Shown here one piece after another: positions 1-64,000 of a DNA stretch of 64,000 nt. Both the position numbers and the translations under genes were made by a program. The DNA is from Agrypnia vestita. Its lineage: Eukaryota; Arthropoda; Insecta; Trichoptera; Phryganeidae. The notes under the pieces were generated by a model. That model saw only the letters and a list, made by a program, of their open reading frames with translations. It was not told where the DNA came from and made no database searches. Within the stretch, counting starts at the first letter, position 1, and every line of letters begins with the position of its first letter. Location: positions 124,001 to 188,000 of the forward strand of contig JADDOH010002067.1 in the NCBI GenBank assembly GCA_016648135.1, written 5' to 3'.

Positions 1-595
1 ATACAATAAAAAAAATATAAATAAAAAAATGTGGTTACCAAACTTGAACTTCTTTTGCATGTAGCCAATACCCGACTTAAAATTTTCGCGTGTGATTGGT
101 ACGAAGCTGCATATTACTTGTATTCGTATATGGATTGGGATGGTAGTCACTCCCTGAAACAATGCTTAAACAATTTAGATTATAACTAAAAATAGCTAGG
201 TTGATAGGTTCATTAATGACAACGGATTCGGATACGAAAAGAAAAAGAAAAACTTAAAGAAATAAAAAACTAGACAAAACAATTGGGGAATGCGTCTCGG
301 ACAGATTACGAGCAATCATCTTGAATCCTTTTTTTAAATTTAGGTATGAAAATATGTGCGCATTACTGTTCAAGGAATTATAGGTAAGCATTCGCCTCGA
401 GCACCACACTTCAATGATGTTCATTCTCTTCACTTCAATTCTCTCATTAGTTTCTAATATTTATATAAAACTAGTTTTTCTTACCCGGCGTTCTTGAATT
501 AAGGATAAATATAAATAAGTTTGTGAAAGGGCCACAAAGGTTTCATTGTTTTGCAAAGTCACTAAAAATAAAAACAATGTTTCCATTTAATCTAG
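1..595. other. AT-rich stretch without recognised gene
   Basis: No exon with coding character, splice sites or family motif was recognised on either strand. The sequence is AT-rich and ends where the 128-bp tandem repeat begins. A short open frame across 523-726 only reads into that repeat and has no coding features. Confidence 0.6.
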
Positions 596-599
596 GCTG

Positions 600-1235
600 G
601 GATGGATGGAATGTCCAGGAGGGAATTGTGATATATGTATTCCGCCGGGTTCTAAATCAAAAGTATGCAAAATTTGGGTCAGATCGGTCAAACTATGTAG
701 ATTTGTACAAAAAATATATCAGGTGAGGGTGTGGGGTAAAAGAGGAGGGGGAAAAGTTGTATTTGTTACCCACCGGTCTTAAAGAATAAGTATGCAAAAT
801 TTGGGTCAGATCGGACAAAGGGTGTAGATTTGTACAGAAAATATATCATGGTGAGGGATGGGGTAATGGGGGAGGGGGTAACTGTCGCCTTTATTAACCG
901 CCTGGTCCTAAAGAATAAATGCTAAATTTGATTCAGATTGGTTAAACGCTGTAGATTTGTACAGTTAATATATCTGGGGTGGGGGTGGGGAAAGAGTGGA
1001 GTGGAAAAATGACACTTATGTTATCCGTCGGGTCTTAAATGATAATTATGCAAAATTTACGTCAGATCGGTCTGACGGTAAAGATTTGTACAGAAAATAT
1101 ATCAGGAGAGGGGGTGGGGTAAAGCGGAGGGGGAAATGTCACTTATGTTACTCACCGGATCCTAAAAAATAACTATGCAAAATTTGGATTAAATCGGACA
1201 AACAAAGTAGATTTGTATAGAGAACAAACAGACAT
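600..1235. repeat. tandem repeat, ~128 bp x 5, G-rich
   Basis: A unit marked by the phrase TATGCAAAATTTGGGTCAGA recurs near 663, 789, 917, 1045 and 1173, so the period is 126-128 bp with about five units. Each unit carries GATTTGTACA, an AATATATC box and then a G-run block (for example around 726-755, 852-880, 975-995 and 1108-1132). The copies have diverged by substitutions and small indels, so the array is old. The recurrent phrase resembles the aaatttgg-tcagatcgg 3' tails common in insect retrotransposons; that origin is an inference. Confidence 0.85.
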
Positions 1236-1518
1236 TGAGTTTTATAGGTGTAGATATACCGTTGAAATAGATTGAAAAATGGGTTATTCAAAAGTCTACA
1301 TTTTTCAAATTGTATTCCGATCTATCATCACAATTTTCGCTATGCCGGTATTTATTAATTTATGCATATATAGTGCAATTGAATCAGTAATATTCAACAT
1401 CAATTTTTAGTGCTCTTTTATAAATGTTTTCAGGGGCAGTCAGAATATTGAATAATCAAATATTTTACTTGTATAACCTGTTGAGTTTTGATTATTAAAA
1501 AAAACACTTTTTCCTTGT

Positions 1519-1526
1519 TATAAAAA
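1519..1526 (+). promoter_or_regulatory. TATA box of the small secreted peptide gene
   Basis: TATAAAAA lies about 60 bases upstream of the ATG at 1585, which leaves room for a start site near 1548-1552 and a short 5' leader. Spacing matches the TATA boxes of the cuticle genes in this window. Assigned by position and sequence only. Confidence 0.5.
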
Positions 1527-1584
1527 CGATATGAATTTTTTGAAATAGCATTTCTTAGAGAACCGTTATCAAGGCAATACTAAC

Positions 1585-2234
1585 ATGAAGTTTTTGGTAA
1601 TGTATCATTTTTGTGAATTTGTATTCAATTAAAATAGTATTATGTATATATAACTTTTAAAAACTAAATTCGATTGCAGTCCATCCAATTTCTGTTCATT
1701 AAATTATTTTTATTATTATTATATTATTCTAGTTACTTTAAAGGCATCGTGTCCAGTAAATAATAATATTTTAATACATTATTATTAATAAAATATTTAA
1801 TCTAAAACAGAAACAAAAATTAGCAAACATTTGATAGTTTCAATAAAATAAAATACTTAGATTAAATATGATTTTATTTTAACATGGAATGTTAAAAAAA
1901 TATCATCTAGTTACTTGGCAGGTGATCGTTTAGATGAATTTTTTTTTAATAATGATTTATGTGATAATGTATACTTTATTTTTTACATTTATTACCTACC
2001 TACCGTGTTTTGGAATAAAACAAATGAAATAAATTTATTTTTATTTTTAATAAATAGATTGTTTTTTTCATCGTGGTCGGCGCTGCCCTGGCTGAACACT
2101 CTGAGATGAACGACACCACAACTCTCATGATCTCTGACCACGACCATCACATCCCCTCGCTGCACCTGGCCGTACCTTCTGAGGATTTCTCCGACGAGTT
2201 TCACCAGCGCCGTAAGAGAGAAAATCTTGAATAA
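1585..2234 (+). CDS. small secreted peptide, unknown function (2 exons)
   Basis: Proposed exons are 1585-1596 (MKFL, followed by donor GTAATG) and 2058-2234 (preceded by acceptor AAATAG), joined in phase 0 to give 62 residues. Residues 1-16 form a clear signal peptide (MKFLIVFFIVVGAALA, then EHSEMN). The mature part has about 46 residues without cysteine, is rich in Asp, His and Thr (SDHDHH at about 30-35), and carries a tetrabasic RRKR at about 55-58 followed by ENLE and TAA. AATAAA overlaps the stop at 2230-2235. The exon stands out by higher GC than its surroundings, and the tiny first exon is the same design as the cuticle genes nearby. RRKR would suit furin-type processing, but only four residues follow it, so it may simply be a basic tail. 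I do not recognise the family. It could be a secreted effector, a short cuticle-associated peptide, or a gene with a missing downstream exon. Confidence 0.6.
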
Positions 2235-2239
2235 AAGTG

Positions 2240-4271
2240 AGGAAATGACTACTTTATGTTCTGGTTATTATTCACTTGTGAAGTCCCGAGGCTATTTTAA
2301 ATTTATGCCTGCTATAGAAACACCAAAGGCTCTGAGTGGAAGCCATCCAGAGCCTTTGGAAGGTCATCTAGAGCACGAGGAAACTCCTTAACGCATAATC
2401 CACAGCTGACATCAAATGGTTACCATTCCAAGTCAGTTTTATAGTTCTATATAATAAGAACTGCACGTTTCTTCGCAAAAATATAACAGATACATTAATT
2501 TAGTCTCCTGCTGTCAAAACACCTCACCAGGGTCTTATCTAATAGATAGGTAACCCGTTATCTAATAGATTTACCTGCATCTGGCTTAATATACTCGTAT
2601 TAGAAAAACTCAAATTCCCACAAAAATAATATCATTAACATATTTATATACCCATTAAAAAACCCATTAGAACCAAATAATTCCCTAGAAGTTCCACGAA
2701 TAGGCAGAATTCTAAGACATACCATAGGGCATAAACTGCGACCGAATTATCAGACTTATTAAATTTTCTTTGCTCTGAATTATCGACCTTAAAAGTCGTA
2801 AGAGCAAGACTTCAGTGACCAGTCACCTCCCCTGAAGATGATTTAATGCAATCTGCTCGAAACGTTGGGAATATAACGGTAATTCTCAGGACTAACATTC
2901 GATGCGAGATAATCGAGATAATTTACTTCCTCCATACGCAGCCCGTAATAATCTCAAATTTAATATAATTACTGAACTTATATCTAAAAACTGGAAAATA
3001 ATGTAAATTTCCACCATTTTGTATTTAACATGATTTTGATTTTGTTTCAAGGTTCGGACCTATGTGATTATGCAGACGTTCATCTCTTATTGTCCAAAAA
3101 AATATTTGTTATGTTTTATACCATGTGTACGAATTAATGAATTGAAAATACGTTTGTTAACTATTCTTATTATCATATAGTACCTACATATTAATATTTT
3201 TTTATTTTTACTCGATTAAATAAATATTTTTATACATAATATACATGATGTATCTGTAGTGTAATATTGTGATTTGTGAACATGAATTGTTTCATTTTAT
3301 AAAGAGTACAGTTCAAAAAATTGTTCGTGTTTTGTGGCATCATTTGACATTTTTGTCAAACTTGATTTTTTTGTACTAATATTTTAATATTAATTTTCTC
3401 TTTAAAACTATTTTAAAAAATTTCTAATTTCTTAGTTTTTTGGGTGATTACAAGAAAAGATAGTTGTATTTTAGTAACACTTCTAATATTCTAGGGAACA
3501 ACAAGTATTGATTTGATTACAAATAAAATTAATGAACAATGTACCAAGCAGTTAATCGAGAATTTTCTTTTCCAGTTGGTTGCATCATTACTGAGGATCG
3601 TGATGCCAAAATAATGGATAATATCATTTTATTACTCCAAATTACATACACACCACAATTTTTGTATCAATTTCAACCTATAGGCAATAAATTTATTCGT
3701 AGAAGAAATAAAAAAAATAGCCAAAACTTCGATGCTAATATCCAAGGGCACGATTCCTGTATTTTATTCGTAAAGTAAAAAATAAAAACCTGTGTATCCA
3801 TATTCTTAGAAAATTAAGATAAAACAATATGTATTACTATAAATAATGAATTAAATACTTGCCATATTTTTCAATATGTTTTATCTGTTGAAAATCCAAT
3901 GAAAAGAACCCTTCATCAAAATAATTTCGTAAATTAAAAAAAAAACATTTTTACACTTAATACACAAAATATCCACCATAAATTAATATAATATATAATT
4001 CAGTATTAGTTGGGCCAATGTACCTACTTTGGCGTTTTGAAATTAAACGCAGAATAAAATTATTTTCTGTAACGCACATAAAAAAGTGTTAACATTTTTA
4101 ATATACAAATTGCGCAGACACTAAAAACAGATAACAATAATTTTAAAATACCGATATGTACTTTAATTTATTTTGTACGAATTTAAAGTTTTTAATTGAA
4201 GCTGAAATAATTTTAATGAAGAAATATATAAATTAGCCTTAAAGTTAACATATTTCCAGATATGATTTTTC
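2240..4271. other. intergenic AT-rich DNA
   Basis: Apart from the hammerhead-like motif at 2828-2870 nothing was recognised. The open frame at 3539-3778 has AT-driven composition, no start context and no family resemblance. Confidence 0.55.
2828..2870 (+). ncRNA. hammerhead-ribozyme-like motif
   Basis: CTGAAGA (2832-2838) is followed by about 20 bases, then GAAACGTT (2859-2866). ACGT is self-complementary and is followed by T, giving a GUU cleavage triplet as expected of UH after helix III. Bases CTCCC before the core can pair with GGGAA after the cleavage point (helix I). Helix II is poor here, so this copy is probably inactive. It is likely a remnant of a Penelope-type terminal repeat. Confidence 0.5.
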
Positions 4272-4458
4272 TCAATCAATGTGTATTTTAGATATCTCAC
4301 AGAGACGAAACTGTATATTTATGGGAAAGTAGGTATTAAGGTTATGCCAGTCGTATGATAGGTCGTAAGCCCTATGTACACCCAAAAGACTTCTTTAGCT
4401 ACTTCCCATAAAAGTACAGTTTCGTCTCTATGTGACATCTATAATACACATTGATTGA
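4272..4458. mobile_element. MITE with ~60-bp inverted arms
   Basis: The first ~60 bases (starting TCAATCAATGTGTATT) return as reverse complement at the right end (ending ACACATTGATTGA). Both arms contain a box reading AGAGACGAAACTGTA and a TTATGGGAA block. The interior is about 65 bases without coding sequence. The arms differ at several places, so the copy is not recent. A phrase near the right arm (AAAAGACTTC) also occurs near 11715 and 24728, which suggests relatives elsewhere in the window. Confidence 0.8.
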
Positions 4459-5520
4459 TTAATGATGTCCCTGTGACAAAATACAGTTCTGTTCTGAAAA
4501 ATTTGGACAATTTGAATGATTTTTCTCCTATATCTTTAATCTTTTTTTTTTATTTACTGTGAAACTTTCTTTAATAATATTTTAAAATTATTGACTTTTC
4601 AAATTACGTGCCGTGTTTTCAAAACTGTTTTTCTGTTTGATCTTAAAACAGTTAAAATTATTATATTACAGAAAAAGATAAACAATTAAAATATTAGGTA
4701 TTTAAATAAGATAATGATTTTTTAAATATATTATTTGAATGATGATTAATAGTTGAATGATGATGATTAATAATGAGTATAGAGTTAGCACCATCTATGA
4801 TTTTGCAACACAAGGTCTGCATTTCAAATTACTAGCGACATTTTGTCTCGCATTCAAATTTACTTACTTTACATATAATTTTTTGAGGTTTAATCTTATG
4901 GTCATAAATTTCATCTTTTTACTGAAATATTAATGTAAAAAAATTAAATTCTTAACTCAAAAATTTTAAAAATTAAATCATTTGAATCCCACTATTAGTA
5001 ATCTTAGTTGGTCCCATTTTCAAAGAATAAGCTCATAGATTAATTTGAAAATATAAGTGCCTTGACGAATATTCATTTAATGTGCACATATATTTTTAAA
5101 TGAGAAAAATACAATAGTTCATAAAAATAAATGGTCTTTACCTAAATAAGGAGCGAGAGCCATCTGTTTACCGAATCAATGTACCTAGTAGGTGTATTAT
5201 ATGTAGGTACCTGCATATTATATTTTAATTTCTTGATCGTTGTGATTTTTCGATATGAATACAAAAAATATTAAATTGTTAGTTAACGATGCGCTTTGTC
5301 GGCGGAGGGTTGGATTCCGATCCTCGCGGCACTGGTGAGGAACTTGAAGAAGGTGTTTTCACCAGAAAATTACCTTGTCACGAGTACCAAACTTTAGACT
5401 ACATTTTTATTTGCGCTACATACTTCTCTATTTCAAGAGGTAGTTATTTACATTATCATTTTTTTATCATTCATTGAGTTTTTTGCAACCTTGAAATGGT
5501 ATAAATCTTACAGTGATTGT
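4459..5520. other. intergenic stretch
   Basis: No gene is supported. A GC-richer patch at 5287-5400 is open in one frame but has no recognisable motif, no plausible splice partner and no homologue in the window; it may be a mobile-element scrap. Confidence 0.5.
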
Positions 5521-5815
5521 CACGCAGATTCTTCATTGTGGTAGGCGGAAAGGATTGAGTAACACATTCTTCTGTCCTGATACATAAATCTTGCCTTACC
5601 CACATTTATAATTCGTCCTATGCAAGGTCGTTGATTTATGTGTTGGTTATTATTTTTTATTTAGGATTCTAAAAAGACAATCTTTCAATGTCTAGTTTAT
5701 TTGTGCTTGCCTAATCTCCCGCAATTGTTCTCTATTTCTGCTGTCATCAACACTCTTCTCATTTATCCATTTAACTCCTGTGTGTCGGTGATGTAACGTA
5801 GGTCTACCTGTCATA
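5521..5815 (-). mobile_element. decayed non-LTR retrotransposon 3' end
   Basis: Read on the - strand this resembles the 3' region of the retrotransposon family at 14505-14660 and 26785-27340: it shares the acacattcttctgtcct block, the cttacccacattta block and the gcaaggtcg block. It is heavily diverged and has no open frame. Confidence 0.45.
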
Positions 5816-5934
5816 CAAAATATGAAATATCTACCTCATTTACGAAAACTAAAATGTCACATTTTTTGTAATCATCGAATAGACATTTTTACACCAAAAT
5901 TACTAAATTAAACTATTAGGAATGTACGTATTTT

Positions 5935-6245
5935 TTAATTAAAAAATATTTATTCATTACTCTCGTATTTTCGGCCAGTGTGCAAGAGAGAGCAGAATAT
6001 TGTACATCGCAGGTAAATCGAGCAAGAAAGAGCACAATACCATACATTTTATGTAGGACAGAGATGGCGGTTGCTTGGGTTTCGGCGAAAGCAAAAACAA
6101 TATAGAAAGAGTACGGTAGAGTCGGGTAACACGTGTTAGACAAAGACGGAGTGCATGCGACTGAAGCGAGCTGGCGACCGCTTCGTTGTATTCAGTTGCT
6201 AATGAAACGTCGGCGGAAGCGCGCGCAAATTCGATTTGCCATAAT
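5935..6245. other. GC-richer unidentified block
   Basis: A patch rich in AGAGAG, AAGACGGAGTGCATGCGAC and GCGCGCG-type sequence stands out from the AT background. The - strand frame at 5916-6143 looks like chance translation of an antisense repeat. A related GC-rich phrase (CGCGCGCGCTTTCATCGC) occurs near 36995. Probably a dispersed repeat or a former promoter-like region; identity unknown. Confidence 0.35.
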
Positions 6246-6999
6246 TTTATAATAATTTACTAAAATAATGCAAATATGTATGTTTACCTTACATAATTAT
6301 ATAAAGGGACCTTTTAAAAGTCTTATCTGTATCGTATTTATGTATATTTTATCACATTTTAAAAACTATGCCGATTTTTAATCAGGTAACGCTGTGTTAC
6401 TCCACCGTCCCCAAAGTTTTTTTTAGCACAGTCTTTTAAGAGTTAATGAGATCAAGCCATAAAAGCTCTTGATCTACATAGTTCGCTATACTAAGATTTT
6501 CTAAGCAAAAAAATGTATAATTCTCTATACAATAACGTTGTAAAGCTATTAGGATGCTACGCTACGCTAGATTGTGCTATTTACACGCCAACATAAATAT
6601 ACTACGATTTCGGGATAATTTTATTTATTGTGAAAGTAAAATTTTTATTGATATTTTGTGAAAAACTGAAGCAAAGTAAGCCGAATTTTGGAAAAAGAGA
6701 CCGTAGGTCATATGGATTGAGGAAAATGATCAGATCATTCATATTGTAATGTTTATTAATATAAAAAATAATTGGTTACATTTCAGATTAATTTTGGGGA
6801 ATTTTTTGATTTTGTGACTGATTAATGTTTAACTAATTATGTAAGGCTGAAATCAATACATTAAAACTCCGTCATATTGCGGACTTTGTTCTTTGCGTAC
6901 GGAATCCTTCGTGAGTGATGACAGTAGTGTCGAAACCTCTAGGACCTTCCACTAAATTCTGGAACATTCGTTCGATAATCCAGTTTTTTGTAAAAATAT

Positions 7000-7082
7000 A
7001 TCAGCCCTGATGATAGACCCTATAATAGGATACGAAACGTCGGCTATAAAGGTCACATATACTCGGCAGACTATCCCAGAAA
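7000..7082 (+). ncRNA. hammerhead-like motif with Penelope-type flank
   Basis: CTGATGA (7007-7013) is followed by a segment that can fold (CCCTAT..ATAGG) and by GAAACGTC (7034-7041). ACGT is self-complementary and followed by C, giving the canonical GUC cleavage triplet. Upstream AGCC can pair with GGCT directly after the cleavage point (helix I). The 3' flank, with CGGCAGACTATCCCAGAAAA in this strand, is related to sequences near 48425 and 51240. The core is complete although helix II is imperfect. Confidence 0.6.
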
Positions 7083-7532
7083 ACTTTTTTTTTTCACAGA
7101 AGATAAATACAGAAGGTAAATACAGAATTACGCAGAATTGCGCAGAGAGTTGTTGTAGTGTTTAACAGTTCATCCAGCGCGAAGTGAGAGCGAGCCGCGA
7201 GGCCAGGGAGGCTAGTCGTGAGATAATCGAAGCCATAAATTAAATTAAATAATCGAGCGTTGTACCTCATTGAGGAAATAATCCAGAGCTACTTCTATGT
7301 GTTAGAATTGAATATTCTAAGAGTGATAAATACGTGTTACCCAATGATAATAACGAGTTCATATACGACCGATATACTGTGAAATAGTGAAGATTAAAGA
7401 ATAGCATTAAATTTAATTAATGTTAAGTGACTTTGTGAATTGAATAATTAATTAATAAATCGCTTATTAATTTCCAGTGCTTACATTAGCCCATTTGCCC
7501 ATAGCACCTTATAACACTATAACAGCGACAAT

Positions 7533-7568
<36 letters not shown>
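7533..7568. repeat. (TA)n microsatellite
   Basis: An uninterrupted run of about 16 TA dinucleotides ends in ATAAATAG. Length is likely polymorphic. Confidence 0.95.
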
Positions 7569-7573
<5 letters not shown>

Positions 7574-8094
7574 TAATTATGGGATATTATTAAGCATTCT
7601 ATTCTTGTAAATCTTGAACAAACACAAAATATTCTGAATAGTTAATTTGATTTTAACAAAAACTAGATAAGATATTTTTCTCTTGAACTCATAAAACTGG
7701 CTAGATCTGGCGCATCGTAATATATTCCCAGAAGACATACGCCTTCATTATGAAGAAAAATATCATGGATGGATTTTTACATTGTAGAGATTATTCACAA
7801 TGATCATTAAATTAGATAGAAAAATAAAGTATGTTACCTCATCTCTAGTAAAGTTATAATTTTATACTTTGCTACTCTAGTTTCGAGAGTATCAGAGTCT
7901 GTCATCGACAGGTGAGTATTGAACTGATTGCATTCAAATAAAGATATTTTCCTTAAATTAATTACCTATGTTTAAAATGAATATTGAGGAGAAGAGATAA
8001 TCAAAGTAACATTGTGAAAATATAAATTTAAGTTATTTTGTTAAAAGCTTTTTACCAACATTAATAAAACACAGATTAATATACGGATTAGACA

Positions 8095-8100
8095 TTTATT
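8095..8100 (-). promoter_or_regulatory. candidate polyadenylation signal of the RR-1 gene at 8277-13107
   Basis: AATAAA on the - strand lies about 180 bases past the stop codon at 8277. It is the most convincing signal close to the end of the gene. Confidence 0.4.
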
Positions 8101-8276
8101 AAAAAAAATTACATTGCTTGAAAAAAACTTAGGTGTGGTTGTTCAATTTGCTCTTAAAATTTTATAAAAATTATTTCATAAAAATTTTCAACAATGTATA
8201 ATCTGATATATGTAGATATGCATGAAAGCCAAGGTGGTTAGTCATATCGGTGGTAAAATGACACATGGTGTAATAA

Positions 8277-11200
8277 TTAGAACTTCCTCTGTTGCTGAGC
8301 AGCCTTCAGTCTGTTGTATTCAATAGACCTCAGGATATAGTCAGGAATCGGTGGAGAAACGGGGATGGCATCTCCCTGAAAAATTATCGATAGATCTTGT
8401 ATGAAGTAAATATGTTGGAAAATGGAAAATATATATATCCGATTAAGTAAATATATTGACAAACGGAATTTTTCTATAAATGCCAGAATATAATTGAGTC
8501 TACATACGTTTCATATTATCAATAGTATCATACTTGTTAATTATTATTCAAGCGTTATTAACAATATAATTATACTTGTAAATTATTATTTAAGCGTTTC
8601 TTGTGTTTACCTCTCTCTCATGACGCTAAAACAAAATTATCAAATTTATTTGAAATTTACTTATAATAAAATTAAAATGAACCCAACCGCGGAATCTCAA
8701 TCCGATCGCTTTACACGCATTAATACATTAATACATTTATACATTTTTGCATATTAATATATATATGTATATATATATATATATCTGTATTCTTATGATT
8801 TTATATATTACTAAATTCTTTCTGCTTTCCTTTTTACGTTGATACATCTTTACTATTGTTATTTGTTACTATTACATAACTAGCAAATAAGAATAACTGC
8901 CACAGAACAGGTTTTACCTAATGTGGCAGTTATTAGTAACTTATATTAAAGAAAATGAATTTTTCATAATCGATATAAGTTATTGTAATGATAGTTCAAT
9001 TTTTTTCAAAAAATAAGTCAGAAATATTGAAAAAAAATGCAAACTTTGATAATGCATATCTCCATAACTATTGATATTAGGTCATGGTTGCTTTTTAGAC
9101 TCTTTAACATTGTCAGGAATCTACCGGCCAAGTTTCTGCTGCTAGCTCTGGTACACCTTGTACATATGTAAATCTATATTCATTCAGAAATACATATTTA
9201 TTTGTGGTTAAGATTTATTATAAATCTATTTATCCTATAACCTAACCTAACCTTAAAAGACTATTAATTTTTTCTTTTAATTTATCTATTATTATTTTAT
9301 TCAATCATACACGATCTTCACTTATCTTAACTCGAGTATTGAGATAAGAAGAGAATAGTTGATGAACGTAAATAAAATACTCTTTAGCAAATTTTTAACC
9401 AAATTTTTCAAAGAATTATTGATTTAATCACCAATTGAACTTGTTTAAAAATATTTTAAACAAGTTCAATTGGTAAATTAAAGTAATATTCGGATAATTT
9501 TATTAATTTGTATAAAAATTATTGAAAATAACTTTTTAATATTGCTAATTAAGTATTGTAAAAAAAGTTTTTTTAAAAAGCAAAAAAATCATAATATGTT
9601 TGTTCAATAAAATATATAAATTTTAATAATAATATTAGTGTAGGAGTAAAATATTCTTAATTTTACCACAGGGCGATATCCATTCTCATCAGCGACGTAT
9701 CCGATAGAAATGAATTTTCCTTCCGGAGAAGTCCATGAAAACCTTCCCTGGACGGTCTCAGCTATTTCCTGGGGGATTCCTCCCAGCGCTCTTGGATACC
9801 CGCTTTGTTCAGCTGCAATTCCATTGTCAGTTTCATAGCTGAAAATATGTCATATGTCAAGATTCAGGATGGTGAAAACCGAATAATCGGTTCAATCATA
9901 CGGTAATTATTTATGGCCACCCCTTAATTCTATTATTATTATTAAATTATTCAATATTGTAGGTTTTTACCATTTGCGTACAGATCGTATTACTTACATT
10001 GGGTTTATAACTCAAAACATGATCATTAATCCAAAAACTGAACTTCTCATAGCAACCTTTCTGGTTGCATTAGTTCATATTCGATAATCGTGGAAATAGT
10101 GGGGGCTATTTTTACCCTTAATTTTTTTATATTTTGTATACTTACTTGGATTCACATAACTACAATTAACAATATTTATCAATACTTTTAGTTGTTTTTT
10201 TAGGTAAATACTTGAAGTTACAATATTTAACCAGAAATATTTCATAGACTATTAAAAAAATTAATAATGAATTTAATTTAAAAATAAATAAATTCAGCAA
10301 TCGCTAATGCAAGATTTCTATTAAATTTTTAATTTTTAAGAGAATAGACATCGATCTAAATCATACACATAATTATTAAAATGCTTATAAAAAAGGTAAA
10401 GTTGTGAAGAGGGAGAAACCAGGTTCGTCTTTATTTTTGTTTTTCGCTACAACTGGCCATGTAGTCCAATAACTGTAGTGAAATACATCACAAAAACACC
10501 CTTACACACCTTACCGAGGAACTATACGACATCTAAGTCCGCAATTGTGATAAGATGAAGCGGGGGTTGACGCGAATACTTTTCTTACTGATTACAGCAT
10601 CAATTAGACGAGGCTCTCGTTCTTGGTGTGACTTACTTGTATTGATACACGCCATTGGGTGAAAGATCGAAGTTGCTCTTCACCGTGTTGGCGAACCTCT
10701 CCTGCTCGCCTGACCGGGCATACGTGGGCCTGTACTGCGAGTAAGGGTTGTAGTAGGGCTGTCGCACTCTCGGGAAGTATTTCGACTGGGCCAAGGACAC
10801 TCCCACAATCGCAGCGAATAACACCTGTATCATAAGTCATAAGTATGTATTGTAAATTCGCATGTACCTACGTATAAAAAAATAAAAATTTAAAAATGTC
10901 ATTATGGTATAACATTCCAGCGCGTAACACGTAAAAATTTTCTCATTTATGTTTTATTTCGGAATATTAAAGCAATGAAGATATTCTAAGCCCAATGAAT
11001 ACCTAATAAGATTAGTTTACCTCTTCTCAGTAGCTGTCCCTAAGGGAACCCATATATCTAATCTTCTCTTTCTCCACCTCTACCCTGACTCCTACTTCGT
11101 CATACTTTTTCTCCCATTAGTTAACTCATTTCTTCAATACTTTTTTTTCACATACAGTCATTTACCATTATTATGTTTTAATATCGTTTATTTTACCACT

Positions 11201-13107
11201 ATTCATTAATTTATTTTAAAATAATTTACTTAAAAATATCTTATGTAACTTTGATCTTAACATCTGTAAATCTTTTTTATTGGTTTATGAAATGAACACT
11301 ATGCTTTTATATTATAATGTTTAAAAAACTGTTAAGATTCCTTAATAAATAAATAAATAAATAGAGTTCATCCTTTCTCATAATAAACATAAGAATTTAT
11401 AATTGCTACTCGTATCGATTCGAAAGCTTAAATCAATTTTCGTATTAAACTTTAAAAAATGTTATTTTTGTTCTCGCCTATATTATTATTTTTTCGCTTA
11501 CGACATATTTTTAAGGAATGTGCTATTTGTCTGATTTCTTTTTATAAACGTTACGTAAATAGATATAAAAATATATATAATAAATTAAAGCGTTGTAATA
11601 TATTTCATTATATTAGTACATCCAATTTATGATTTTTAAATAAATAAAAATTATTTAGCAATATTTTTATGTACATTTTGAGAATACATGAAAGCCCTGG
11701 GCCATCGTACAAAAGACTTCTATATATATTACACATATAAATAGCATTTATTTAAGTTGTAATATTTATTATAAGTAATTTTGCCATCCTAGAACAAGGT
11801 GATACAGTATTCGCGCCTAGTTAATAAGAATTTTTTAAATATCAAGTAAAATGTTCCGAATTTGTGTTAAATCTGAAACTTATGATGTTAAGTATAATGA
11901 GATAGTTAGTCAAGGTGTCAAAATCAAGGTATTCGTAGAAGTAGATTAGGTGATCTAGCCGCATTTAGACTATTTAGAGTATCGTAGACTCTAAGGAATC
12001 GTGAAAAAAATAGTGAATGCCATTTACGTACTGAATTTAATCATTTTTGTTTAGTGCTAATATTCTGATTGTCACTTGATTTATGATTGCCCATGATTTA
12101 TTTTGTCAGATACACTAATGAAATAAAATGATGTTTGTCAAACCGATATAAATAATTTAATTTGGGTTATTTAGTTATCATAAATTTCAGTGGCCACTTT
12201 TAGACCTGATACTGTCACTGAAATCACAAACGTCGGCATCGAATACAACTCCCCCAGATCAGATAAACCCGGATAAACAACATCTTGTCATTTCTCGGTT
12301 ATGAAATCTTTAATGACCTAAACATTAATTATTTATATAATTATTTTATATGTATAATATTACATTTTACCCTCGCGGGATATTTCACGAGTTAACTACA
12401 CCGTGTGTCGATTTTGATACAAGCTTATGTTTCGGGTAACTTTAACAACCACATCAGATGATATAATAAAAATTGATAACAGAATTAGAACTACTGAAGT
12501 TTGAAAAAATATATAACTAAAATAAAATCATGGTAGCACATCTTAAAATATCTATAAAATTTGGAAAATCCTTTCCCTAGTAAAAATTGGAAACCCAAAC
12601 CCGGGATTATCAAAATCAAATACCAAAATTGTGATTTTGGTGTTCGATTTTAATAATCCCGGGATCAATCGCGAAATTGGGGATTCCATACCATTTTTTT
12701 AGTTATTTATATTTAAGATAAAAAAGAATAAACTAATTTGAAAGAGAAATAATTTTATTTCTATGTATAGACATTACCAGAAGTAGTGCCAAAGCATCTG
12801 ATTTTTTTTATCGTTAATTCGATCTAATTTTGGTACTCCAAAATTAATCAAAAATGTTAAATAACCAAAAATTTCGGTATTATAAATATGTAATTACTAA
12901 TTACGAAACTCATAAATACAGTAAACGAGACTGGGTTTGGATATATTAAAAACTAAATTTATTTTTTGCTGTATTTTAATATAAACCTTAAACGTTAACA
13001 TAACTTGTCACATGTAATTATTAAACTAAAAGCCGTTTTAAAATTAGGATATTTCATATACGATCTACTTGTATGTTGATGTTTATTAGACTCACCAGGA
13101 ATTTCAT
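8277..13107 (-). CDS. RR-1 cuticular protein (CPR family), 4 exons
   Basis: Exons on the - strand: 13096-13107 (MKFL), 10637-10824, 9667-9838 and 8277-8375, giving 156 residues. Junctions are GTGAGT/ACAG, GTAAGT/TCAG and GTAAAA/TCAG, with phases 0, 2 and 0. Residues 1-16 are a signal peptide ending SLA, followed by a Tyr/Arg/Pro-rich segment (QSKYFPRVRQPYYNPYSQYR). The chitin-binding Rebers-Riddiford domain spans about 63-135: VYQYNYETDNGI, GRFSWTSPEGKFISIGYVADENGYRPVG, then VSPPIP. The tail (ILRSIEYNRLKAAQQQRKF) is basic and glutamine-rich. RR-1 proteins bind chitin in soft, flexible cuticle. The protein resembles endocuticle structural glycoproteins of the SgAbd type. TATA and initiator lie just upstream; AATAAA lies at 8095. 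The long first intron (10825-13095) is repeat-poor. Confidence 0.9.
8757..8784. repeat. (AT)n microsatellite in intron 3
   Basis: About 14 AT dinucleotides interrupted by one ATGT, within the last intron of the RR-1 gene. Confidence 0.85.
8892..8934. repeat. short perfect hairpin
   Basis: AATAACTGCCACA (8892-8904) is repeated as an exact reverse complement at 8922-8934 with a 17-base loop. It lies in intron 3 of the RR-1 gene. Probably a mini fold-back insertion. Confidence 0.7.
8985..9100. repeat. dispersed repeat, copy A
   Basis: About 115 bases similar to 54125-54240: shared blocks include AATGATAGTTCAA, AATAAGTCAGAAAT, CAAACTTTGAT and GGTCA.GGTTGCTT. No coding sequence; class unknown. 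Confidence 0.7.
9430..9474. repeat. perfect 21-bp palindrome, 3-base loop
   Basis: ACCAATTGAACTTGTTTAAAA (9430-9450) is followed after ATA by its exact reverse complement (9454-9474). It lies in intron 3 of the RR-1 gene. Cruciform-prone; perhaps the remains of a small fold-back element. Confidence 0.85.
12600..12663. repeat. inverted repeat with CCCGGGATTAT ends
   Basis: CCCGGGATTAT..AAAATC.AA.ACCAAAAT and its near reverse complement flank a tiny loop, in intron 1 of the RR-1 gene. The arms differ by a few bases. TCCCGGGA-containing sequence recurs at 58214 and 61150. Confidence 0.75.
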
Positions 13108-13153
13108 TCTCACTTAAGTTTTGGAACTTACTAACGAAATGAACTACAAAACG

Positions 13154-13190
13154 TATCTGATGCTTACTTGGAGCCCTCCACTATATATAC
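13154..13190 (-). promoter_or_regulatory. core promoter of the RR-1 gene: TATA box and initiator
   Basis: On the - strand GTATATATAG (13181-13190) is followed 25-30 bases downstream by ATCAGAT (near 13154-13160), which fits the arthropod initiator. The ATG at 13105-13107 lies about 50 bases beyond. Typical TATA-driven layout of insect cuticle genes. Confidence 0.7.
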
Positions 13191-13199
13191 CCACCATCA

Positions 13200-14050
13200 G
13201 AAATCATTGATCATTATAAGAATTGTAAAAATGGTCACAGGCGAACGAAATCAAACGCCGTTATTTTGTTCTATGTTTCACCATAGTTCTCAAGAATATT
13301 TGTATACTTCATAGAATCCTGAATTCAACATGGTATATTTTTCATTTTGAATTAGACTTAGAGAAATCTCTGATATACGAGTATATAGAGTAAGTTAAAT
13401 ATTTCTATAATAAAAAGCTATAATTTATCTAATGCAAATTTTCACAGAACGTATTATATTAATATATTAAAAAAAGGCAGAATTTGGTGTGATTTTAAAA
13501 TTATTTTTGATAATTAATGTAGCCTGCTCTCAGTAAATTATCTATTTTTTTAATTTAAATATCATGATAAAACTAAATTATCTGTACTTTTATTAATTGA
13601 TATTGAATTCATTATGGGATGACAATTTTAATATGCACGATACTAAACTTTTACTTCACACGTTGTTCATCGCAACTACCAAATAAACGTGTGTGTATTA
13701 CAATGTTCAGTTTAGTGAAAATAAAAAAAAAATTAAATACTTTTCAGGAATTATTTAAAAAAAACATAATACAATTACTACAATTTTTGATTCTATAAAA
13801 ATATTTTTGGCGTTTAGCAGGTTTGACTTCTCACTCTAATTCGGTAACAAGCATGACACTGGAATATTTCAATGGTGCCGGCAAAGGAAAGCTTTGGACG
13901 CAACCAATATCTCAAATGTTAGATATTTTATAGAATAATATGTAAATTAATTAAATTTACATGTTGTTAACATTTTTTAAAACAATATAAATAACGGAAT
14001 ATAAAGGAATGGGTGGGTTATTGCTTTATTATTTACATTACAGACACATT
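13200..14050. other. intergenic AT-rich stretch
   Basis: Upstream region of the RR-1 gene. No exon, RNA gene or mobile element was recognised. It may hold regulatory sites that cannot be assigned by eye. Confidence 0.5.
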
Positions 14051-14064
14051 ATGTTAATTTTATG

Positions 14065-14345
14065 ATACATCTAGAAGCGATAATGTTGAATGACACGTCA
14101 TCAAATTAAAATAATAATACAAAGAATTTTTTTCTGGTCTTCTGTTTACAAAATATTGAATGCAATAAATATACACGAATGTATTGTAAAAAGCTATGTT
14201 GCAATTGGGTTGAAATCCAATGATATCATGAAAACACCAGGGCTCGAGAAAATCACGTAGAAGTATTGTGACCTCAGCGGGAATCGAACATGGAATCATC
14301 AGTATGAGAAGCCAGTGTCATGCCCTCTGGACTGCGAGGACCGCG
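14065..14345 (-). mobile_element. tRNA-derived SINE, copy 1
   Basis: On the - strand the head reads GTCCTCGCAGTCCAGAGGGC, then ATGACACTGGCTTCTCA and CATGTTCGATTCCCG, matching A and B box positions of a tRNA-like promoter, followed by TGAGGTCACAATACTTCTA. The same order occurs at 31975-32130 (-) and 41478-41650 (+). The tail after the head also resembles copy 2, so a tRNA-unrelated body belongs to the family. Confidence 0.75.
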
Positions 14346-14504
14346 AAGTTATAAAAACAAAATTCATAATCATAATAAAAGAGGCCCAAATTCAGGGAAC
14401 GTTTGTACATATACATGTATGTATATTTATACACTTAAATGTTTAATTTAAGGTTTAGGTGATTATGAATGTTATACATTGGTGTCAAATTGCTTTTTTG
14501 TGTA

Positions 14505-14660
14505 TATGTACTTACTTACTTACTTACCATCGTGCCGTTTCCCCGTAGGGGTAGGCAGAGAGGGTAGAGCGCCACACTCTTCTGTCCTAACATACAACTC
14601 TCGCCTCATCTACATTCATACATCTTCACATGCAAGCTCGCCATGTTTGTATGTATGTTA
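14505..14660 (-). mobile_element. non-LTR retrotransposon 3' end with (GTAA)n tail
   Basis: Read on the - strand the sequence ends GGGGAAACGGCACGATGG followed by a run of GTAA units (14508-14527). The block is closely related to the left end of 26785-27340, where the tail is TTAG-type. A short tetranucleotide 3' tail is typical of several non-LTR clades. Only the 3' untranslated part is present. Confidence 0.7.
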
Positions 14661-14669
14661 CAAACAAAG

Positions 14670-17555
14670 TCATTAATTTCGATAATGTATAAATTAACTA
14701 GAATATGTTTGCAACAATGAGTTAATGTATACGTTATCGAAAGTTAATGTATACACTATACTATTTAATGTACAAATTACTAAAATTTACACACTGTAAC
14801 ATATACATAAGCTCTTTTTAAAACTAATATATATTCACCTTTTGTTTTTATAATGAATGAGAGGTTTGAGTCTTTGTAATTTTCTTTTTAATATATTTTC
14901 GACCACTTTTTAATGATATCTCAGCTATAAAACATGAAATATTTTTGTCTTCTTCCTTTATGTAGTATTTGATTGCACAAAAAATTTTGAAGGCTGTCTA
15001 AACAATAATTAATAAATTCTAATATTAAATGGTTAAATAATTACAAATTGTCTGCTAGACATAAAACAGTAAAATACTAGAATAACCGACAGGGCACTGA
15101 ATAAACAGTACTACTTTGCTGTTAAAATCTTCAAAAATGAATCTCAGGACGAGTGCCGTAGAAGAATTATGGAAATAAAAAATAAATAATTATTATTATA
15201 AAAAAATCCAGAATATATGACGTATTACCTATTTATATATCATATAGGTACACCTGGGCTCTGGACAACGAATATTATTTAATATTTTTTTCCTATAATT
15301 AAGAACTATATTTTTAGCCCGAAATACCAAAGCATATCTGTAACAAAATGATATAACCTTTTTTTATTACGTTTCAATCATTTGAATGCACTCAAAAATT
15401 TATTTTATTCATGTTAATAAACATTGACATTAACATTTCGATGGTCCCTACGTATAATGTCGAATCTGTAAAAAATATTTATCTGTATCTTAAACCATCC
15501 AATTAACTATGTATTTTCGGACAATGTTAATAAATTGAATTTTCGTTTCAAACAATGCAAATATTAAAGAAAAATTAAACTTTTTTAACATTATCCGAAA
15601 ATATAGAGTAAATAAGATCTAAAACGAAAATCGAATTTTTGCGGTTTTGACTATAGGTATACATAGAAACAGTCGATTTATTTGATTAACTAATTATTCA
15701 CAAAAATTTAAAAAGTTTATAAATAAATAATAATAAAAAAGAATAGAATTTAACAGGGTGTGGTAGAACCATGTATAAGATTTTCTTAAGTTAAAGTATC
15801 CCTTAAAGAATCATAAAGAGTATAAAAATAATAAATGATAAATTCATTTCTTGTAAAGGGCTAGGTTTAGAAGTAGTTCTTTCGCTTAATGAAAATATTT
15901 AATGAATATAGATTTCGATGGTTGTCAGGAAGATACATAACACGCAGCATATAATATAAGCGCTAATATGTGATAAGCTTTGCCTCCAATCTAGAGTCAA
16001 ACACGAAAAGCGTAAACCAAGTCATCGAAACTAAAGAATTCTAGTGATCATTGACAGAGCAAATATGATCACGGTGCACTTATTTTAAGAGACGTAAAAA
16101 CAGCTCAACCTCCCACTTAGGATTTTGTAAGTAAGGGAGGATAGTTCAAAAAAAATTAAGCCTTTGACATGACCACAATGGATAGAATAAGAAATGAGAC
16201 TATTCGAGTAAAAAATACTGCGCCAAATGTAGATTTCGCTGGTTTTGACACATCAAATGAAAGAATGATACTTCTACATTGAATCGAGCTACGAACATAT
16301 CAATAGATATTAGAGTAGACTGAAGAAGATACTAGAATACACGCTGAAGAGGACATGTCCGGCCTGGCCTGGCTACCCCTGACTATGACTGGACTGGAGC
16401 ATGTATCCGAACTGCTAACCAACCCTAAATGGCTATGATCAAATTGAGAAGAGTTTTTTCAGATAATTCTTTGTTTTAATTAAAAAGAGTGCAAAATACA
16501 AATCTCAGACATATGTATAATACCACCCAAGCATTAAGAATGTTTTTCCTATAAATATATTAAATACCCCCAAAAAATATTCTTAACAATTATATGCTGT
16601 CACCTCCTAAAAAAAGGTTACTAAATTGTAGGGATTTCGTAAAATTTAAATAATTCATTCCTGTCATAACGGGACGTTCTTTTGATATTCACATTCGATG
16701 GACAGTTTAAATGTGTAAAAATCAGCAAAATCATTGAAAATCATTATATTCTAAACAACAATTGGCCAAAATGACAAATTTTAACGGAGCAACCTCTGAA
16801 TAAATATATGGTCTCTTAAACGCAATACAAGAGTCAATCATGACTCTTTACAAACGTTAGATGACTTTTACACTTTACAGAAATATATATGACCAGCTGG
16901 GCACTAATTGTCACATAACCTTCTTCAGATTGCGTGACTATTACTAATTAAATATTTTAATTCGCCTTTAAAAATCAGTTTCACGCTCAAAAAAGCAATG
17001 ATTCAATTGTTGCATGGATGAAGGTTTCATGCAAATTTGCTTAAACACGTTTTGAAAATATTTTTTTCAAAAAAATATAAATCTCGCGCTCCTTCTTATG
17101 CAAAGTTTTATAAAATGTCCATATTGTTTAAAAAATACATTAATGTTTTAATGTATCGAGTTACAAATGACTTTGAGATCGTTAAATACAAAATATGATG
17201 GAAATATTTTTTTATTACACGGATTCGCACGTCGGCATTACAAATTAGAAACTATTCGTCAATCTAATTAAAGATTCATTTTAATGAGAATTGTATCCCA
17301 AACGTAATATTAAAGAATTCGAGGAGTGCTCAAGAAAAAATAACGATTAATATTAATACGTCAATATATTCGCTTTATTACACATTTTTGCTTTGAATCT
17401 CATTGGGAACAAGTTGATCTAACTGAGAATGGATGTAGTAATGTTAATCAATTAGATTTCTGGTGTCAATGATTACGTCACGACCCACGTATAGCGGTAA
17501 ACGAGAAGATCGCGAGAGCAATTAGTTATTTTAACGAAACAAAAAAATTTAATTG
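14670..17555. other. intergenic stretch
   Basis: No gene recognised. The inverted repeat at 15514-15602 is listed separately. A GC-richer patch at 16310-16440 could be an old retroelement fragment. Confidence 0.5.
15514..15602. repeat. inverted repeat, possible MITE
   Basis: ATTTTCGGACAATGTTAATAA near 15514 is matched in reverse complement by TTTAACATTATCCGAAAAT near 15584-15602, about 70 bases apart. The arms are imperfect and the interior is non-coding. Confidence 0.6.
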
Positions 17556-17560
17556 CATTA

Positions 17561-18060
17561 GATGTTATTCCTCCGTTTTCTTCTCCCTGGCTTCATTCAA
17601 ACTCACTGTCGTCGTCGACTGTTGAGTTCTGCTCTCATCCTTAGGCCATACGTTATTCTGTCCTGGTAACGTCATCAAATCTATGCCTCTGCATCTTTTT
17701 TCGTCACTGTGCCTCTGCATCTGACTTTCCCTTGAAGTTTTTGGTCTTCCTTTGGATTTAATTCAGGGAAGATCAATCGAGATCGCCTGGTTAACAACGT
17801 GATCGGGTGCTCTACGTCTAACGTAGTCATACCATCTCAATTGCCTTTCCTTCATCTTGCTGTTGATGTCTGTGACGCCCAGACTTCCACGAATGCATAA
17901 ACTTGTTATCTTGTGTGAATGTTCTTCCTTCATTATGCATTGAATTTTCCTCCGTAATCGCAGATCCGCGGCAGAGAACTATATGTGTCGAGTTTTCTGG
18001 AATATTCTGGCTAGTTGACGGCTGACATTTTGAATCGAAGGTCAGAATAGCCAAGAAAAT
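17561..18060 (-). mobile_element. decayed non-LTR retrotransposon C-terminus and 3' end
   Basis: The block is similar in order and wording to 39490-40015 (shared: tcttctcc start, ggccatacgttat/gcccatagcatatt region, gtgacgcccag.ct.ccacgaatgc). Both read as the end of a reverse transcriptase ORF on the - strand, with many stops and frameshifts. No intact domain remains. Confidence 0.6.
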
Positions 18061-18064
18061 TTAA

Positions 18065-21000
18065 ATACATATTACTTATAAGCAAATGTAGGTGCTCTGT
18101 TTATCGAATTCATGGAGTTCTTGTAAAATATTATTATTAATCAACTAGGTTTATTTATTTTAGAAATGTAGATATTACTTTAGATTCAGATGCAATTTTA
18201 AGATTTTTTTTCTGTAAAGAATATAAAAACACACCCGACTATAGGTATAATATAGATACATGTATTACATTGAAAAAAATTACCATTTAAAAAGCATTTG
18301 AAGCACGACAAAATCTTCAAATCATAAATTAGGAAAATAACTAATAATAAATAATTTAAACCTTCATCTAGAACGTAAAAGAAGTGAAATCTGGACAATC
18401 AACAAGGAGAAATGTTGAAAGCTTGCTCAAAAATTAAACTGATAGAACACAGAGAAAATGGCCCAGACAAATAAATTCACCAAATTAAAAAAAACATAAA
18501 CATAAATAATAATTTCCACGTTTTGTTGAACGTTGTTCTCACAAATATCTTGATCTACACAAGTGGTGTCACAGCCTTAGATCTAATTTATCACATATGT
18601 AAAGTAATCAATTAAAAACTTTGGTCGTGAAAATTACTGACTTATAAGGTAAGTAATTGCTTGCGGTGGTTACAATTATTAATGATTTAAACATCTTTAT
18701 TAATTTATATTGATCTGATTTATAGACCAAGGGGTTAACGAATTGAACTCGTATCCTGGACTTATTTTTAATTGGTTTTCATATTCGCCGAGTAACCTAT
18801 GTAAGCCTCCTTAAGTTTTAATAATAACTAGCTGCATACCGTACTTTTTAATATATAAAATAATAAAAATACTTTTTAATATATAATATAATAAAAATGC
18901 TTTTACCATATCGGTTCCATATTTATTTATATAAACAAAAAAACAAATAACAAATGAAAAAAAAAGAAAAAATTCTATACAAAGTTACGGACATTCATGA
19001 AGTGACGACGGTTAGACGCAACGAAATTATTATAATTGGGATGACACACATTATTGTTTAATTGATAAATCTCGATTAGATTTATTGCAAATTATGAAAC
19101 AGTTTAATAACATGCAACCAAGTTCAATTAAATATAATCCGGAAATAAATTCCAAGGAAAATGTGATATAATGAAAATATAACCCTGGACTGAAATATGG
19201 AAAGATACAAATTGCTGCTCTTACACAAACAAATAAATGCCTTTTTTAATTTAATTGCTTCTGTACCTTTTCTAATTACTATTTTTTTTATATATGTAAT
19301 AAAAATAGGAAGATAATAATTTTTTACTTATAAAAGTTACTTATAAATATCTAAATTTTACAAACATTTTTTAACTATGACCATCTCAACAAAAGTTATT
19401 TTAGAGAGACGTTGCGACGTCTCTCAAAATGTGTGATGATACACATTTGGGTTGGACCACAGTCCAATTTGTGAATCATGATTGAATAAAAACAAAGTAA
19501 CATTAACAAATAAATCTCATATTTATGTTTAATCAGTTTTGGTAAAAATGAAAACAAAGAAAAATCAACGTATTTCAGTTCCCAAACATTGAAGCTATAC
19601 TTTAAAAAAATAGAACCATTAAAAATAACGTATAAATATAATATCGACCATATTTTTTTTATAAAATAACTTCTAAAATATTATTAAGACAATTATTACC
19701 TAATAATATTTTTCTGTTTTGATCTAAATTATTATATCAACTCAATGAAATAAGATGCAAATTGGATTAAAAAATCAAGGTGAAAATATTCGGAAAACAT
19801 GTTAGAATACATATTAGGATATTAAATCGTGGATTGAAAATTAATATTTGATCAACATGCGAATGTTTTTTGTATTTCAAGAATGTGGACATCATATTAT
19901 TGAGACCAGAGATGCATCCGTCGAATAAGAAAACCATTGGAGTAATTATAATAAATATATAATACCCAGCCATTTTACGGTTTACCTTGTTGTAACTGTT
20001 TTTCCTGCTTTCATTATCATGTAAGGATATTGAAGAATCATTGTAGAAGACATGGTGAAAATATTAGTGTTCTTCATCTTTCTGTATGGAGACGAATCAA
20101 TGAGTAGGCTAAATCAGACTTCGAATTAATTAAGAAATATTTAAGCCACTTTATAAGAAGAGGTGATAAGAAGCATGTACATATTTCAAGAAACTGCTGC
20201 AGACATTAATGGTGGATCAATCCAAAGGAAGAAATATTAAGATCGGTATTAATGGAGTAATCTACTTTGTCAAAACCATGTATTTAGATGATCGCTTTCT
20301 TTCTCTTCATGATCTTACACGAAACGGTCATATTCATATCGTAAAGTTCTATTTCTGTTTGTTAACAAAACACTTCTCACCACTAACACGGTTACTGAGA
20401 TATCAATAGATACATGGATTACATCTCCTGTTAATAGTTTACCCAGCATAGACGGATTACACTACAACCGATAATTTATGCCGCAGTTTGAAAAATTCCT
20501 TTTAATTGCGTATGTGGGCGACTTAAATCTTTCTGACTTTGGATTTTTAAAAAAGGTCAAAGTTCGAGAAGCAAATAAATCGCTGTACATAAAGAACAAT
20601 ATTCCTAAATCTATTTCGAAGCACTCGTGGACCATAAATCTCAATTTCTGTGTAATCATACAGACATCCTTCAGCATAAATACATATATTTGGAATTTTT
20701 TCTCACTCCAACGTTAGTTTTTGAACATTTTGAATCATAATATTATTATTACTTTTGTTTTCATTCATAAAGCTTACAATCTTTTTGAAATGTTAAATTA
20801 TTGCAACACTTCAAAGATAAGATGAATAACAAATTCAACACTTTGTATAATAAAATTATTATTAAATTGAACATTTAATTCACATTCATGCATATTCTTA
20901 ACTTTTGAAAAATCATTTTGCAATACTGATTAAGATAGAGTGTATTTTTTTTAATCTGATTTGTTACTTTTTACCAATTTTTACAATGATATGCAGAAAA

Positions 21001-21670
21001 GTTATTTTATTTTTTTATAGTTTGACATAAATTTTTCTTAATTTTCCATTATTTATTCTAACTAAGATATTTTCCAAATGGAACATGTGTAATAAATATT
21101 TTAAACAGCGGAATATTCTATTTGGTTATTTTGTACCTTTGTTAGGTAGAGGATATAGTTATAAATAAAGCCGCATTATATCGGAACACTTCATTTCGTA
21201 ATATGATTTATTTTGTCGTAAAAATTCGATCATAAACGTTTATGAAAGGTCAGCTATAGTCCGTGTACAAAATTTTTGCACCACTATATAATTTACTCGC
21301 ATTAAATCCATACTTAAGTGATAAATCGAGAAAAAACTCGATAACTGCGTAAATTTTTAGATTTTTATTGAAATTAGCGCAACAATCGCCGAATCGGAGT
21401 TACTGTCACCAATAAATCACACCATAATCTTTTCCTATAAACATAATATGAAATTGCCAAGGTTGGCTTCTGACATTAAAACGTTTAGATTCAATGTCGA
21501 CATCACACAGTATCTTCGTTTGATCTAATAATTTCCTAGTAGATGAACCCGCATCATTTGACACGAACAAGGATTTGTGTCTTCTGATGCTATTGGTTGA
21601 ATTATTTACCCGCAGGATCTCCCTAGCAATACACTTCTTAAATTTTCATTTTCATAGTTAAAAGATCAAA
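18065..21670. other. intergenic AT-rich stretch
   Basis: Scanned on both strands without finding a convincing exon. The several 60-80-codon frames have AT-driven composition and no motif. A short palindrome (GAGAGACGTTGCGACGTCTCTC-like) at about 19407-19427 and a small direct duplication at 18842-18900 are the only structures noted. Confidence 0.5.
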
Positions 21671-21679
21671 GCAGTTTTG

Positions 21680-21900
21680 AATTAGGCGCGGCCTTACGAC
21701 GCGATTGCATCATGAGCCCGTATATGTACTGACGTATAGGTAGGAAGAGAGAATAGATTCTTATCCAGACAAATAAATATATTTCACTTCTTCGCGTAGA
21801 ATGTGGACGTGGGCATATCCGCGTTTTTAGCCGCCGCCACCGAATTAGCTAGGTATATTGGTTTAGTATACACCGACTCGGATTCGGATAAATTCTTCAA
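21680..21900. other. GC-richer unidentified patch
   Basis: This patch (GGCGCGGCCTTACGACGCGA, GTTTTTAGCCGCCGCCACCG) stands out from an AT-rich neighbourhood. Open frames are short and no domain is seen. It may be part of an old transposon or an unrecognised exon. Confidence 0.3.
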
Positions 21901-21904
21901 ATGT

Positions 21905-23085
21905 TTCTTATCCGCTTACTCATATTACTTCCACAAACTTTTAATCATATTTTTTTATCATTTCTTACATACATCTGAGTGAGTGTATCAATATATTTTT
22001 TATGATAAAAACTACCCAAAATCCGGAAACCTCTATTCTCTCGACATATTGATTTGTCCTTTTATCGATGTAAAATTGATTCTTAGTTTTCCAAATTTAC
22101 CATAGAAATTATTGTTCTCATTAATTTGTAAATATAAAATAATTTTCTATTGTCTATTCCTTTTGGGTCTCAAACATTGTAGTATCCAAATATATTTAAC
22201 TCTGTGAGTTTTTTTTTGTTATTGCTTAGATTCTAACATTCAAGTTTTCTACGCACAAAATGACAAAGTATCCCTCCGAGAATCCTAGTTTGCATAAAGA
22301 CGTTTTTCTTACTAGTAGGTAAAAAATATTTTTTGAGATTAAGCCTGCACTGACACCAACTCACTGTATCATTATCAATCACATCAATTGGTCATACCTA
22401 TCCTTGAACTTTTCCGCATACGAAGGGTACGTAAAATCCTATGTTGTCGGTATTGTTTTTTGTATTTCACACTCTTCATCTGGTTTTCCTTCATCCATGC
22501 TGTTCTTCCTCCATATTTTAAAGTATGTGATTTTCATTGACAATAGAATAGTATTTTTTTATAAAGATTTTAATTAATATTATCTCATTTAAATAATAAG
22601 ATTTAAAGCGTAAAAAAAATTGTTAAAAATAAGTATAGCGCAAAATGAGAGCTGGAAATGGCGAATATCAAAAATCAGCAAAAAAATAGAGACGTAACAA
22701 GACGCACAGTTTATTTTAAAATACACATAGAGATTCTTTTACGCGTTGAAATATTATTTATTTAAGTAAATTGCATAATAAATAATGTATTTTATATTTC
22801 TACACGTTAAATAATCTGTGTGTATTTAAAAAAAATCTTCACATCTTGCTACTTCATACGATATCACTATTTTTGATAATGACATGGTATGCACTGCATG
22901 CATAATTTTTGAAGCGATTTTAATATAGATTATTATTATAATAATAAAATCAAATTAGAATTTAATTGAATACATAAAATTGAACTCCAAAATATTTAAG
23001 CTAGATGCAGATTTCATCTGCACACCTTTCTGATACATAAGTAGATAATGTTGTAATAAATTATTGTAGTATAGTATTAATGTAG
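21905..23085. other. intergenic AT-rich stretch
   Basis: Nothing recognisable was seen on either strand. Confidence 0.5.
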
Positions 23086-23088
23086 TAA

Positions 23089-23233
23089 GGGCCGGTTGTT
23101 TCAAGTTGGATTAAAGTAAGCGTTCTTTAAAAGCATAGATTTTTACGTTCTCCACCAATCAGACGATCCGTTTTCGTAAAAATCTATGCTTTGATCGGCC
23201 GCTTACTTTGATCGAACTTGAAACAACCGGGCC
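23089..23233. mobile_element. PIF/Harbinger-type MITE
   Basis: The element starts GGGCCGGTTGTTTCAAGTT and ends with the near reverse complement ACTTGAAACAACCGGGCC, flanked by TAA on both sides (23086-23088 and 23234-23236). GGGC ends with a 3-bp TWA duplication are characteristic of PIF/Harbinger. Almost the whole 145 bp folds back, including matching TAAAAATCTATGCTT blocks. Non-coding and non-autonomous. Confidence 0.85.
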
Positions 23234-23292
23234 TAAGTCTTTTAAACTATTAACTCATATTTTAAACACGTTTTAAATGTTATAATAACTTT

Positions 23293-23475
23293 TAATTAAA
23301 TAAAATCAAAATTACTTTATTTTCACCACTTTAATAGAAAATATTAACATGTTTTGAGAACACTATTATCATCTTCAGGATAACTTATCATATCAAAGTT
23401 AATTAATTAGTCCTGAAGATGGGGACATTGTTCTCGAAACATGCTGTTTTTTTGTTGTTGATTTTATTAAATTAA
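23293..23475. mobile_element. fold-back element with a hammerhead-like motif in each arm
   Basis: The outer arms pair (TTAATTAAATAAAATCAA-type left, TTGATTTTATTAAATT-type right). The right arm carries CTGAAGA (23413-23419), a helix II with G-U pairs (GGGGAC/GTTCTC, loop ATT) and GAAAC (23436-23440). The left arm carries, on the - strand, CTGAAGA (23372-23378), a hairpin and AAAACATGTT. The TTCACCACTTT box on the left resembles TACACCACTT in the elements at 25541 and 27911, so they belong to one superfamily. It lies just past the 3' end of the thioesterase gene. Confidence 0.65.
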
Positions 23476-23660
23476 ATTAATATGTCATCACAAAGTGTTA
23501 ACATACTTTCAGAAGAACAACTGTTCTTCGAAAAAGTAATAAAACTATTCTTGAATGTCTATTCTCATCTTTTTAACGTTGCACTGCTTAACTTTTCATT
23601 AATATAACATACAGAAAGGGTTAAAAAAAGATTTTTTTTAAATTTATTGTGTTCTATCTA

Positions 23661-23671
23661 TTTATTTTATT
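23661..23671 (-). promoter_or_regulatory. polyadenylation signals of the thioesterase gene
   Basis: Two overlapping AATAAA motifs on the - strand lie about 45 bases past the stop codon. Confidence 0.5.
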
Positions 23672-23712
23672 CCATTTATATAAGGATTTAAGTCATTATA
23701 GTATAAAAAAAA

Positions 23713-26700
23713 TTAATCCCTAAGTTGATGGTCGAACGGCATAGTCTGAAAATCTTCAAACACATGGTCGGGCACAGAAAAGTTGAGCAATCCTTTGGCT
23801 ATGGGTGAATTGTTTTTAGTATTGGTTAGCAGACACTCCATAACGAACCTTTTCTTGTTCACACTCAACGGCGATAATTCCACGTCTACCAGTGCTCCTT
23901 TCTTTACAGTACTTAGGAATCTGAAATGAGTACGCATATACTACATTACGAAAACATAGATGAAAATGTTGAAATTTCCCCGAAACTCCTTTATATAATA
24001 ATCATATTATCTGTTCTGTCAGTGGTAACAAACCTGGGGCATTCTCATGATACTTATATGTCTACCATCTAAATGAGACTTTTAACCCAATCAATTCCAC
24101 TGTGGTTGTACCTCAAATAAAAACATCAATTAAAACTTATTTATGGTTTTTGTGTTTAATTTGTAGAACTCCATATTTATTTTTAGCGCAATTTAAAATA
24201 AATTAAATTTTAATAAATATTATTATTAAGTTCTACGGGTTAAGTATTTTTATGTGTTACAGCTGTTTCGGCTTGTAAGGCCATTATCAAACAGTGGATA
24301 TACCACGTACAAACGACTTATTTATACAATTTTAAGTTACCCCTTCCCATTTAGAGTAATTAGATATTTGTGGTGAAGCCCTGCAGTAATGTACGTTTTA
24401 AGGGGTAACTTAAAATTGTATAAATAAGTCGTTTGTACGTGGTATATCCACTGTTTGATAATGGCCTTACAAGCCGAAACAGCTGTAACACATAAAAATA
24501 CTTAACCCGTAGAACTTAATAATAATATTTATTAAAATTTAATTTATTTTAAATTGCGCTAAAAATAAAAAAAAAATCAATTAAAACGTTCATTCTATAC
24601 ACGAACTTTTGCAAAAATAATTTAAATATGTATGTTTATAGAACAAAATTACTGGATTTTTACACTACGGGATTACCTATTATTTAAATTAAGCCAGCTA
24701 ATACAGGTTTTCAGCCCATTGTATAAAAGACTTCCATAAAATTTCTCATATAAATTGATTCATCTCTATGAGGCTTCTATAATTTGCCTTAAAAAACTTT
24801 GCATTTAAATATTTTTTATTTTGTATATTTTAATAATTTACGAGATCGTTTTCGCTCTTGGATTTTGAAAAGACACGATGAGTAAATTTAAATTTAAAGA
24901 GTTATGAGAAAAAACTAATATGTAAATTTTATTAATTAACTGTTTATCTTGATATTAATTTGTGCTTAATTTATATCAATGTGTTGTATGTATTAATTCT
25001 TTATGTGAAGATACAATAATATACTAAAATCCCGTTAATTCGAAGCTTGATATTTCAAATTCGCCATAATTCGAAATTCTTAAACCCATAAGTCTCAAAA
25101 TGTTAATTCAAAGTAAATTAATCCTGATAATGTGTAATTCGAAATAATTTTAAGCCCGTTGCGCCGTAAATCAATACATTTAATGTTGCGTATTCGATTT
25201 TTTTTAACAAGTTATAAAAAACTAATAATGCGTGTGGATTTTTGATTACGCGCACCCTTGTGGAATGTCCCTTGTGTATTTCGCGGTACCTTGTGAAATC
25301 CATTTTATTTTATCTGTACATGTTATGTCGCGATTAGGTACTCAAATTGAGAAATCTGAAGATCTATTAAAAAAATGCTTCCTTCAGTCGTCTGCCTAGA
25401 TATGTGCCGATGGTTTAGTTCCTAACGCGTTTAAAAGGGTTTTTCACTTCAAAAAATATTAAATTTCTAGTTTAGTGTGTGTTTGTTTAGTTAAAATGTT
25501 TAATTTTCAAAGGAAGCAAACACTTGGTGGTGATACATTGTAATTAAATAAATAAAAATAACTTTGTTATACACCACTTATATTTATTAAAGAAGTTAGC
25601 ATAGGTAATAGACTAGATAATTTAGATAATTTAGAGGCATTAGAGATAAGAAAAGCCATTAATTGAAATCATAAAATAATCAATAATCAAATAAATTTGT
25701 CTTATAGTCCACTCTTAAATATGTTCCCTCTTAATAATAATGTTCCCTGTATAATCCCACCCCCTACCCCCACTATTGGCACTCCGTCCTTCCACCTTTC
25801 ACACTAGTATATAAGCGCATAACTTTTGTATGTTTAGACAGTTAAGATCCCTGAAGAAGCTACGGTAGTAGCGAAACCTGGTTGGATTTTTAATAAATAT
25901 AAGTGGTGTATAACAAAGTTATTTTTATTTATTTAATTAAAATGTTTAATTTGTTTATTAAGAAGTTATTATAGACCAATACTTTTATTTCACATATTTG
26001 TGGATGATTGTATTTCTTATAGCTGTGTGCTGGTCTCAGTCAAAATAAAAGACGGAATCTAAAGTTAAAATCGAGTGGAAGAGTAATGTCGAAAATAACA
26101 TTTAATTGTTTTAGCGTAAGGAATATTGATTTTTTAAAATGATTACTAGAAATGTGTAAAAATACAAATGTTTTTCACAAAATTAAAGGCTTTTTATTCA
26201 TGATTTTTATGATTTTTAGTGAATTTCACAATCGCATCGCGATTTTTTTTTTAATGTTGAATTTAAAATTAACGAGGTTCTACCGCATTTGTCTTTATAG
26301 TGTGATACGTGTCACCGGTATAAAACTTGTAGGTAAAAATAAAATTTTGGAAAATTTTGTGAATAAAAAATATAGTTTTTTAGGCATTATAAATAAGAAA
26401 ATTGTTTATCAGGGGTTATTTTCATAACGGCAAATGGCAAACTATATAGACATTCCATCCAGATCAGGAGACACTAACGATATATCAATGCTGTTGGTCC
26501 AACACCATGTTCCCTCTGGATGTTGCACGATTCCGTATGTAGCAAACACGTCCATGACGGAGGCGATGAAGCCTCCGTGAAGAAAGCCACCACAATTACA
26601 CATGTCTTCGGTGACTTGGAAGGATCCAGTCATGCGCCCATCGGCCGCTGATTTTATTTTGACCTATTTTATTAAAGGAAAATTAATAAGTAGTTAACAA

Positions 26701-29700
26701 ACCAAATAACTAACATACCTAGCATCATGTCGTTTTTCCATGAGACAAAAGGGACAATGTACCATACTATTCAATTCTAATATACTAACTAACTAACCAT
26801 CACGCCGTTTCCCCGCAGGAGTAGGAGAGAAAAGACACCACACTCTTCTATCTTAGCACACCACTTTTGTTTCTGACACATTCATTCATCTTCTTATACA
26901 AATTCTACGGTTGTTGCGGCTTTTAACAGGGCCATCCTCAAATACTTGTAGTATCTGATCATGCCAGGTCTTTCGCGGACGCCCTCTATTCCTGTTGCCT
27001 TCAACACTCGCCTCATATATTTTCTTAACCATCCTTACTTCGTTCATACATTCCACATGACCAAACCAATCAGCACTCCTTTCTTTATTCTATCTACCAC
27101 ACTACAGCCAGCATTGTATTAATGTCTAATTTGTTTATTACTCACTCTATCGACCAAAGATTTTCCACATAAGCATCTTAGTGACCGCATTTCTACCGCA
27201 TTCAGTCTACTTTCACTCCTCTTTTGCCAATTCCAGGCTTCACTTCCATACATCAGGGTTGGCACTAGAACGCCATTATGTATCGCTAGTCTTGCTTTCT
27301 TTGACAGATTCTTATGGGTCATAATTATTCTAATATACAACTCACATATTTATTTATGCATGCTTGTTGATCATTGAGGTTTTCAATAAGATCCAATAAC
27401 TTCCAATACACAGATTACTTGGCCAAGCCTTTCTTGAAGTCATCCATTTCTAGTTCCATCAACAGTCCAATTTTCTAGTGATGGGTTTGATATAACAGCC
27501 AACTGCCCATATGACGACTGCTTGACAAACCAACTTCCAGAAAGCCATGTGCCCGACAGACCATCTTTCCAAAAAAAGAATTGTACCTACCTATTTGCAT
27601 TTTTTTGTGAAAAAATGCATTAATTCTTCATCTGTTTGAAAAACAAAACAAAAAATAAATACATTATTGATCAATTTAAAAATGTGCTTGAATAATATAT
27701 TTTACATATATATCGTGGTTGACCTAAGGATACAAGTTTTAAAATATAACGTGGGTTACCTAAGGATATAAGTTGACTGTTGAATTTCTTTTAAATTAAA
27801 TTTAAATTAAACACAACAGAATATTCAAAATAATTTCTAGGTACGTTACGAAATGAATTATTTTTATCTTCTTCTTCAGCAAACAGCAAAATTATTTTGT
27901 GGTGACATTATAATTATAATTTATAGAAATTAACTTTATTTACACCACCTTTTTTATTGAAAAAAATTCAACATGTTTTAAAGCCAATCCTATGAAGATA
28001 GATCCTGATGAATTAGCCATTGGCTTTGAAATATGTTTAATTTTTTTCGATAAAAAGGTGGTGTAAACAAAGTGAGTTTCTATAAATTATAATTATTTTT
28101 ATGTTCTTTAGCAATGCACTAGGAAAAAATAACTTTGAAATTATGTTTAAAATTGATCTGTTCTGATGTTTTCAATAGTTGAAGATCTTACGCCCGTTTC
28201 ATAAACGTATGCAAATGAATATCCTATAATTAATAGTAATTTAATATTTTTTTATTCTAGATTTTGGTTTGTAGGATAATTGGCTGTCGGGCTGTTAGAT
28301 TGTCGGCAGTTGACTATGGATCAATCTACTGTAAGGCAATCAGCTATCGGGCAGATTATATTTTGTTTACAAAATTCAATACGAAAATATGACACGAAAA
28401 ATAAAAAAAAACTACCAGACTTAAAAATGAAATGTGACAGAAAATAAAGATTTTTTTTTTAAATACTACAGTGAACTATGAAAATTTTTGATAGCTTTAA
28501 TATTTTATTTTATTATTATTTGAGGATCACTAAGTACTGTAGTCTTAACATACACTGTAAACTGCTCATACAGTTTTGCAAGATGCCTGTAATAATCTAG
28601 ATGTTTATAGATTATAATAAATAAACAATAAAATAAAAGTTTGTCATGCAAACTCTTCAGTTATTGGTCATCCTCCAATAATTGATTTACCTCTCCGTGC
28701 CAGGCCTTTCAGGGATATCCTCTGTTCCAGCTGCCTTCAACACTCGACACATATGTTTGCTTTACCATATTTTTTTCGTTCATTCATTCCGTATAGCCAA
28801 ACCATCTAAGCCATCCTTTCTTTATTCTAGCGACTACTATATATACTATATGTATAATAATTTTATTAATTTTTCCGAAACGTGTTGGTATAATTAAACA
28901 AATAATATAAGTAGATACATACAAATAATAAAATAAATATTTTTTAATATAAAAATCACTTCTAATTCTTTCACTCTCCACTCTACAGTGCGAAGATTTT
29001 TCACACATGTACTTAAGCGACCACATTTTCACCGCTCTCAATCTATTCTGAGCTATAATTCCATTTGATTAAAAATGGGTCATTCTTCTTTCAAATGGGA
29101 CAGTATAATTTCATTATAAAAACAGGATTGGAATACTGCTTATTTAGGTATGTATTACACTAGCATATTCATCAAGTAAAGGCCGTCTGGTTATAAAAAA
29201 AAAACTTGCAAGAAAAACTATTAATTGACAGTTTACTATTTACCTATCTACTTCATTTTTCCACATTATCGCCATTCAGTTTTAAGCACTTTTCGTAATG
29301 CTGCATTATTTCCTTCACATGGGAATCGAACCAGTTGTGTTCTTGTCGTTTTCCTGATCCCTTTGCAGTTTTCTGTACACTGGTTCAACGATTTCGTCGG
29401 TCTGAATACTACCTGCCACTACGCTCTTTAACATGCACATTTAAGCGCACATTTTTATTTGGGAAATTTTTGACCACCTTCCATATACTTCCGTTCTTGT
29501 ATCTAGCGACTACTTCCTCTTCTTGCATTCGAAATGGTGGATTGGTGGACAACGGTTTGAAAACTACGAGGAACTCAAGATTGCCCTTGTCAACTGGTTC
29601 ATTCCCAGGCGGCCACAGAGGAGTTAAAGAAACTGGTGCAGTGCTACAAAAAGTATTTAGAACTGAATGGCAGTATGTGGAAAAGTGAGCTAGATATAAA

Positions 29701-29956
29701 GTAAACTAAAGCTGTCAATAAAAACCATATCTTATATGTTTATTTTTTCGATGACCAAACGGACCTTACTTTACGAATACGCCTAGTACGTCACAAAAAA
29801 TAATATCAGCGAAACCGAAACCTTTTGGATATAAGATTCGGAAATATATCTACGTACATTTGAAAAGATATTAACGTCCCAACTCTTATGATTTTTAATG
29901 TAGAAGTCAACCGATTTGAGCATCCTTGCTGCGCGCGCGGAGATAAGGTTCGCCAT
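23713..29956 (-). CDS. acyl-CoA thioesterase 13-like hotdog protein, 3 exons
   Basis: Exons on the - strand: 29822-29956 (residues 1-45), 26479-26663 (46-106) and 23713-23920 (to 175). Junctions are GTTTCG/ATAG (phase 0) and GTTAGT/TCAG (phase 2). The ACOT13 (THEM2) pattern is clear: an N-terminal helix (ARMLKSVDFYI.), YIQKVKIKSAADGRMTGSF, then CNCGGFLHGGFIASVMDVF, WTNSIDIS, FLSTVKKGALVDVEL and IAKGLLNF. Positions equivalent to the human active site are kept: Asn68, the HGG at 74-76, Asp83 and Ser103. The family hydrolyses medium- and long-chain acyl-CoA as a tetramer, in mitochondria and cytosol. Length exceeds human ACOT13 (about 140) through an N-terminal extension (MANLISARAA) and a longer tail. 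GTTTCG is a poor donor, so the first junction is the least certain; frame and homology support it. Introns hold retrotransposon ends and hammerhead elements. Confidence 0.82.
24176..24569. mobile_element. giant palindrome: identical 169-bp arms, 56-bp loop
   Basis: Arm 24176-24344 and arm 24401-24569 are exact reverse complements as far as I can check. On the + strand the right arm carries TTGATAATGGC, a hairpin (GGC/GCC) and GAAACAGCTGTA: ACAGCTGT is a self-complementary helix III followed by A, as in the hammerhead family of this window, but with a changed CTGANGA core. The left arm has the same motif on the - strand. It lies in intron 2 of the thioesterase gene. No coding sequence. Confidence 0.9.
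25541..25939 (+). mobile_element. 399-bp element, perfect 49-bp TIRs, complete hammerhead-like ribozyme
   Basis: Inverted terminal repeats 25541-25589 and 25891-25939 are identical and contain AACTTTGTTATACACCACTT. Just inside the right repeat, 25841-25895 reads as a complete hammerhead: helix I GATCC/GGATT (up to 7 pairs with one G-U), CTGAAGA (25851-25857), helix II GCTAC/GTAGC with loop GGTA, GAAA (25873-25876), helix III ACC.GGT, cleavage triplet GUU (25881-25883). There is no protein-coding region, so this is a non-autonomous element, probably dependent on a Penelope-like reverse transcriptase. It lies in intron 2 of the thioesterase gene. Confidence 0.8.
26785..27340 (-). mobile_element. 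non-LTR retrotransposon, RT C-terminus and 3' end, (TTAG)n tail
   Basis: On the - strand, 27340-27119 encodes the end of a reverse-transcriptase ORF: KKARLAIHNGVLVPTLMYGS, EAWNWQKRSESRLNAVEMRS, then LRCLCGKSLVDRVSNKQI, a layout familiar from RTE-like and related non-LTR elements. Decayed coding sequence and a 3' UTR follow, ending GAAACGGCGTGATGG and TTAG units (26785-26798). It sits in intron 1 of the thioesterase gene. 5' truncated and inactive. Confidence 0.8.
27911..28095 (+). mobile_element. fold-back element with hammerhead-like motif
   Basis: The left arm (from TAATTATAATTTATAGAAA) and right arm (to its reverse complement) pair over about 80 bases with mismatches, including TTTACACCACCTTTTT. 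In the right half CTGATGA (28005-28011) is followed by a helix II (AGCC/GGCT), GAAA (28028-28031) and ATATGTT. The helix III palindrome ACATGT is intact in the left arm but mutated (ATATGT) in the right. Same family as 25541 and 47292. It lies in intron 1 of the thioesterase gene. Confidence 0.7.
28670..29050 (-). mobile_element. second, more decayed copy of the 26785-27340 retrotransposon
   Basis: CGTGCCAGGCCTTTCAGGGA, the gccttcaacactcg block and ccaaaccatctaagc.atcctttctttattcta match 26960-27105. The - strand frame retains MRAVKMWSLKYMCEK, equivalent to LNAVEMRSLRCLCGK. An AT-rich insertion of about 120 bases interrupts it (28845-28965). Confidence 0.7.
29255..29340 (-). mobile_element. 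mariner-like transposase C-terminus, inverted copy
   Basis: On the - strand this reads NWFDSHVKEIMQHYEKCLKL then NGDNVEK and a stop, the usual end of a mariner transposase (HY.KCL.LNGDYVEK). Sequence upstream of NWF in this strand is not clearly mariner. The block is homologous, in inverted orientation, to 29600-29690. Confidence 0.55.
29520..29695 (+). mobile_element. mariner-like transposase C-terminus, frameshifted
   Basis: The + strand reads KWWIGGQRFENYEELKIALV then NWF; after a frame change it reads SQAATEELKKLVQCYKKYLE then LNG, and after another YVEK and stop. WxGGQRF.N.EEL and the NGxYVEK end are mariner hallmarks. Two frame changes show it is dead. It lies next to the first exon of the thioesterase gene. 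Confidence 0.65.
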
Positions 29957-29999
29957 TGTGGGGCCCCACGACAACTAAACGTCTTGGTTCAAAAACTTC

Positions 30000-30635
30000 T
30001 CTTATATTGTTTCAGTTTGTAGATACATAATATTACAACTGATAATTTGAATACGGTAACCATAAAAATGTATCATTAATTATATGAACACAACATATCG
30101 CACTTGGAGTGCTGCACTCTCATCTTTCTAAAATATACATTCTGAGATGATTGGGCTTAAATTTTTTGTTCACATAAATCAAATAGTTCTGTAAGCATCA
30201 AAACATCACATTTTGAAATACATATTTTTGCACTCAATTGAATGAAAATTATATTACGTGAGTTAATTTTCACCGTTAAACAATAATGATCATAAAGGTG
30301 ATCTTTCGGTACGTATTAAAACTATATTTGTTGATGAATAGCAATTCTATTTTAAATAATTATTTCCAATTGATGTTTCCTTAAACTGCACTTTGGTTCA
30401 TTTAAAAATGCTAAATATAATCAAAAGATGTTTTTCTGTTTCCGAAAAAAGATTGTAGAATTCCGTAATCAAATATAAACAAACAAAAAATTTGTTTCTG
30501 ATTCTGTTGCCTATTAATATTGCCCTCATAAAGCTAAACGCCTTGTAAGTAAATTAAGCATAATCAAAAAAGATGTATTATATTCGTTATTCCACACATG
30601 TGATAATTTGAAATAGTACATCTTATCATGATAAA
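30000..30635. other. upstream region of the thioesterase gene
   Basis: AT-rich; no TATA box at a fixed distance from the ATG at 29954-29956 was convincing, as is common for housekeeping genes. No other feature recognised. Confidence 0.4.
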
Positions 30636-30639
30636 AGTG

Positions 30640-31560
30640 CTGAATGGATCCTGGCTATAGACAAAATTGGTATACCGAGCATTCCCCAGAAACGAGACAT
30701 CCGTAGATTCTAGGTCCGTGAGTCACATGGGCGATCAGAATACATAAGACATTTTGAAAGCTGAGAGGACGATAGTATATCCGGGATAGTATATCCGGGA
30801 CTCCCACATAAGGATCCTCCCATTAAACGACCTGATTATCTTGGATATTCCGCCGGATGATGATGTGAGCGTTTAAGGATTCGATGCGTTCTTGTAACAG
30901 GGTAAGCTGAGAATGCTCCGAGTGCTGAGGTAACCTATGGAGGAAATGTACTTCACGTCTGATATCTCTAACTGGAGGTAGGGAGAGTTTCCGGATCATC
31001 ACAATAAGTGCTTAAGCCTCGATAATGCTATCTTTCCGGGGATTTGTGGTGCCATAGTAAAATAGAGGTCAATTTTGGGGATGACCGAAGGTACAGGTTC
31101 CGTAGGTGGTGAATTTGTGGCCAGGACCCATGTATCATCACAAGAGACTGAAGTAACGTACTGCAAATCCACATTCCGGGAAATCCGAAGGCTCCAGTGA
31201 GGTGCTGAGGCTGATGTCTAGTCTATATGACACTGGAGCGCGCTATGGATGTATCCCGCTCTGATAGGTACTGGGCACATAGGAACATTTTATGAAGCGT
31301 CCAGTGATGCTGAGGCTCAGAAAAGCCTGAATTCTGCTGAACTGTGGAACAGCTGGGTTGCTCCGTTTATCCGGTTTTATCCGGTTTATCCGGTATACCG
31401 GAACAGCGGGTTTATCCGGTATACCGAGAGCCCATGGAGTAGTAGAAGAGTGGGGTGCTGCTCGAGTTGGCGTGACGATCTGGTAAATGCATCACGTTCG
31501 GGGAGAGACTGAGCGAGGACTGTGATTAGTAACCACCCGGTATCTGGAGGGTCGATGACG
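30640..31560. other. GC-rich block of unknown origin, possible LTR-retroelement relic
   Basis: About 920 bases of near-balanced base composition sit in AT-rich DNA with sharp borders. It contains repeated TATCCGGGA (30775-30802) and TTATCCGGTATACCGGA-type phrases (31365-31430). The - strand has partly open stretches, one from about 31555 to 31390 (IDPPDTGWLLITVLAQSLPE, continuing QHPTLLLLHGLS) and one near 31290 (HHWTLHKMFLCAQYLSERDT). They look like eroded protein sequence, perhaps a gag region, but I cannot assign a family. Confidence 0.35.
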
Positions 31561-31974
31561 TCAATTATTACATTTTCTACGTTTTAACTGTCACATTAAT
31601 CACAACCCCGCAAGTTACATATTACGAACGATAAGCGTACGGCAGCCGCCAATACATATTAGATACATTGTTATAGAAGATCAGTTATTTGTTACCATAG
31701 CTGTCACATAAAATGAATAAATAATTATGTGTTAGAAGTACTTTTTGCACACTTTTTATTTTAATGAAAATTATGTCCATTTTGTTGCGTACTTGTATAT
31801 TAATCAACACAGAATATGTTTACTAAGCGAATTGTTATGAAACGAAATTTGAATCAGAATTTTTTGTAAAATTTTATTCATTTTATTTGACTTGTATTAA
31901 AGTGAATGAATTTTTAATATTCAATATAATTTATTATTACGACATTAAGACATTTTTTTTAAAGCTTCAACAGG

Positions 31975-32130
31975 CCAAGAAGCCCAATTATAGAAGTGAA
32001 ACACATTAAAAAAATACCCAGGCTTGAGTAAATCACACAGATTAATTGTGACCTCACTGTAAATCGAACCCGGAACCCTCGGTGTGCGAAGCCAATGTCA
32101 TACCCACTGGGCTACGAGGGCCGCCTTGAT
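31975..32130 (-). mobile_element. tRNA-derived SINE, copy 2
   Basis: On the - strand: GGCCCTCGTAGCCCAGTGGG, then TATGACATTGGCTTCGCA and GGGTTCCGGGTTCGATTTAC. The A box (TAGCCCAGTGGG) and B box (GGTTCGATT) are well preserved; TGAGGTCACAATTAATC follows. Best head of the three copies. Confidence 0.85.
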
Positions 32131-32139
32131 GCTGGAACA

Positions 32140-32735
32140 TTTTTCACTAATTACTTTGGCAGAAATCTATTGTATGTCTAAGTAGTGTGAACTCACATCT
32201 TACATCTTGTTTATAAATAAATTCAATTAGATTTTTTGACTCAATCTTTAAATTGATTTAATTAAATTATTTACCATCAACGTTATTTTTGCATCCATAA
32301 AAATAATATGAGAACATTTTTAACGTATTACTGCTTAATGGAAGTACCCAAAATAATGCCAAAATGGAGTTAATATTTCTCTTGCTTATATTTAATGGAT
32401 TTGGAAATCAAGTTACGAACGTATGCGTGTGTGCGCGCTTTAGGGCGATCTTTTTCTAAAACGACACATACCTACCTACTAATTTATTTAATAAACTATA
32501 TTTTAAAACTGAAGAAAATTGCTCCATGTTGTATACTTTTCTAGAATATAACTGTATGGAAGTATGATACAATTTTTTTTTCAATAATATTTCTGATTAT
32601 CGGCCGTATTCTGAACTAAGCAATATTACTATTTCTGTATCTTGACAATTATGTATAACATTGTAATGCCGCCAATTTTGACGTTTTAAGTTTGATACGT
32701 TAGTATTAATTTCTTTGAGATTATCATTCTTCAAC
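32140..32735. other. intergenic AT-rich stretch
   Basis: No feature recognised between the SINE and the hammerhead-like motif. Confidence 0.5.
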
Positions 32736-32739
32736 CGAT

Positions 32740-32778
32740 ATGACGTTTCGCCTGAATCACAACAGGCATCTTCAGTGT
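32740..32778 (-). ncRNA. hammerhead-ribozyme-like motif
   Basis: On the - strand: CTGAAGA (32769-32775), a hairpin with a perfect 5-bp stem GCCTG/CAGGC and an 8-base loop, GAAA (32746-32749), then ACGT followed by C, giving the canonical GUC triplet. Helix I is not evident, so activity is doubtful, but core, helix II and cleavage triplet are intact. Confidence 0.65.
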
Positions 32779-32984
32779 GCCTTGTTAATAAATTTCCGTC
32801 ACGAGGGGTAGTGCGAGCGAAATATATCATTTTAAAATTGATTCATCAGGTTACATTTATTTAAAAGCGGATATCTTGTTAAATGACACAAACTGAATTA
32901 TATAATTAATTAATAAATTACCAAACCTACGATGTTTTAAAAAATAAGAAAATTGCGTCACTTTGTGGGTCTGTTTATACATAT

Positions 32985-33022
32985 ATCTATATTATATAAT
33001 ATATATATATATATATTATATT
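32985..33022. repeat. AT-dinucleotide-rich palindromic microsatellite
   Basis: TATATTATATAATATATATA-type run; low complexity. Confidence 0.85.
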
Positions 33023-33099
33023 TTTGCCGGTAAAAAAGTTGAAGGATTATTTTCTAGGGTTACCAGCGTATTTCAGTCCTGAGAAAGGCTGTTATTATA

Positions 33100-33147
33100 C
33101 ACCCAACGTTTCGGACAGATAGCACTGTCCGTTGTCAAAGAGATTTT
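33100..33147 (-). ncRNA. degenerate hammerhead-like motif
   Basis: On the - strand a strong stem GGACAG/CTGTCC is followed by GAAACGTT (helix III ACGT, then U) and GGGTG. In place of CTGANGA the sequence is TTGACAAC, so the core is broken or belongs to another subtype. Confidence 0.4.
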
Positions 33148-33579
33148 TGCCTTGTTTTTTGAGTTCTGTTTTGAATTGGTGGCGAGCACACCCCTTCACT
33201 TCAGAAGTCGAGATCCACTTATAATCAGCAACCCGATGAATTGTAATCAGTAACCCCGAATAAGTAAAGAACTGTACTCAAAATGAAAACAACTAAAACC
33301 ATGTTGATCCGTGTTTTATGTCGATCATATTTTGCGAGTGCAGAAAGCTAAATAGTTTTTTTTATCCATTTGCCAGTAACTTGAGACAACCAAGCTGATT
33401 TCTTGTGTATGCAAGTATGTATTTCAAAATTTTTACCAAATATATAAAATTAAAAAAAAAACATAAGTAAAAACAATCAGCCAATTTTGAAAATCTACCT
33501 TCTATTTCATTTAAATAGTTGTATTTTTATGTACTGTAATGTTTAAAAAAAGGAAGTTTTTCAAATTATAAAAATCCAT

Positions 33580-33585
33580 TTTATT
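33580..33585 (-). promoter_or_regulatory. polyadenylation signal of the RR-1 gene at 33690-35562
   Basis: AATAAA on the - strand about 105 bases past the stop codon. Confidence 0.45.
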
Positions 33586-33689
33586 TACAAGCATGATTTT
33601 ATTTTAATTTTGCTATAATACATTTTCACGTGTAAAAAATATATAGCGGTTAATGCGGTTTTTGAAAATATGAAAATGTTTTAATGAAA

Positions 33690-35562
33690 TCATTGTGGAA
33701 TAGATGCCAAGAGTCTGGCAATAGCCTCTGGGATGGGGGGCGGGGTGGGCAGATGTTTTCCGATTGGCTGGAAACCATTTTCATCAGCGATATAATCGAC
33801 TCGATACAGCACGTTGTCTGGACCGACATACTCGTAAAATCCTGTGGCCTTGATGCCTTCTTGATCGGTATTAACGTTCAACAGCCTTCCTTCTTCTTCC
33901 GCCTTTATATTGTTCTCGGTTTCATAGTTGTAGTGATAGGACTCCGGGAGGATCTCTGTGTCCTGGCTCAGGATGCGGCTCTGAGCCTCGGGGTTGGAAG
34001 AACTTTGTTGCGAAAATTGCTGCTTCACGTTGAATCCGCTCTTCTTATTAAACTGCGGGGACACATTGCTGGATGCGCTTACGATATTAGGGTTGTAGAA
34101 TTTACCGCTGAGCTTCGGAGGCTGCAGAACAAAGTTCTTTGCAAAATTTTTGCTGAAAATAAATTAATTTATGTAACAAAGTTGTTGGCTTCCCAAAGTG
34201 ACTCAAAAAAGTCCAAAATATAATTTTTAAAAGTCTTTAAAAATAAATATGTTTTTCTCGTGTAGATAAATTATAAATTATCTTTACAAGACCTCTTTTA
34301 ATATATTTTTCAAATAAATTTTATCGTTTTAATTGATATCTAAACCAAAATATGAAAATGTATACTGCAGTTGTCCTTAAAGATAACGAAATTACTTTTT
34401 TATAAGATGTCATATATTTTAATTACCTTTTCCCGAAACCAAACATTACTATCGCATTCTCGCCTAGTAATTTTTAATATTAAATGTTCTACTTTCCAGT
34501 AATTTTTAGTGAAAACAATATTAGATTATTCTAAAACTTAAGTGAATTTCTTCAATAAATTCACAATTAGGAAACACACGAAAATCCATTAACCTCATAA
34601 TAAAATTCAATTCGGCATTTCTACATGTATCTACTTATATTCGCGTAGAATGCAACAAAAATTCAAATTTTTCAAAAGAATGTTGTTAAAGTTTCAAATT
34701 CAAATCAAATTCTGTTGAAAAAATATTTAATTTATCTACCTAAGTCAGATGCCGTCACATTTCTATCTACAAATGTCATATAATGAATAGTTTCAAAACT
34801 GATTTTATTTAAATGATTTAAAATTCACTTTGCCTTGAGACAGATATCTGACTGATTTACACAACTGACCAACATTTTTTGTATTTTATTTTATTATGTT
34901 GAAAATTTGAATGATTCCGAATAAATTATTCCGTTGGAAACTGCAAGCTTATTTTTTTTTTAAATTATAAAATTAGTGTATTATTACAATTTGATAGCTC
35001 CAGGGATAATTTTTCCTTCCCTGTCGGCGTGGTAGGAACCGTCGTCCCCACCGTATTTCTCTGGATGATAGCTACCATCGTCTTCAGCAGACACTGCCAC
35101 CACCAACGCCAAACATGCCAATATCACCTAGAAATTTGAAAAAAATATATAAATAATAACCCTTAATGTAAAAAAATCTTTATTGTATTCAAAACTCTCT
35201 GTAGTAGACGATGTTGTGGTCTTGAAAGCTTCTGAAGAAATTTGTTGGAAAATCAGACAAAAAATAGTTAACTCCAAATAATTATGATATTAATGCAGTT
35301 GTTTACGCTTAACAGCAGTGTTCCGTAAGTAGCGACGTACTATTGATTTGTATATATTTTTTAAACGTAGATTTACAATTAAAAACGCATTAAAATAAAT
35401 AACATGTAATATTTATCTAATAGATAAACACATATTATTTTTAAACCTCAAAAATGTTGAAACATCACAGTTGAAAGCAAATAATTTTGCCCTTACGTTG
35501 AAAAGTATAATATACATATGAATGCACTTTTATCACATAGAAGGACTCACCACAAACTTCAT
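33690..35562 (-). CDS. RR-1 larval cuticular protein, 3 exons
   Basis: Exons on the - strand: 35551-35562 (MKFV), 34988-35127 and 33690-34152, giving 204 residues. Residues 1-18 form a signal peptide (MKFVVILACLALVVAVSA). Acidic glycine/tyrosine motifs follow (EDDGSYHPEKYGGDDGSYHA), then a Ser/Gln-rich linker. The Rebers-Riddiford domain lies at about 123-190: [39 protein letters not shown], then KHLPTPPPIPEAI, the standard RR-1 ending. It should bind chitin in flexible cuticle. Exon 1 has a clean GTGAGT donor. The second junction uses GTAATA/TTTTCAG in phase 2, the same phase as in the two other cuticle genes, which supports it despite the weak donor. If that intron were retained, an in-frame TAA directly inside it would give a 51-residue peptide. 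Two adjacent genes rather than one is the alternative. Confidence 0.8.
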
Positions 35563-35605
35563 TATAGTTTCTAACAAATTGAACTAACAATCACACACCT
35601 CTTCA

Positions 35606-35644
35606 ACGAATGATGACTATTCTGAAATAAGTCTGCTTTATATA
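35606..35644 (-). promoter_or_regulatory. core promoter: TATA box and possible initiator
   Basis: On the - strand TATATAAA (35637-35644) is followed about 30 bases downstream by ATCATTC (near 35606-35612). The ATG lies about 45 bases further. Same layout as the other cuticle genes. Confidence 0.65.
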
Positions 35645-35659
35645 ACTTGATTAGGTAAA

Positions 35660-37720
35660 TTTTTGAATTAATTTTCAAGGTATCTCACCAAAAAAAAACG
35701 ACATCATTAAAATATGTAGCATCAAAATGTCCCATACGAACGGATGTGGGCTGAAGTGGCATTTGCGTAAACTTTGATTACAGGGTGTATTTAATATTCT
35801 TAGCAATTTTTTGCGATCGATTAAGTTTTATCACAAATATTAATCTTCCAGGAAAGAAGCACACGAGGTAAATGTAACAGATATTGTTTTTAAATATATG
35901 TATATGTTTATTTGTTTTAATTATTATTTTTGATGTGGTTCTCTACTAGATGCCTGCAAGGGTGCTTTTCTTAATGAAATATTGCACAAAGAGTCCTTAG
36001 ATCTTTTGAATCGAGAGAAACGGTATACTTCGTATATACCATCGTATATCGATTAATTCAAAGTTATGTAATTTTTTCTAAGTTATATATATATATAACA
36101 CCAAACTATTAAATGAGTGAATGAATATTTCAGCGCGACAAAATAAATAAGTTTGCTAAGCAGAAGAGCACCTTCTGGGCTATTTTATCGAGTGGTTTGA
36201 GTTGTCTGGCTGGTTTTGATTGACTTTTTGTTGATGTTTCCGGTGATTTTTGGGTCCATCATCAGGAATGACATCAATGGCGTCGAAGTTGCCACTGCGT
36301 ATCCTACTGTTTTCAAAATACACGGTAGAATAACCCATAAAACTTGATATATTGAATGGCCAATGGACGATTTAAGTAAATAATTAGAAAAAAAACATTT
36401 AGAATGTGCTCTATAAATCGTAATAATCTGCTGTATAAAATATAGTATATCATTATTTAGTATATATTATTATAATACAGTATATTTTTATTATAAGTAT
36501 ATCAAAGAGGGACAAGTTGGAAGAAGAAGGGATTTTTTATGAAAATGTGAAAATGAAAATATTACTAAGATTTACCTTATTTTCTTGTCTAACAATCTCC
36601 TCTAGAGCAACAACACTATCCGATTGATTCTTTATACACTAGTTATAACCCGTCAAATGACGTACTTTTACGTATTTGAATTTCAGCTATACATTATTTA
36701 GTAGTTATTTTGTCCTAGGGTTATATAAATCAAAAAACATTTTTCTAAAATATTGTCCCTGGAGTTTGACTGTGAGAGTGAGTGAGAGGTAGATGAAAGA
36801 GAGGAAAAAAATTAAATTATAATAATTAGAATGAATGGACACGAACTTAATCGGAGCACCGTTCTTTAATTCACACTAATTTTCGTAATTCGCACTAATT
36901 ATTACTAGTGGAACACTTTATTCGCGCTGTCTGCTGATCTCTTGTTGGTTTCGCTTTCTATGGCGTTAACCTGCTGTCAAAGATAACTGACTCGCGCGCG
37001 CTTTCATCGCTTCTATATATAAATATTAGTTCGCGATGCAATGAGAATGTTCGACCAGTTTTTTCCATATTTCTAGTGATGTATGGTTTCTTCGAGAATA
37101 GTTTACTTGATTCTAGATTCATAAACCTCGATAATGCGCAGTTACCATCGTTTTGAGACTCTCATGACAATATGTTAGAAATTTTTATTTTTTAATAGTT
37201 CTTTGTGAATGCCTATATTTTTGGTCAACGTGCAAGTGTTCTCTAAAAGTGCACATTGCTATAGTTTATTACTATATAGAGAATTTTTTATTTTAGATTA
37301 CCTGACATCGATTTTCATGATGATCCTGGAAATGATATTCTTCAATCAAGTATAATGTGTGGAAAAATAATAAAAAGAGTTATAAAAAGGTAAGTATATA
37401 ATGAGTGAAATTTAAGAAAATTTATCATGTCATTCAAATTTTGTGAAAAAAGTTTAATAACCTAATCTTTTGTTAAAATATGTTATTTTTATTTTTATTT
37501 CGTGTTTTATTATGTGTTTAGTGCTAATTTATTATGTTTAACATTATTAAAAACCATTTTCTAACCTGCTTTGTTTTGAACTCATCTACTCGTGATATAT
37601 CTATTGTGATATATCAATTATTTAATGAAAATCGAGGTTATGCATTTAAAATATAAATACTTTGTAATATATGAAAAGATTGTTTCATTTAAAATATAGC
37701 CATTTCCGTCATAATTCCTT
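35660..37720. other. intergenic stretch
   Basis: No gene recognised. It holds the hammerhead-like motif at 36235-36268 and a GC-richer patch at 36930-37010 with CGCGCGCGC that resembles 6215-6230. The remainder is AT-rich. Confidence 0.5.
36235..36268 (-). ncRNA. hammerhead-like motif
   Basis: On the - strand CTGATGA (36259-36265), a spacer with weak pairing, then GAAACATC (36233-36240). The triplet after the A would be AUC. Helix III and helix II are poor, so this is probably a decayed copy. Confidence 0.45.
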
Positions 37721-37723
37721 TTA

Positions 37724-38391
37724 GCGCTTGTTCAGACACAGCGGGAACCGTGCCGATTCAGAATCGCATGAGATCCGTGCGGGTCTCATTTACCTAGGTT
37801 TGTATGTGATCGTTCACACACAACCGCTAGAAAATAGACCCGCACGGCGCCCGCACGATTCTATTACTATGGGGTCTTACGAGAGCGTTCAGTCGCGTTG
37901 CGGGCACCGCACGGTTTCATGTCACAGCAGGAGCACGCGTGGATTATATTCTCTTTTCTCTGGTAATGGATCGCTTTGACACTGAATTTTTTATTGATGA
38001 AGTGGAGAAAAGACCTGTAATATGGTAGAAAAGACCTGTAATAGTGTGAGGATTACTCAAATATGCCAAGAACCAAGCTTGACAGGAGTTGGTGGAGATA
38101 TTTGGAAATGGTGGAAAAAAAGAGTATTTTAGAGAAGTAGGTATTTATTCACCAAAAATGAACTGACAGAATGATATTTATGTGTCTTGCCATGGAACAC
38201 GGCCGTCGTTAACAAAGTAATGAGCGAATATATCTCTGATATTCAAAGATGGAGAACGGCACCAGAACTGTCAAACTGACGTTTATTTTCGCGAGCACAA
38301 ATCGCTTATTAACCGCGGCTGTGTGAACAGATGACACAAATCGCGTGTTTTGAAACGCGATTCTGAAACTGAACGGTTCCCGCTCAAGCGC
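37724..38391. mobile_element. PIF/Harbinger-like element with MADF-like relic
   Basis: Ends GCGCTTG and CAAGCGC are flanked by TTA on both sides (37721-37723, 38392-38394), the PIF/Harbinger target duplication. Subterminal GCGGGAACCGT and CAGAATCGC blocks also appear inverted on the other side. Inside, an ATG near 37964 starts MDRFDTEFFIDEVEKRPVIW, which resembles the opening helix of a MADF DNA-binding domain, the type of second protein some Harbinger elements encode. The frame breaks soon after. No transposase remains. Confidence 0.75.
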
Positions 38392-38669
38392 TTAAGCTTC
38401 GATTCTATCCGTCATTTATATTAATATTTTAGAATAACTTTACACCTATTTTTTCCAAATCGTCATAATTCACCAAAGTAGAAGAGATTGATATTTTAAG
38501 AAATGTTTAAATTTTTCTTTTGTGTTAATTTTATTTTATTAAATAAGTAATGAAATATTTTGAAATGGGCGAAAAAAAGTATTTTAAATTAGTAACTTTG
38601 TAGTTTTTAAAATATTTATATGAAACTACGAAATTTATTCGAGTTTGTATAAAAAATATTGATTCATTT

Positions 38670-38790
38670 TTTATTTATTTATATTTTATGGGAAACCAAC
38701 AGCTAACAATAATTAAATAAATACAAAGAATGTAAAATATAAAAGCCAATTATAGGTTTTCACTGGTAATCAAATGCAGAATAGAGACAG
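38670..38790. repeat. dispersed repeat fragment (TTTATGGGAAACCAACAGC)
   Basis: A block with TTATTTATT, GGGAAACCAACAGC, AGCCAATTATAGG and TTTTCAC is matched at 49935-50035 (GGAAGACCAACAGC, GGCCAATTACAGG, TCTCCAC). Class not determined. Confidence 0.6.
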
Positions 38791-38804
38791 CCCGTAAAGT
38801 ATAT

Positions 38805-39312
38805 ATGATGAAAAGTCTACTCTGTAATGACGACTTAAACTTGAAGCTCAGACAGAGATTGATCAAATGCTATGTATGGTCAGTTCTACTTTACGGTGTT
38901 GAAGCATGGACGCTGAAGGCGACTACTCTAAATCGCCTAGAGGCGTTCGAAATGTGGATACATCGTAAAATGTTATGGATATCTTGGACTGACATGACTA
39001 GTAATGTTGAAGTTTTACGTAGAGCAAATACAAACAGACAGTTACTCAACATAGTAAAGTAAAATTTCATATTTTGGTCATATAATGAGAGGCAAAAAAT
39101 ACTCCATCCTTCAGCTCGTCATGAAGGGGAAGAATGAGGGTCGCAGAGGGGTCGGAAGGAGGCGGCATTCCTGGCTTCGAAACATCCGAGAGTGGATCGG
39201 GATAAGAAGTGTGGAAGAGCTGTTCCGCACTGCCCTGGACAGGAAAACTTTCTCCCAGACGATCACCGACTTCGGGGGGACCCGACAGGGTACATGAAGA
39301 AGAAGAATTGAT
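38805..39312 (+). mobile_element. RTE-like non-LTR retrotransposon, RT C-terminus and (GAA)n tail
   Basis: Frame one (38805-39062) reads LRQRLIKCYVWSVLLYGVEA, then WTLKATTLNRLEAFEMWIHR and KMLWISWTDMTSNVEVLRRA. After a frameshift near 39063, frame two (39085-39297) reads YSILQLVMKGKNEGRRGVGR and RRHSWLRNIREWIG. This order is typical of RTE-type reverse transcriptase ends. It finishes in ATGAAGAAGAAGAA. 5' truncated, one frameshift, no endonuclease. Confidence 0.85.
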
Positions 39313-39489
39313 TCTGATTTAAACTTTAACTTAAATATTTGGATTGTTGATACAACAGAACGAACGTTATAATTTTACAAAAATGGTATGAAAATTCACG
39401 TGTATTTACCAATAGGTGCGTGTATTGCCTACAGTTCATGGTTACAATCATTTCTTTAGTACATCGGGAGATACCTGAGCTACAACAAA

Positions 39490-40015
39490 TTTCCATCTTC
39501 TTCTTCGTCCTCTTCCTTGCACGGTCCCAACTCATTGCCTGTTGGGTTGGGGGGGGGAGAGCTGTTGGGGTCGGTTCTTCTCGTTCTCAGGCTATATCTT
39601 CTTCGGTTCTGGGTATCGCTTTGACTGTCGATGAAGTTCCATAGATATTGCCTGCTTCACTGTGTGGTCGGGTGGTCTCCGTCTTATGTGCCCATAGCAT
39701 ATTACCATCTCAACTGTCGTTCCTCTAGCTTACTTTTTTATGTCCGTGACGCCCAGGCTACCACGAATGCGTGAACTTTTAATCCTATATTTTACTGTTA
39801 TCTGAGCATTCGCATTTCTACTGTTTCGAGTTGCCTAGAGTAGGAGTTATACATAGTCCAGAATTCGGAGCCATATATTATCGTGGGTCTAACAATAGTC
39901 TAGTATATCTTTCCTTTAAGTTTTATGGGCAATTTCGGGTCACACAAGATTCCTGTTACGGATCTAAATTTCATCCATCCCCCACCTATTCTATTGTCAA
40001 CATCCGCTGCATTTA
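39490..40015 (-). mobile_element. decayed non-LTR retrotransposon end, - strand
   Basis: On the - strand, broken frames show TVEMRMLR and KLEERQLRW-type phrases, as in reverse-transcriptase C-termini, with a GAA-rich tail at 39495-39515 (as CTTCTTCTTCG on the + strand). It is related to 17561-18060. The open + strand frames across it are antisense. Confidence 0.65.
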
Positions 40016-40384
40016 AAAGTTAAAATGTGTATAAAAATTGTGGTAGTCATTGAAAATCACTGAAAATTGTGAGTTTACTAGTTTGAAATACTAACCGTTA
40101 AAAATCTATCTATATAATATTTCAATGTTAACGTAAATGTTCATGCATTTTCATTGACGTATCAAAGTACCTACTGTAAAAAAATTACCTACTGAACGAT
40201 ATTGAGTTAAAATTAAAAAAAAAAATGTTTTCATTTTACACTTTAACTAGATAATGTATGTAACAGATTTTATTATGAATAAAAAGTTCTAAATTTAATT
40301 TCCAATGCACAAACATTGCCCTACTAGCCAACATTAATTCGCGTTTTTGTTAAGCTGTAATATGTTATATTTATAGTATATTTT

Positions 40385-40560
40385 TGGCGGTCCACGAAGA
40401 GGCGGCGGTAGCAACATGCGTTGAGCGGCCGGTTCGGGTTTTCTGGCCCGGGGTTCTAGCCCCATCTCCGGTCATTTCATTTGTTTTTTTAGTCGTGAAT
40501 TTGAACTATATCACGGATCTTACACGAAGCTACGGACGGACAGACAGACGGACGGACTGA
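40385..40560 (+). mobile_element. candidate tRNA-like SINE of a different type
   Basis: GC-rich head with GGCGGTAGCAACATGCG in A-box position and GGGGTTCTAGCCCC as a B box, then an AT-rich body and a GACGGACAGACAGACGGACG stretch (40535-40555). Unlike the three other SINEs in wording. The tRNA origin is an inference from the B box. Confidence 0.45.
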
Positions 40561-40599
40561 TGAACGGATAACGAAATTATTATGTTCAATTAGTATCTA

Positions 40600-41470
40600 A
40601 TTATTCATAATTGATGTATTTTACGTATGCATTTTAGGTGAGGTGGGGAAAGGTCGGGTTACTGTTAGTGCACTCTTTGATAAGTGCCTTTAACTTGTGG
40701 ATAAAAAAATTCGCTGGAACGCTATGTGGGGTGGGGGACTGCAGGCAGACAGGCGAGGGTTCTAAGAGGGTTTTAACGATTATATTTAAGTACAAGTACA
40801 AAATTAAGAAAAGTCAGCCTGTACACAGAGAAGATGACTTGGAATGCCATCACGGAGATGGAAGAAATATTCAATAGGAATAAATTTTTGATGCCAGTAT
40901 GACCGAGTATTCTCCATATATCACTTTTATTACGAAATGAGACTACATTAAAGACGTGCCCAAATTATGCTAATCGCGGCAGATTTATCTCGTAATGTAT
41001 TGAAAATATATCGCTGAATACATTTATCAAACGTTGTGGTATTAAGGAAATTTTCTCGACATCATTGTTTTTTGTTTTTTGGCAGAAAATTCTCTGTGGG
41101 ATTTATTTATTTCGACGTTTTGCAAAACATTTTTTTGCACTTAAAATAGACCAATTGAATAGATTGACATTTACCGAATTCAGGTGTGCACACGTAGAAA
41201 AATACAAAAAGAGAAGAAATTCTTATTTCGTCATACTTCATAAATAAAATCAAGGGGTTGCTGAATGTTAGGTAATTGTAAGATTATTATAAAAATGTCA
41301 TATTATATATTTGTGGTAAACCTATATGAAAATAAAAATCACTCCAGACACTTTTTTTAATATTACCTACCTACATGTTATTTTATTCTAGTATATTTAA
41401 ACTTATTAATACATCAATTTTATTCGCTGTGCCTCTCCAAAAAGAGACTAACTCTTACGCTTGCCCTTAA
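40600..41470. other. intergenic stretch
   Basis: Open frames at 40638-40877 and 41065-41247 show no motif and no sensible composition. Nothing else recognised. Confidence 0.45.
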
Positions 41471-41477
41471 TAAATTA

Positions 41478-41650
41478 CCAACTCTTAGTCAAATGGGTAT
41501 GACACTGGCTTCTCATTCCGGAGGTTTTTATTTCGATTCCGGTGAGGTCACACCTTTATCCGTGTGATTTACAGAAGTATGGGAGATTATGTGATGTATT
41601 TCGCTGCAGTAATTAGAGTTCATTGTTTATTGTAGCTTTATTGTTAAAAA
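41478..41650 (+). mobile_element. tRNA-derived SINE, copy 3
   Basis: Reads TAGTCAAATGGGTATGACAC, TGGCTTCTCATTCCGGAGG, then TTTCGATTCCGGTGAGGTCA and a GTGTGATTTACAGAAG block, parallel to copies 1 and 2 in opposite orientation. The B box is slightly altered. Confidence 0.75.
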
Positions 41651-42420
41651 CAAAATAAAAATAATTTTCAATGATATATTCAATCCTTAAAGGTACATCT
41701 TTTTATTAATGTCCATTTTTTTAAGATCCAAATTTTAATTTTATTGAAAACGAATCTTATTGTGTTAAGATCACAGTTTTATATTATATAATACAATGAA
41801 GATGAATAAACTAGAAAGACTTACAGCAACTATGTTCATTTGAGACCTTATATGTACCTATAATGTAGTATTTTTGTAATGACATTGTTAATCCATTTTC
41901 CAATATGTCTCTATCAACTTTATACTATACAATGAATCTCAAAATCCTTTCAATAATACACTTAAAATGAAATTAATTATGATGTTAATGATGACCATTC
42001 ACGAAAGATTAGGTACATATTTGTCTCAATTTTTTCTTAATCTTAAATAGCCAACGCAGTGAAATCGTTAATTTTAGTTCTCTAGATTAGAAATTCTCGT
42101 GGTAATAATTTTTTCGATTGTCAGATTTTTTCTGTGTATATTTCTAATTTATTAACCCAATTAGTTTTGTTTTTGTTAGATAAAATATTTTCCTGGCTAA
42201 GTGGGTACACAAATACTTTAATAATGTACTACGTACATATACATATATACATATATAAAAATATATAGCATTTAAGGGTATTTGAAACATTTTATAACTG
42301 CACCCATGTACTTAATCATATTTAAAAATTAAGTAAATATTATTATTCTTATATTATTTTCAGAAATTATAATTTCTTTATGCATATATACATAAAAAAA
42401 AATATACATATTGATAGTAA

Positions 42421-42790
42421 GGTCAAAATATACAAGATATGCGTTCGACCTACTATGACATACGCTGTATAGACGTGGACTGACTCTGTCCGCACCAAAG
42501 GACTCCTCAGAATAACTGAAATGAATGTGCTGAGATCCATTACTGGAAAAACTGACCGTGTCCAAAATGAAGACATAAAAAACTTGCAAAATAGAGTCAT
42601 AGCACGATGGAGTAGATCCAAAAGGAGAATTGACAGTGACAGACTCGTGCATACAGCAGCAAATTAAATCCCCTCTGGACGACCAACGCCTACTGGGAAG
42701 ATCACCGAAAAGATGGAAGGATAGCGGGACCTCGTCATTCCAGGAGGTGTAGTTTTCTGTAGCATAGATCAACTAAAAGAAAAAGATGAA
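42421..42790 (+). mobile_element. non-LTR retrotransposon RT C-terminus, with stops
   Basis: The + strand reads YKICVRPTMTYAV, then a stop where Glu/Cys is usual, TWTDSVRTKGLLRITEMNVL, RSITGKTDRVQNEDIKNLQN and RVIARWSRSKRRIDSDRLVH, then (G)RPTPTGKITEKMEG. This is the characteristic C-terminal thumb and tail of RTE-like elements. At least three stops. A GA-rich 3' tail ends near 42800. Confidence 0.8.
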
Positions 42791-43389
42791 GAAGGAGATA
42801 ATTTTTCTATAATCCTGGCTACTTAACTACTGACACTAGTTAGGGCATTTCAATTTACTCAAACTATCGGTTTTTAAGGTATTGTTTTTATTAAAAAAAT
42901 ATTATGTACACGATCGAATGCGTGTATAATATAATCTTGCAGTAACATTGAGTGATTAATTATGAATACAAAAATTGACTAGACTATAAATCTCTACGAT
43001 TATCAAATAAACGTACAGAAGATTGGTATTTTGACATGATGATATTTCAAATGTCACTTCCATTCATTATATTATAGAAGCTGCCAGATTAAGTGACGAA
43101 ATAAAACAACGTAATAATCTCCCATGAATATTTAAATATTCTTTCGTGTAAATGTTCACCTAGTTGAGTTAGACCTAAAGTTTTAATATATACAGAAAAA
43201 TATAAATGTGGATGGAAAGATATTTTCTTGAATGATAGCGAAATAAACTTTGTGGTAACATTATTATTATTAATGCAGAGAAAATACTTATAGAACGATA
43301 ATCCTTGCTATTTGTATAATATTAGATTATCTGTATAATATTAGAAATAAGAAAATACCATTATATTAAATTAACGTTAATAATAAATT

Positions 43390-43572
43390 GGCAGAAGACT
43401 AAGGGGCCGTCTTAGGAGAACCTGGTGGAAATAGTTGGAGGACTGCTGCGAAGCGAGTTTGCAACTAAATTGGGCTGACGTAGAAAGCGAAGCCCAAGAT
43501 AGGAAAAATTGGAACCTCCCATGTGGTACAGGGATCTCGACCCAGTAGGTTAAGGGGTAGAAGAAGAAGATA
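43390..43572 (+). mobile_element. non-LTR retrotransposon extreme 3' coding end and (GAA)n tail
   Basis: The + strand reads GRRLRGRLRRTWWK, stop, LEDCCEASLQLNWADVESEA and QDRKNWNLPCGTGIS, equivalent to the ...RDRWR.. end of the same class of reverse transcriptases, followed by GGGTAGAAGAAGAAG. A different family from 42421-42790. Confidence 0.7.
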
Positions 43573-43717
43573 ATAATAAATTAAATATTGCAAATATGTA
43601 AATATTTTTTTGTAAATTTATTTTCTCAAGATTTCCAAATTACTTATTCAACTCCCTTTTTTATGTTTTGTTTATGATTATATCCATACTTCCAATTTAA
43701 AAAGAGTTCTTTGTATT

Positions 43718-43755
43718 CTGTTGAAGGGACCATTGCCCCCAAAACATGTTGAGTA
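43718..43755 (+). ncRNA. degenerate hammerhead-like motif
   Basis: CTGTTGAAGGGACCATTGCC, then CCCAAAACATGTT: a GGG/CCC stem followed by AAAACATGT and T, parallel to the 47340 copy but with CTGANGA altered. Probable old copy. Confidence 0.35.
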
Positions 43756-43911
43756 TTCAATAGTGATTTTAAACAAAACGTTTTCTCTTTATTATTGAAA
43801 ATATATTTGTATGATTCTAAAAGATTATAAACATTGTTCTGCATATTGAAATTCCTAATAGAACAGTATTTTAACGCAATTATATGTTTATTACCAACAA
43901 GTTAAATAAAA

Positions 43912-44010
43912 TTTATAAATAAATTTATTATCAAATAAATAAATTTATTATCAGATAAATAAATTTATTATCAAATAAATAAAATTAATATCAAATAAAT
44001 AAAATTTATT
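43912..44010. repeat. ~22-bp AT-rich tandem repeat x 4
   Basis: The phrase AAATAAATTTATTATCAAAT recurs four to five times with period 22, with minor variants (one CAGAT, one ATTAATATC). Confidence 0.85.
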
Positions 44011-44239
44011 GACCTTCGTGTAGAACCACTGGAGTTCATTTTTTTAATAGATCTCTTTCAAAAACCACTATTTCATCCGGCAGGATAATAAATAACTTAC
44101 AATCTTTGTCTTTACATATATATTTTTTAAAATTGTTTATTTTTGTAAAATATTTGTAATTCATATAAAATTATATATATTTTTAAAAATAATTCCACCA
44201 CCTGACAATATAATATATGAGTGTATTCAAAAAACGCTT

Positions 44240-44372
44240 CAACAATCAACAAGTTTGTATGATAATGTAGATCAGCCAAAACTTGTGTGCCAGGACAACA
44301 AATTGTGGCGCTCCATCCTCTTTCCCAACCCTCGCGGTGTAGCGGCGTGATGGTTGTTAGTTAGTTAAATAA
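44240..44372 (+). mobile_element. non-LTR retrotransposon 3' UTR with (TTAG)n tail
   Basis: Ends GCGGCGTGATGGTTGTTAGT followed by TAGTTAAAT, the same 3' end as 26785-27340 but on the + strand. The sequence GGCGCTCCATCCTC precedes it. No coding region. Confidence 0.6.
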
Positions 44373-44477
44373 AACATATTTCATCACACTTATATTATTT
44401 ATTCATATAGTCGGATACTTAAAATATTTATTGACATAAGATAATAATTTTATGTTTAGGATTAGATTTTTATCACC

Positions 44478-44517
44478 GTTAAGAAGGCAGTTATGGATTC
44501 CGAAACTGGTTGGTTAA
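44478..44517 (+). ncRNA. doubtful hammerhead-like relic
   Basis: GTTAAGAAGGCAG, spacer, CCGAAACTGGTTGG: the GAAAC-NGGTT end parallels the complete copy at 25873-25883, but CTGANGA and helix II are not preserved. Confidence 0.25.
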
Positions 44518-45283
44518 ATAAACACACTCAAGTGGTTGTATACAAAGTCAATGATACATTTGATTTAATCACGTTTAATCGGTAGGGAAAGAAGGTCCTG
44601 GAAGGGTATGTGTTGACCAACTCCAATCATAATGAAGCTATGAAAAGTGGCGTGCCACAAATGGATGATCTTTGGAAGAGTTTTTAACCCAACAATGAAA
44701 GGACACAAATTTTTATCTCTTATCTGACTCATCTGTAATTGATTTCGGATTGAGTGAATTATTTTAAGTTCACGGTTGGAACATTTAGACATTGAAAGCT
44801 GTTGATATCTTGTCACTCGCTAATGTTATGTTACTGTCCATTGTTGTCATATGTTGGAACTCGCGGGGACCTCTGGAGGTTATTTGCCTTCTAATTATTT
44901 GTTAAATGACAAATTTATTTTAAAGGCGAAAAATCTCATTATAAATAAATAGACTTGGTGTTCCAAAAAGTTAAATTTTTAGAACACGAGATTTGAGAAA
45001 TTTTTAGGTTTTTTGGTATTAAAAGTTGAAAAAAATATCACACAGTAAAACTACGTACATCCTCCTGATAAGATGAAGTCTATGCCAATGAGATTAGACA
45101 TTCGGGAAGACTAGAAATAGGGGAGTTTGTTTGGGTCAAAAGAATCCAGATTAAAAAAGTGTAACATAAACGAACAAGTCTCATTACCAAACGGGAATTA
45201 AGGATGTGTATATTGGAACCTTCGAGAGGATAATTTGAAATATAAAATGTTGGATTTTTAAATTGAATAATATAATTGCAATA

Positions 45284-45289
45284 TTTATT
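45284..45289 (-). promoter_or_regulatory. candidate polyadenylation signal of the LCP-30-like gene
   Basis: AATAAA on the - strand about 55 bases after the stop; another AATAAA overlaps the stop codon itself. Confidence 0.45.
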
Positions 45290-45343
45290 TATAAAATAGT
45301 CACAGGAACTTACGGTTTAATTATCATAAAAAATCACAATATT

Positions 45344-48300
45344 TTATTTTGGTATATGGGCGCCTAAGGGTTGGAACCCATTCTCATCAGCGATGTAGTC
45401 CACCCTGTAGAGTATCCCATCGGGCCCTACGTATTCGTAAAAGCCTTTCGACCTCAGACCGGTTTCGGTGTCACTGATCTTTTCATCTTTACCAAATTCC
45501 TCGGCGAGGATTTTGTTTTCTGTCTCGTAGAGGTAATGGTATCCATCAGGGTAGACGTCGTCTTCCAAACGAATGATTCTCGCTCCAGAGCTGTCAATTT
45601 GCGGTGTGGATTTCTGTACTACCACGGTGGGTTTGCGGCTCTGTGGTGCCGGGCTGGTGGGTTTCCTTGGGACGATCTGCTGGTCGCGTGCTGCTGGTTC
45701 CTGGCCTCCTACGTATTGTCCGCCCGGTTGGCCTCTGTCGCCACTGTTGATGAAATAATTAAATTATAAATCTACTAGAGGCAAACACAATAATCCCTGC
45801 CATTTGTTAATATTTACTAAATTAAACATGAAAATTATCGAAAAAATAAACATTTATAATATTTGCACGCAATAAATAATTTAACCCGCCCGTGTGCGAT
45901 GCATGTCGTCTGTGTGGAGTATGTGGGAGTAGAGTGGGAAGTAGATCAATAAAAAATTGGCTACATAACATAACTTTGTAATGAAAAACCAGGTATTGTT
46001 GAAACATTATGAGTTTAGATGATATGTAGTGGAGAAATATTACAGCGTAATTTGTATCATGTATTGCAATTATAAAATACATTTTGAACAATTTTATACT
46101 TTATCGTGATAAATATTTAATATTTTCCATAAGATTATAAAATATATTATTAAAATATTCGCTCTAACATAATTGGTTAATTCTTGATTTATTCAAAATT
46201 ACTTTTATAAATTCTGCAAGGGAAGTTGTTCGTCATTAATTCAATACAATTATAATAGTAATTGATCCATTTCATTAATTCTGAAAGCATTTAAAACGCA
46301 TTCAGCCATTTCACAAGCTTAATGATAAACATATTTATATTTTTGGACCTACGCCATTCAATATTAATGCGTAAAACGATTGCAAGTCAGACTGCGGGGT
46401 CTTAATATATTTTGTTACAACATCCAACCTTTTAAATCGAGGTAAAAGATTAATAAAATATTTTGGCACCACGAAAGCAAACTGAATTGAGTGAAAATCA
46501 GATCATTTAGGCGTGTGTCCTTTTATCATATAATAATCCTTTTATGATATAATAACCCAAAGAATTAACAAATTCGGAAAGAGTACAGAGCTGTTCTTAG
46601 CATAGTGAAAAGAATTAAAATTGGGTTTGAGCATGTTGAGCAATCGAATAAGTACGAAGGATATATAACGCAAATTTTGATGACGCCAGAAAAAGGGGGC
46701 GGCCGCAGAAGACATGACATGACCAGGTTAACCAGATATTGTAAGACGGTCCTGTTAGGAGCCTTAACAATCGTTGAGCTTGCAAAGATGTACGAATGTG
46801 GATCAGGTGAGAGTTGTCTATCAGGACAGAAGAATATGGCCCCCTAACTGCGTGATGATAAATAAGTTAGTTAAGAAAATTTATTTTTTCTTTTCTCTAC
46901 AGCGCCAGCGGTCAGTAAATGAATATTAAACTTGATTTCAAAGTACGTTCATGAACACCTAGAAATTAAAATGCTGTCTCCTTCGAACTAGGTCATTATT
47001 CTTGGACAGGTAGCCAGCATGGCTAAAAATAATGCTAATAAGCATCAAACGTAAATAGTAACATTATAGGGGCTCATTAAAAAAATTACGTTATTAATAT
47101 TTTTAATATTAAAGGCATTATCTTTATGATCAGACATGTTAACAAAATATTATTGATGTAAGTATATGACAAATAAAAGTTTTATAGTGGTTATATACCT
47201 ACTAATAAAAATGTTTCAAAGTAACGTTTTAAAAGAGAATTAATCTTTTTCTTCAAATGTAGCAAATTTATTTTGTGGTAACATAATTATAATTAATATA
47301 AATTAACTTTGTTTAAACCACTTATTTATTGAAAAAAATCAACATGTTTCAAAGCCAATGGCTTCTTCATCAGGAAAACAAAAATAATATTTAAAAATCG
47401 AAGTATAGATCAAAATATTAAAAAGTTATATATGGAAAATAATAATATAAAGTACCTAATTAAATAATAATATAAATACAAAGTTAATTTATATGGAAAA
47501 TAATAATATAAAGTACCTAATTAAATAATAATATAAGTACAAAGTTAATTTATATTAATTAGAGAATTAATCATTTTTCATTATTGAGTGCAGAATTAGG
47601 GTTGGTATTATTATAATTTTAAATCGATTATATTATCAAAAATTCAGTTGATTAACTGAAAAGGTTCAATGACATGTAATTTCCTTAAAAAACTGACATC
47701 TTTTTTGCTCGTAAAGAGAGCTTAAAATGGTCGAAACATTGAATTATTTTGCGGTTTGATTTTATTGCAACCGTTTCGGGGATGAGTATCGGGTAAATTA
47801 TATTCTTGAAAAGTTTCCTCAGGAGTTGCAACTAGGCCAATATTTACTAAGATTACTTTTGATCATCATTAAACATAAACATAAAAACAATATTAATTAG
47901 AACTTGGAAGCCATTTCTATGCTTTGAAGGATATTTCACCGATTTTATATAATGATATTACATAAAACTATAAATTTTTCATTAAAATTTTACAAAAATC
48001 TTTCAAAAAATTATCATTAATTTAAGATCAATTTATTTTCAAAATTATAATACAGATATGGAGAGAGAAAATTTTTGTATGTACATTTATCTTTTTCACT
48101 AGTTTTGAGTTCTGACAGATTTTAGTCGATCTTAAAAATAAACCTTTATCCTACAGATAAAATAATATTTTTATTAATTTCACCACCAAACAGATGTATA
48201 AAAGTGAATTAGGTTAGAAAAACATGCCAGGATATAAGAGTGAGTAACTTGTTAGCCTACCCTTGCCAAGAAACAATATGGTAGTATGTTAATGGTACAA

Positions 48301-50696
48301 CCTTCGAGCTATTCATTACTTTCAAAGGATTATTTGTGTATTGATACTAAAGATGGATTTAGAAACTAAACCGCCACTATCTAATCGACGAAAAAAAAGG
48401 TTGACAAATTTGAAAATGTTTCTTCTGTGTATAGTTTTCTGGGATATTCTACCATGTTCATTTTTTTAAATTTTTGTCTGGAAATAGTGACTGACTATTG
48501 ATAACTTTTCTTGAAAACGTGTTTGTATGTTTTAGAAATATTTTACCAGCATTCAAATTTAATAGTTTCGCTCTGACTGTAAAATCAGTTCCAAATATAT
48601 TAATTTCGACTTTGTCCATTGGATAGTGGCGGTATTATTTTTGAATCACTAAAACAGTCTTACTTATATGCTCCAGAGTTGTCGGGCCTGTATTTTCCAT
48701 CTGAACCTCCGTAGTACCTTCCGTCGTTATTCCTGTATTTTTCCGCAGGTACAACTACCCCCGTATACGCTCCCCTGAAACCATCCCCTACGTGCACATA
48801 TTTGCCATCGTTACCATCGTTATACCTGAAAAAAAGTGTGATTAATTAGGTAATTCTTAAATATTCTTACTCATAAGCTTCATTGATCGGTCTTTTATAC
48901 CTTCCTTCGTCGCTACCCTTATATCTATCTGCAGGCACAGCTGACCCCGTATACTGCCCTCTGAAACCATCTCCTACGTGAACGTACTTCCCGTCATTAC
49001 CGCCAGAGTATCTGGAAGAAAAATTGGGCAATCATCAAATCTAGTACAGAAAAAATGTCATATATATTGATATGTAAATATGATATGTATCATAAGTAAT
49101 TAATTTTCAGCTTAATTTTATATTAATTTATCTAATTTAAAACTTTTTATGATTAGTATCCAATTATTTATCTTAGTTATTCACTTAATTATTATTATTA
49201 TTATAAATTATTTTTTCTGAATAAAGAAGTCAACATTTCATACCCATTACTCTCTTGATATTTTTTCTGTAAATGAATTTGAAGTTTAGGGCTGTCAAAA
49301 CTTGATATATTGAACAACTTATTTTTTATACTTATAAGCATGTACTCTAAATATTTTAAATAAATTAAAATATAAAATATACGCTAAATATTTTCAAAAT
49401 ATTTTTTAATTTTTTCTTAAATAAATGGTTTAATATTTTTTATTATTGTAGATATGAAATATTCAACATGTCTGTGATTAGAAAAAGTATCAGAATGAAT
49501 ATCACTGATACACTAAACAGTAGATTAGGAATACATCCGGATTGACGTGGAATACCTACTCAGACCACCGTAGATTAAAAAACAGTTTTTATTTTAACAT
49601 AGAAAACTAAAATCTCAATATTATTATTGGTTTGACATATTCGAATTATATATAATCTGGTAATAGGAACGTATTAAATAAAATATAAAATCTGTATAAA
49701 CGATTTGATATAATTCGGTACCAACCTGCCAGTGTTGTACAATTCCGGTCTGTACCGCCCATCATCATCAGCGTTTGCAACCGAAACCGAATAAAGTAAG
49801 AAAACCACCTGAAAAGACAAATATAGTTTTAAAAAATAATCAAATATTTTGTGTCATTAATGCATCACAATAAAGAACTTTGGTAGGTACATACAATAAT
49901 ATTTTTCAATATGTGAGTTTTTTAATTTATTTATTTATTTATATATTTAATATTCACGGAAGACCAACAGCACAACAAAGAAGCAAAGAAAACATTAATA
50001 TAATATAGATGGCCAATTACAGGTCTCCACTTTTAGAAACATTTTAATAATGATAAATGTGTTGTGAAATAAACTTAGGCATGTTAAGAATAATATAAAA
50101 AGAAAGAATATAAATTTAAACAAAAGAAAAAAACTTAATTATTAGCAGAAAAAACTTAGGCGTGTTGAGAATAATACAAGAAAGGATAAAAAAAATTAAA
50201 CAAGAGAAAAAGAGACTCAATTAGTAAGCAGAAAAATTTAGGCATGTTAAGAATAATACAATAAAAAAGAATAAAAAATTTAAACAAATGAAAAAGAAAC
50301 TTAATTATTAGCAGAAAAACTTAGTCATGTTGAGAATAATTCAACAAGAAAGAAATAAAGAACAAAAAAATTGAAATGAGAGAAAAAGCGAATTAATTAG
50401 TAAGCAGATAAATTTAGGCATATTAAGAATAATACAACAAGAAAAAATAGAAAATTATATACAAAAGAAAAAGAGACTTAATTAGTAAGCAGAAAAAAAT
50501 TCTGCACTCAAAATATTTCTTAATCTTGTGTGATTAATGTAGAGATATTTTAAAATAAACATTTATTTGAAAATTTTGTTTATTAAACATGTTTTCTACT
50601 TTTCTAATTGAGTTAAAACTAATTAAAATTATTTTGGATATGCATTTTTGAATAGTACCTATACTAAAATGGAGTACATACCAGAAACTTGTTCAT
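45344..50696 (-). CDS. LCP-30-like RR-1 cuticular protein, 5 exons
   Basis: Exons on the - strand: 50682-50696 (MNKFL), 49726-49808, 48871-49011, 48664-48825 and 45344-45743, giving 266 residues. Junctions: GTATGT/TCAG (phase 0), then GTTGGT/CCAG, GTAAGA/TCAG and GTAAGA/ACAG, all phase 2. Signal peptide 1-18 ([18 protein letters not shown]). Then [20 protein letters not shown] and two related blocks, one per exon: [20 protein letters not shown] (about 37-79) and [20 protein letters not shown] (about 84-133). A Pro/Gln/Lys-rich linker follows, then the RR-1 chitin-binding domain at about 201-264 ([43 protein letters not shown]). The design of tyrosine/glycine repeats before a C-terminal RR-1 resembles lepidopteran LCP-30. 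It ends soon after the RR motif, without the usual PTPPPIP tail. Exons 3 and 4 are a duplication. Confidence 0.88.
46560..46878 (+). mobile_element. decayed non-LTR retrotransposon end in intron 4
   Basis: Across frames: [19 protein letters not shown] then [15 protein letters not shown], matching the GRPRKTWMDQ...RNRRACM pattern of non-LTR C-termini. It ends CTGCGTGATGATAAATAAGT then TAGTTAAG, the same kind of 3' tail as 44240-44372. Lies in the last intron of the LCP-30-like gene, opposite strand. Confidence 0.65.
47292..47560 (-). mobile_element. 269-bp element with 22-bp TIRs and a hammerhead-like motif
   Basis: Ends AATTAATATAAATTAACTTT and its reverse complement AAAGTTAATTTATATTAATT bound the element. 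On the - strand it carries CTGATGA (47367-47373), helix II AAGCC/GGCTT with loop ATT, GAAA (47347-47350), and helix III ACATGT followed by T (GUU). A 61-bp tandem duplication (47430-47551) sits on the other side. Same family as 25541 and 27911. In intron 4 of the LCP-30-like gene. Confidence 0.75.
47430..47551. repeat. 61-bp tandem duplication
   Basis: ATATGGAAAATAATAATATA begins at 47430 and again at 47491; the two 61-bp copies differ by one base (ATAAATACA versus ATAAGTACA), so the duplication is recent. Confidence 0.95.
48418..48475. repeat. fragment related to 51228 and 7050
   Basis: TTCTTCTGTGTATAGTTTTC then TGGGATATTCTACCATG closely matches 51231-51275. Related wording (TTTTCTGGGATAGTCTGCCG) occurs on the - strand at 7050-7075, next to a hammerhead-like motif. 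Lies in intron 4 of the LCP-30-like gene. Confidence 0.7.
49935..50040. repeat. dispersed repeat fragment, second copy
   Basis: Related to 38670-38790 (ACCAACAGC, GGCCAATTACAGGTCTCCAC). It directly precedes the tandem array in intron 1 of the LCP-30-like gene. Confidence 0.55.
50071..50495. repeat. ~85-bp tandem repeat x 5 in intron 1
   Basis: Units start AACTTAGGCATGTTAAGAAT or a close variant near 50073, 50153, 50235, 50318 and 50410 (spacing 80-92). Each then runs through ATAATACAA, an A-rich core, AAACAA.AGAAAAAGA and TTAATTAGTAAGCAG. Purine-rich on the + strand. The array fills about half of the first intron (49809-50681). Confidence 0.85.
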
Positions 50697-50759
50697 ATTG
50701 CGTGTGGCGTTTGGAAACAAAGAAATTGCAGGTTATCGGTGCAATGCGAGGATGCAGAT

Positions 50760-50794
50760 TGAATCACAAATATTTGTATCGCCGCGTATTTATA
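50760..50794 (-). promoter_or_regulatory. core promoter of the LCP-30-like gene
   Basis: On the - strand TATAAATA (50787-50794) is followed by a putative start region near 50758-50766 (TTCAATC). The ATG at 50694-50696 gives a leader of about 65 bases. Confidence 0.6.
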
Positions 50795-50849
50795 GCATCT
50801 CCTGACCCGAGAAGTTTCATATCTCTCTACCCAACGCCCTCCAGGTAAC

Positions 50850-53200
50850 AATGTGTCGAGACGTTTGTTAACCTACACAACAGTGCTTCCAAAACTATAT
50901 TTTTAATTTTGGGGTCTTCAAAATGCTAAAACAGTGTATTTTAGTAGGTTTTATTTTATCAATTAATTAATCGTTAACAGTAAAATGAAGATAAAAGAGG
51001 CTTATGATAAACTGAACAACAGTATAAAATTTATATAGAATTTTCATTGATTTTATACTTAATAAATTAATACATTATACATGTACTACATTTAATAGAT
51101 TTCATTTAGTAACAATTCTTTTAAAAAGGCTATGTATGCGTTAATACATATATCTACCACAAATGGATTTTGTAAGATTTTACAATCAAATTATATTAAA
51201 AATGTCCTTAGGTTTTCACGGCCATTCAGAATCTTCTGTGTATAGTTTTCTGGGATATCCTGCCGTGTGCAGAATATTCCAGAAGACTATTCACAGAACA
51301 CATTATATTGTAATATGTCACAAAGCTGTACATAAATATATAGTATTTATATACCTAGGTATGTGGTTGAAAATGACCTCATGTTACGAACAAAATTAAT
51401 GTTTTCAGCATATAATTTTCAAATACACACTCGTACAAATCCTGATATTGCTTACAATGGACTAGTTGTGTAATGAGATGGTTTTTATGAACTTTTTGAA
51501 TTATTTGATTAGACATATTTTCAGTATAAGTTATCAACTGGACGGTAACGTAAATTGAATAGTGAAAAAAACATTGAATATTATTAGGAGTTTAAAAACT
51601 ATAGGTAAGATATAGGGTTCATCTTATGAAACTAACTGCATATCAAAATATTTTGCATAGTGTTTTGAGATATTTTTCTGCATGTCTCTGAACTCTCTGA
51701 CTATTCACCGGATATCAGTAAATCAGCCCTGTTGCAATATAGTTTAAAACATCAGAATGAGAGGTCCGATACATATAGATTTTGAACGGACTTAAAAACC
51801 CTTTTAAGACCGTTCAATATATTTTTATATGTGTACTAATTAATGTTTGCTCGTATAGTAAAGATAAGAACATACTTAAATGTAAAAATATCTGCTGATC
51901 TCAAAACAGTAAAATGCAATCGCATTAGTTGAAACACTAAACTGCATAATTTAATGCATCCGTTGCTGGTCAACCTTTAGAGAAGAGAATTAGCGCACTC
52001 ATCATTTGAAATACTATCATTTGTATGCTTCGCTGGCTTACGAGTAACATGAGCTGTCCAGGTCATTTATTAATAAATAATTTATTCCGTATTACAAGTT
52101 TCAAATAACACAAAAGGTATAATCCACGTTTTATTTTATTATATATATATAGATACATACTGCACACAGTTTTGCAAGCGTAAAACAGATATAGAACATT
52201 TGAAATAAGAAACTTTCTTAAATGAACGTGCAAAAAATGCTTTTTGACCTTGCACTTCTGGTAATCCTTATGACCATAAATTTGTAATAATACAATGAAA
52301 TGTGGATGATATAGTGGCCTCACATATTTGCGTATTTCATCAGTAATATCTCAGTATTTTGTTAATCCCACCAGTGTATTTTTAATTAATGGTTTATTCA
52401 TACGGTAAAGGTAATCCACTTGTAGCCTATCATTAACGGAATTTTTCGGAAATTCGCCTCATATGGGTACTGTATTTTGGTTAACCCAAAAGCACCATAC
52501 AATTTTTACCATAGCTAACGAGATTTGTGTTTGAAATTCAAAAAATATGTATTTTTTAGTCTAAACGTAAACAATTGCATATTATTGCGCATATTACAAC
52601 TATTTTAGATAAAATATTTTTGTATTAACAACTTTTGGATATTTTTTTAATAATCTCCTGGATCTGAAGAAAAGTAGTTAAATTTAACATACATACGTAT
52701 ACATTTTGGGTTTTGTAAAAAAGGTGAACGTGCTGCAGAGAACTCAAAGTGAACTGATGCTTGCTAATAAAAAAATATAGTTCTGAAGCAAGCAGGAATG
52801 TGGTTTTTTTTGGCCAGAAAGGAGTTTTTAGAAATTTATATTTTAATTATTCGATCATTTACGAGTTTATGTCATGGATACTATATAAAGTAACAAGCAT
52901 GTATGCTTTAGATGTCTGGGGTGACAACGATGCATATGGCTTCTGGATACATATGGTCATCATTGCAGCTTCTAACCATTATACGTGAAGACTGTATCTT
53001 TCCGAGTTGGTGTGCATGGTAAAGTCGAATTCAGTTGATTTTGAAGCGACCTACAGCTACGAAGGAATTTAACAGTGCAATAATGCGTGGTAGTATAATG
53101 CTAACACCAACTAATTTATTTTATTACGAAAAGCGACAAATGTACAAAAATTATTTTCAGTAGAAGAGACCCGTCGTTTGTACTGCCGGGTTAAAAAAAA
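50850..53200. other. intergenic stretch
   Basis: No gene recognised. It contains the inverted repeat at 51228-51300 and an unexplained GC-richer patch at 51960-52065. Other open frames are AT-driven. Confidence 0.45.
51228..51300. repeat. imperfect inverted repeat linked to the Penelope-type flank
   Basis: CTTCTGTGTATAGTTTTCTG then GGATATCC is matched in reverse by GGAATATT-CCAGAAGACTATTCACAG on the right, around a short GCCGTGTGC centre. Shares wording with 48418-48475 and with the flank of the hammerhead-like motif at 7000. Confidence 0.65.
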
Positions 53201-53212
53201 CCCCCGGGCGGT

Positions 53213-53392
53213 ATGGATCAGCGTCTACCCAATTCGCGACTGAATCTGTTTAAATTGAAGGGCGAAATAATTTTGGGTGGGATCTCCATTTCGCAATATT
53301 CGGAGTATTTGGTTCAGGAGCAACGGGCTCCTTTCTCTTTGCAGACCCAGACGGATCTTCTTAAAAAACCATTAACCTTTGAATTTATTTAA
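53213..53392 (+). other. isolated 59-codon ORF in a GC-richer block
   Basis: ATG at 53213 opens a frame ending TAA at 53390-53392: MDQRLPNSRLNLFKLKGEII, LGGISISQYSEYLVQEQRAP, then FSLQTQTDLLKKPLTFEFI. Composition is protein-like and GC is clearly above the neighbourhood. A small inverted repeat CCGGGTT..AACCCCCGGG lies just upstream (53187-53208). No signal peptide, membrane segment or family recognised. It may be a fragment of a transposon protein, a single exon, or a short gene. Start chosen as the first in-frame ATG. Confidence 0.3.
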
Positions 53393-53399
53393 AAGAACA

Positions 53400-55870
53400 T
53401 CCAATTAAATTCTCGCTTTAGTCTGTGATGTCAATATCATGTATTAAGGGTTATGTAATGTTAAGGCTGATTAAAATATTTTTAAGGTAAGAAAAACGAC
53501 TTCAGGTAGCAATAAAGCAGGATGATCTTCCATTACTGCAGTGTTCAGCTACTCCATGCTAAATCGATCTAAAATTTAAATTACCAATGGCGTGGATTAT
53601 TTACCAAATCATATATGTATATATATGTTCTGTAACTAAATTTATTTTTCATGCTTCAATATGTTGCTGACAATAAAAACTCATTATTATAGAATTATTA
53701 TCATAAAATTTTAAACGCTTTAACATTATTATATAATTTTAAATGCAAAATATTTTTACGCTTATTAATAAGATTTAAGCAATTTTTTTCGAGGACTGCA
53801 CATGGTGGCTAAGGGATCTTAATGTAATATAAAAAAATAACACAGACAATTTAATAAGCATAAAAGTATTTTCCGCATGTGGTTTAGTTTATTAAAGACA
53901 AATCATATTTATTGTGAAGTTGAAATTTTAGAAGATAATTTTTTTAATAATTTAAGAATTACCTGTAATGATTAGCATAACAATCTGTGAATCGAAAAAT
54001 ATTAAAAAAAAATTGTAACATTCTGTGATGACGTTCCGGTAGTACCTATGTATTTTTTAACACATATATTTCATAATAATAATATTTTATTAAATTATAA
54101 AATACTTATAAAACAAATATTTCCTAATGATAGTTCAACTTTTTGTAAAATATAAGTCAGAAATACTGAAAAAAATTCAAACTTTGATGTCACATATCTC
54201 TATAATTATCGATATTTTAGGTCACGGTTGCTTGAAAATTTTCGACTCATAATTAAATCAGAAATATAGCCCTAGGATAGGGTAATAATATAGGATATTA
54301 ATGTGGTACAAATAATCCTGTATTTGATTTATTTTTTATATACTCGCTTGAGTTTAGTAGTCAATTTGTTTTTGAGTATATTTTTTTTAAATATATTTCG
54401 TTTCAAAATGTATTAAAAATTCAACTAAAATGTTACATAAAATTAGGATTTTATTTTTGACATACAAAAAAAAGTGGTGGGAATTACAGGAAAATTCTAC
54501 TTTCTTATCTGCAATATTATTACATCAAGTGTACAATTCAAATATGATTATTGCAATATCTTCGCCATTTCAGTTTGAGTATTATCTAAAAAGTTAGTGA
54601 TACAGGTACTGAATACCTTTCATGATTCATAAGCTTTATTGATGACAGTGAATTGGATACCCACGTGATATATAAGGGATAAACTTAAATCAACTTTTTA
54701 AATTATACGCATTAAGATTTCTTTCAAGCTGCGGTGCCCAAACATCTTGATGATAAATGTACATCCTGTTGCAAACTCAACATTTGAGGCATTCTTTTTA
54801 TCTTAACCATTTAAACGCACAATTATTTTGTTTTCGTGAACTTCATCGAATAAATGATAAGCCTGACTTTAAATGTTATATAATATATATGTTTATGGCA
54901 ATGAATATAAGCGATCAGTCAAAAATTTTATGATTTACATTGACCTTATCTGATCATTGAAATGATTGCGTGATGTGGTAAAGGAACATTCGCATAAAAG
55001 ATAAAAGAAAATAGAAAATAATGAAAGAGGTGAAGAAAAAATGTAGAACATTTATTGAGCACAGACTGAAAGCGTTCCTAAGCTGAGTATTCAATCGATT
55101 ACTATATTGAAATAAATTTATAAAAAAAATAATTTAATGCATAACTTAACATTATAGTCGTTAGGTTAGGTTAACTAAATATTTGAGTAGTGGGTTTGAT
55201 CATAATTTTAGACTGTGGTAGTACACAGTATTGTGTAGGAAAAATTTGACATCCAAATATTTTACCCTTTTCAGTTTTGGTGTGGTGGACGCATATTATA
55301 CATGTTGCCAGTATGAATAAAACAACAAAACAGCGGGATCGAATGAACTTTTCCTACTCTGCCATCTCATCATCATCATCATCATCTGCGGTAGTGGAAA
55401 CTATCGAAATTACGTCTTTGTGTTTATAATTTACCGGCTAAATTATTTTAAAATAATCGAATTTGTAAATTAATGCGTGTATTTAGGTGTAATTCATGAG
55501 TGTTATTTCCATTCAAATAAATAAATTAATAAAGTTCAGGTAATTGCACTACGCTTTACACAATGCAATATTATGTTTTTACATTTCTTCAGTGGTTTTT
55601 ACATATTATAAAGTATCGATATAACAGTAGTTAACAAATTGTTTTAAAATAACATCACCATTCATACATCAGGGCTACGAGATCTGAAATTATTGTATTC
55701 GCGTTTATTGTGTAAACTGGGTAATGTTGTGTTAAACCACTCCTTTTTAAAAAAAATAAATTGTATGATTAACATTAAAAATATTATTTATATACCTAAG
55801 TAACAGAAAAAATTCGCGGACAATATTCATCATTACACTTCCTATCAAGAGCAATTCTTAGGTAAATACC
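53400..55870. other. intergenic AT-rich stretch
   Basis: Only the dispersed repeat at 54125-54240 and a (TCA)n run at 55368-55386 were noted. No gene recognised. Confidence 0.5.
54125..54240. repeat. dispersed repeat, copy B
   Basis: Partner of 8985-9100, same orientation, with substitutions and small indels. Confidence 0.7.
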
Positions 55871-55874
55871 ACTA

Positions 55875-58219
55875 ACTATCCTGACCAAAGCGCGAAGCCG
55901 TTTGCTATGTGACAGTAATATTATAATTGTGTAAAATTTGTCAAATAGTACGCAGCGCACTGTGGGGCGAATGAACGATGCAACTATTATGCATATCGAT
56001 TAGGGTTTCTGACACGGGTCGACACAGGAATTCATTCTCGGGAATATATTAGGTTTTCGATGCATTGAGTACTATCCTGACCAAAGCGCGAAGCCGTTTG
56101 CTATGTGACAGTAATATTATAATTGTGTAAAATTTGTCAAATAGTACGCAGCGCACTGTGGGGCTAATGAACGATGCAACTATTATGCATATCGATTAGG
56201 GTTTCTGACACGGGTCGACACAGGAATTCATTCTCGGGAATATATTAGGTTTTCGATGCATTGAATACTATCCTGACCAAAGCGCGAAGCCGTTTGCTAT
56301 GTGACAGTAATATTATAATTGTGTAAAATTTGTCAAATAGTACGCAGCGCACTGTGGGGCGAATGAACGATGCAACTATTATGCATATCGATTAGGGTTT
56401 CTGACACGGGTCGACACAGGAATTCATTCTCGGGAATATATTAGGTTTTCGATGCATTGAGTACTATCCTGACCAAAGCGCGAAGCCGTTTGCTATGTGA
56501 CAGTAATATTATAATTGTGTAAAATTTGTCAAATAGTACGCAGCGCACTGTGGGGCTAATGAACGATGCAACTATTATGCATATCGATTAGGGTTTCTGA
56601 CACGGGTCGACACAGGAATTCATTCTCGGGAATATATTAGGTTTTCGATGCATTGAGTACTATCCTGACCAAAGCGCGAAGCCGTTTGCTATGTGACAGT
56701 AATATTATAATTGTGTAAAATTTGTCAAATAGTAACGCCACGCAGCTGTGGGCGAATGAACGATTCCCTTTATTCATAGCGTATTAGGGTTTCTGACACG
56801 GGTCACACATGAATTCATTCTCGGAATATATTACGGTTTTCGATGGCGATTGACAACTATCCTGACCAAAGCGCTAACCGTTTGCTATGTGACAGTAATA
56901 TTATAATTGTGTAAAATTTGTCAAATAGTACGCAGCGCACTGTGGGGCGAATGAACGATGCACCTATTATGCATATCGATTAGGGTTTCTGACACGGGTC
57001 GACACAGGAATTCATTCTCGGGAATATATTAGGTTTTCGATGCATTGAATACTATCCTGACCAAAGCGCGAAGCCGTTTGCTATGTGACAGTAATATTAT
57101 AATTGTGTAAAATTTGTCAAATAGTACGCAGCGCACTGTGGGGCGAATGAACGATGCACCTATTATGCATATCGATTAGGGTTTCTGACACGGGTCGACA
57201 CAGGAATTCATTCTCGGGAATATATTAGGTTTTAGATGCATTGAATACTATCCTGACCAAAGCGCGAAGCCGTTTGCTATGTGACAGTAATATTATAATT
57301 GTGTAAAATTGTCACATATGACGCAGCGCACTGTGGGGGCTAATGACGTGCACCATTATGTATATCGATTAGGGTTTTCTGACCGGGTCGCCACAGGAAT
57401 TCTTCCTCGGAATATATTGAGGTTTGCGATGCATTAATACTATCCATGAACCAAAGCGCAACCGTTTGCTATTTGGAATAATTTTAATTGGTAAAATTTG
57501 TCAAAGCGTAACGCACGCACTGTTGGGCGAATGAACGAGCATTACTATTATGCATATCGATTAGGGTTTCTGACACGGGTCGACACAGGAATTCATTCTC
57601 GGGAATATATTAGGTTTTCGATGCATTGAGTACTATCCTGACCAAAGCGCGAAGCCGTTTGCTATGTGACAGTAATATTATAATTGTGTAAAATTTGTCA
57701 AATAGTACGCAGCGCACTGTGGGGCGAATGAACGATGCAACTATTATGCATATCGATTAGGGTTTCTGACACGGGTCGACACAGGAATTCATTCTCGGGA
57801 ATATATTAGGTTTTAGATGCATTGAATACTATCCTGACCAAAGCGCGAAGCCGTTTGCTATGTGACAGTAATATTATAATTGTGTAAAATTTGTCAAATA
57901 GTACGCAGCGCACTGTGGGGCGAATGAACGATGCACCTATTATGCATATCGATTAGGGTTTCTGACACGGGTCGACACAGGAATTCATTCTCGGGAATAT
58001 ATTAGGTTTTCGATGCATTGAATACTATCCTGACCAAAGCGCGAAGCCGTTTGCTATGTGACAGTAATATTATAATTGTGTAAAATTTGTCAAATAGTAC
58101 GCAGCGCACTGTGGGGCGAATGAACGATGCACCTATTATGCATATCGATTAGGGTTTCTGACACGGGTCGACACAGGAATTCATTCTCGGGAATATATTA
58201 GGTTTTCGATGCATTGAGT
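55875..58219. repeat. satellite array, 196-bp unit x 12
   Basis: Units begin ACTATCCTGACCAAAGCGCG at 55875, 56071, 56267, 56463, 56659, 56856, 57051, 57247, 57439, 57632, 57828 and 58024. Most neighbours are nearly identical. Diagnostic variants are GGGGCGAAT/GGGGCTAAT, GATGCAACT/GATGCACCT, TTTTCGATG/TTTTAGATG and TTGAGT/TTGAAT. Parts of units 5, 8 and 9 are full of small indels. The unit holds EcoRI (GAATTC) and ClaI (ATCGAT) sites and no long ORF. Unit length is in the range of nucleosome-sized satellites. The array ends abruptly at TTGAGTCCCGGGACTCG. Confidence 0.97.
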
Positions 58220-58224
58220 CCCGG

Positions 58225-58620
58225 GACTCGAAGTTTGAAAAATATTTACTAGCAAATATTTTTAATATTAAAAAATAAATAAAGACTTATGGATCTACGG
58301 AGGAGTGAACAATTAATTGACCTGTTGACCGACCTCTGTTGAAACAGAAAGAGTTTTTTCAATTGCTGGAATATATGTAGAAAATCAAGAAAGCTATCAG
58401 ATGTAAATTTGAATATTTTGGTTTATTAAAAATGTGTGTTTTTAATTTCAATTTTTTATATTTGTTAATATGAGATAGGTATAATAGATTGATTGTAAAT
58501 ATGTACACTGAACATTGTAAATTACAATATATTTATTAAAGGAAACATACAATATATTTATTATTGTGAAGTTGCAATTTCAGAACAAAGTTCTGTGAAT
58601 TATTAAACAATTTTTATAAA
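58225..58620. other. AT-rich spacer between satellite and tRNA-like sequence
   Basis: No gene or repeat recognised. Confidence 0.5.
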
Positions 58621-58625
58621 TATTT

Positions 58626-58701
58626 AAATGCCACCGGGACTCGAACCCCGACCTCAGCTTCTATCCGGAATTGGCGCGTTATCCAATTTCGCCATGGCAC
58701 T
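58626..58701 (-). pseudogene. tRNA-Arg(CCG)-like pseudogene
   Basis: On the - strand the acceptor stem AGTGCCA pairs with TGGCATT (one G-U). A box (TGGCGAAATTGG) and B box (GGTTCGAGTCCC) are intact, and the wording GGATAACGCG and TTCCGGAT matches arginine tRNAs with anticodon CCG. The anticodon stem (GCCAA against TAGAA) does not pair and the T stem has a mismatch, so it is unlikely to work as a tRNA. Could be the head of a SINE. Confidence 0.65.
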
Positions 58702-58746
58702 CTTGTAAGTTAACAAAAAATTTTCAAATTTATATGTAGTCTCTTT

Positions 58747-60245
58747 TTAACCCGATCAGTGCCACTGCCGCGTAAACGCGCGAAACTTTGCATGTCCCGT
58801 CAGGCCAGTGCCGCGTTACCGCGCGGGAATTTTTCGATGTAAATGCGCACAACAACAAACGATTTTTAACACGTCACCAATTTTAAATCGTACTGGCATC
58901 TATAGACAACGATCCTAAGCAGTTACCATATTTTTAAAACCACCAAATCTCGTAAAATTAGTGATTTATGAAAGTGTTCCATCTGACAGTTCTCAGAGTT
59001 CGCTAGGGTCGCCGCTTGCAAAGTTTTTTGGCTGAGAAACGGGGAATCCTGCAATACTTCAATTTAAAACTGCGCGTTTGGCTTGATTTTGTTCCCAATT
59101 ATTGACAATATTCGTCGGTTTTTTCGCCATTTTCGTATTTTTAATGCAATTTGAGTGAATATAACAATCTTGTGCGTCTATAAAATTATTTTTTTATCTT
59201 TATTTTAGCGAGATTCAACTGAATTTTTTGTTTCTCTGTTTTTCCGTACTTCAGTTTGATTTTGTTCACGATTATTTTAAATATCAGTGGGTTTATTTCG
59301 CCGTATTCCTTTATATAGTGCAATGTGAGAGAGTATATCTATCTAGTGTGTCTATGAAATTAATTTTTTCTTTGTACACGTTGTGTTCAAATTATTGTGT
59401 TAATTTTTTGTTATAATACATGCGGCAACGGACTTATTTATTTATTGCAAACGCCGTGCGCGTGTGTGTATACGGAGCCGCAACTCGTAGCACAAGACGC
59501 GTCGGCTCGCGGCGAGCAGGTACAAACCTCGCTCGCATCGAGCCACGCGGCGCAGCGCCCGCGATCTATATACACCACATTTTTATCTTTTTTCGCGAGA
59601 TTGAATTTTTTGTTTCTCTGTTTTTCTATAAAACATTTTTTATATTTCTTTTTGTGACATTACAATGGCTGACATATGATGATGATGAGATTGTTGGACA
59701 AACCACCGAATCTGATGAGAGTGATGTGGAATTCGAATTGAAGAGTTTTTTGAGCCGGATGAAAATGAAAATAATGTGCCTGACGAAATAGAAAATATTG
59801 CCTCTACTAGTGACGTCGATAGTACCTAGACCACTATTTCATTGGGATACCGATCCTTTCGTGCCTCAAAGGACAATTTTGATTCATGTTTTGATTCATT
59901 CAATGCTATGAGTTGAACCGTATTTTGAAATATACCACACGCAGGAAGAATTCACTACATAATAGTAAGATATTAAAGGTGTAACATTAAAAAACAGGTA
60001 AAAAAAAAACCAAAAAAAGTGAAATTGTGACAACCCTGTTGTATATTTTGCGGAATGAATTTATTTTGCTTTTGCTTCAAAAAACTCCGGCATAAATTCG
60101 AAAAACATAATTCTTTGGTAAGTTCTTACACTTTTTCATCATATTATGTCTATTTTTATTGTTTTTTATTTACTTTATTTTACAGAAAAATGTCTGGCCT
60201 ATAGGTGTCCCCCATAGAAAATATGGCTGGCAGTTAAAAGGTTAA
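58747..60245 (+). mobile_element. piggyBac-like element, mostly decayed
   Basis: TTAA at both ends (58747-58750, 60242-60245). Just inside, the left end reads CCCGATCAGTGCCACTG and the right end, inverted, CCTTTTAACTGCCAGCC, similar at spacing. Subterminal AGTGCCGCGTTACCGCGCGG-type copies lie at 58757-58830. Near 59664 a short acidic reading (DDDEIVGQTTESDESDVEFE) resembles the acidic N-terminus of piggyBac transposases. Stops follow at once and the catalytic region is missing. About 1.5 kb against about 2.4 kb for a complete element. Confidence 0.6.
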
Positions 60246-60305
60246 TTGATTAACATTTTTATTCCATTTTTCAAGCAATCCACTTATGTAATGCAAGTCA
60301 CGAAT

Positions 60306-60381
60306 AGCTTCACGTATCTACCGTTAAAGAACGCCAGAAATATAGAATGTAAGGTCTGTGGTTCGAATCCCGGTGGCATTT
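60306..60381 (+). pseudogene. tRNA-like 3' half, opposed to the 58626 copy
   Basis: GTGGTTCGAATCCCGGTGGC then ATTTACA gives a good B box and the same 3' acceptor end (TGGCATT) as the sequence at 58626-58701, in the opposite orientation. The 5' half is not recognisable as a tRNA. Confidence 0.55.
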
Positions 60382-60670
60382 ACATATTTTTTTGTTAATT
60401 TGATTTTTTCCGTATGTCTTTTCTAATTGATTAATAAAAATTGTTTTGCAATATATTTCATTCAAATAATTTTTTTAATTTTCTTTTTTTATTTTAAGAA
60501 TTTATTGTACCTGTATTTTTATTTAGAAATACTATTTTTGGTCAATATATGTTTTTTTATAATAATAATAATTTAATTGAAATAAATTTAACAATATTTA
60601 TAAGAAACAAACACAAAATATTTAATTATCAATATTTTTAATATTTAAAGCATTGACATTGTGGTTCGAC

Positions 60671-61100
60671 AATAAAACAGATTGTTAGTTAAATTAGTAT
60701 AATCTACTACCAGATTTTAGGTCTACCGGTTTTGAGACGTGCCCGTCTCTTCGTCAGGACCAACACAAGACTAGACTAGTATAATCAATTTTCTATATAG
60801 CTCAATTTAACTTTCACAAAAGATTTGATAACACCCACTTTAGACCCCGCCCCTCTCACTTTCTCTCCCTCGTAGATTCCTGATCGTTCTGTAGGCAAGT
60901 TAGTGCATGCCTGTCCTTAGCACGATTAACACCATGTGATAAATATTGGTGAAATGTTAACAATACTATGGTTGTGGTGTATAGTGTTGTGAACATAGTA
61001 GTCTAGTGTTGGTCCTGAGGAAGAGACGGATACGTCTCAAAACCGGTAGATGTAAAATCTGGTAGTGGTTTTTACTAATTTAACTAACACTCTGTTATAA
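60671..61100. mobile_element. 430-bp element, ~100-bp TIRs, hammerhead-like motif in each arm
   Basis: The left arm (ACAGATTGTTAGTTAAATTA onward) and right arm (to TTTAACTAACACTCTGTT) are reverse complements over about 100 bases with several differences. Left arm, - strand: CTGACGA (60751-60757), stem GAGACG/CGTCTC with loop GGCA, CAAAACCGGT. Right arm, + strand: CTGAGGA (61015-61021), the same stem with loop GATA, CAAAACCGGTA. ACCGGT is self-complementary and followed by A (GUA). GAAA is replaced by CAAA in both, so cleavage is doubtful. The interior is non-coding. Confidence 0.75.
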
Positions 61101-61104
61101 AATA

Positions 61105-62500
61105 TTTTATTTAAAAAAAAATATCAACATCCCAATACCCGAGATCCCGGGAGTTGAGTCCCGGGAATGAAAAAAGTCCGGGAATAGAGAAACTCTAATA
61201 TCGATACATATCCGTTGTTTAAAGAAATAGTAATGCGAAGCTTTCATGTTGTGCACGCCGTCTGAATTTCATTTTAACTTATGTTTCTGAATCTAAATAT
61301 AATCTGGAATTGATGAGTTGTTACGAGAGATTATATTTATGCGTAATTTATGTAATTGATGTCAAAATTGTATTTATGTTAATAATTTTACAATATAAAC
61401 GTCTAAGGATTTCCAGGATGAAATATCTTCAAAGATATGATCGTTATCCAACAAAATAATTCCAAAAACGTAGGTTTTACGCCCGTGTAATGTTATCACT
61501 GAAGTATTTAGAAAAAATCCGTCATCTGTGAAATAATGAAATAATAAGAAAATTGTTAGGACAACAGTAAAACTAATCTAATACTAATAATTCTGAATTG
61601 ACTAATCATTCTATAATAATATTCTATAATAAAAAAAATATTCTATAATATTCTATAATAAAAAAAAAAACTAATAAAATAAGTTAAGTTATAAAATTTC
61701 GGAAACAGAAATTTTATGTAAGAAAGGCTATTTAAAAATTGAAAAATTCTTCCTTTATTTTTTACAGAAATATATTTTTGTAGTAGGAATAAAATAATTA
61801 AATAACTCTTGCTCTTTAAAAATAGTTTTTTAGAATAATAACATAAACTTACAATTCTTAGCCAGAAATGTGGTATTAATTGAGCTATGTTGCTGGATAC
61901 GTGGCAAAAAATAATTGAAATTAAAATATTTTGTTTTAAACCCCATAATATAAACTGTTTCAAGTTTGTATTATACTGTGTAACCAAAACTGTAGATATA
62001 GAGTGTCATAAACTAAAGTATATATTTTTACTTAAATTATCATGTCAAGCCAAAAAGTGTTTTATTTGTTCAGAAATTCAAAAAAGTGTTTAAAAACTTC
62101 TTATTCTTGGCACTGTAAATAAATTTCTAAACTTTTCGTATGATTTGTGCAGGTTTATTTGGGACATTTGCTTCTGAAAGGGTTAAAATTTAATACGAAA
62201 AAGATCCGCCTTGAAAGTGTATTTTAAATTAATGAGGTTATTAGGAGTTAGTCCTTTGCAGCCTTGCCCAAAAAATAATACATGAAAGCGATTCTTTCTT
62301 TATGTGTGACCGAGAGATGCCAATGTTTAGGTAGGTATAACAATGTGAAATATAAGAAAAAAATATAAATATTAATAAAATATAAAATGAAAATATTTTT
62401 TGTTCCATTTTATTTGACGCCATTACTCTTAATATAAATCAAAAATATATTTGATCATAAAATAATTTGACGTATACATTTTATTTGTCTTTTAGCAATA
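61105..62500. other. intergenic AT-rich stretch
   Basis: A TCCCGGGA cluster at 61145-61185 (GATCCCGGGAGTTGAGTCCC) recalls the right border of the satellite. No gene recognised; the frame at 61643-61987 is AT-driven and partly simple repeat. Confidence 0.45.
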
Positions 62501-62504
62501 TTAA

Positions 62505-62580
62505 ATAATGCTAGTCGCAGCTGCCCGCGGGGCGTAGCAGCGGGCAATGTGCGATAGTCAAGACGTCTGTCGCCGATAGC
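62505..62580. repeat. GC-rich dispersed-repeat head
   Basis: GCTAGTCGCAGCTGCCCGCG then GGGCGTAGCAGCGGGC contains a small hairpin and resembles the CTGCCCGCGG heads of abundant lepidopteran repeats. Classification from memory of wording only. Confidence 0.4.
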
Positions 62581-63020
62581 TTATTTAATATGCTAATACC
62601 GCATATCTTTGACAATTTTGTGGTATTAATTAAAACTCTAGGGATATTTTATGAAAATAGGTCATTATTCTTCCACCTATTGATATTAAATTGAATTACA
62701 TTTGTATTGACATTTTAATAATTAATGTTTAATTATTCTGTATATAGCCACATGCGTTTTATTTAAATTACAGATAAAACTTTTATTGCGCTTCAACATG
62801 GGCGCGGATGCTCCGAAAGTGGTTGTCGTTATAAATAACATTAATAAAAACAGCGAGTGATTATTAAAAAAAAACTTCATATCAATTACCACAGTATAAT
62901 ATATAATAATTAAACTCAATTAACGTTTGTGTCTATTCAGACAGAATTTAATGGATCCATAACGTGGATCCTTCATCGATCGAAGTGCAAGTTGCCTGTT
63001 TAAAAATAAGAAATTCAGAC

Positions 63021-63169
63021 GTACAGTTGCCGGCAAACTTCTTGAAATTTTTTGGCGTAGTGGGGGAATGCGCAGAAGACAACATTTGGGTCTCTTTGGT
63101 GGAATAGTACATGCGCAAACATCCCTCCACTACGCCGTAAAATTTCAAGATGTTTGCCGGCTACTGTAC
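63021..63169. mobile_element. fold-back element, ~50-bp arms
   Basis: GTACAGTTGCCGGCAAACTT..CTTGAAATTTT..GGCGTAGTGGGGG on the left returns inverted as CCCTCCACTACGCCGTAAAA..CAAGATGTTTGCCGGC then TACTGTAC. The loop is about 45 bases. Imperfect arms, no coding function; open frames across it are side effects of the palindrome. Confidence 0.8.
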
Positions 63170-63464
63170 CTATGTGAGAATTATTCAAATAGCAACCACA
63201 TGATGCATTCGCGATGCTATCAAGCAAGTGCTGGTCAAAGAGAGAAATGGTATTGGCTAATCAATCTATATTTTGTCGTGGATTCGTTTTTGTGCTTACT
63301 TTAGACTCATTGTGGTTTTTTGATTCATCGTGCCCGCTGGATTAAATAGAATCACGGAGTCACCACCAATATAAATATCCTCTGCATACCAAAAATAATG
63401 GGAAGTTATAAAAAAATGATGATAATCTTCAAAATGGATGGAATAAAATATAAGTTTAATAATT

Positions 63465-63795
63465 ACTAGCTTACCCACGCAGATTCGCACGACTAGATTT
63501 TTAGTAACTTTTCATCATATTTTATCTATTTGTGTATTAACCTTAACATATAGATAGGTAAAAGCAGCGTTCGTAAAAAACGTATCGCTCGACCATTTTT
63601 TCGTCAAATTAAGTTGTAAAACAGGTCACTACGAAAAGGCCTTTTATTTAAATAGGATAATACATAGCCTTTATACACCTTGAATGTCCATTCTAAATAA
63701 TGCTGAAAGAATTTTTGAAATCGGTTGAGTAGTTTCGGAGATTACCTCCTACATCCAAACTGAAAAACTTTACCTCTTTATATATTAGTATAGGT
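63465..63795 (+). mobile_element. 3' end of an abundant insect retrotransposon-type repeat
   Basis: TTTTTGAAATCGGTTGAGTA then GTTTCGGAGATTACC and CTTTATATATTAGTATAGG form the characteristic terminal phrase of a very common insect (especially lepidopteran) repeat, probably an RTE-like 3' tail or dependent SINE. No coding sequence. Confidence 0.6.
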
Positions 63796-64000
63796 TGGTA
63801 CTTGCACCTTAGCTATTCTTTCTGTATTTGAAAGTGGTAAGTTTAATACTTCACCTATCGATGAGATACTCTAATACTTTCAAAACTTGAGTAGTGAAAT
63901 ATAAAATTATAATTCAACTCTCGTAGAGATAACATAGTTTATAACAAGAAGAATGAATGTGCACTTTTTTGATCAGGAACATTTTGAGGCGTACTTTTGG

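Follow-up and report, generated by a model that had tools for sequence, protein, structure and literature searches.

Hammerhead-like motifs dispersed in the genome of Agrypnia vestita and their probable origin in Penelope-like elements

Minimal type I hammerheads in the pseudo-LTRs (pLTRs) of Penelope-like elements (PLEs) have been described by Cervera & de la Pena (2014) and Lunse et al. (2017), as summarized in PMC7761336, and resemble the motifs reported here in being dispersed, present in thousands per genome and reduced in helix III. According to the available text of PMC7761336, thousands of dispersed minimal hammerheads have already been published in metazoa, and their role in PLEs is called a mystery. 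PAc, the Poseidon element of Anolis carolinensis, likewise has a pLTR hammerhead, two reverse-transcription start sites bounding a tail, and AT-rich targets of which both strands are cut and extended; its hammerhead cleavage is protein-assisted and dispensable for insertion in vitro, as far as the available part of PMC11167929 relates. The Penelope families of Adineta vaga share the inverted pLTR, the tail at one inverted pLTR (there optional and 31 bp long) and target site duplications, for which 8, 9 and 10 bp are named in the available text of PMC3846280; the same text contains no mention of hammerheads (0 occurrences).

Here we describe a family of such motifs in a stretch of 64,000 nucleotides of the caddisfly Agrypnia vestita (contig JADDOH010002067.1, positions 124,001 to 188,000), referred to below as the window, together with relatives elsewhere in the genome. 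They are of a known kind, Penelope-like elements with the shape of a self-cutting RNA at their termini, and with a probability of about 0.93 we regard them as minimal type-I-like hammerheads in the pLTRs of several PLE families. Set against the second-hand description of pLTR hammerheads in PMC7761336, what stands out is one additional base, mostly A and more rarely T, that follows A9 almost universally, together with one lineage that carries A13U. In PAc the open reading frame (ORF) starts at stem II (PMC11167929, available text), whereas families A and E have a tail ATG about 60-65 nt after H17; in a further class with ACGT as helix III an ATG lies at A9-T-G, with no long ORF after it in the copies seen. 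Compared with the A. vaga families (PMC3846280, available text), copy number is far higher and the direct repeats are 11-15 bp long.

Motif instances in the window and in the genome

The original prediction had placed eleven hammerhead-like copies in the window, and all CTGANGA cores (11/11) are present, starting at 2832 (+), 7007 (+), 23413 (+), 23378 (-), 25851 (+), 28005 (+), 32775 (-), 36265 (-), 47373 (-), 60757 (-) and 61015 (+); every position was thus real, while the minus-strand numbers lay 6 below the core start and 23372 lacked its minus mark. CTGANGA followed by GAAAC within 8-27 nt is found 7 times, against a mean of 0.29 (maximum 3) in 200 dinucleotide shuffles of the window. Requiring [GA]AAAC together with 5 or more base pairs in helix II, the count is 6 against 0.005 (maximum 1), and with H17 and a palindromic helix III, the palindromes being a list drawn from the data themselves, it is 5 against 0 (25851, 61015, 60757, 47373 and 32775).

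A covariance model (R1) trained on 31 copies, all outside the window, recovers eight window sites at E<1e-4, seven of them among the eleven: 47332-47382 (-; 64.7 bits, E 1.4e-15), 23404-23454 (+; 2.1e-10), 25842-25892 (+; 8.8e-7), 23337-23387 (-; 2.4e-6), 27996-28046 (+; 7.4e-6), 43709-43759 (+; 8.6e-6), 61006-61057 (+; 1e-5) and 60715-60766 (-; 4e-5). Two weaker sites lie at 44469-44520 (+; 0.029) and 2823-2875 (+; 0.041). The sites at 43709 and 44469 are decayed copies absent from the original prediction: the former has A6 changed to T and G12 to A, and the latter is strongly decayed, family-B-like by eye and followed by the arm-like sequence AAGTGGTTGTATACAAAGTC. Because the training loci were picked by the exact core pattern, the core columns of the model are biased; among 41 R1 matches outside that pattern, every core base is kept in at least 34, gaps counting as misses.

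The copies predicted at 7007 and 32769 have no R1 match in the window, since their class, with ACGT as helix III, lies outside the training set, and helix II has decayed in the one and helix I is lost in the other. For this class, which also includes 2832, comparisons were made with BLAST and by visual inspection. The weak, decayed copy at 2823..2875 (+) and one in locus L017 share 75% identity along 170 nt, the decayed copy at 6999..7060 (+) has a relative in L034 at about 81%, and the copy at 32725..32818 (-), with a perfect helix II (GCCTG/CAGGC), is 88-89% identical to copies in L026 and L045. The prediction at 36259 was dropped: neither a 4-bp helix II (offsets 0-3) nor a palindromic helix III is present, and it looks like chance. 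ACAGCTGT, put forward as a helix III variant, occurs in the window only at 24259 and 24479, adjoining none of the listed cores. The GAAA(C) expected after the hairpin reads AAAA at 23378, 60757 and 61015, and at 28005 it is GAAAT with ATATGT as helix III. The core is intact in just some of the window copies, which are mostly decayed fossils.

Three motif patterns applied genome-wide found 12,446 places against 3 in the control, 7,126 against 0 and 5,423 against 0. This genome holds many thousands of worn copies.

A hammerhead fold with an extra core base

At the family level the consensus hammerhead core, CUGANGA ... GAAA with A15.1-U16.1 and H17, is present, and helix III in the pLTRs is a palindrome or near-palindrome of 4-7 nt. 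Across 93 R1 matches in the fetched loci the N of CTGANGA varies freely (N7 is C in 25, T in 32, A in 21 and G in 13) and each of the other positions from C3 to A9 is kept in 86-92, gaps counting as misses, which bears out the predicted freedom of N amid a conserved core. The prediction that helix II changes with its pairing kept also holds: 5 of its 6 pairs differ on both sides, as do 4 of the 5 pairs of helix I. Pairing occupies 79.5% of helix cells, against 64.5 +/- 1.7 after shuffling (reached by 0 of 500 shuffles), and the covariation score of 0.487 compares with at most 0.237 for slid partners.

The consensus type I arrangement, in which helix II directly follows A9, is replaced by one with an intervening base, overlooked in the core layout first proposed. 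In 74 instances, selected by a pattern demanding A or T at the extra position, helix II reaches at least 4 bp in 53, and all 53 begin at offset +1 after CTGANGA (offsets 0-3 tried). A pattern admitting one base of any kind after A9 gave 1,110 matches, against 32 for the pattern without it, 12 of which have the length expected in its absence. A descriptor lacking the extra base picked up only 47373 and the poor candidate at 36265. With helix II displaced by one base, the Rfam hammerhead models, suggested earlier as a check, gave zero matches at E up to 10 in the window and nine motif-carrying loci; an abundant hammerhead form is thus missed by these models. The plus-strand hammerhead of Chrysanthemum chlorotic mottle viroid (de la Pena & Flores 2001) is likewise described, in the available texts of PMC6155905 and PMC3705267, as having one additional nucleotide, an A, in its catalytic core. 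The carrier in that case, a viroid, is unrelated to the elements considered here. In the viroid hammerhead the extra A sits after A9.

Penelope-like carrier and insertion anatomy

The motif of window position 47373 also flanks, elsewhere in the genome (locus L049), an ORF at 1495-3171 with a reverse transcriptase (RVT_1, 3.8e-11) and a GIY-YIG endonuclease domain (7.3e-6). Hammerheads lie around this ORF at 285 (-), 520 (+) and 3261 (+), the tail ATG at 609 opens its frame, and its relatives, some from named insects, carry RVT_1 and GIY-YIG. All four coding loci examined have GIY-YIG and two have RVT_1 (in L050 RVT_1 is below the curated cut-off), and in each of the four one hammerhead follows the ORF stop and another, in inverted orientation, lies at the opposite end. 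Elsewhere in the genome the carrier encodes reverse transcriptase and a C-terminal GIY-YIG domain in one protein; within the window, nothing of a PLE protein was detected beyond a weak remnant (E 0.5). Of 83 matches in loci chosen by the motif, 22 have PLE protein similarity on the same strand no more than 400 nt upstream and 8 have it upstream on the opposite strand (partner arms), while downstream it occurs for 0 on the same and 1 on the opposite strand. Positions 47240-47477 of the window are 96% identical to the L049 pLTR. Since the same hammerhead flanks a reverse transcriptase-GIY-YIG ORF, and given this identity and the PLE-type architecture set out below, the copies probably descend from the pLTRs of Penelope-like elements, an origin in their terminal repeats that had been proposed and is supported by these comparisons.

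The clearest case in the window is a family-A insertion at 47246..47561 (-), consisting of pLTR and tail, its 5' end carrying a short piece of inverted arm (96% over 240 nt to the L049 pLTR), and flanked at 47235-47245 and 47562-47572 by an 11-bp direct repeat, GAGAATTAATC; its hammerhead (47332..47382) is intact in core and GAAA, with 6 bp in helix II and only 2 bp in helix I. A short head-to-head copy at 27868..28090 (+), 83-88% identical to the L049 pLTR, has inverted arms at 27910-27965 and 28041-28096, the tail on the left arm, and a 12-bp repeat, AATTATTTTTAT, at both ends (27856 and 28091); in its hammerhead (27996..28046) the base of helix II and helix III have decayed (GAAATATGT). The family-B copy at 25507..25945 (+), whose outer limits are approximate, is probably a 5'-truncated PLE, with an inverted arm bearing the tail, a hammerhead and an outer arm (the two arms at 25535-25591 and 25889-25945, 98%), and a direct repeat of only 7 bp at its ends. 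Its hammerhead, at 25842..25892, is the best formed in the window, with an intact core, 7 bp in helix I, 5 bp in helix II and ACCTGGT as helix III. Upstream, 25622-25726 may be left over from an endonuclease C-terminus; the tblastn match there (54% across 35 aa, E 0.5) contains a stop and is weak alone but falls in the expected place.

The hammerheads at 23337..23387 (-) and 23404..23454 (+) form a head-to-head pair, G12 being A in the left one, and the right one having an intact core, no helix I and then the tail ATGTCATCACAAAG. Another such pair, of the ACCGGT family (60673..61099), has arms 89% complementary and G12 changed to A in both; as this is a CpG site and A is found in 4 of the first 100 listed family copies, the shared change is only suggestive of a mutant template.

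Head-to-head is the commonest arrangement, not the sole one: four genome lists gave 52 divergent, 3 tandem and 4 convergent neighbour pairs, and the 93 model matches, a set that takes in weak matches and mixed families, gave 25, 11 and 11. With only 3 of 59 pairs tandem (11 of 47 in the wider set), many of the short copies would be unable to form a dimer in cis within a single transcript, and cis dimers would be uncommon. The tail is on exactly one arm in all 15 aligned pairs, by eye. Direct repeats of at least 11 bp accompany 10 of 23 pairs, against 8% of crossed pairs, nine of them (11-15 bp) at the expected distances and one (L009) inside the arms; the other 13 pairs have no direct repeat of 11 bp. 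Target site duplications are also seen in the window at 47.3k and 27.9k. Head-to-head arms, a one-arm tail and target duplication have been published for PLE insertions (available texts of PMC3846280 and PMC11167929).

We propose that an element encoding reverse transcriptase and GIY-YIG between two pLTRs, an anatomy seen here, would be transcribed into RNA with one hammerhead per pLTR, its helix III a short palindrome or near-palindrome. The element protein would nick AT-rich DNA and prime reverse transcription inside the RNA on both target strands, if the enzymology described in the available part of PMC11167929 applies, starting from two sites, one some 50-65 nt and the other some 90-120 nt beyond H17. 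The corresponding two ends are visible here as the arm end and the tail end. Two cDNAs, with and without the tail, would presumably be joined mid-element, giving the short head-to-head copies observed, with hammerhead and arm outward at both ends and some with 11-15 bp target duplications. Processing of multimeric RNA into single units may fall to the hammerhead, acting perhaps in dimeric form or with assistance from the element protein. The scattered motifs would then form a readable record of PLE insertion, with both reverse-transcription ends, tail and target duplications in one genome.

Role of the fold and other accounts

One PLE lineage has A13U in 79 of 79 exact copies, 13 of which are next to endonuclease sequence; for 13 of 63 GIY-YIG matches the motif follows the endonuclease domain at a distance of 251-270 nt. 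In families E and F, A13U occurs in 51 of 4,431. To judge from sequence, this side-branch has spread despite a damaged ribozyme core, which is less expected. Such a lineage suggests that the fold might be kept mainly as structural RNA, for protein binding or for placing the start of reverse transcription, with self-cleavage weak or dispensable. The extra core base nearly everywhere and the scarcity of tandem pairs (3 of 59) point the same way, as do ribozyme mutants that still insert in vitro (PMC11167929, available text). Against this, C3-A9 and G12-A15.1 are held with N7 free in the other families, as a mere hairpin would not need, and A13 changes in hammerheads cause a 10-100-fold loss that is not complete (PMC4075628, available text). 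We consider it unlikely, if worth weighing, that in these PLEs the hammerhead is kept chiefly to serve the retrotransposition RNP as a structural signal and not as a means of self-cleavage. The A13U lineage amounts to a natural mutant series, and makes the need for cleavage testable.

It is much less probable still that the short copies form a family of their own, retrozyme-like or SINE-like, which makes small circular RNAs and is only mobilised by PLEs. Such a family would fit the lack of a detectable same-strand protein remnant upstream of 61 among the 83 matches in loci chosen by the motif, and metazoan retrozymes do consist of tandem units, ~170-400 nt long, that carry type I hammerheads (PMC7229834, available text); yet of the tandem neighbour pairs found in the loci none (0 of 11) has that spacing, and head-to-head copies prevail. 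Several short copies, moreover, retain an endonuclease C-terminus right ahead of the hammerhead, as in 5'-truncated PLEs, and the tail ATG of L049 opens a coding frame.

A DNA transposon with terminal inverted repeats (MITE) carrying hammerhead-like sequence within them would account for the inverted arms at both ends and for target duplications in part of the copies, but is hardly credible, as the arms are unequal with a tail on one side, the spacing of paired hammerheads ranges from overlap to 1.6 kb (in a hand-picked subset of model matches), and the four coding loci have reverse transcriptase and/or GIY-YIG rather than a transposase.

Penelope-like elements as carriers

According to a review, many metazoan genomes contain minimal type I hammerheads scattered in thousands of copies, some of them mapped to the pseudo-LTRs (pLTRs) of Penelope-like elements (PLEs), with a role given as unknown (PMC7761336). 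Because hammerheads of this kind are already in print, we regard the copies in Agrypnia vestita as further members of it. One degenerate pattern has 12,446 matches across the genome of 1.32 Gb (reversed pattern, 3). Family E, one group of copies, alone has 5,423 matches within three mismatches versus 0 for its control, overlapping that set, and the ACCGGT family, named by its helix III, has 7,126 versus 0, outside the degenerate pattern.

In 4/4 coding loci there is a hammerhead past the ORF stop and an inverted one at the other end; these loci were fetched for GIY-YIG matches and long open frames, from 63 GIY-YIG matches among 150 scored out of 4,793 candidates. L049 has a 5' pLTR copy besides. 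Its 559-aa frame contains RVT_1 and GIY-YIG and is related, among others, to proteins from named insects: moths, butterflies, beetles, one psyllid and one locust. The L049 element is not intact, its coding region being broken into 591-908 and 909-1391 (one frame, stop between) and 1495-3174 (another frame); an ATG at 609, in the tail (an extra stretch on one inverted arm), opens frame 591-908. Over 240 nt, window positions 47240-47477 match the L049 pLTR at 96% identity. Among 83 hammerhead matches in motif-chosen loci, 22 have similarity to PLE proteins (E up to 0.01) upstream, within 400 nt and on their own strand (21/72 in an earlier subset). Opposite-strand similarity lies upstream of 8, where a single remnant is seen from both arms of a pair; downstream, similarity was found in 0/83 on the same strand and 1/83 on the opposite one.

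Neighbouring copies within 3 kb were counted as divergent/tandem/convergent in four genome lists, giving 8/0/2 for the first 100 of the degenerate-pattern list, 12/1/2 for the first 100 of the ACCGGT family, 15/2/0 for the first 100 of family E and 17/0/0 for all 79 copies of a lineage with GTAAC in its core. The two family E tandem pairs are spaced by ~2.69 kb, near the 2.74 kb between direct pLTRs in L049. With weak matches counted too, the full set of 93 model matches in the fetched loci gives 25/11/11, and a hand-picked set gives 25/7/4, three of those pairs being from the window. Exactly one arm carries the tail in 15/15 pairs aligned by family and judged by eye (L009, L010, L011, L023, L025, L028, L030, L034, L038, L040, L045 with a short tail, L047, L049, L050 and L051), and the tail starts with ATGTCACCACAAAG or similar in several families. 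The longest flank direct repeats reach at least 11 bp in 10/23 pairs versus 8% of crossed pairs, and 9/10 are placed 39-55 nt (tail-less side) and 83-110 nt (tailed side) from the model-match end. In the window, an 11-bp repeat at 47.3k and a 12-bp repeat at 27.9k stand at the expected place; the pairs at 25.5k, 23.3k and 60.7k have no flank direct repeat of at least 11 bp. PLE insertions in print share this structure (PMC3846280), and both arm ends here fit PAc, in which reverse transcription starts at two sites and both strands are extended (PMC11167929). The tenth direct repeat, at L009, was rejected as a target site duplication since it sits within the arms.

Structure and conservation of the motif

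The CTGANGA core was found at all 11 window sites originally listed. Five window sites also combine it with helix II of at least 5 bp, [GA]AAAC and a palindromic helix III, versus 0 in 200 dinucleotide-preserving shuffles, the palindrome words having been taken from the data themselves. The proposed Rfam check, run on the window both at gathering scores and with E up to 10, gave no hammerhead match, and neither did nine motif-carrying loci. A covariance model from 31 non-window copies (filters off) recognised eight window sites at E<1e-4, seven of them on the original list and the eighth absent from it; a sequence-only model found five at that cut-off and missed 25842, in a comparison that is not strict, this model having been run with default filters. 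The copy at 25842-25892 is the only one in the window well formed throughout, that at 47332-47382 has an intact core and a short helix I, and the rest carry lesions in core or helices. Nothing seen suggests a present-day role for the window copies.

Covariation was assessed in those 31 copies, 9/40 selected ones (family B and the ACGT class, named by helix III) having been dropped beforehand as misaligned by MAFFT. Hammerhead pairing occupies 79.5% of cells versus 64.5 ± 1.7 in shuffles, and the covariation score is 0.487 versus at most 0.237 with partners slid 1-3 columns. Two of five measures fail to stand out, the 9 both-side-changed pairs being reached by 160/500 shuffles and the 27 further pair types by 67/500. 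Both-side changes occur at 5/6 pairs of helix II and at 4/5 of helix I. RNAalifold, unaided, recovered helix II alone (5 pairs). Contiguous helix I of at least 4 bp forms in 48% of own pairings versus 10% of cross-family ones (67 instances, after removal of 7 lacking a palindromic helix III).

A pattern demanding A or T behind the core yielded 74 instances from the window and 40 motif-chosen loci. A contiguous helix II of 4 bp or longer is present in 53 of these and starts one base past CTGANGA in 53/53; the other 21 have none at offsets 0-3. Genome-wide counts free of the A/T requirement agree in placing helix II one base after the core: CTGANGANGGG..CCCGAAAC, with the extra base, has 1,110 matches, and the form without it 32 (20 of 28 nt, 12 of 27 nt), the sets overlapping where the extra base is G. 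Five of the latter were read by letter: three of 28 nt can be read with G in the extra position, and two of 27 nt lack the extra base. Six words make up helix III in 67 instances: ACATGT, ACGTGT, ACCTGGT, ACCGGT, ACTTGT and ACGT. H17 is A, T or C. Going by the title of a 2017 paper by Lunse, minimal hammerheads reportedly cleave as dimers.

A lineage with an altered core

At L050 and L051, GTAA replaces GAAA in 4/4 arms. Genome-wide, GTTTCCG[A/T]AACATGTAGAGGTGT has 79 matches, with GTAAC in 79/79, and 13/63 GIY-YIG matches are followed by it on the same strand after 251-270 nt; families E and F show the same core change in 51/4,431. Mutation at this position, A13, reportedly inhibits 10-100-fold, according to a paper that cites earlier work (PMC4075628). 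Thus a lineage that includes endonuclease-bearing copies has spread while carrying a change in the core that should impair cleavage. It may be helped in trans, and some copies may be assembly duplicates. The open-frame copies at L050 (425 aa) and L051 (319 aa) both look 5'-truncated, and no full-length member was seen among copies with open frames. The literature searched, in partial texts and with two key papers outside its scope, mentions no extra base in PLE hammerheads and reports no natural core-mutant PLE lineage; we claim no priority for either.

The ACGT class and other window features

ACGT-class hammerhead elements lie at L026:3717-4037, L045:3284-3581 and window 32725-32818, and possibly form a separate PLE-related non-autonomous family. 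Their hammerheads have an ATG at A9-T-G, the L026 element has 60-nt inverted ends, and copies in L017, L026 and L045 run on into TA-rich repeats.

Two window ORFs, at 33690-34163 (-) and 45344-45763 (-), presumably resemble RR-type insect cuticle proteins; a cluster of cuticle genes may therefore include the window. A tRNA-like match at 58626-58701 (-), possibly a tRNA-derived SINE, scored 31.4 bits (gathering 29) in a permissive Rfam search only, and was absent at Rfam gathering settings and from ARAGORN. The mir-2778-like hairpin at 51235-51299 scores below the gathering threshold, matches both strands and is probably a repeat. Tandem arrays occupy 55875-58217 (196-bp unit, 12 copies, 93% matches) and 645-1221 (127-bp unit, ~4.5 copies, with like units in several fetched loci). 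A perfect 170-nt inverted repeat (24176-24345 and 24400-24569, 54-nt spacer, 100% complementary) holds all of the window's ACAGCTGT sites and is perhaps a young fold-back element.
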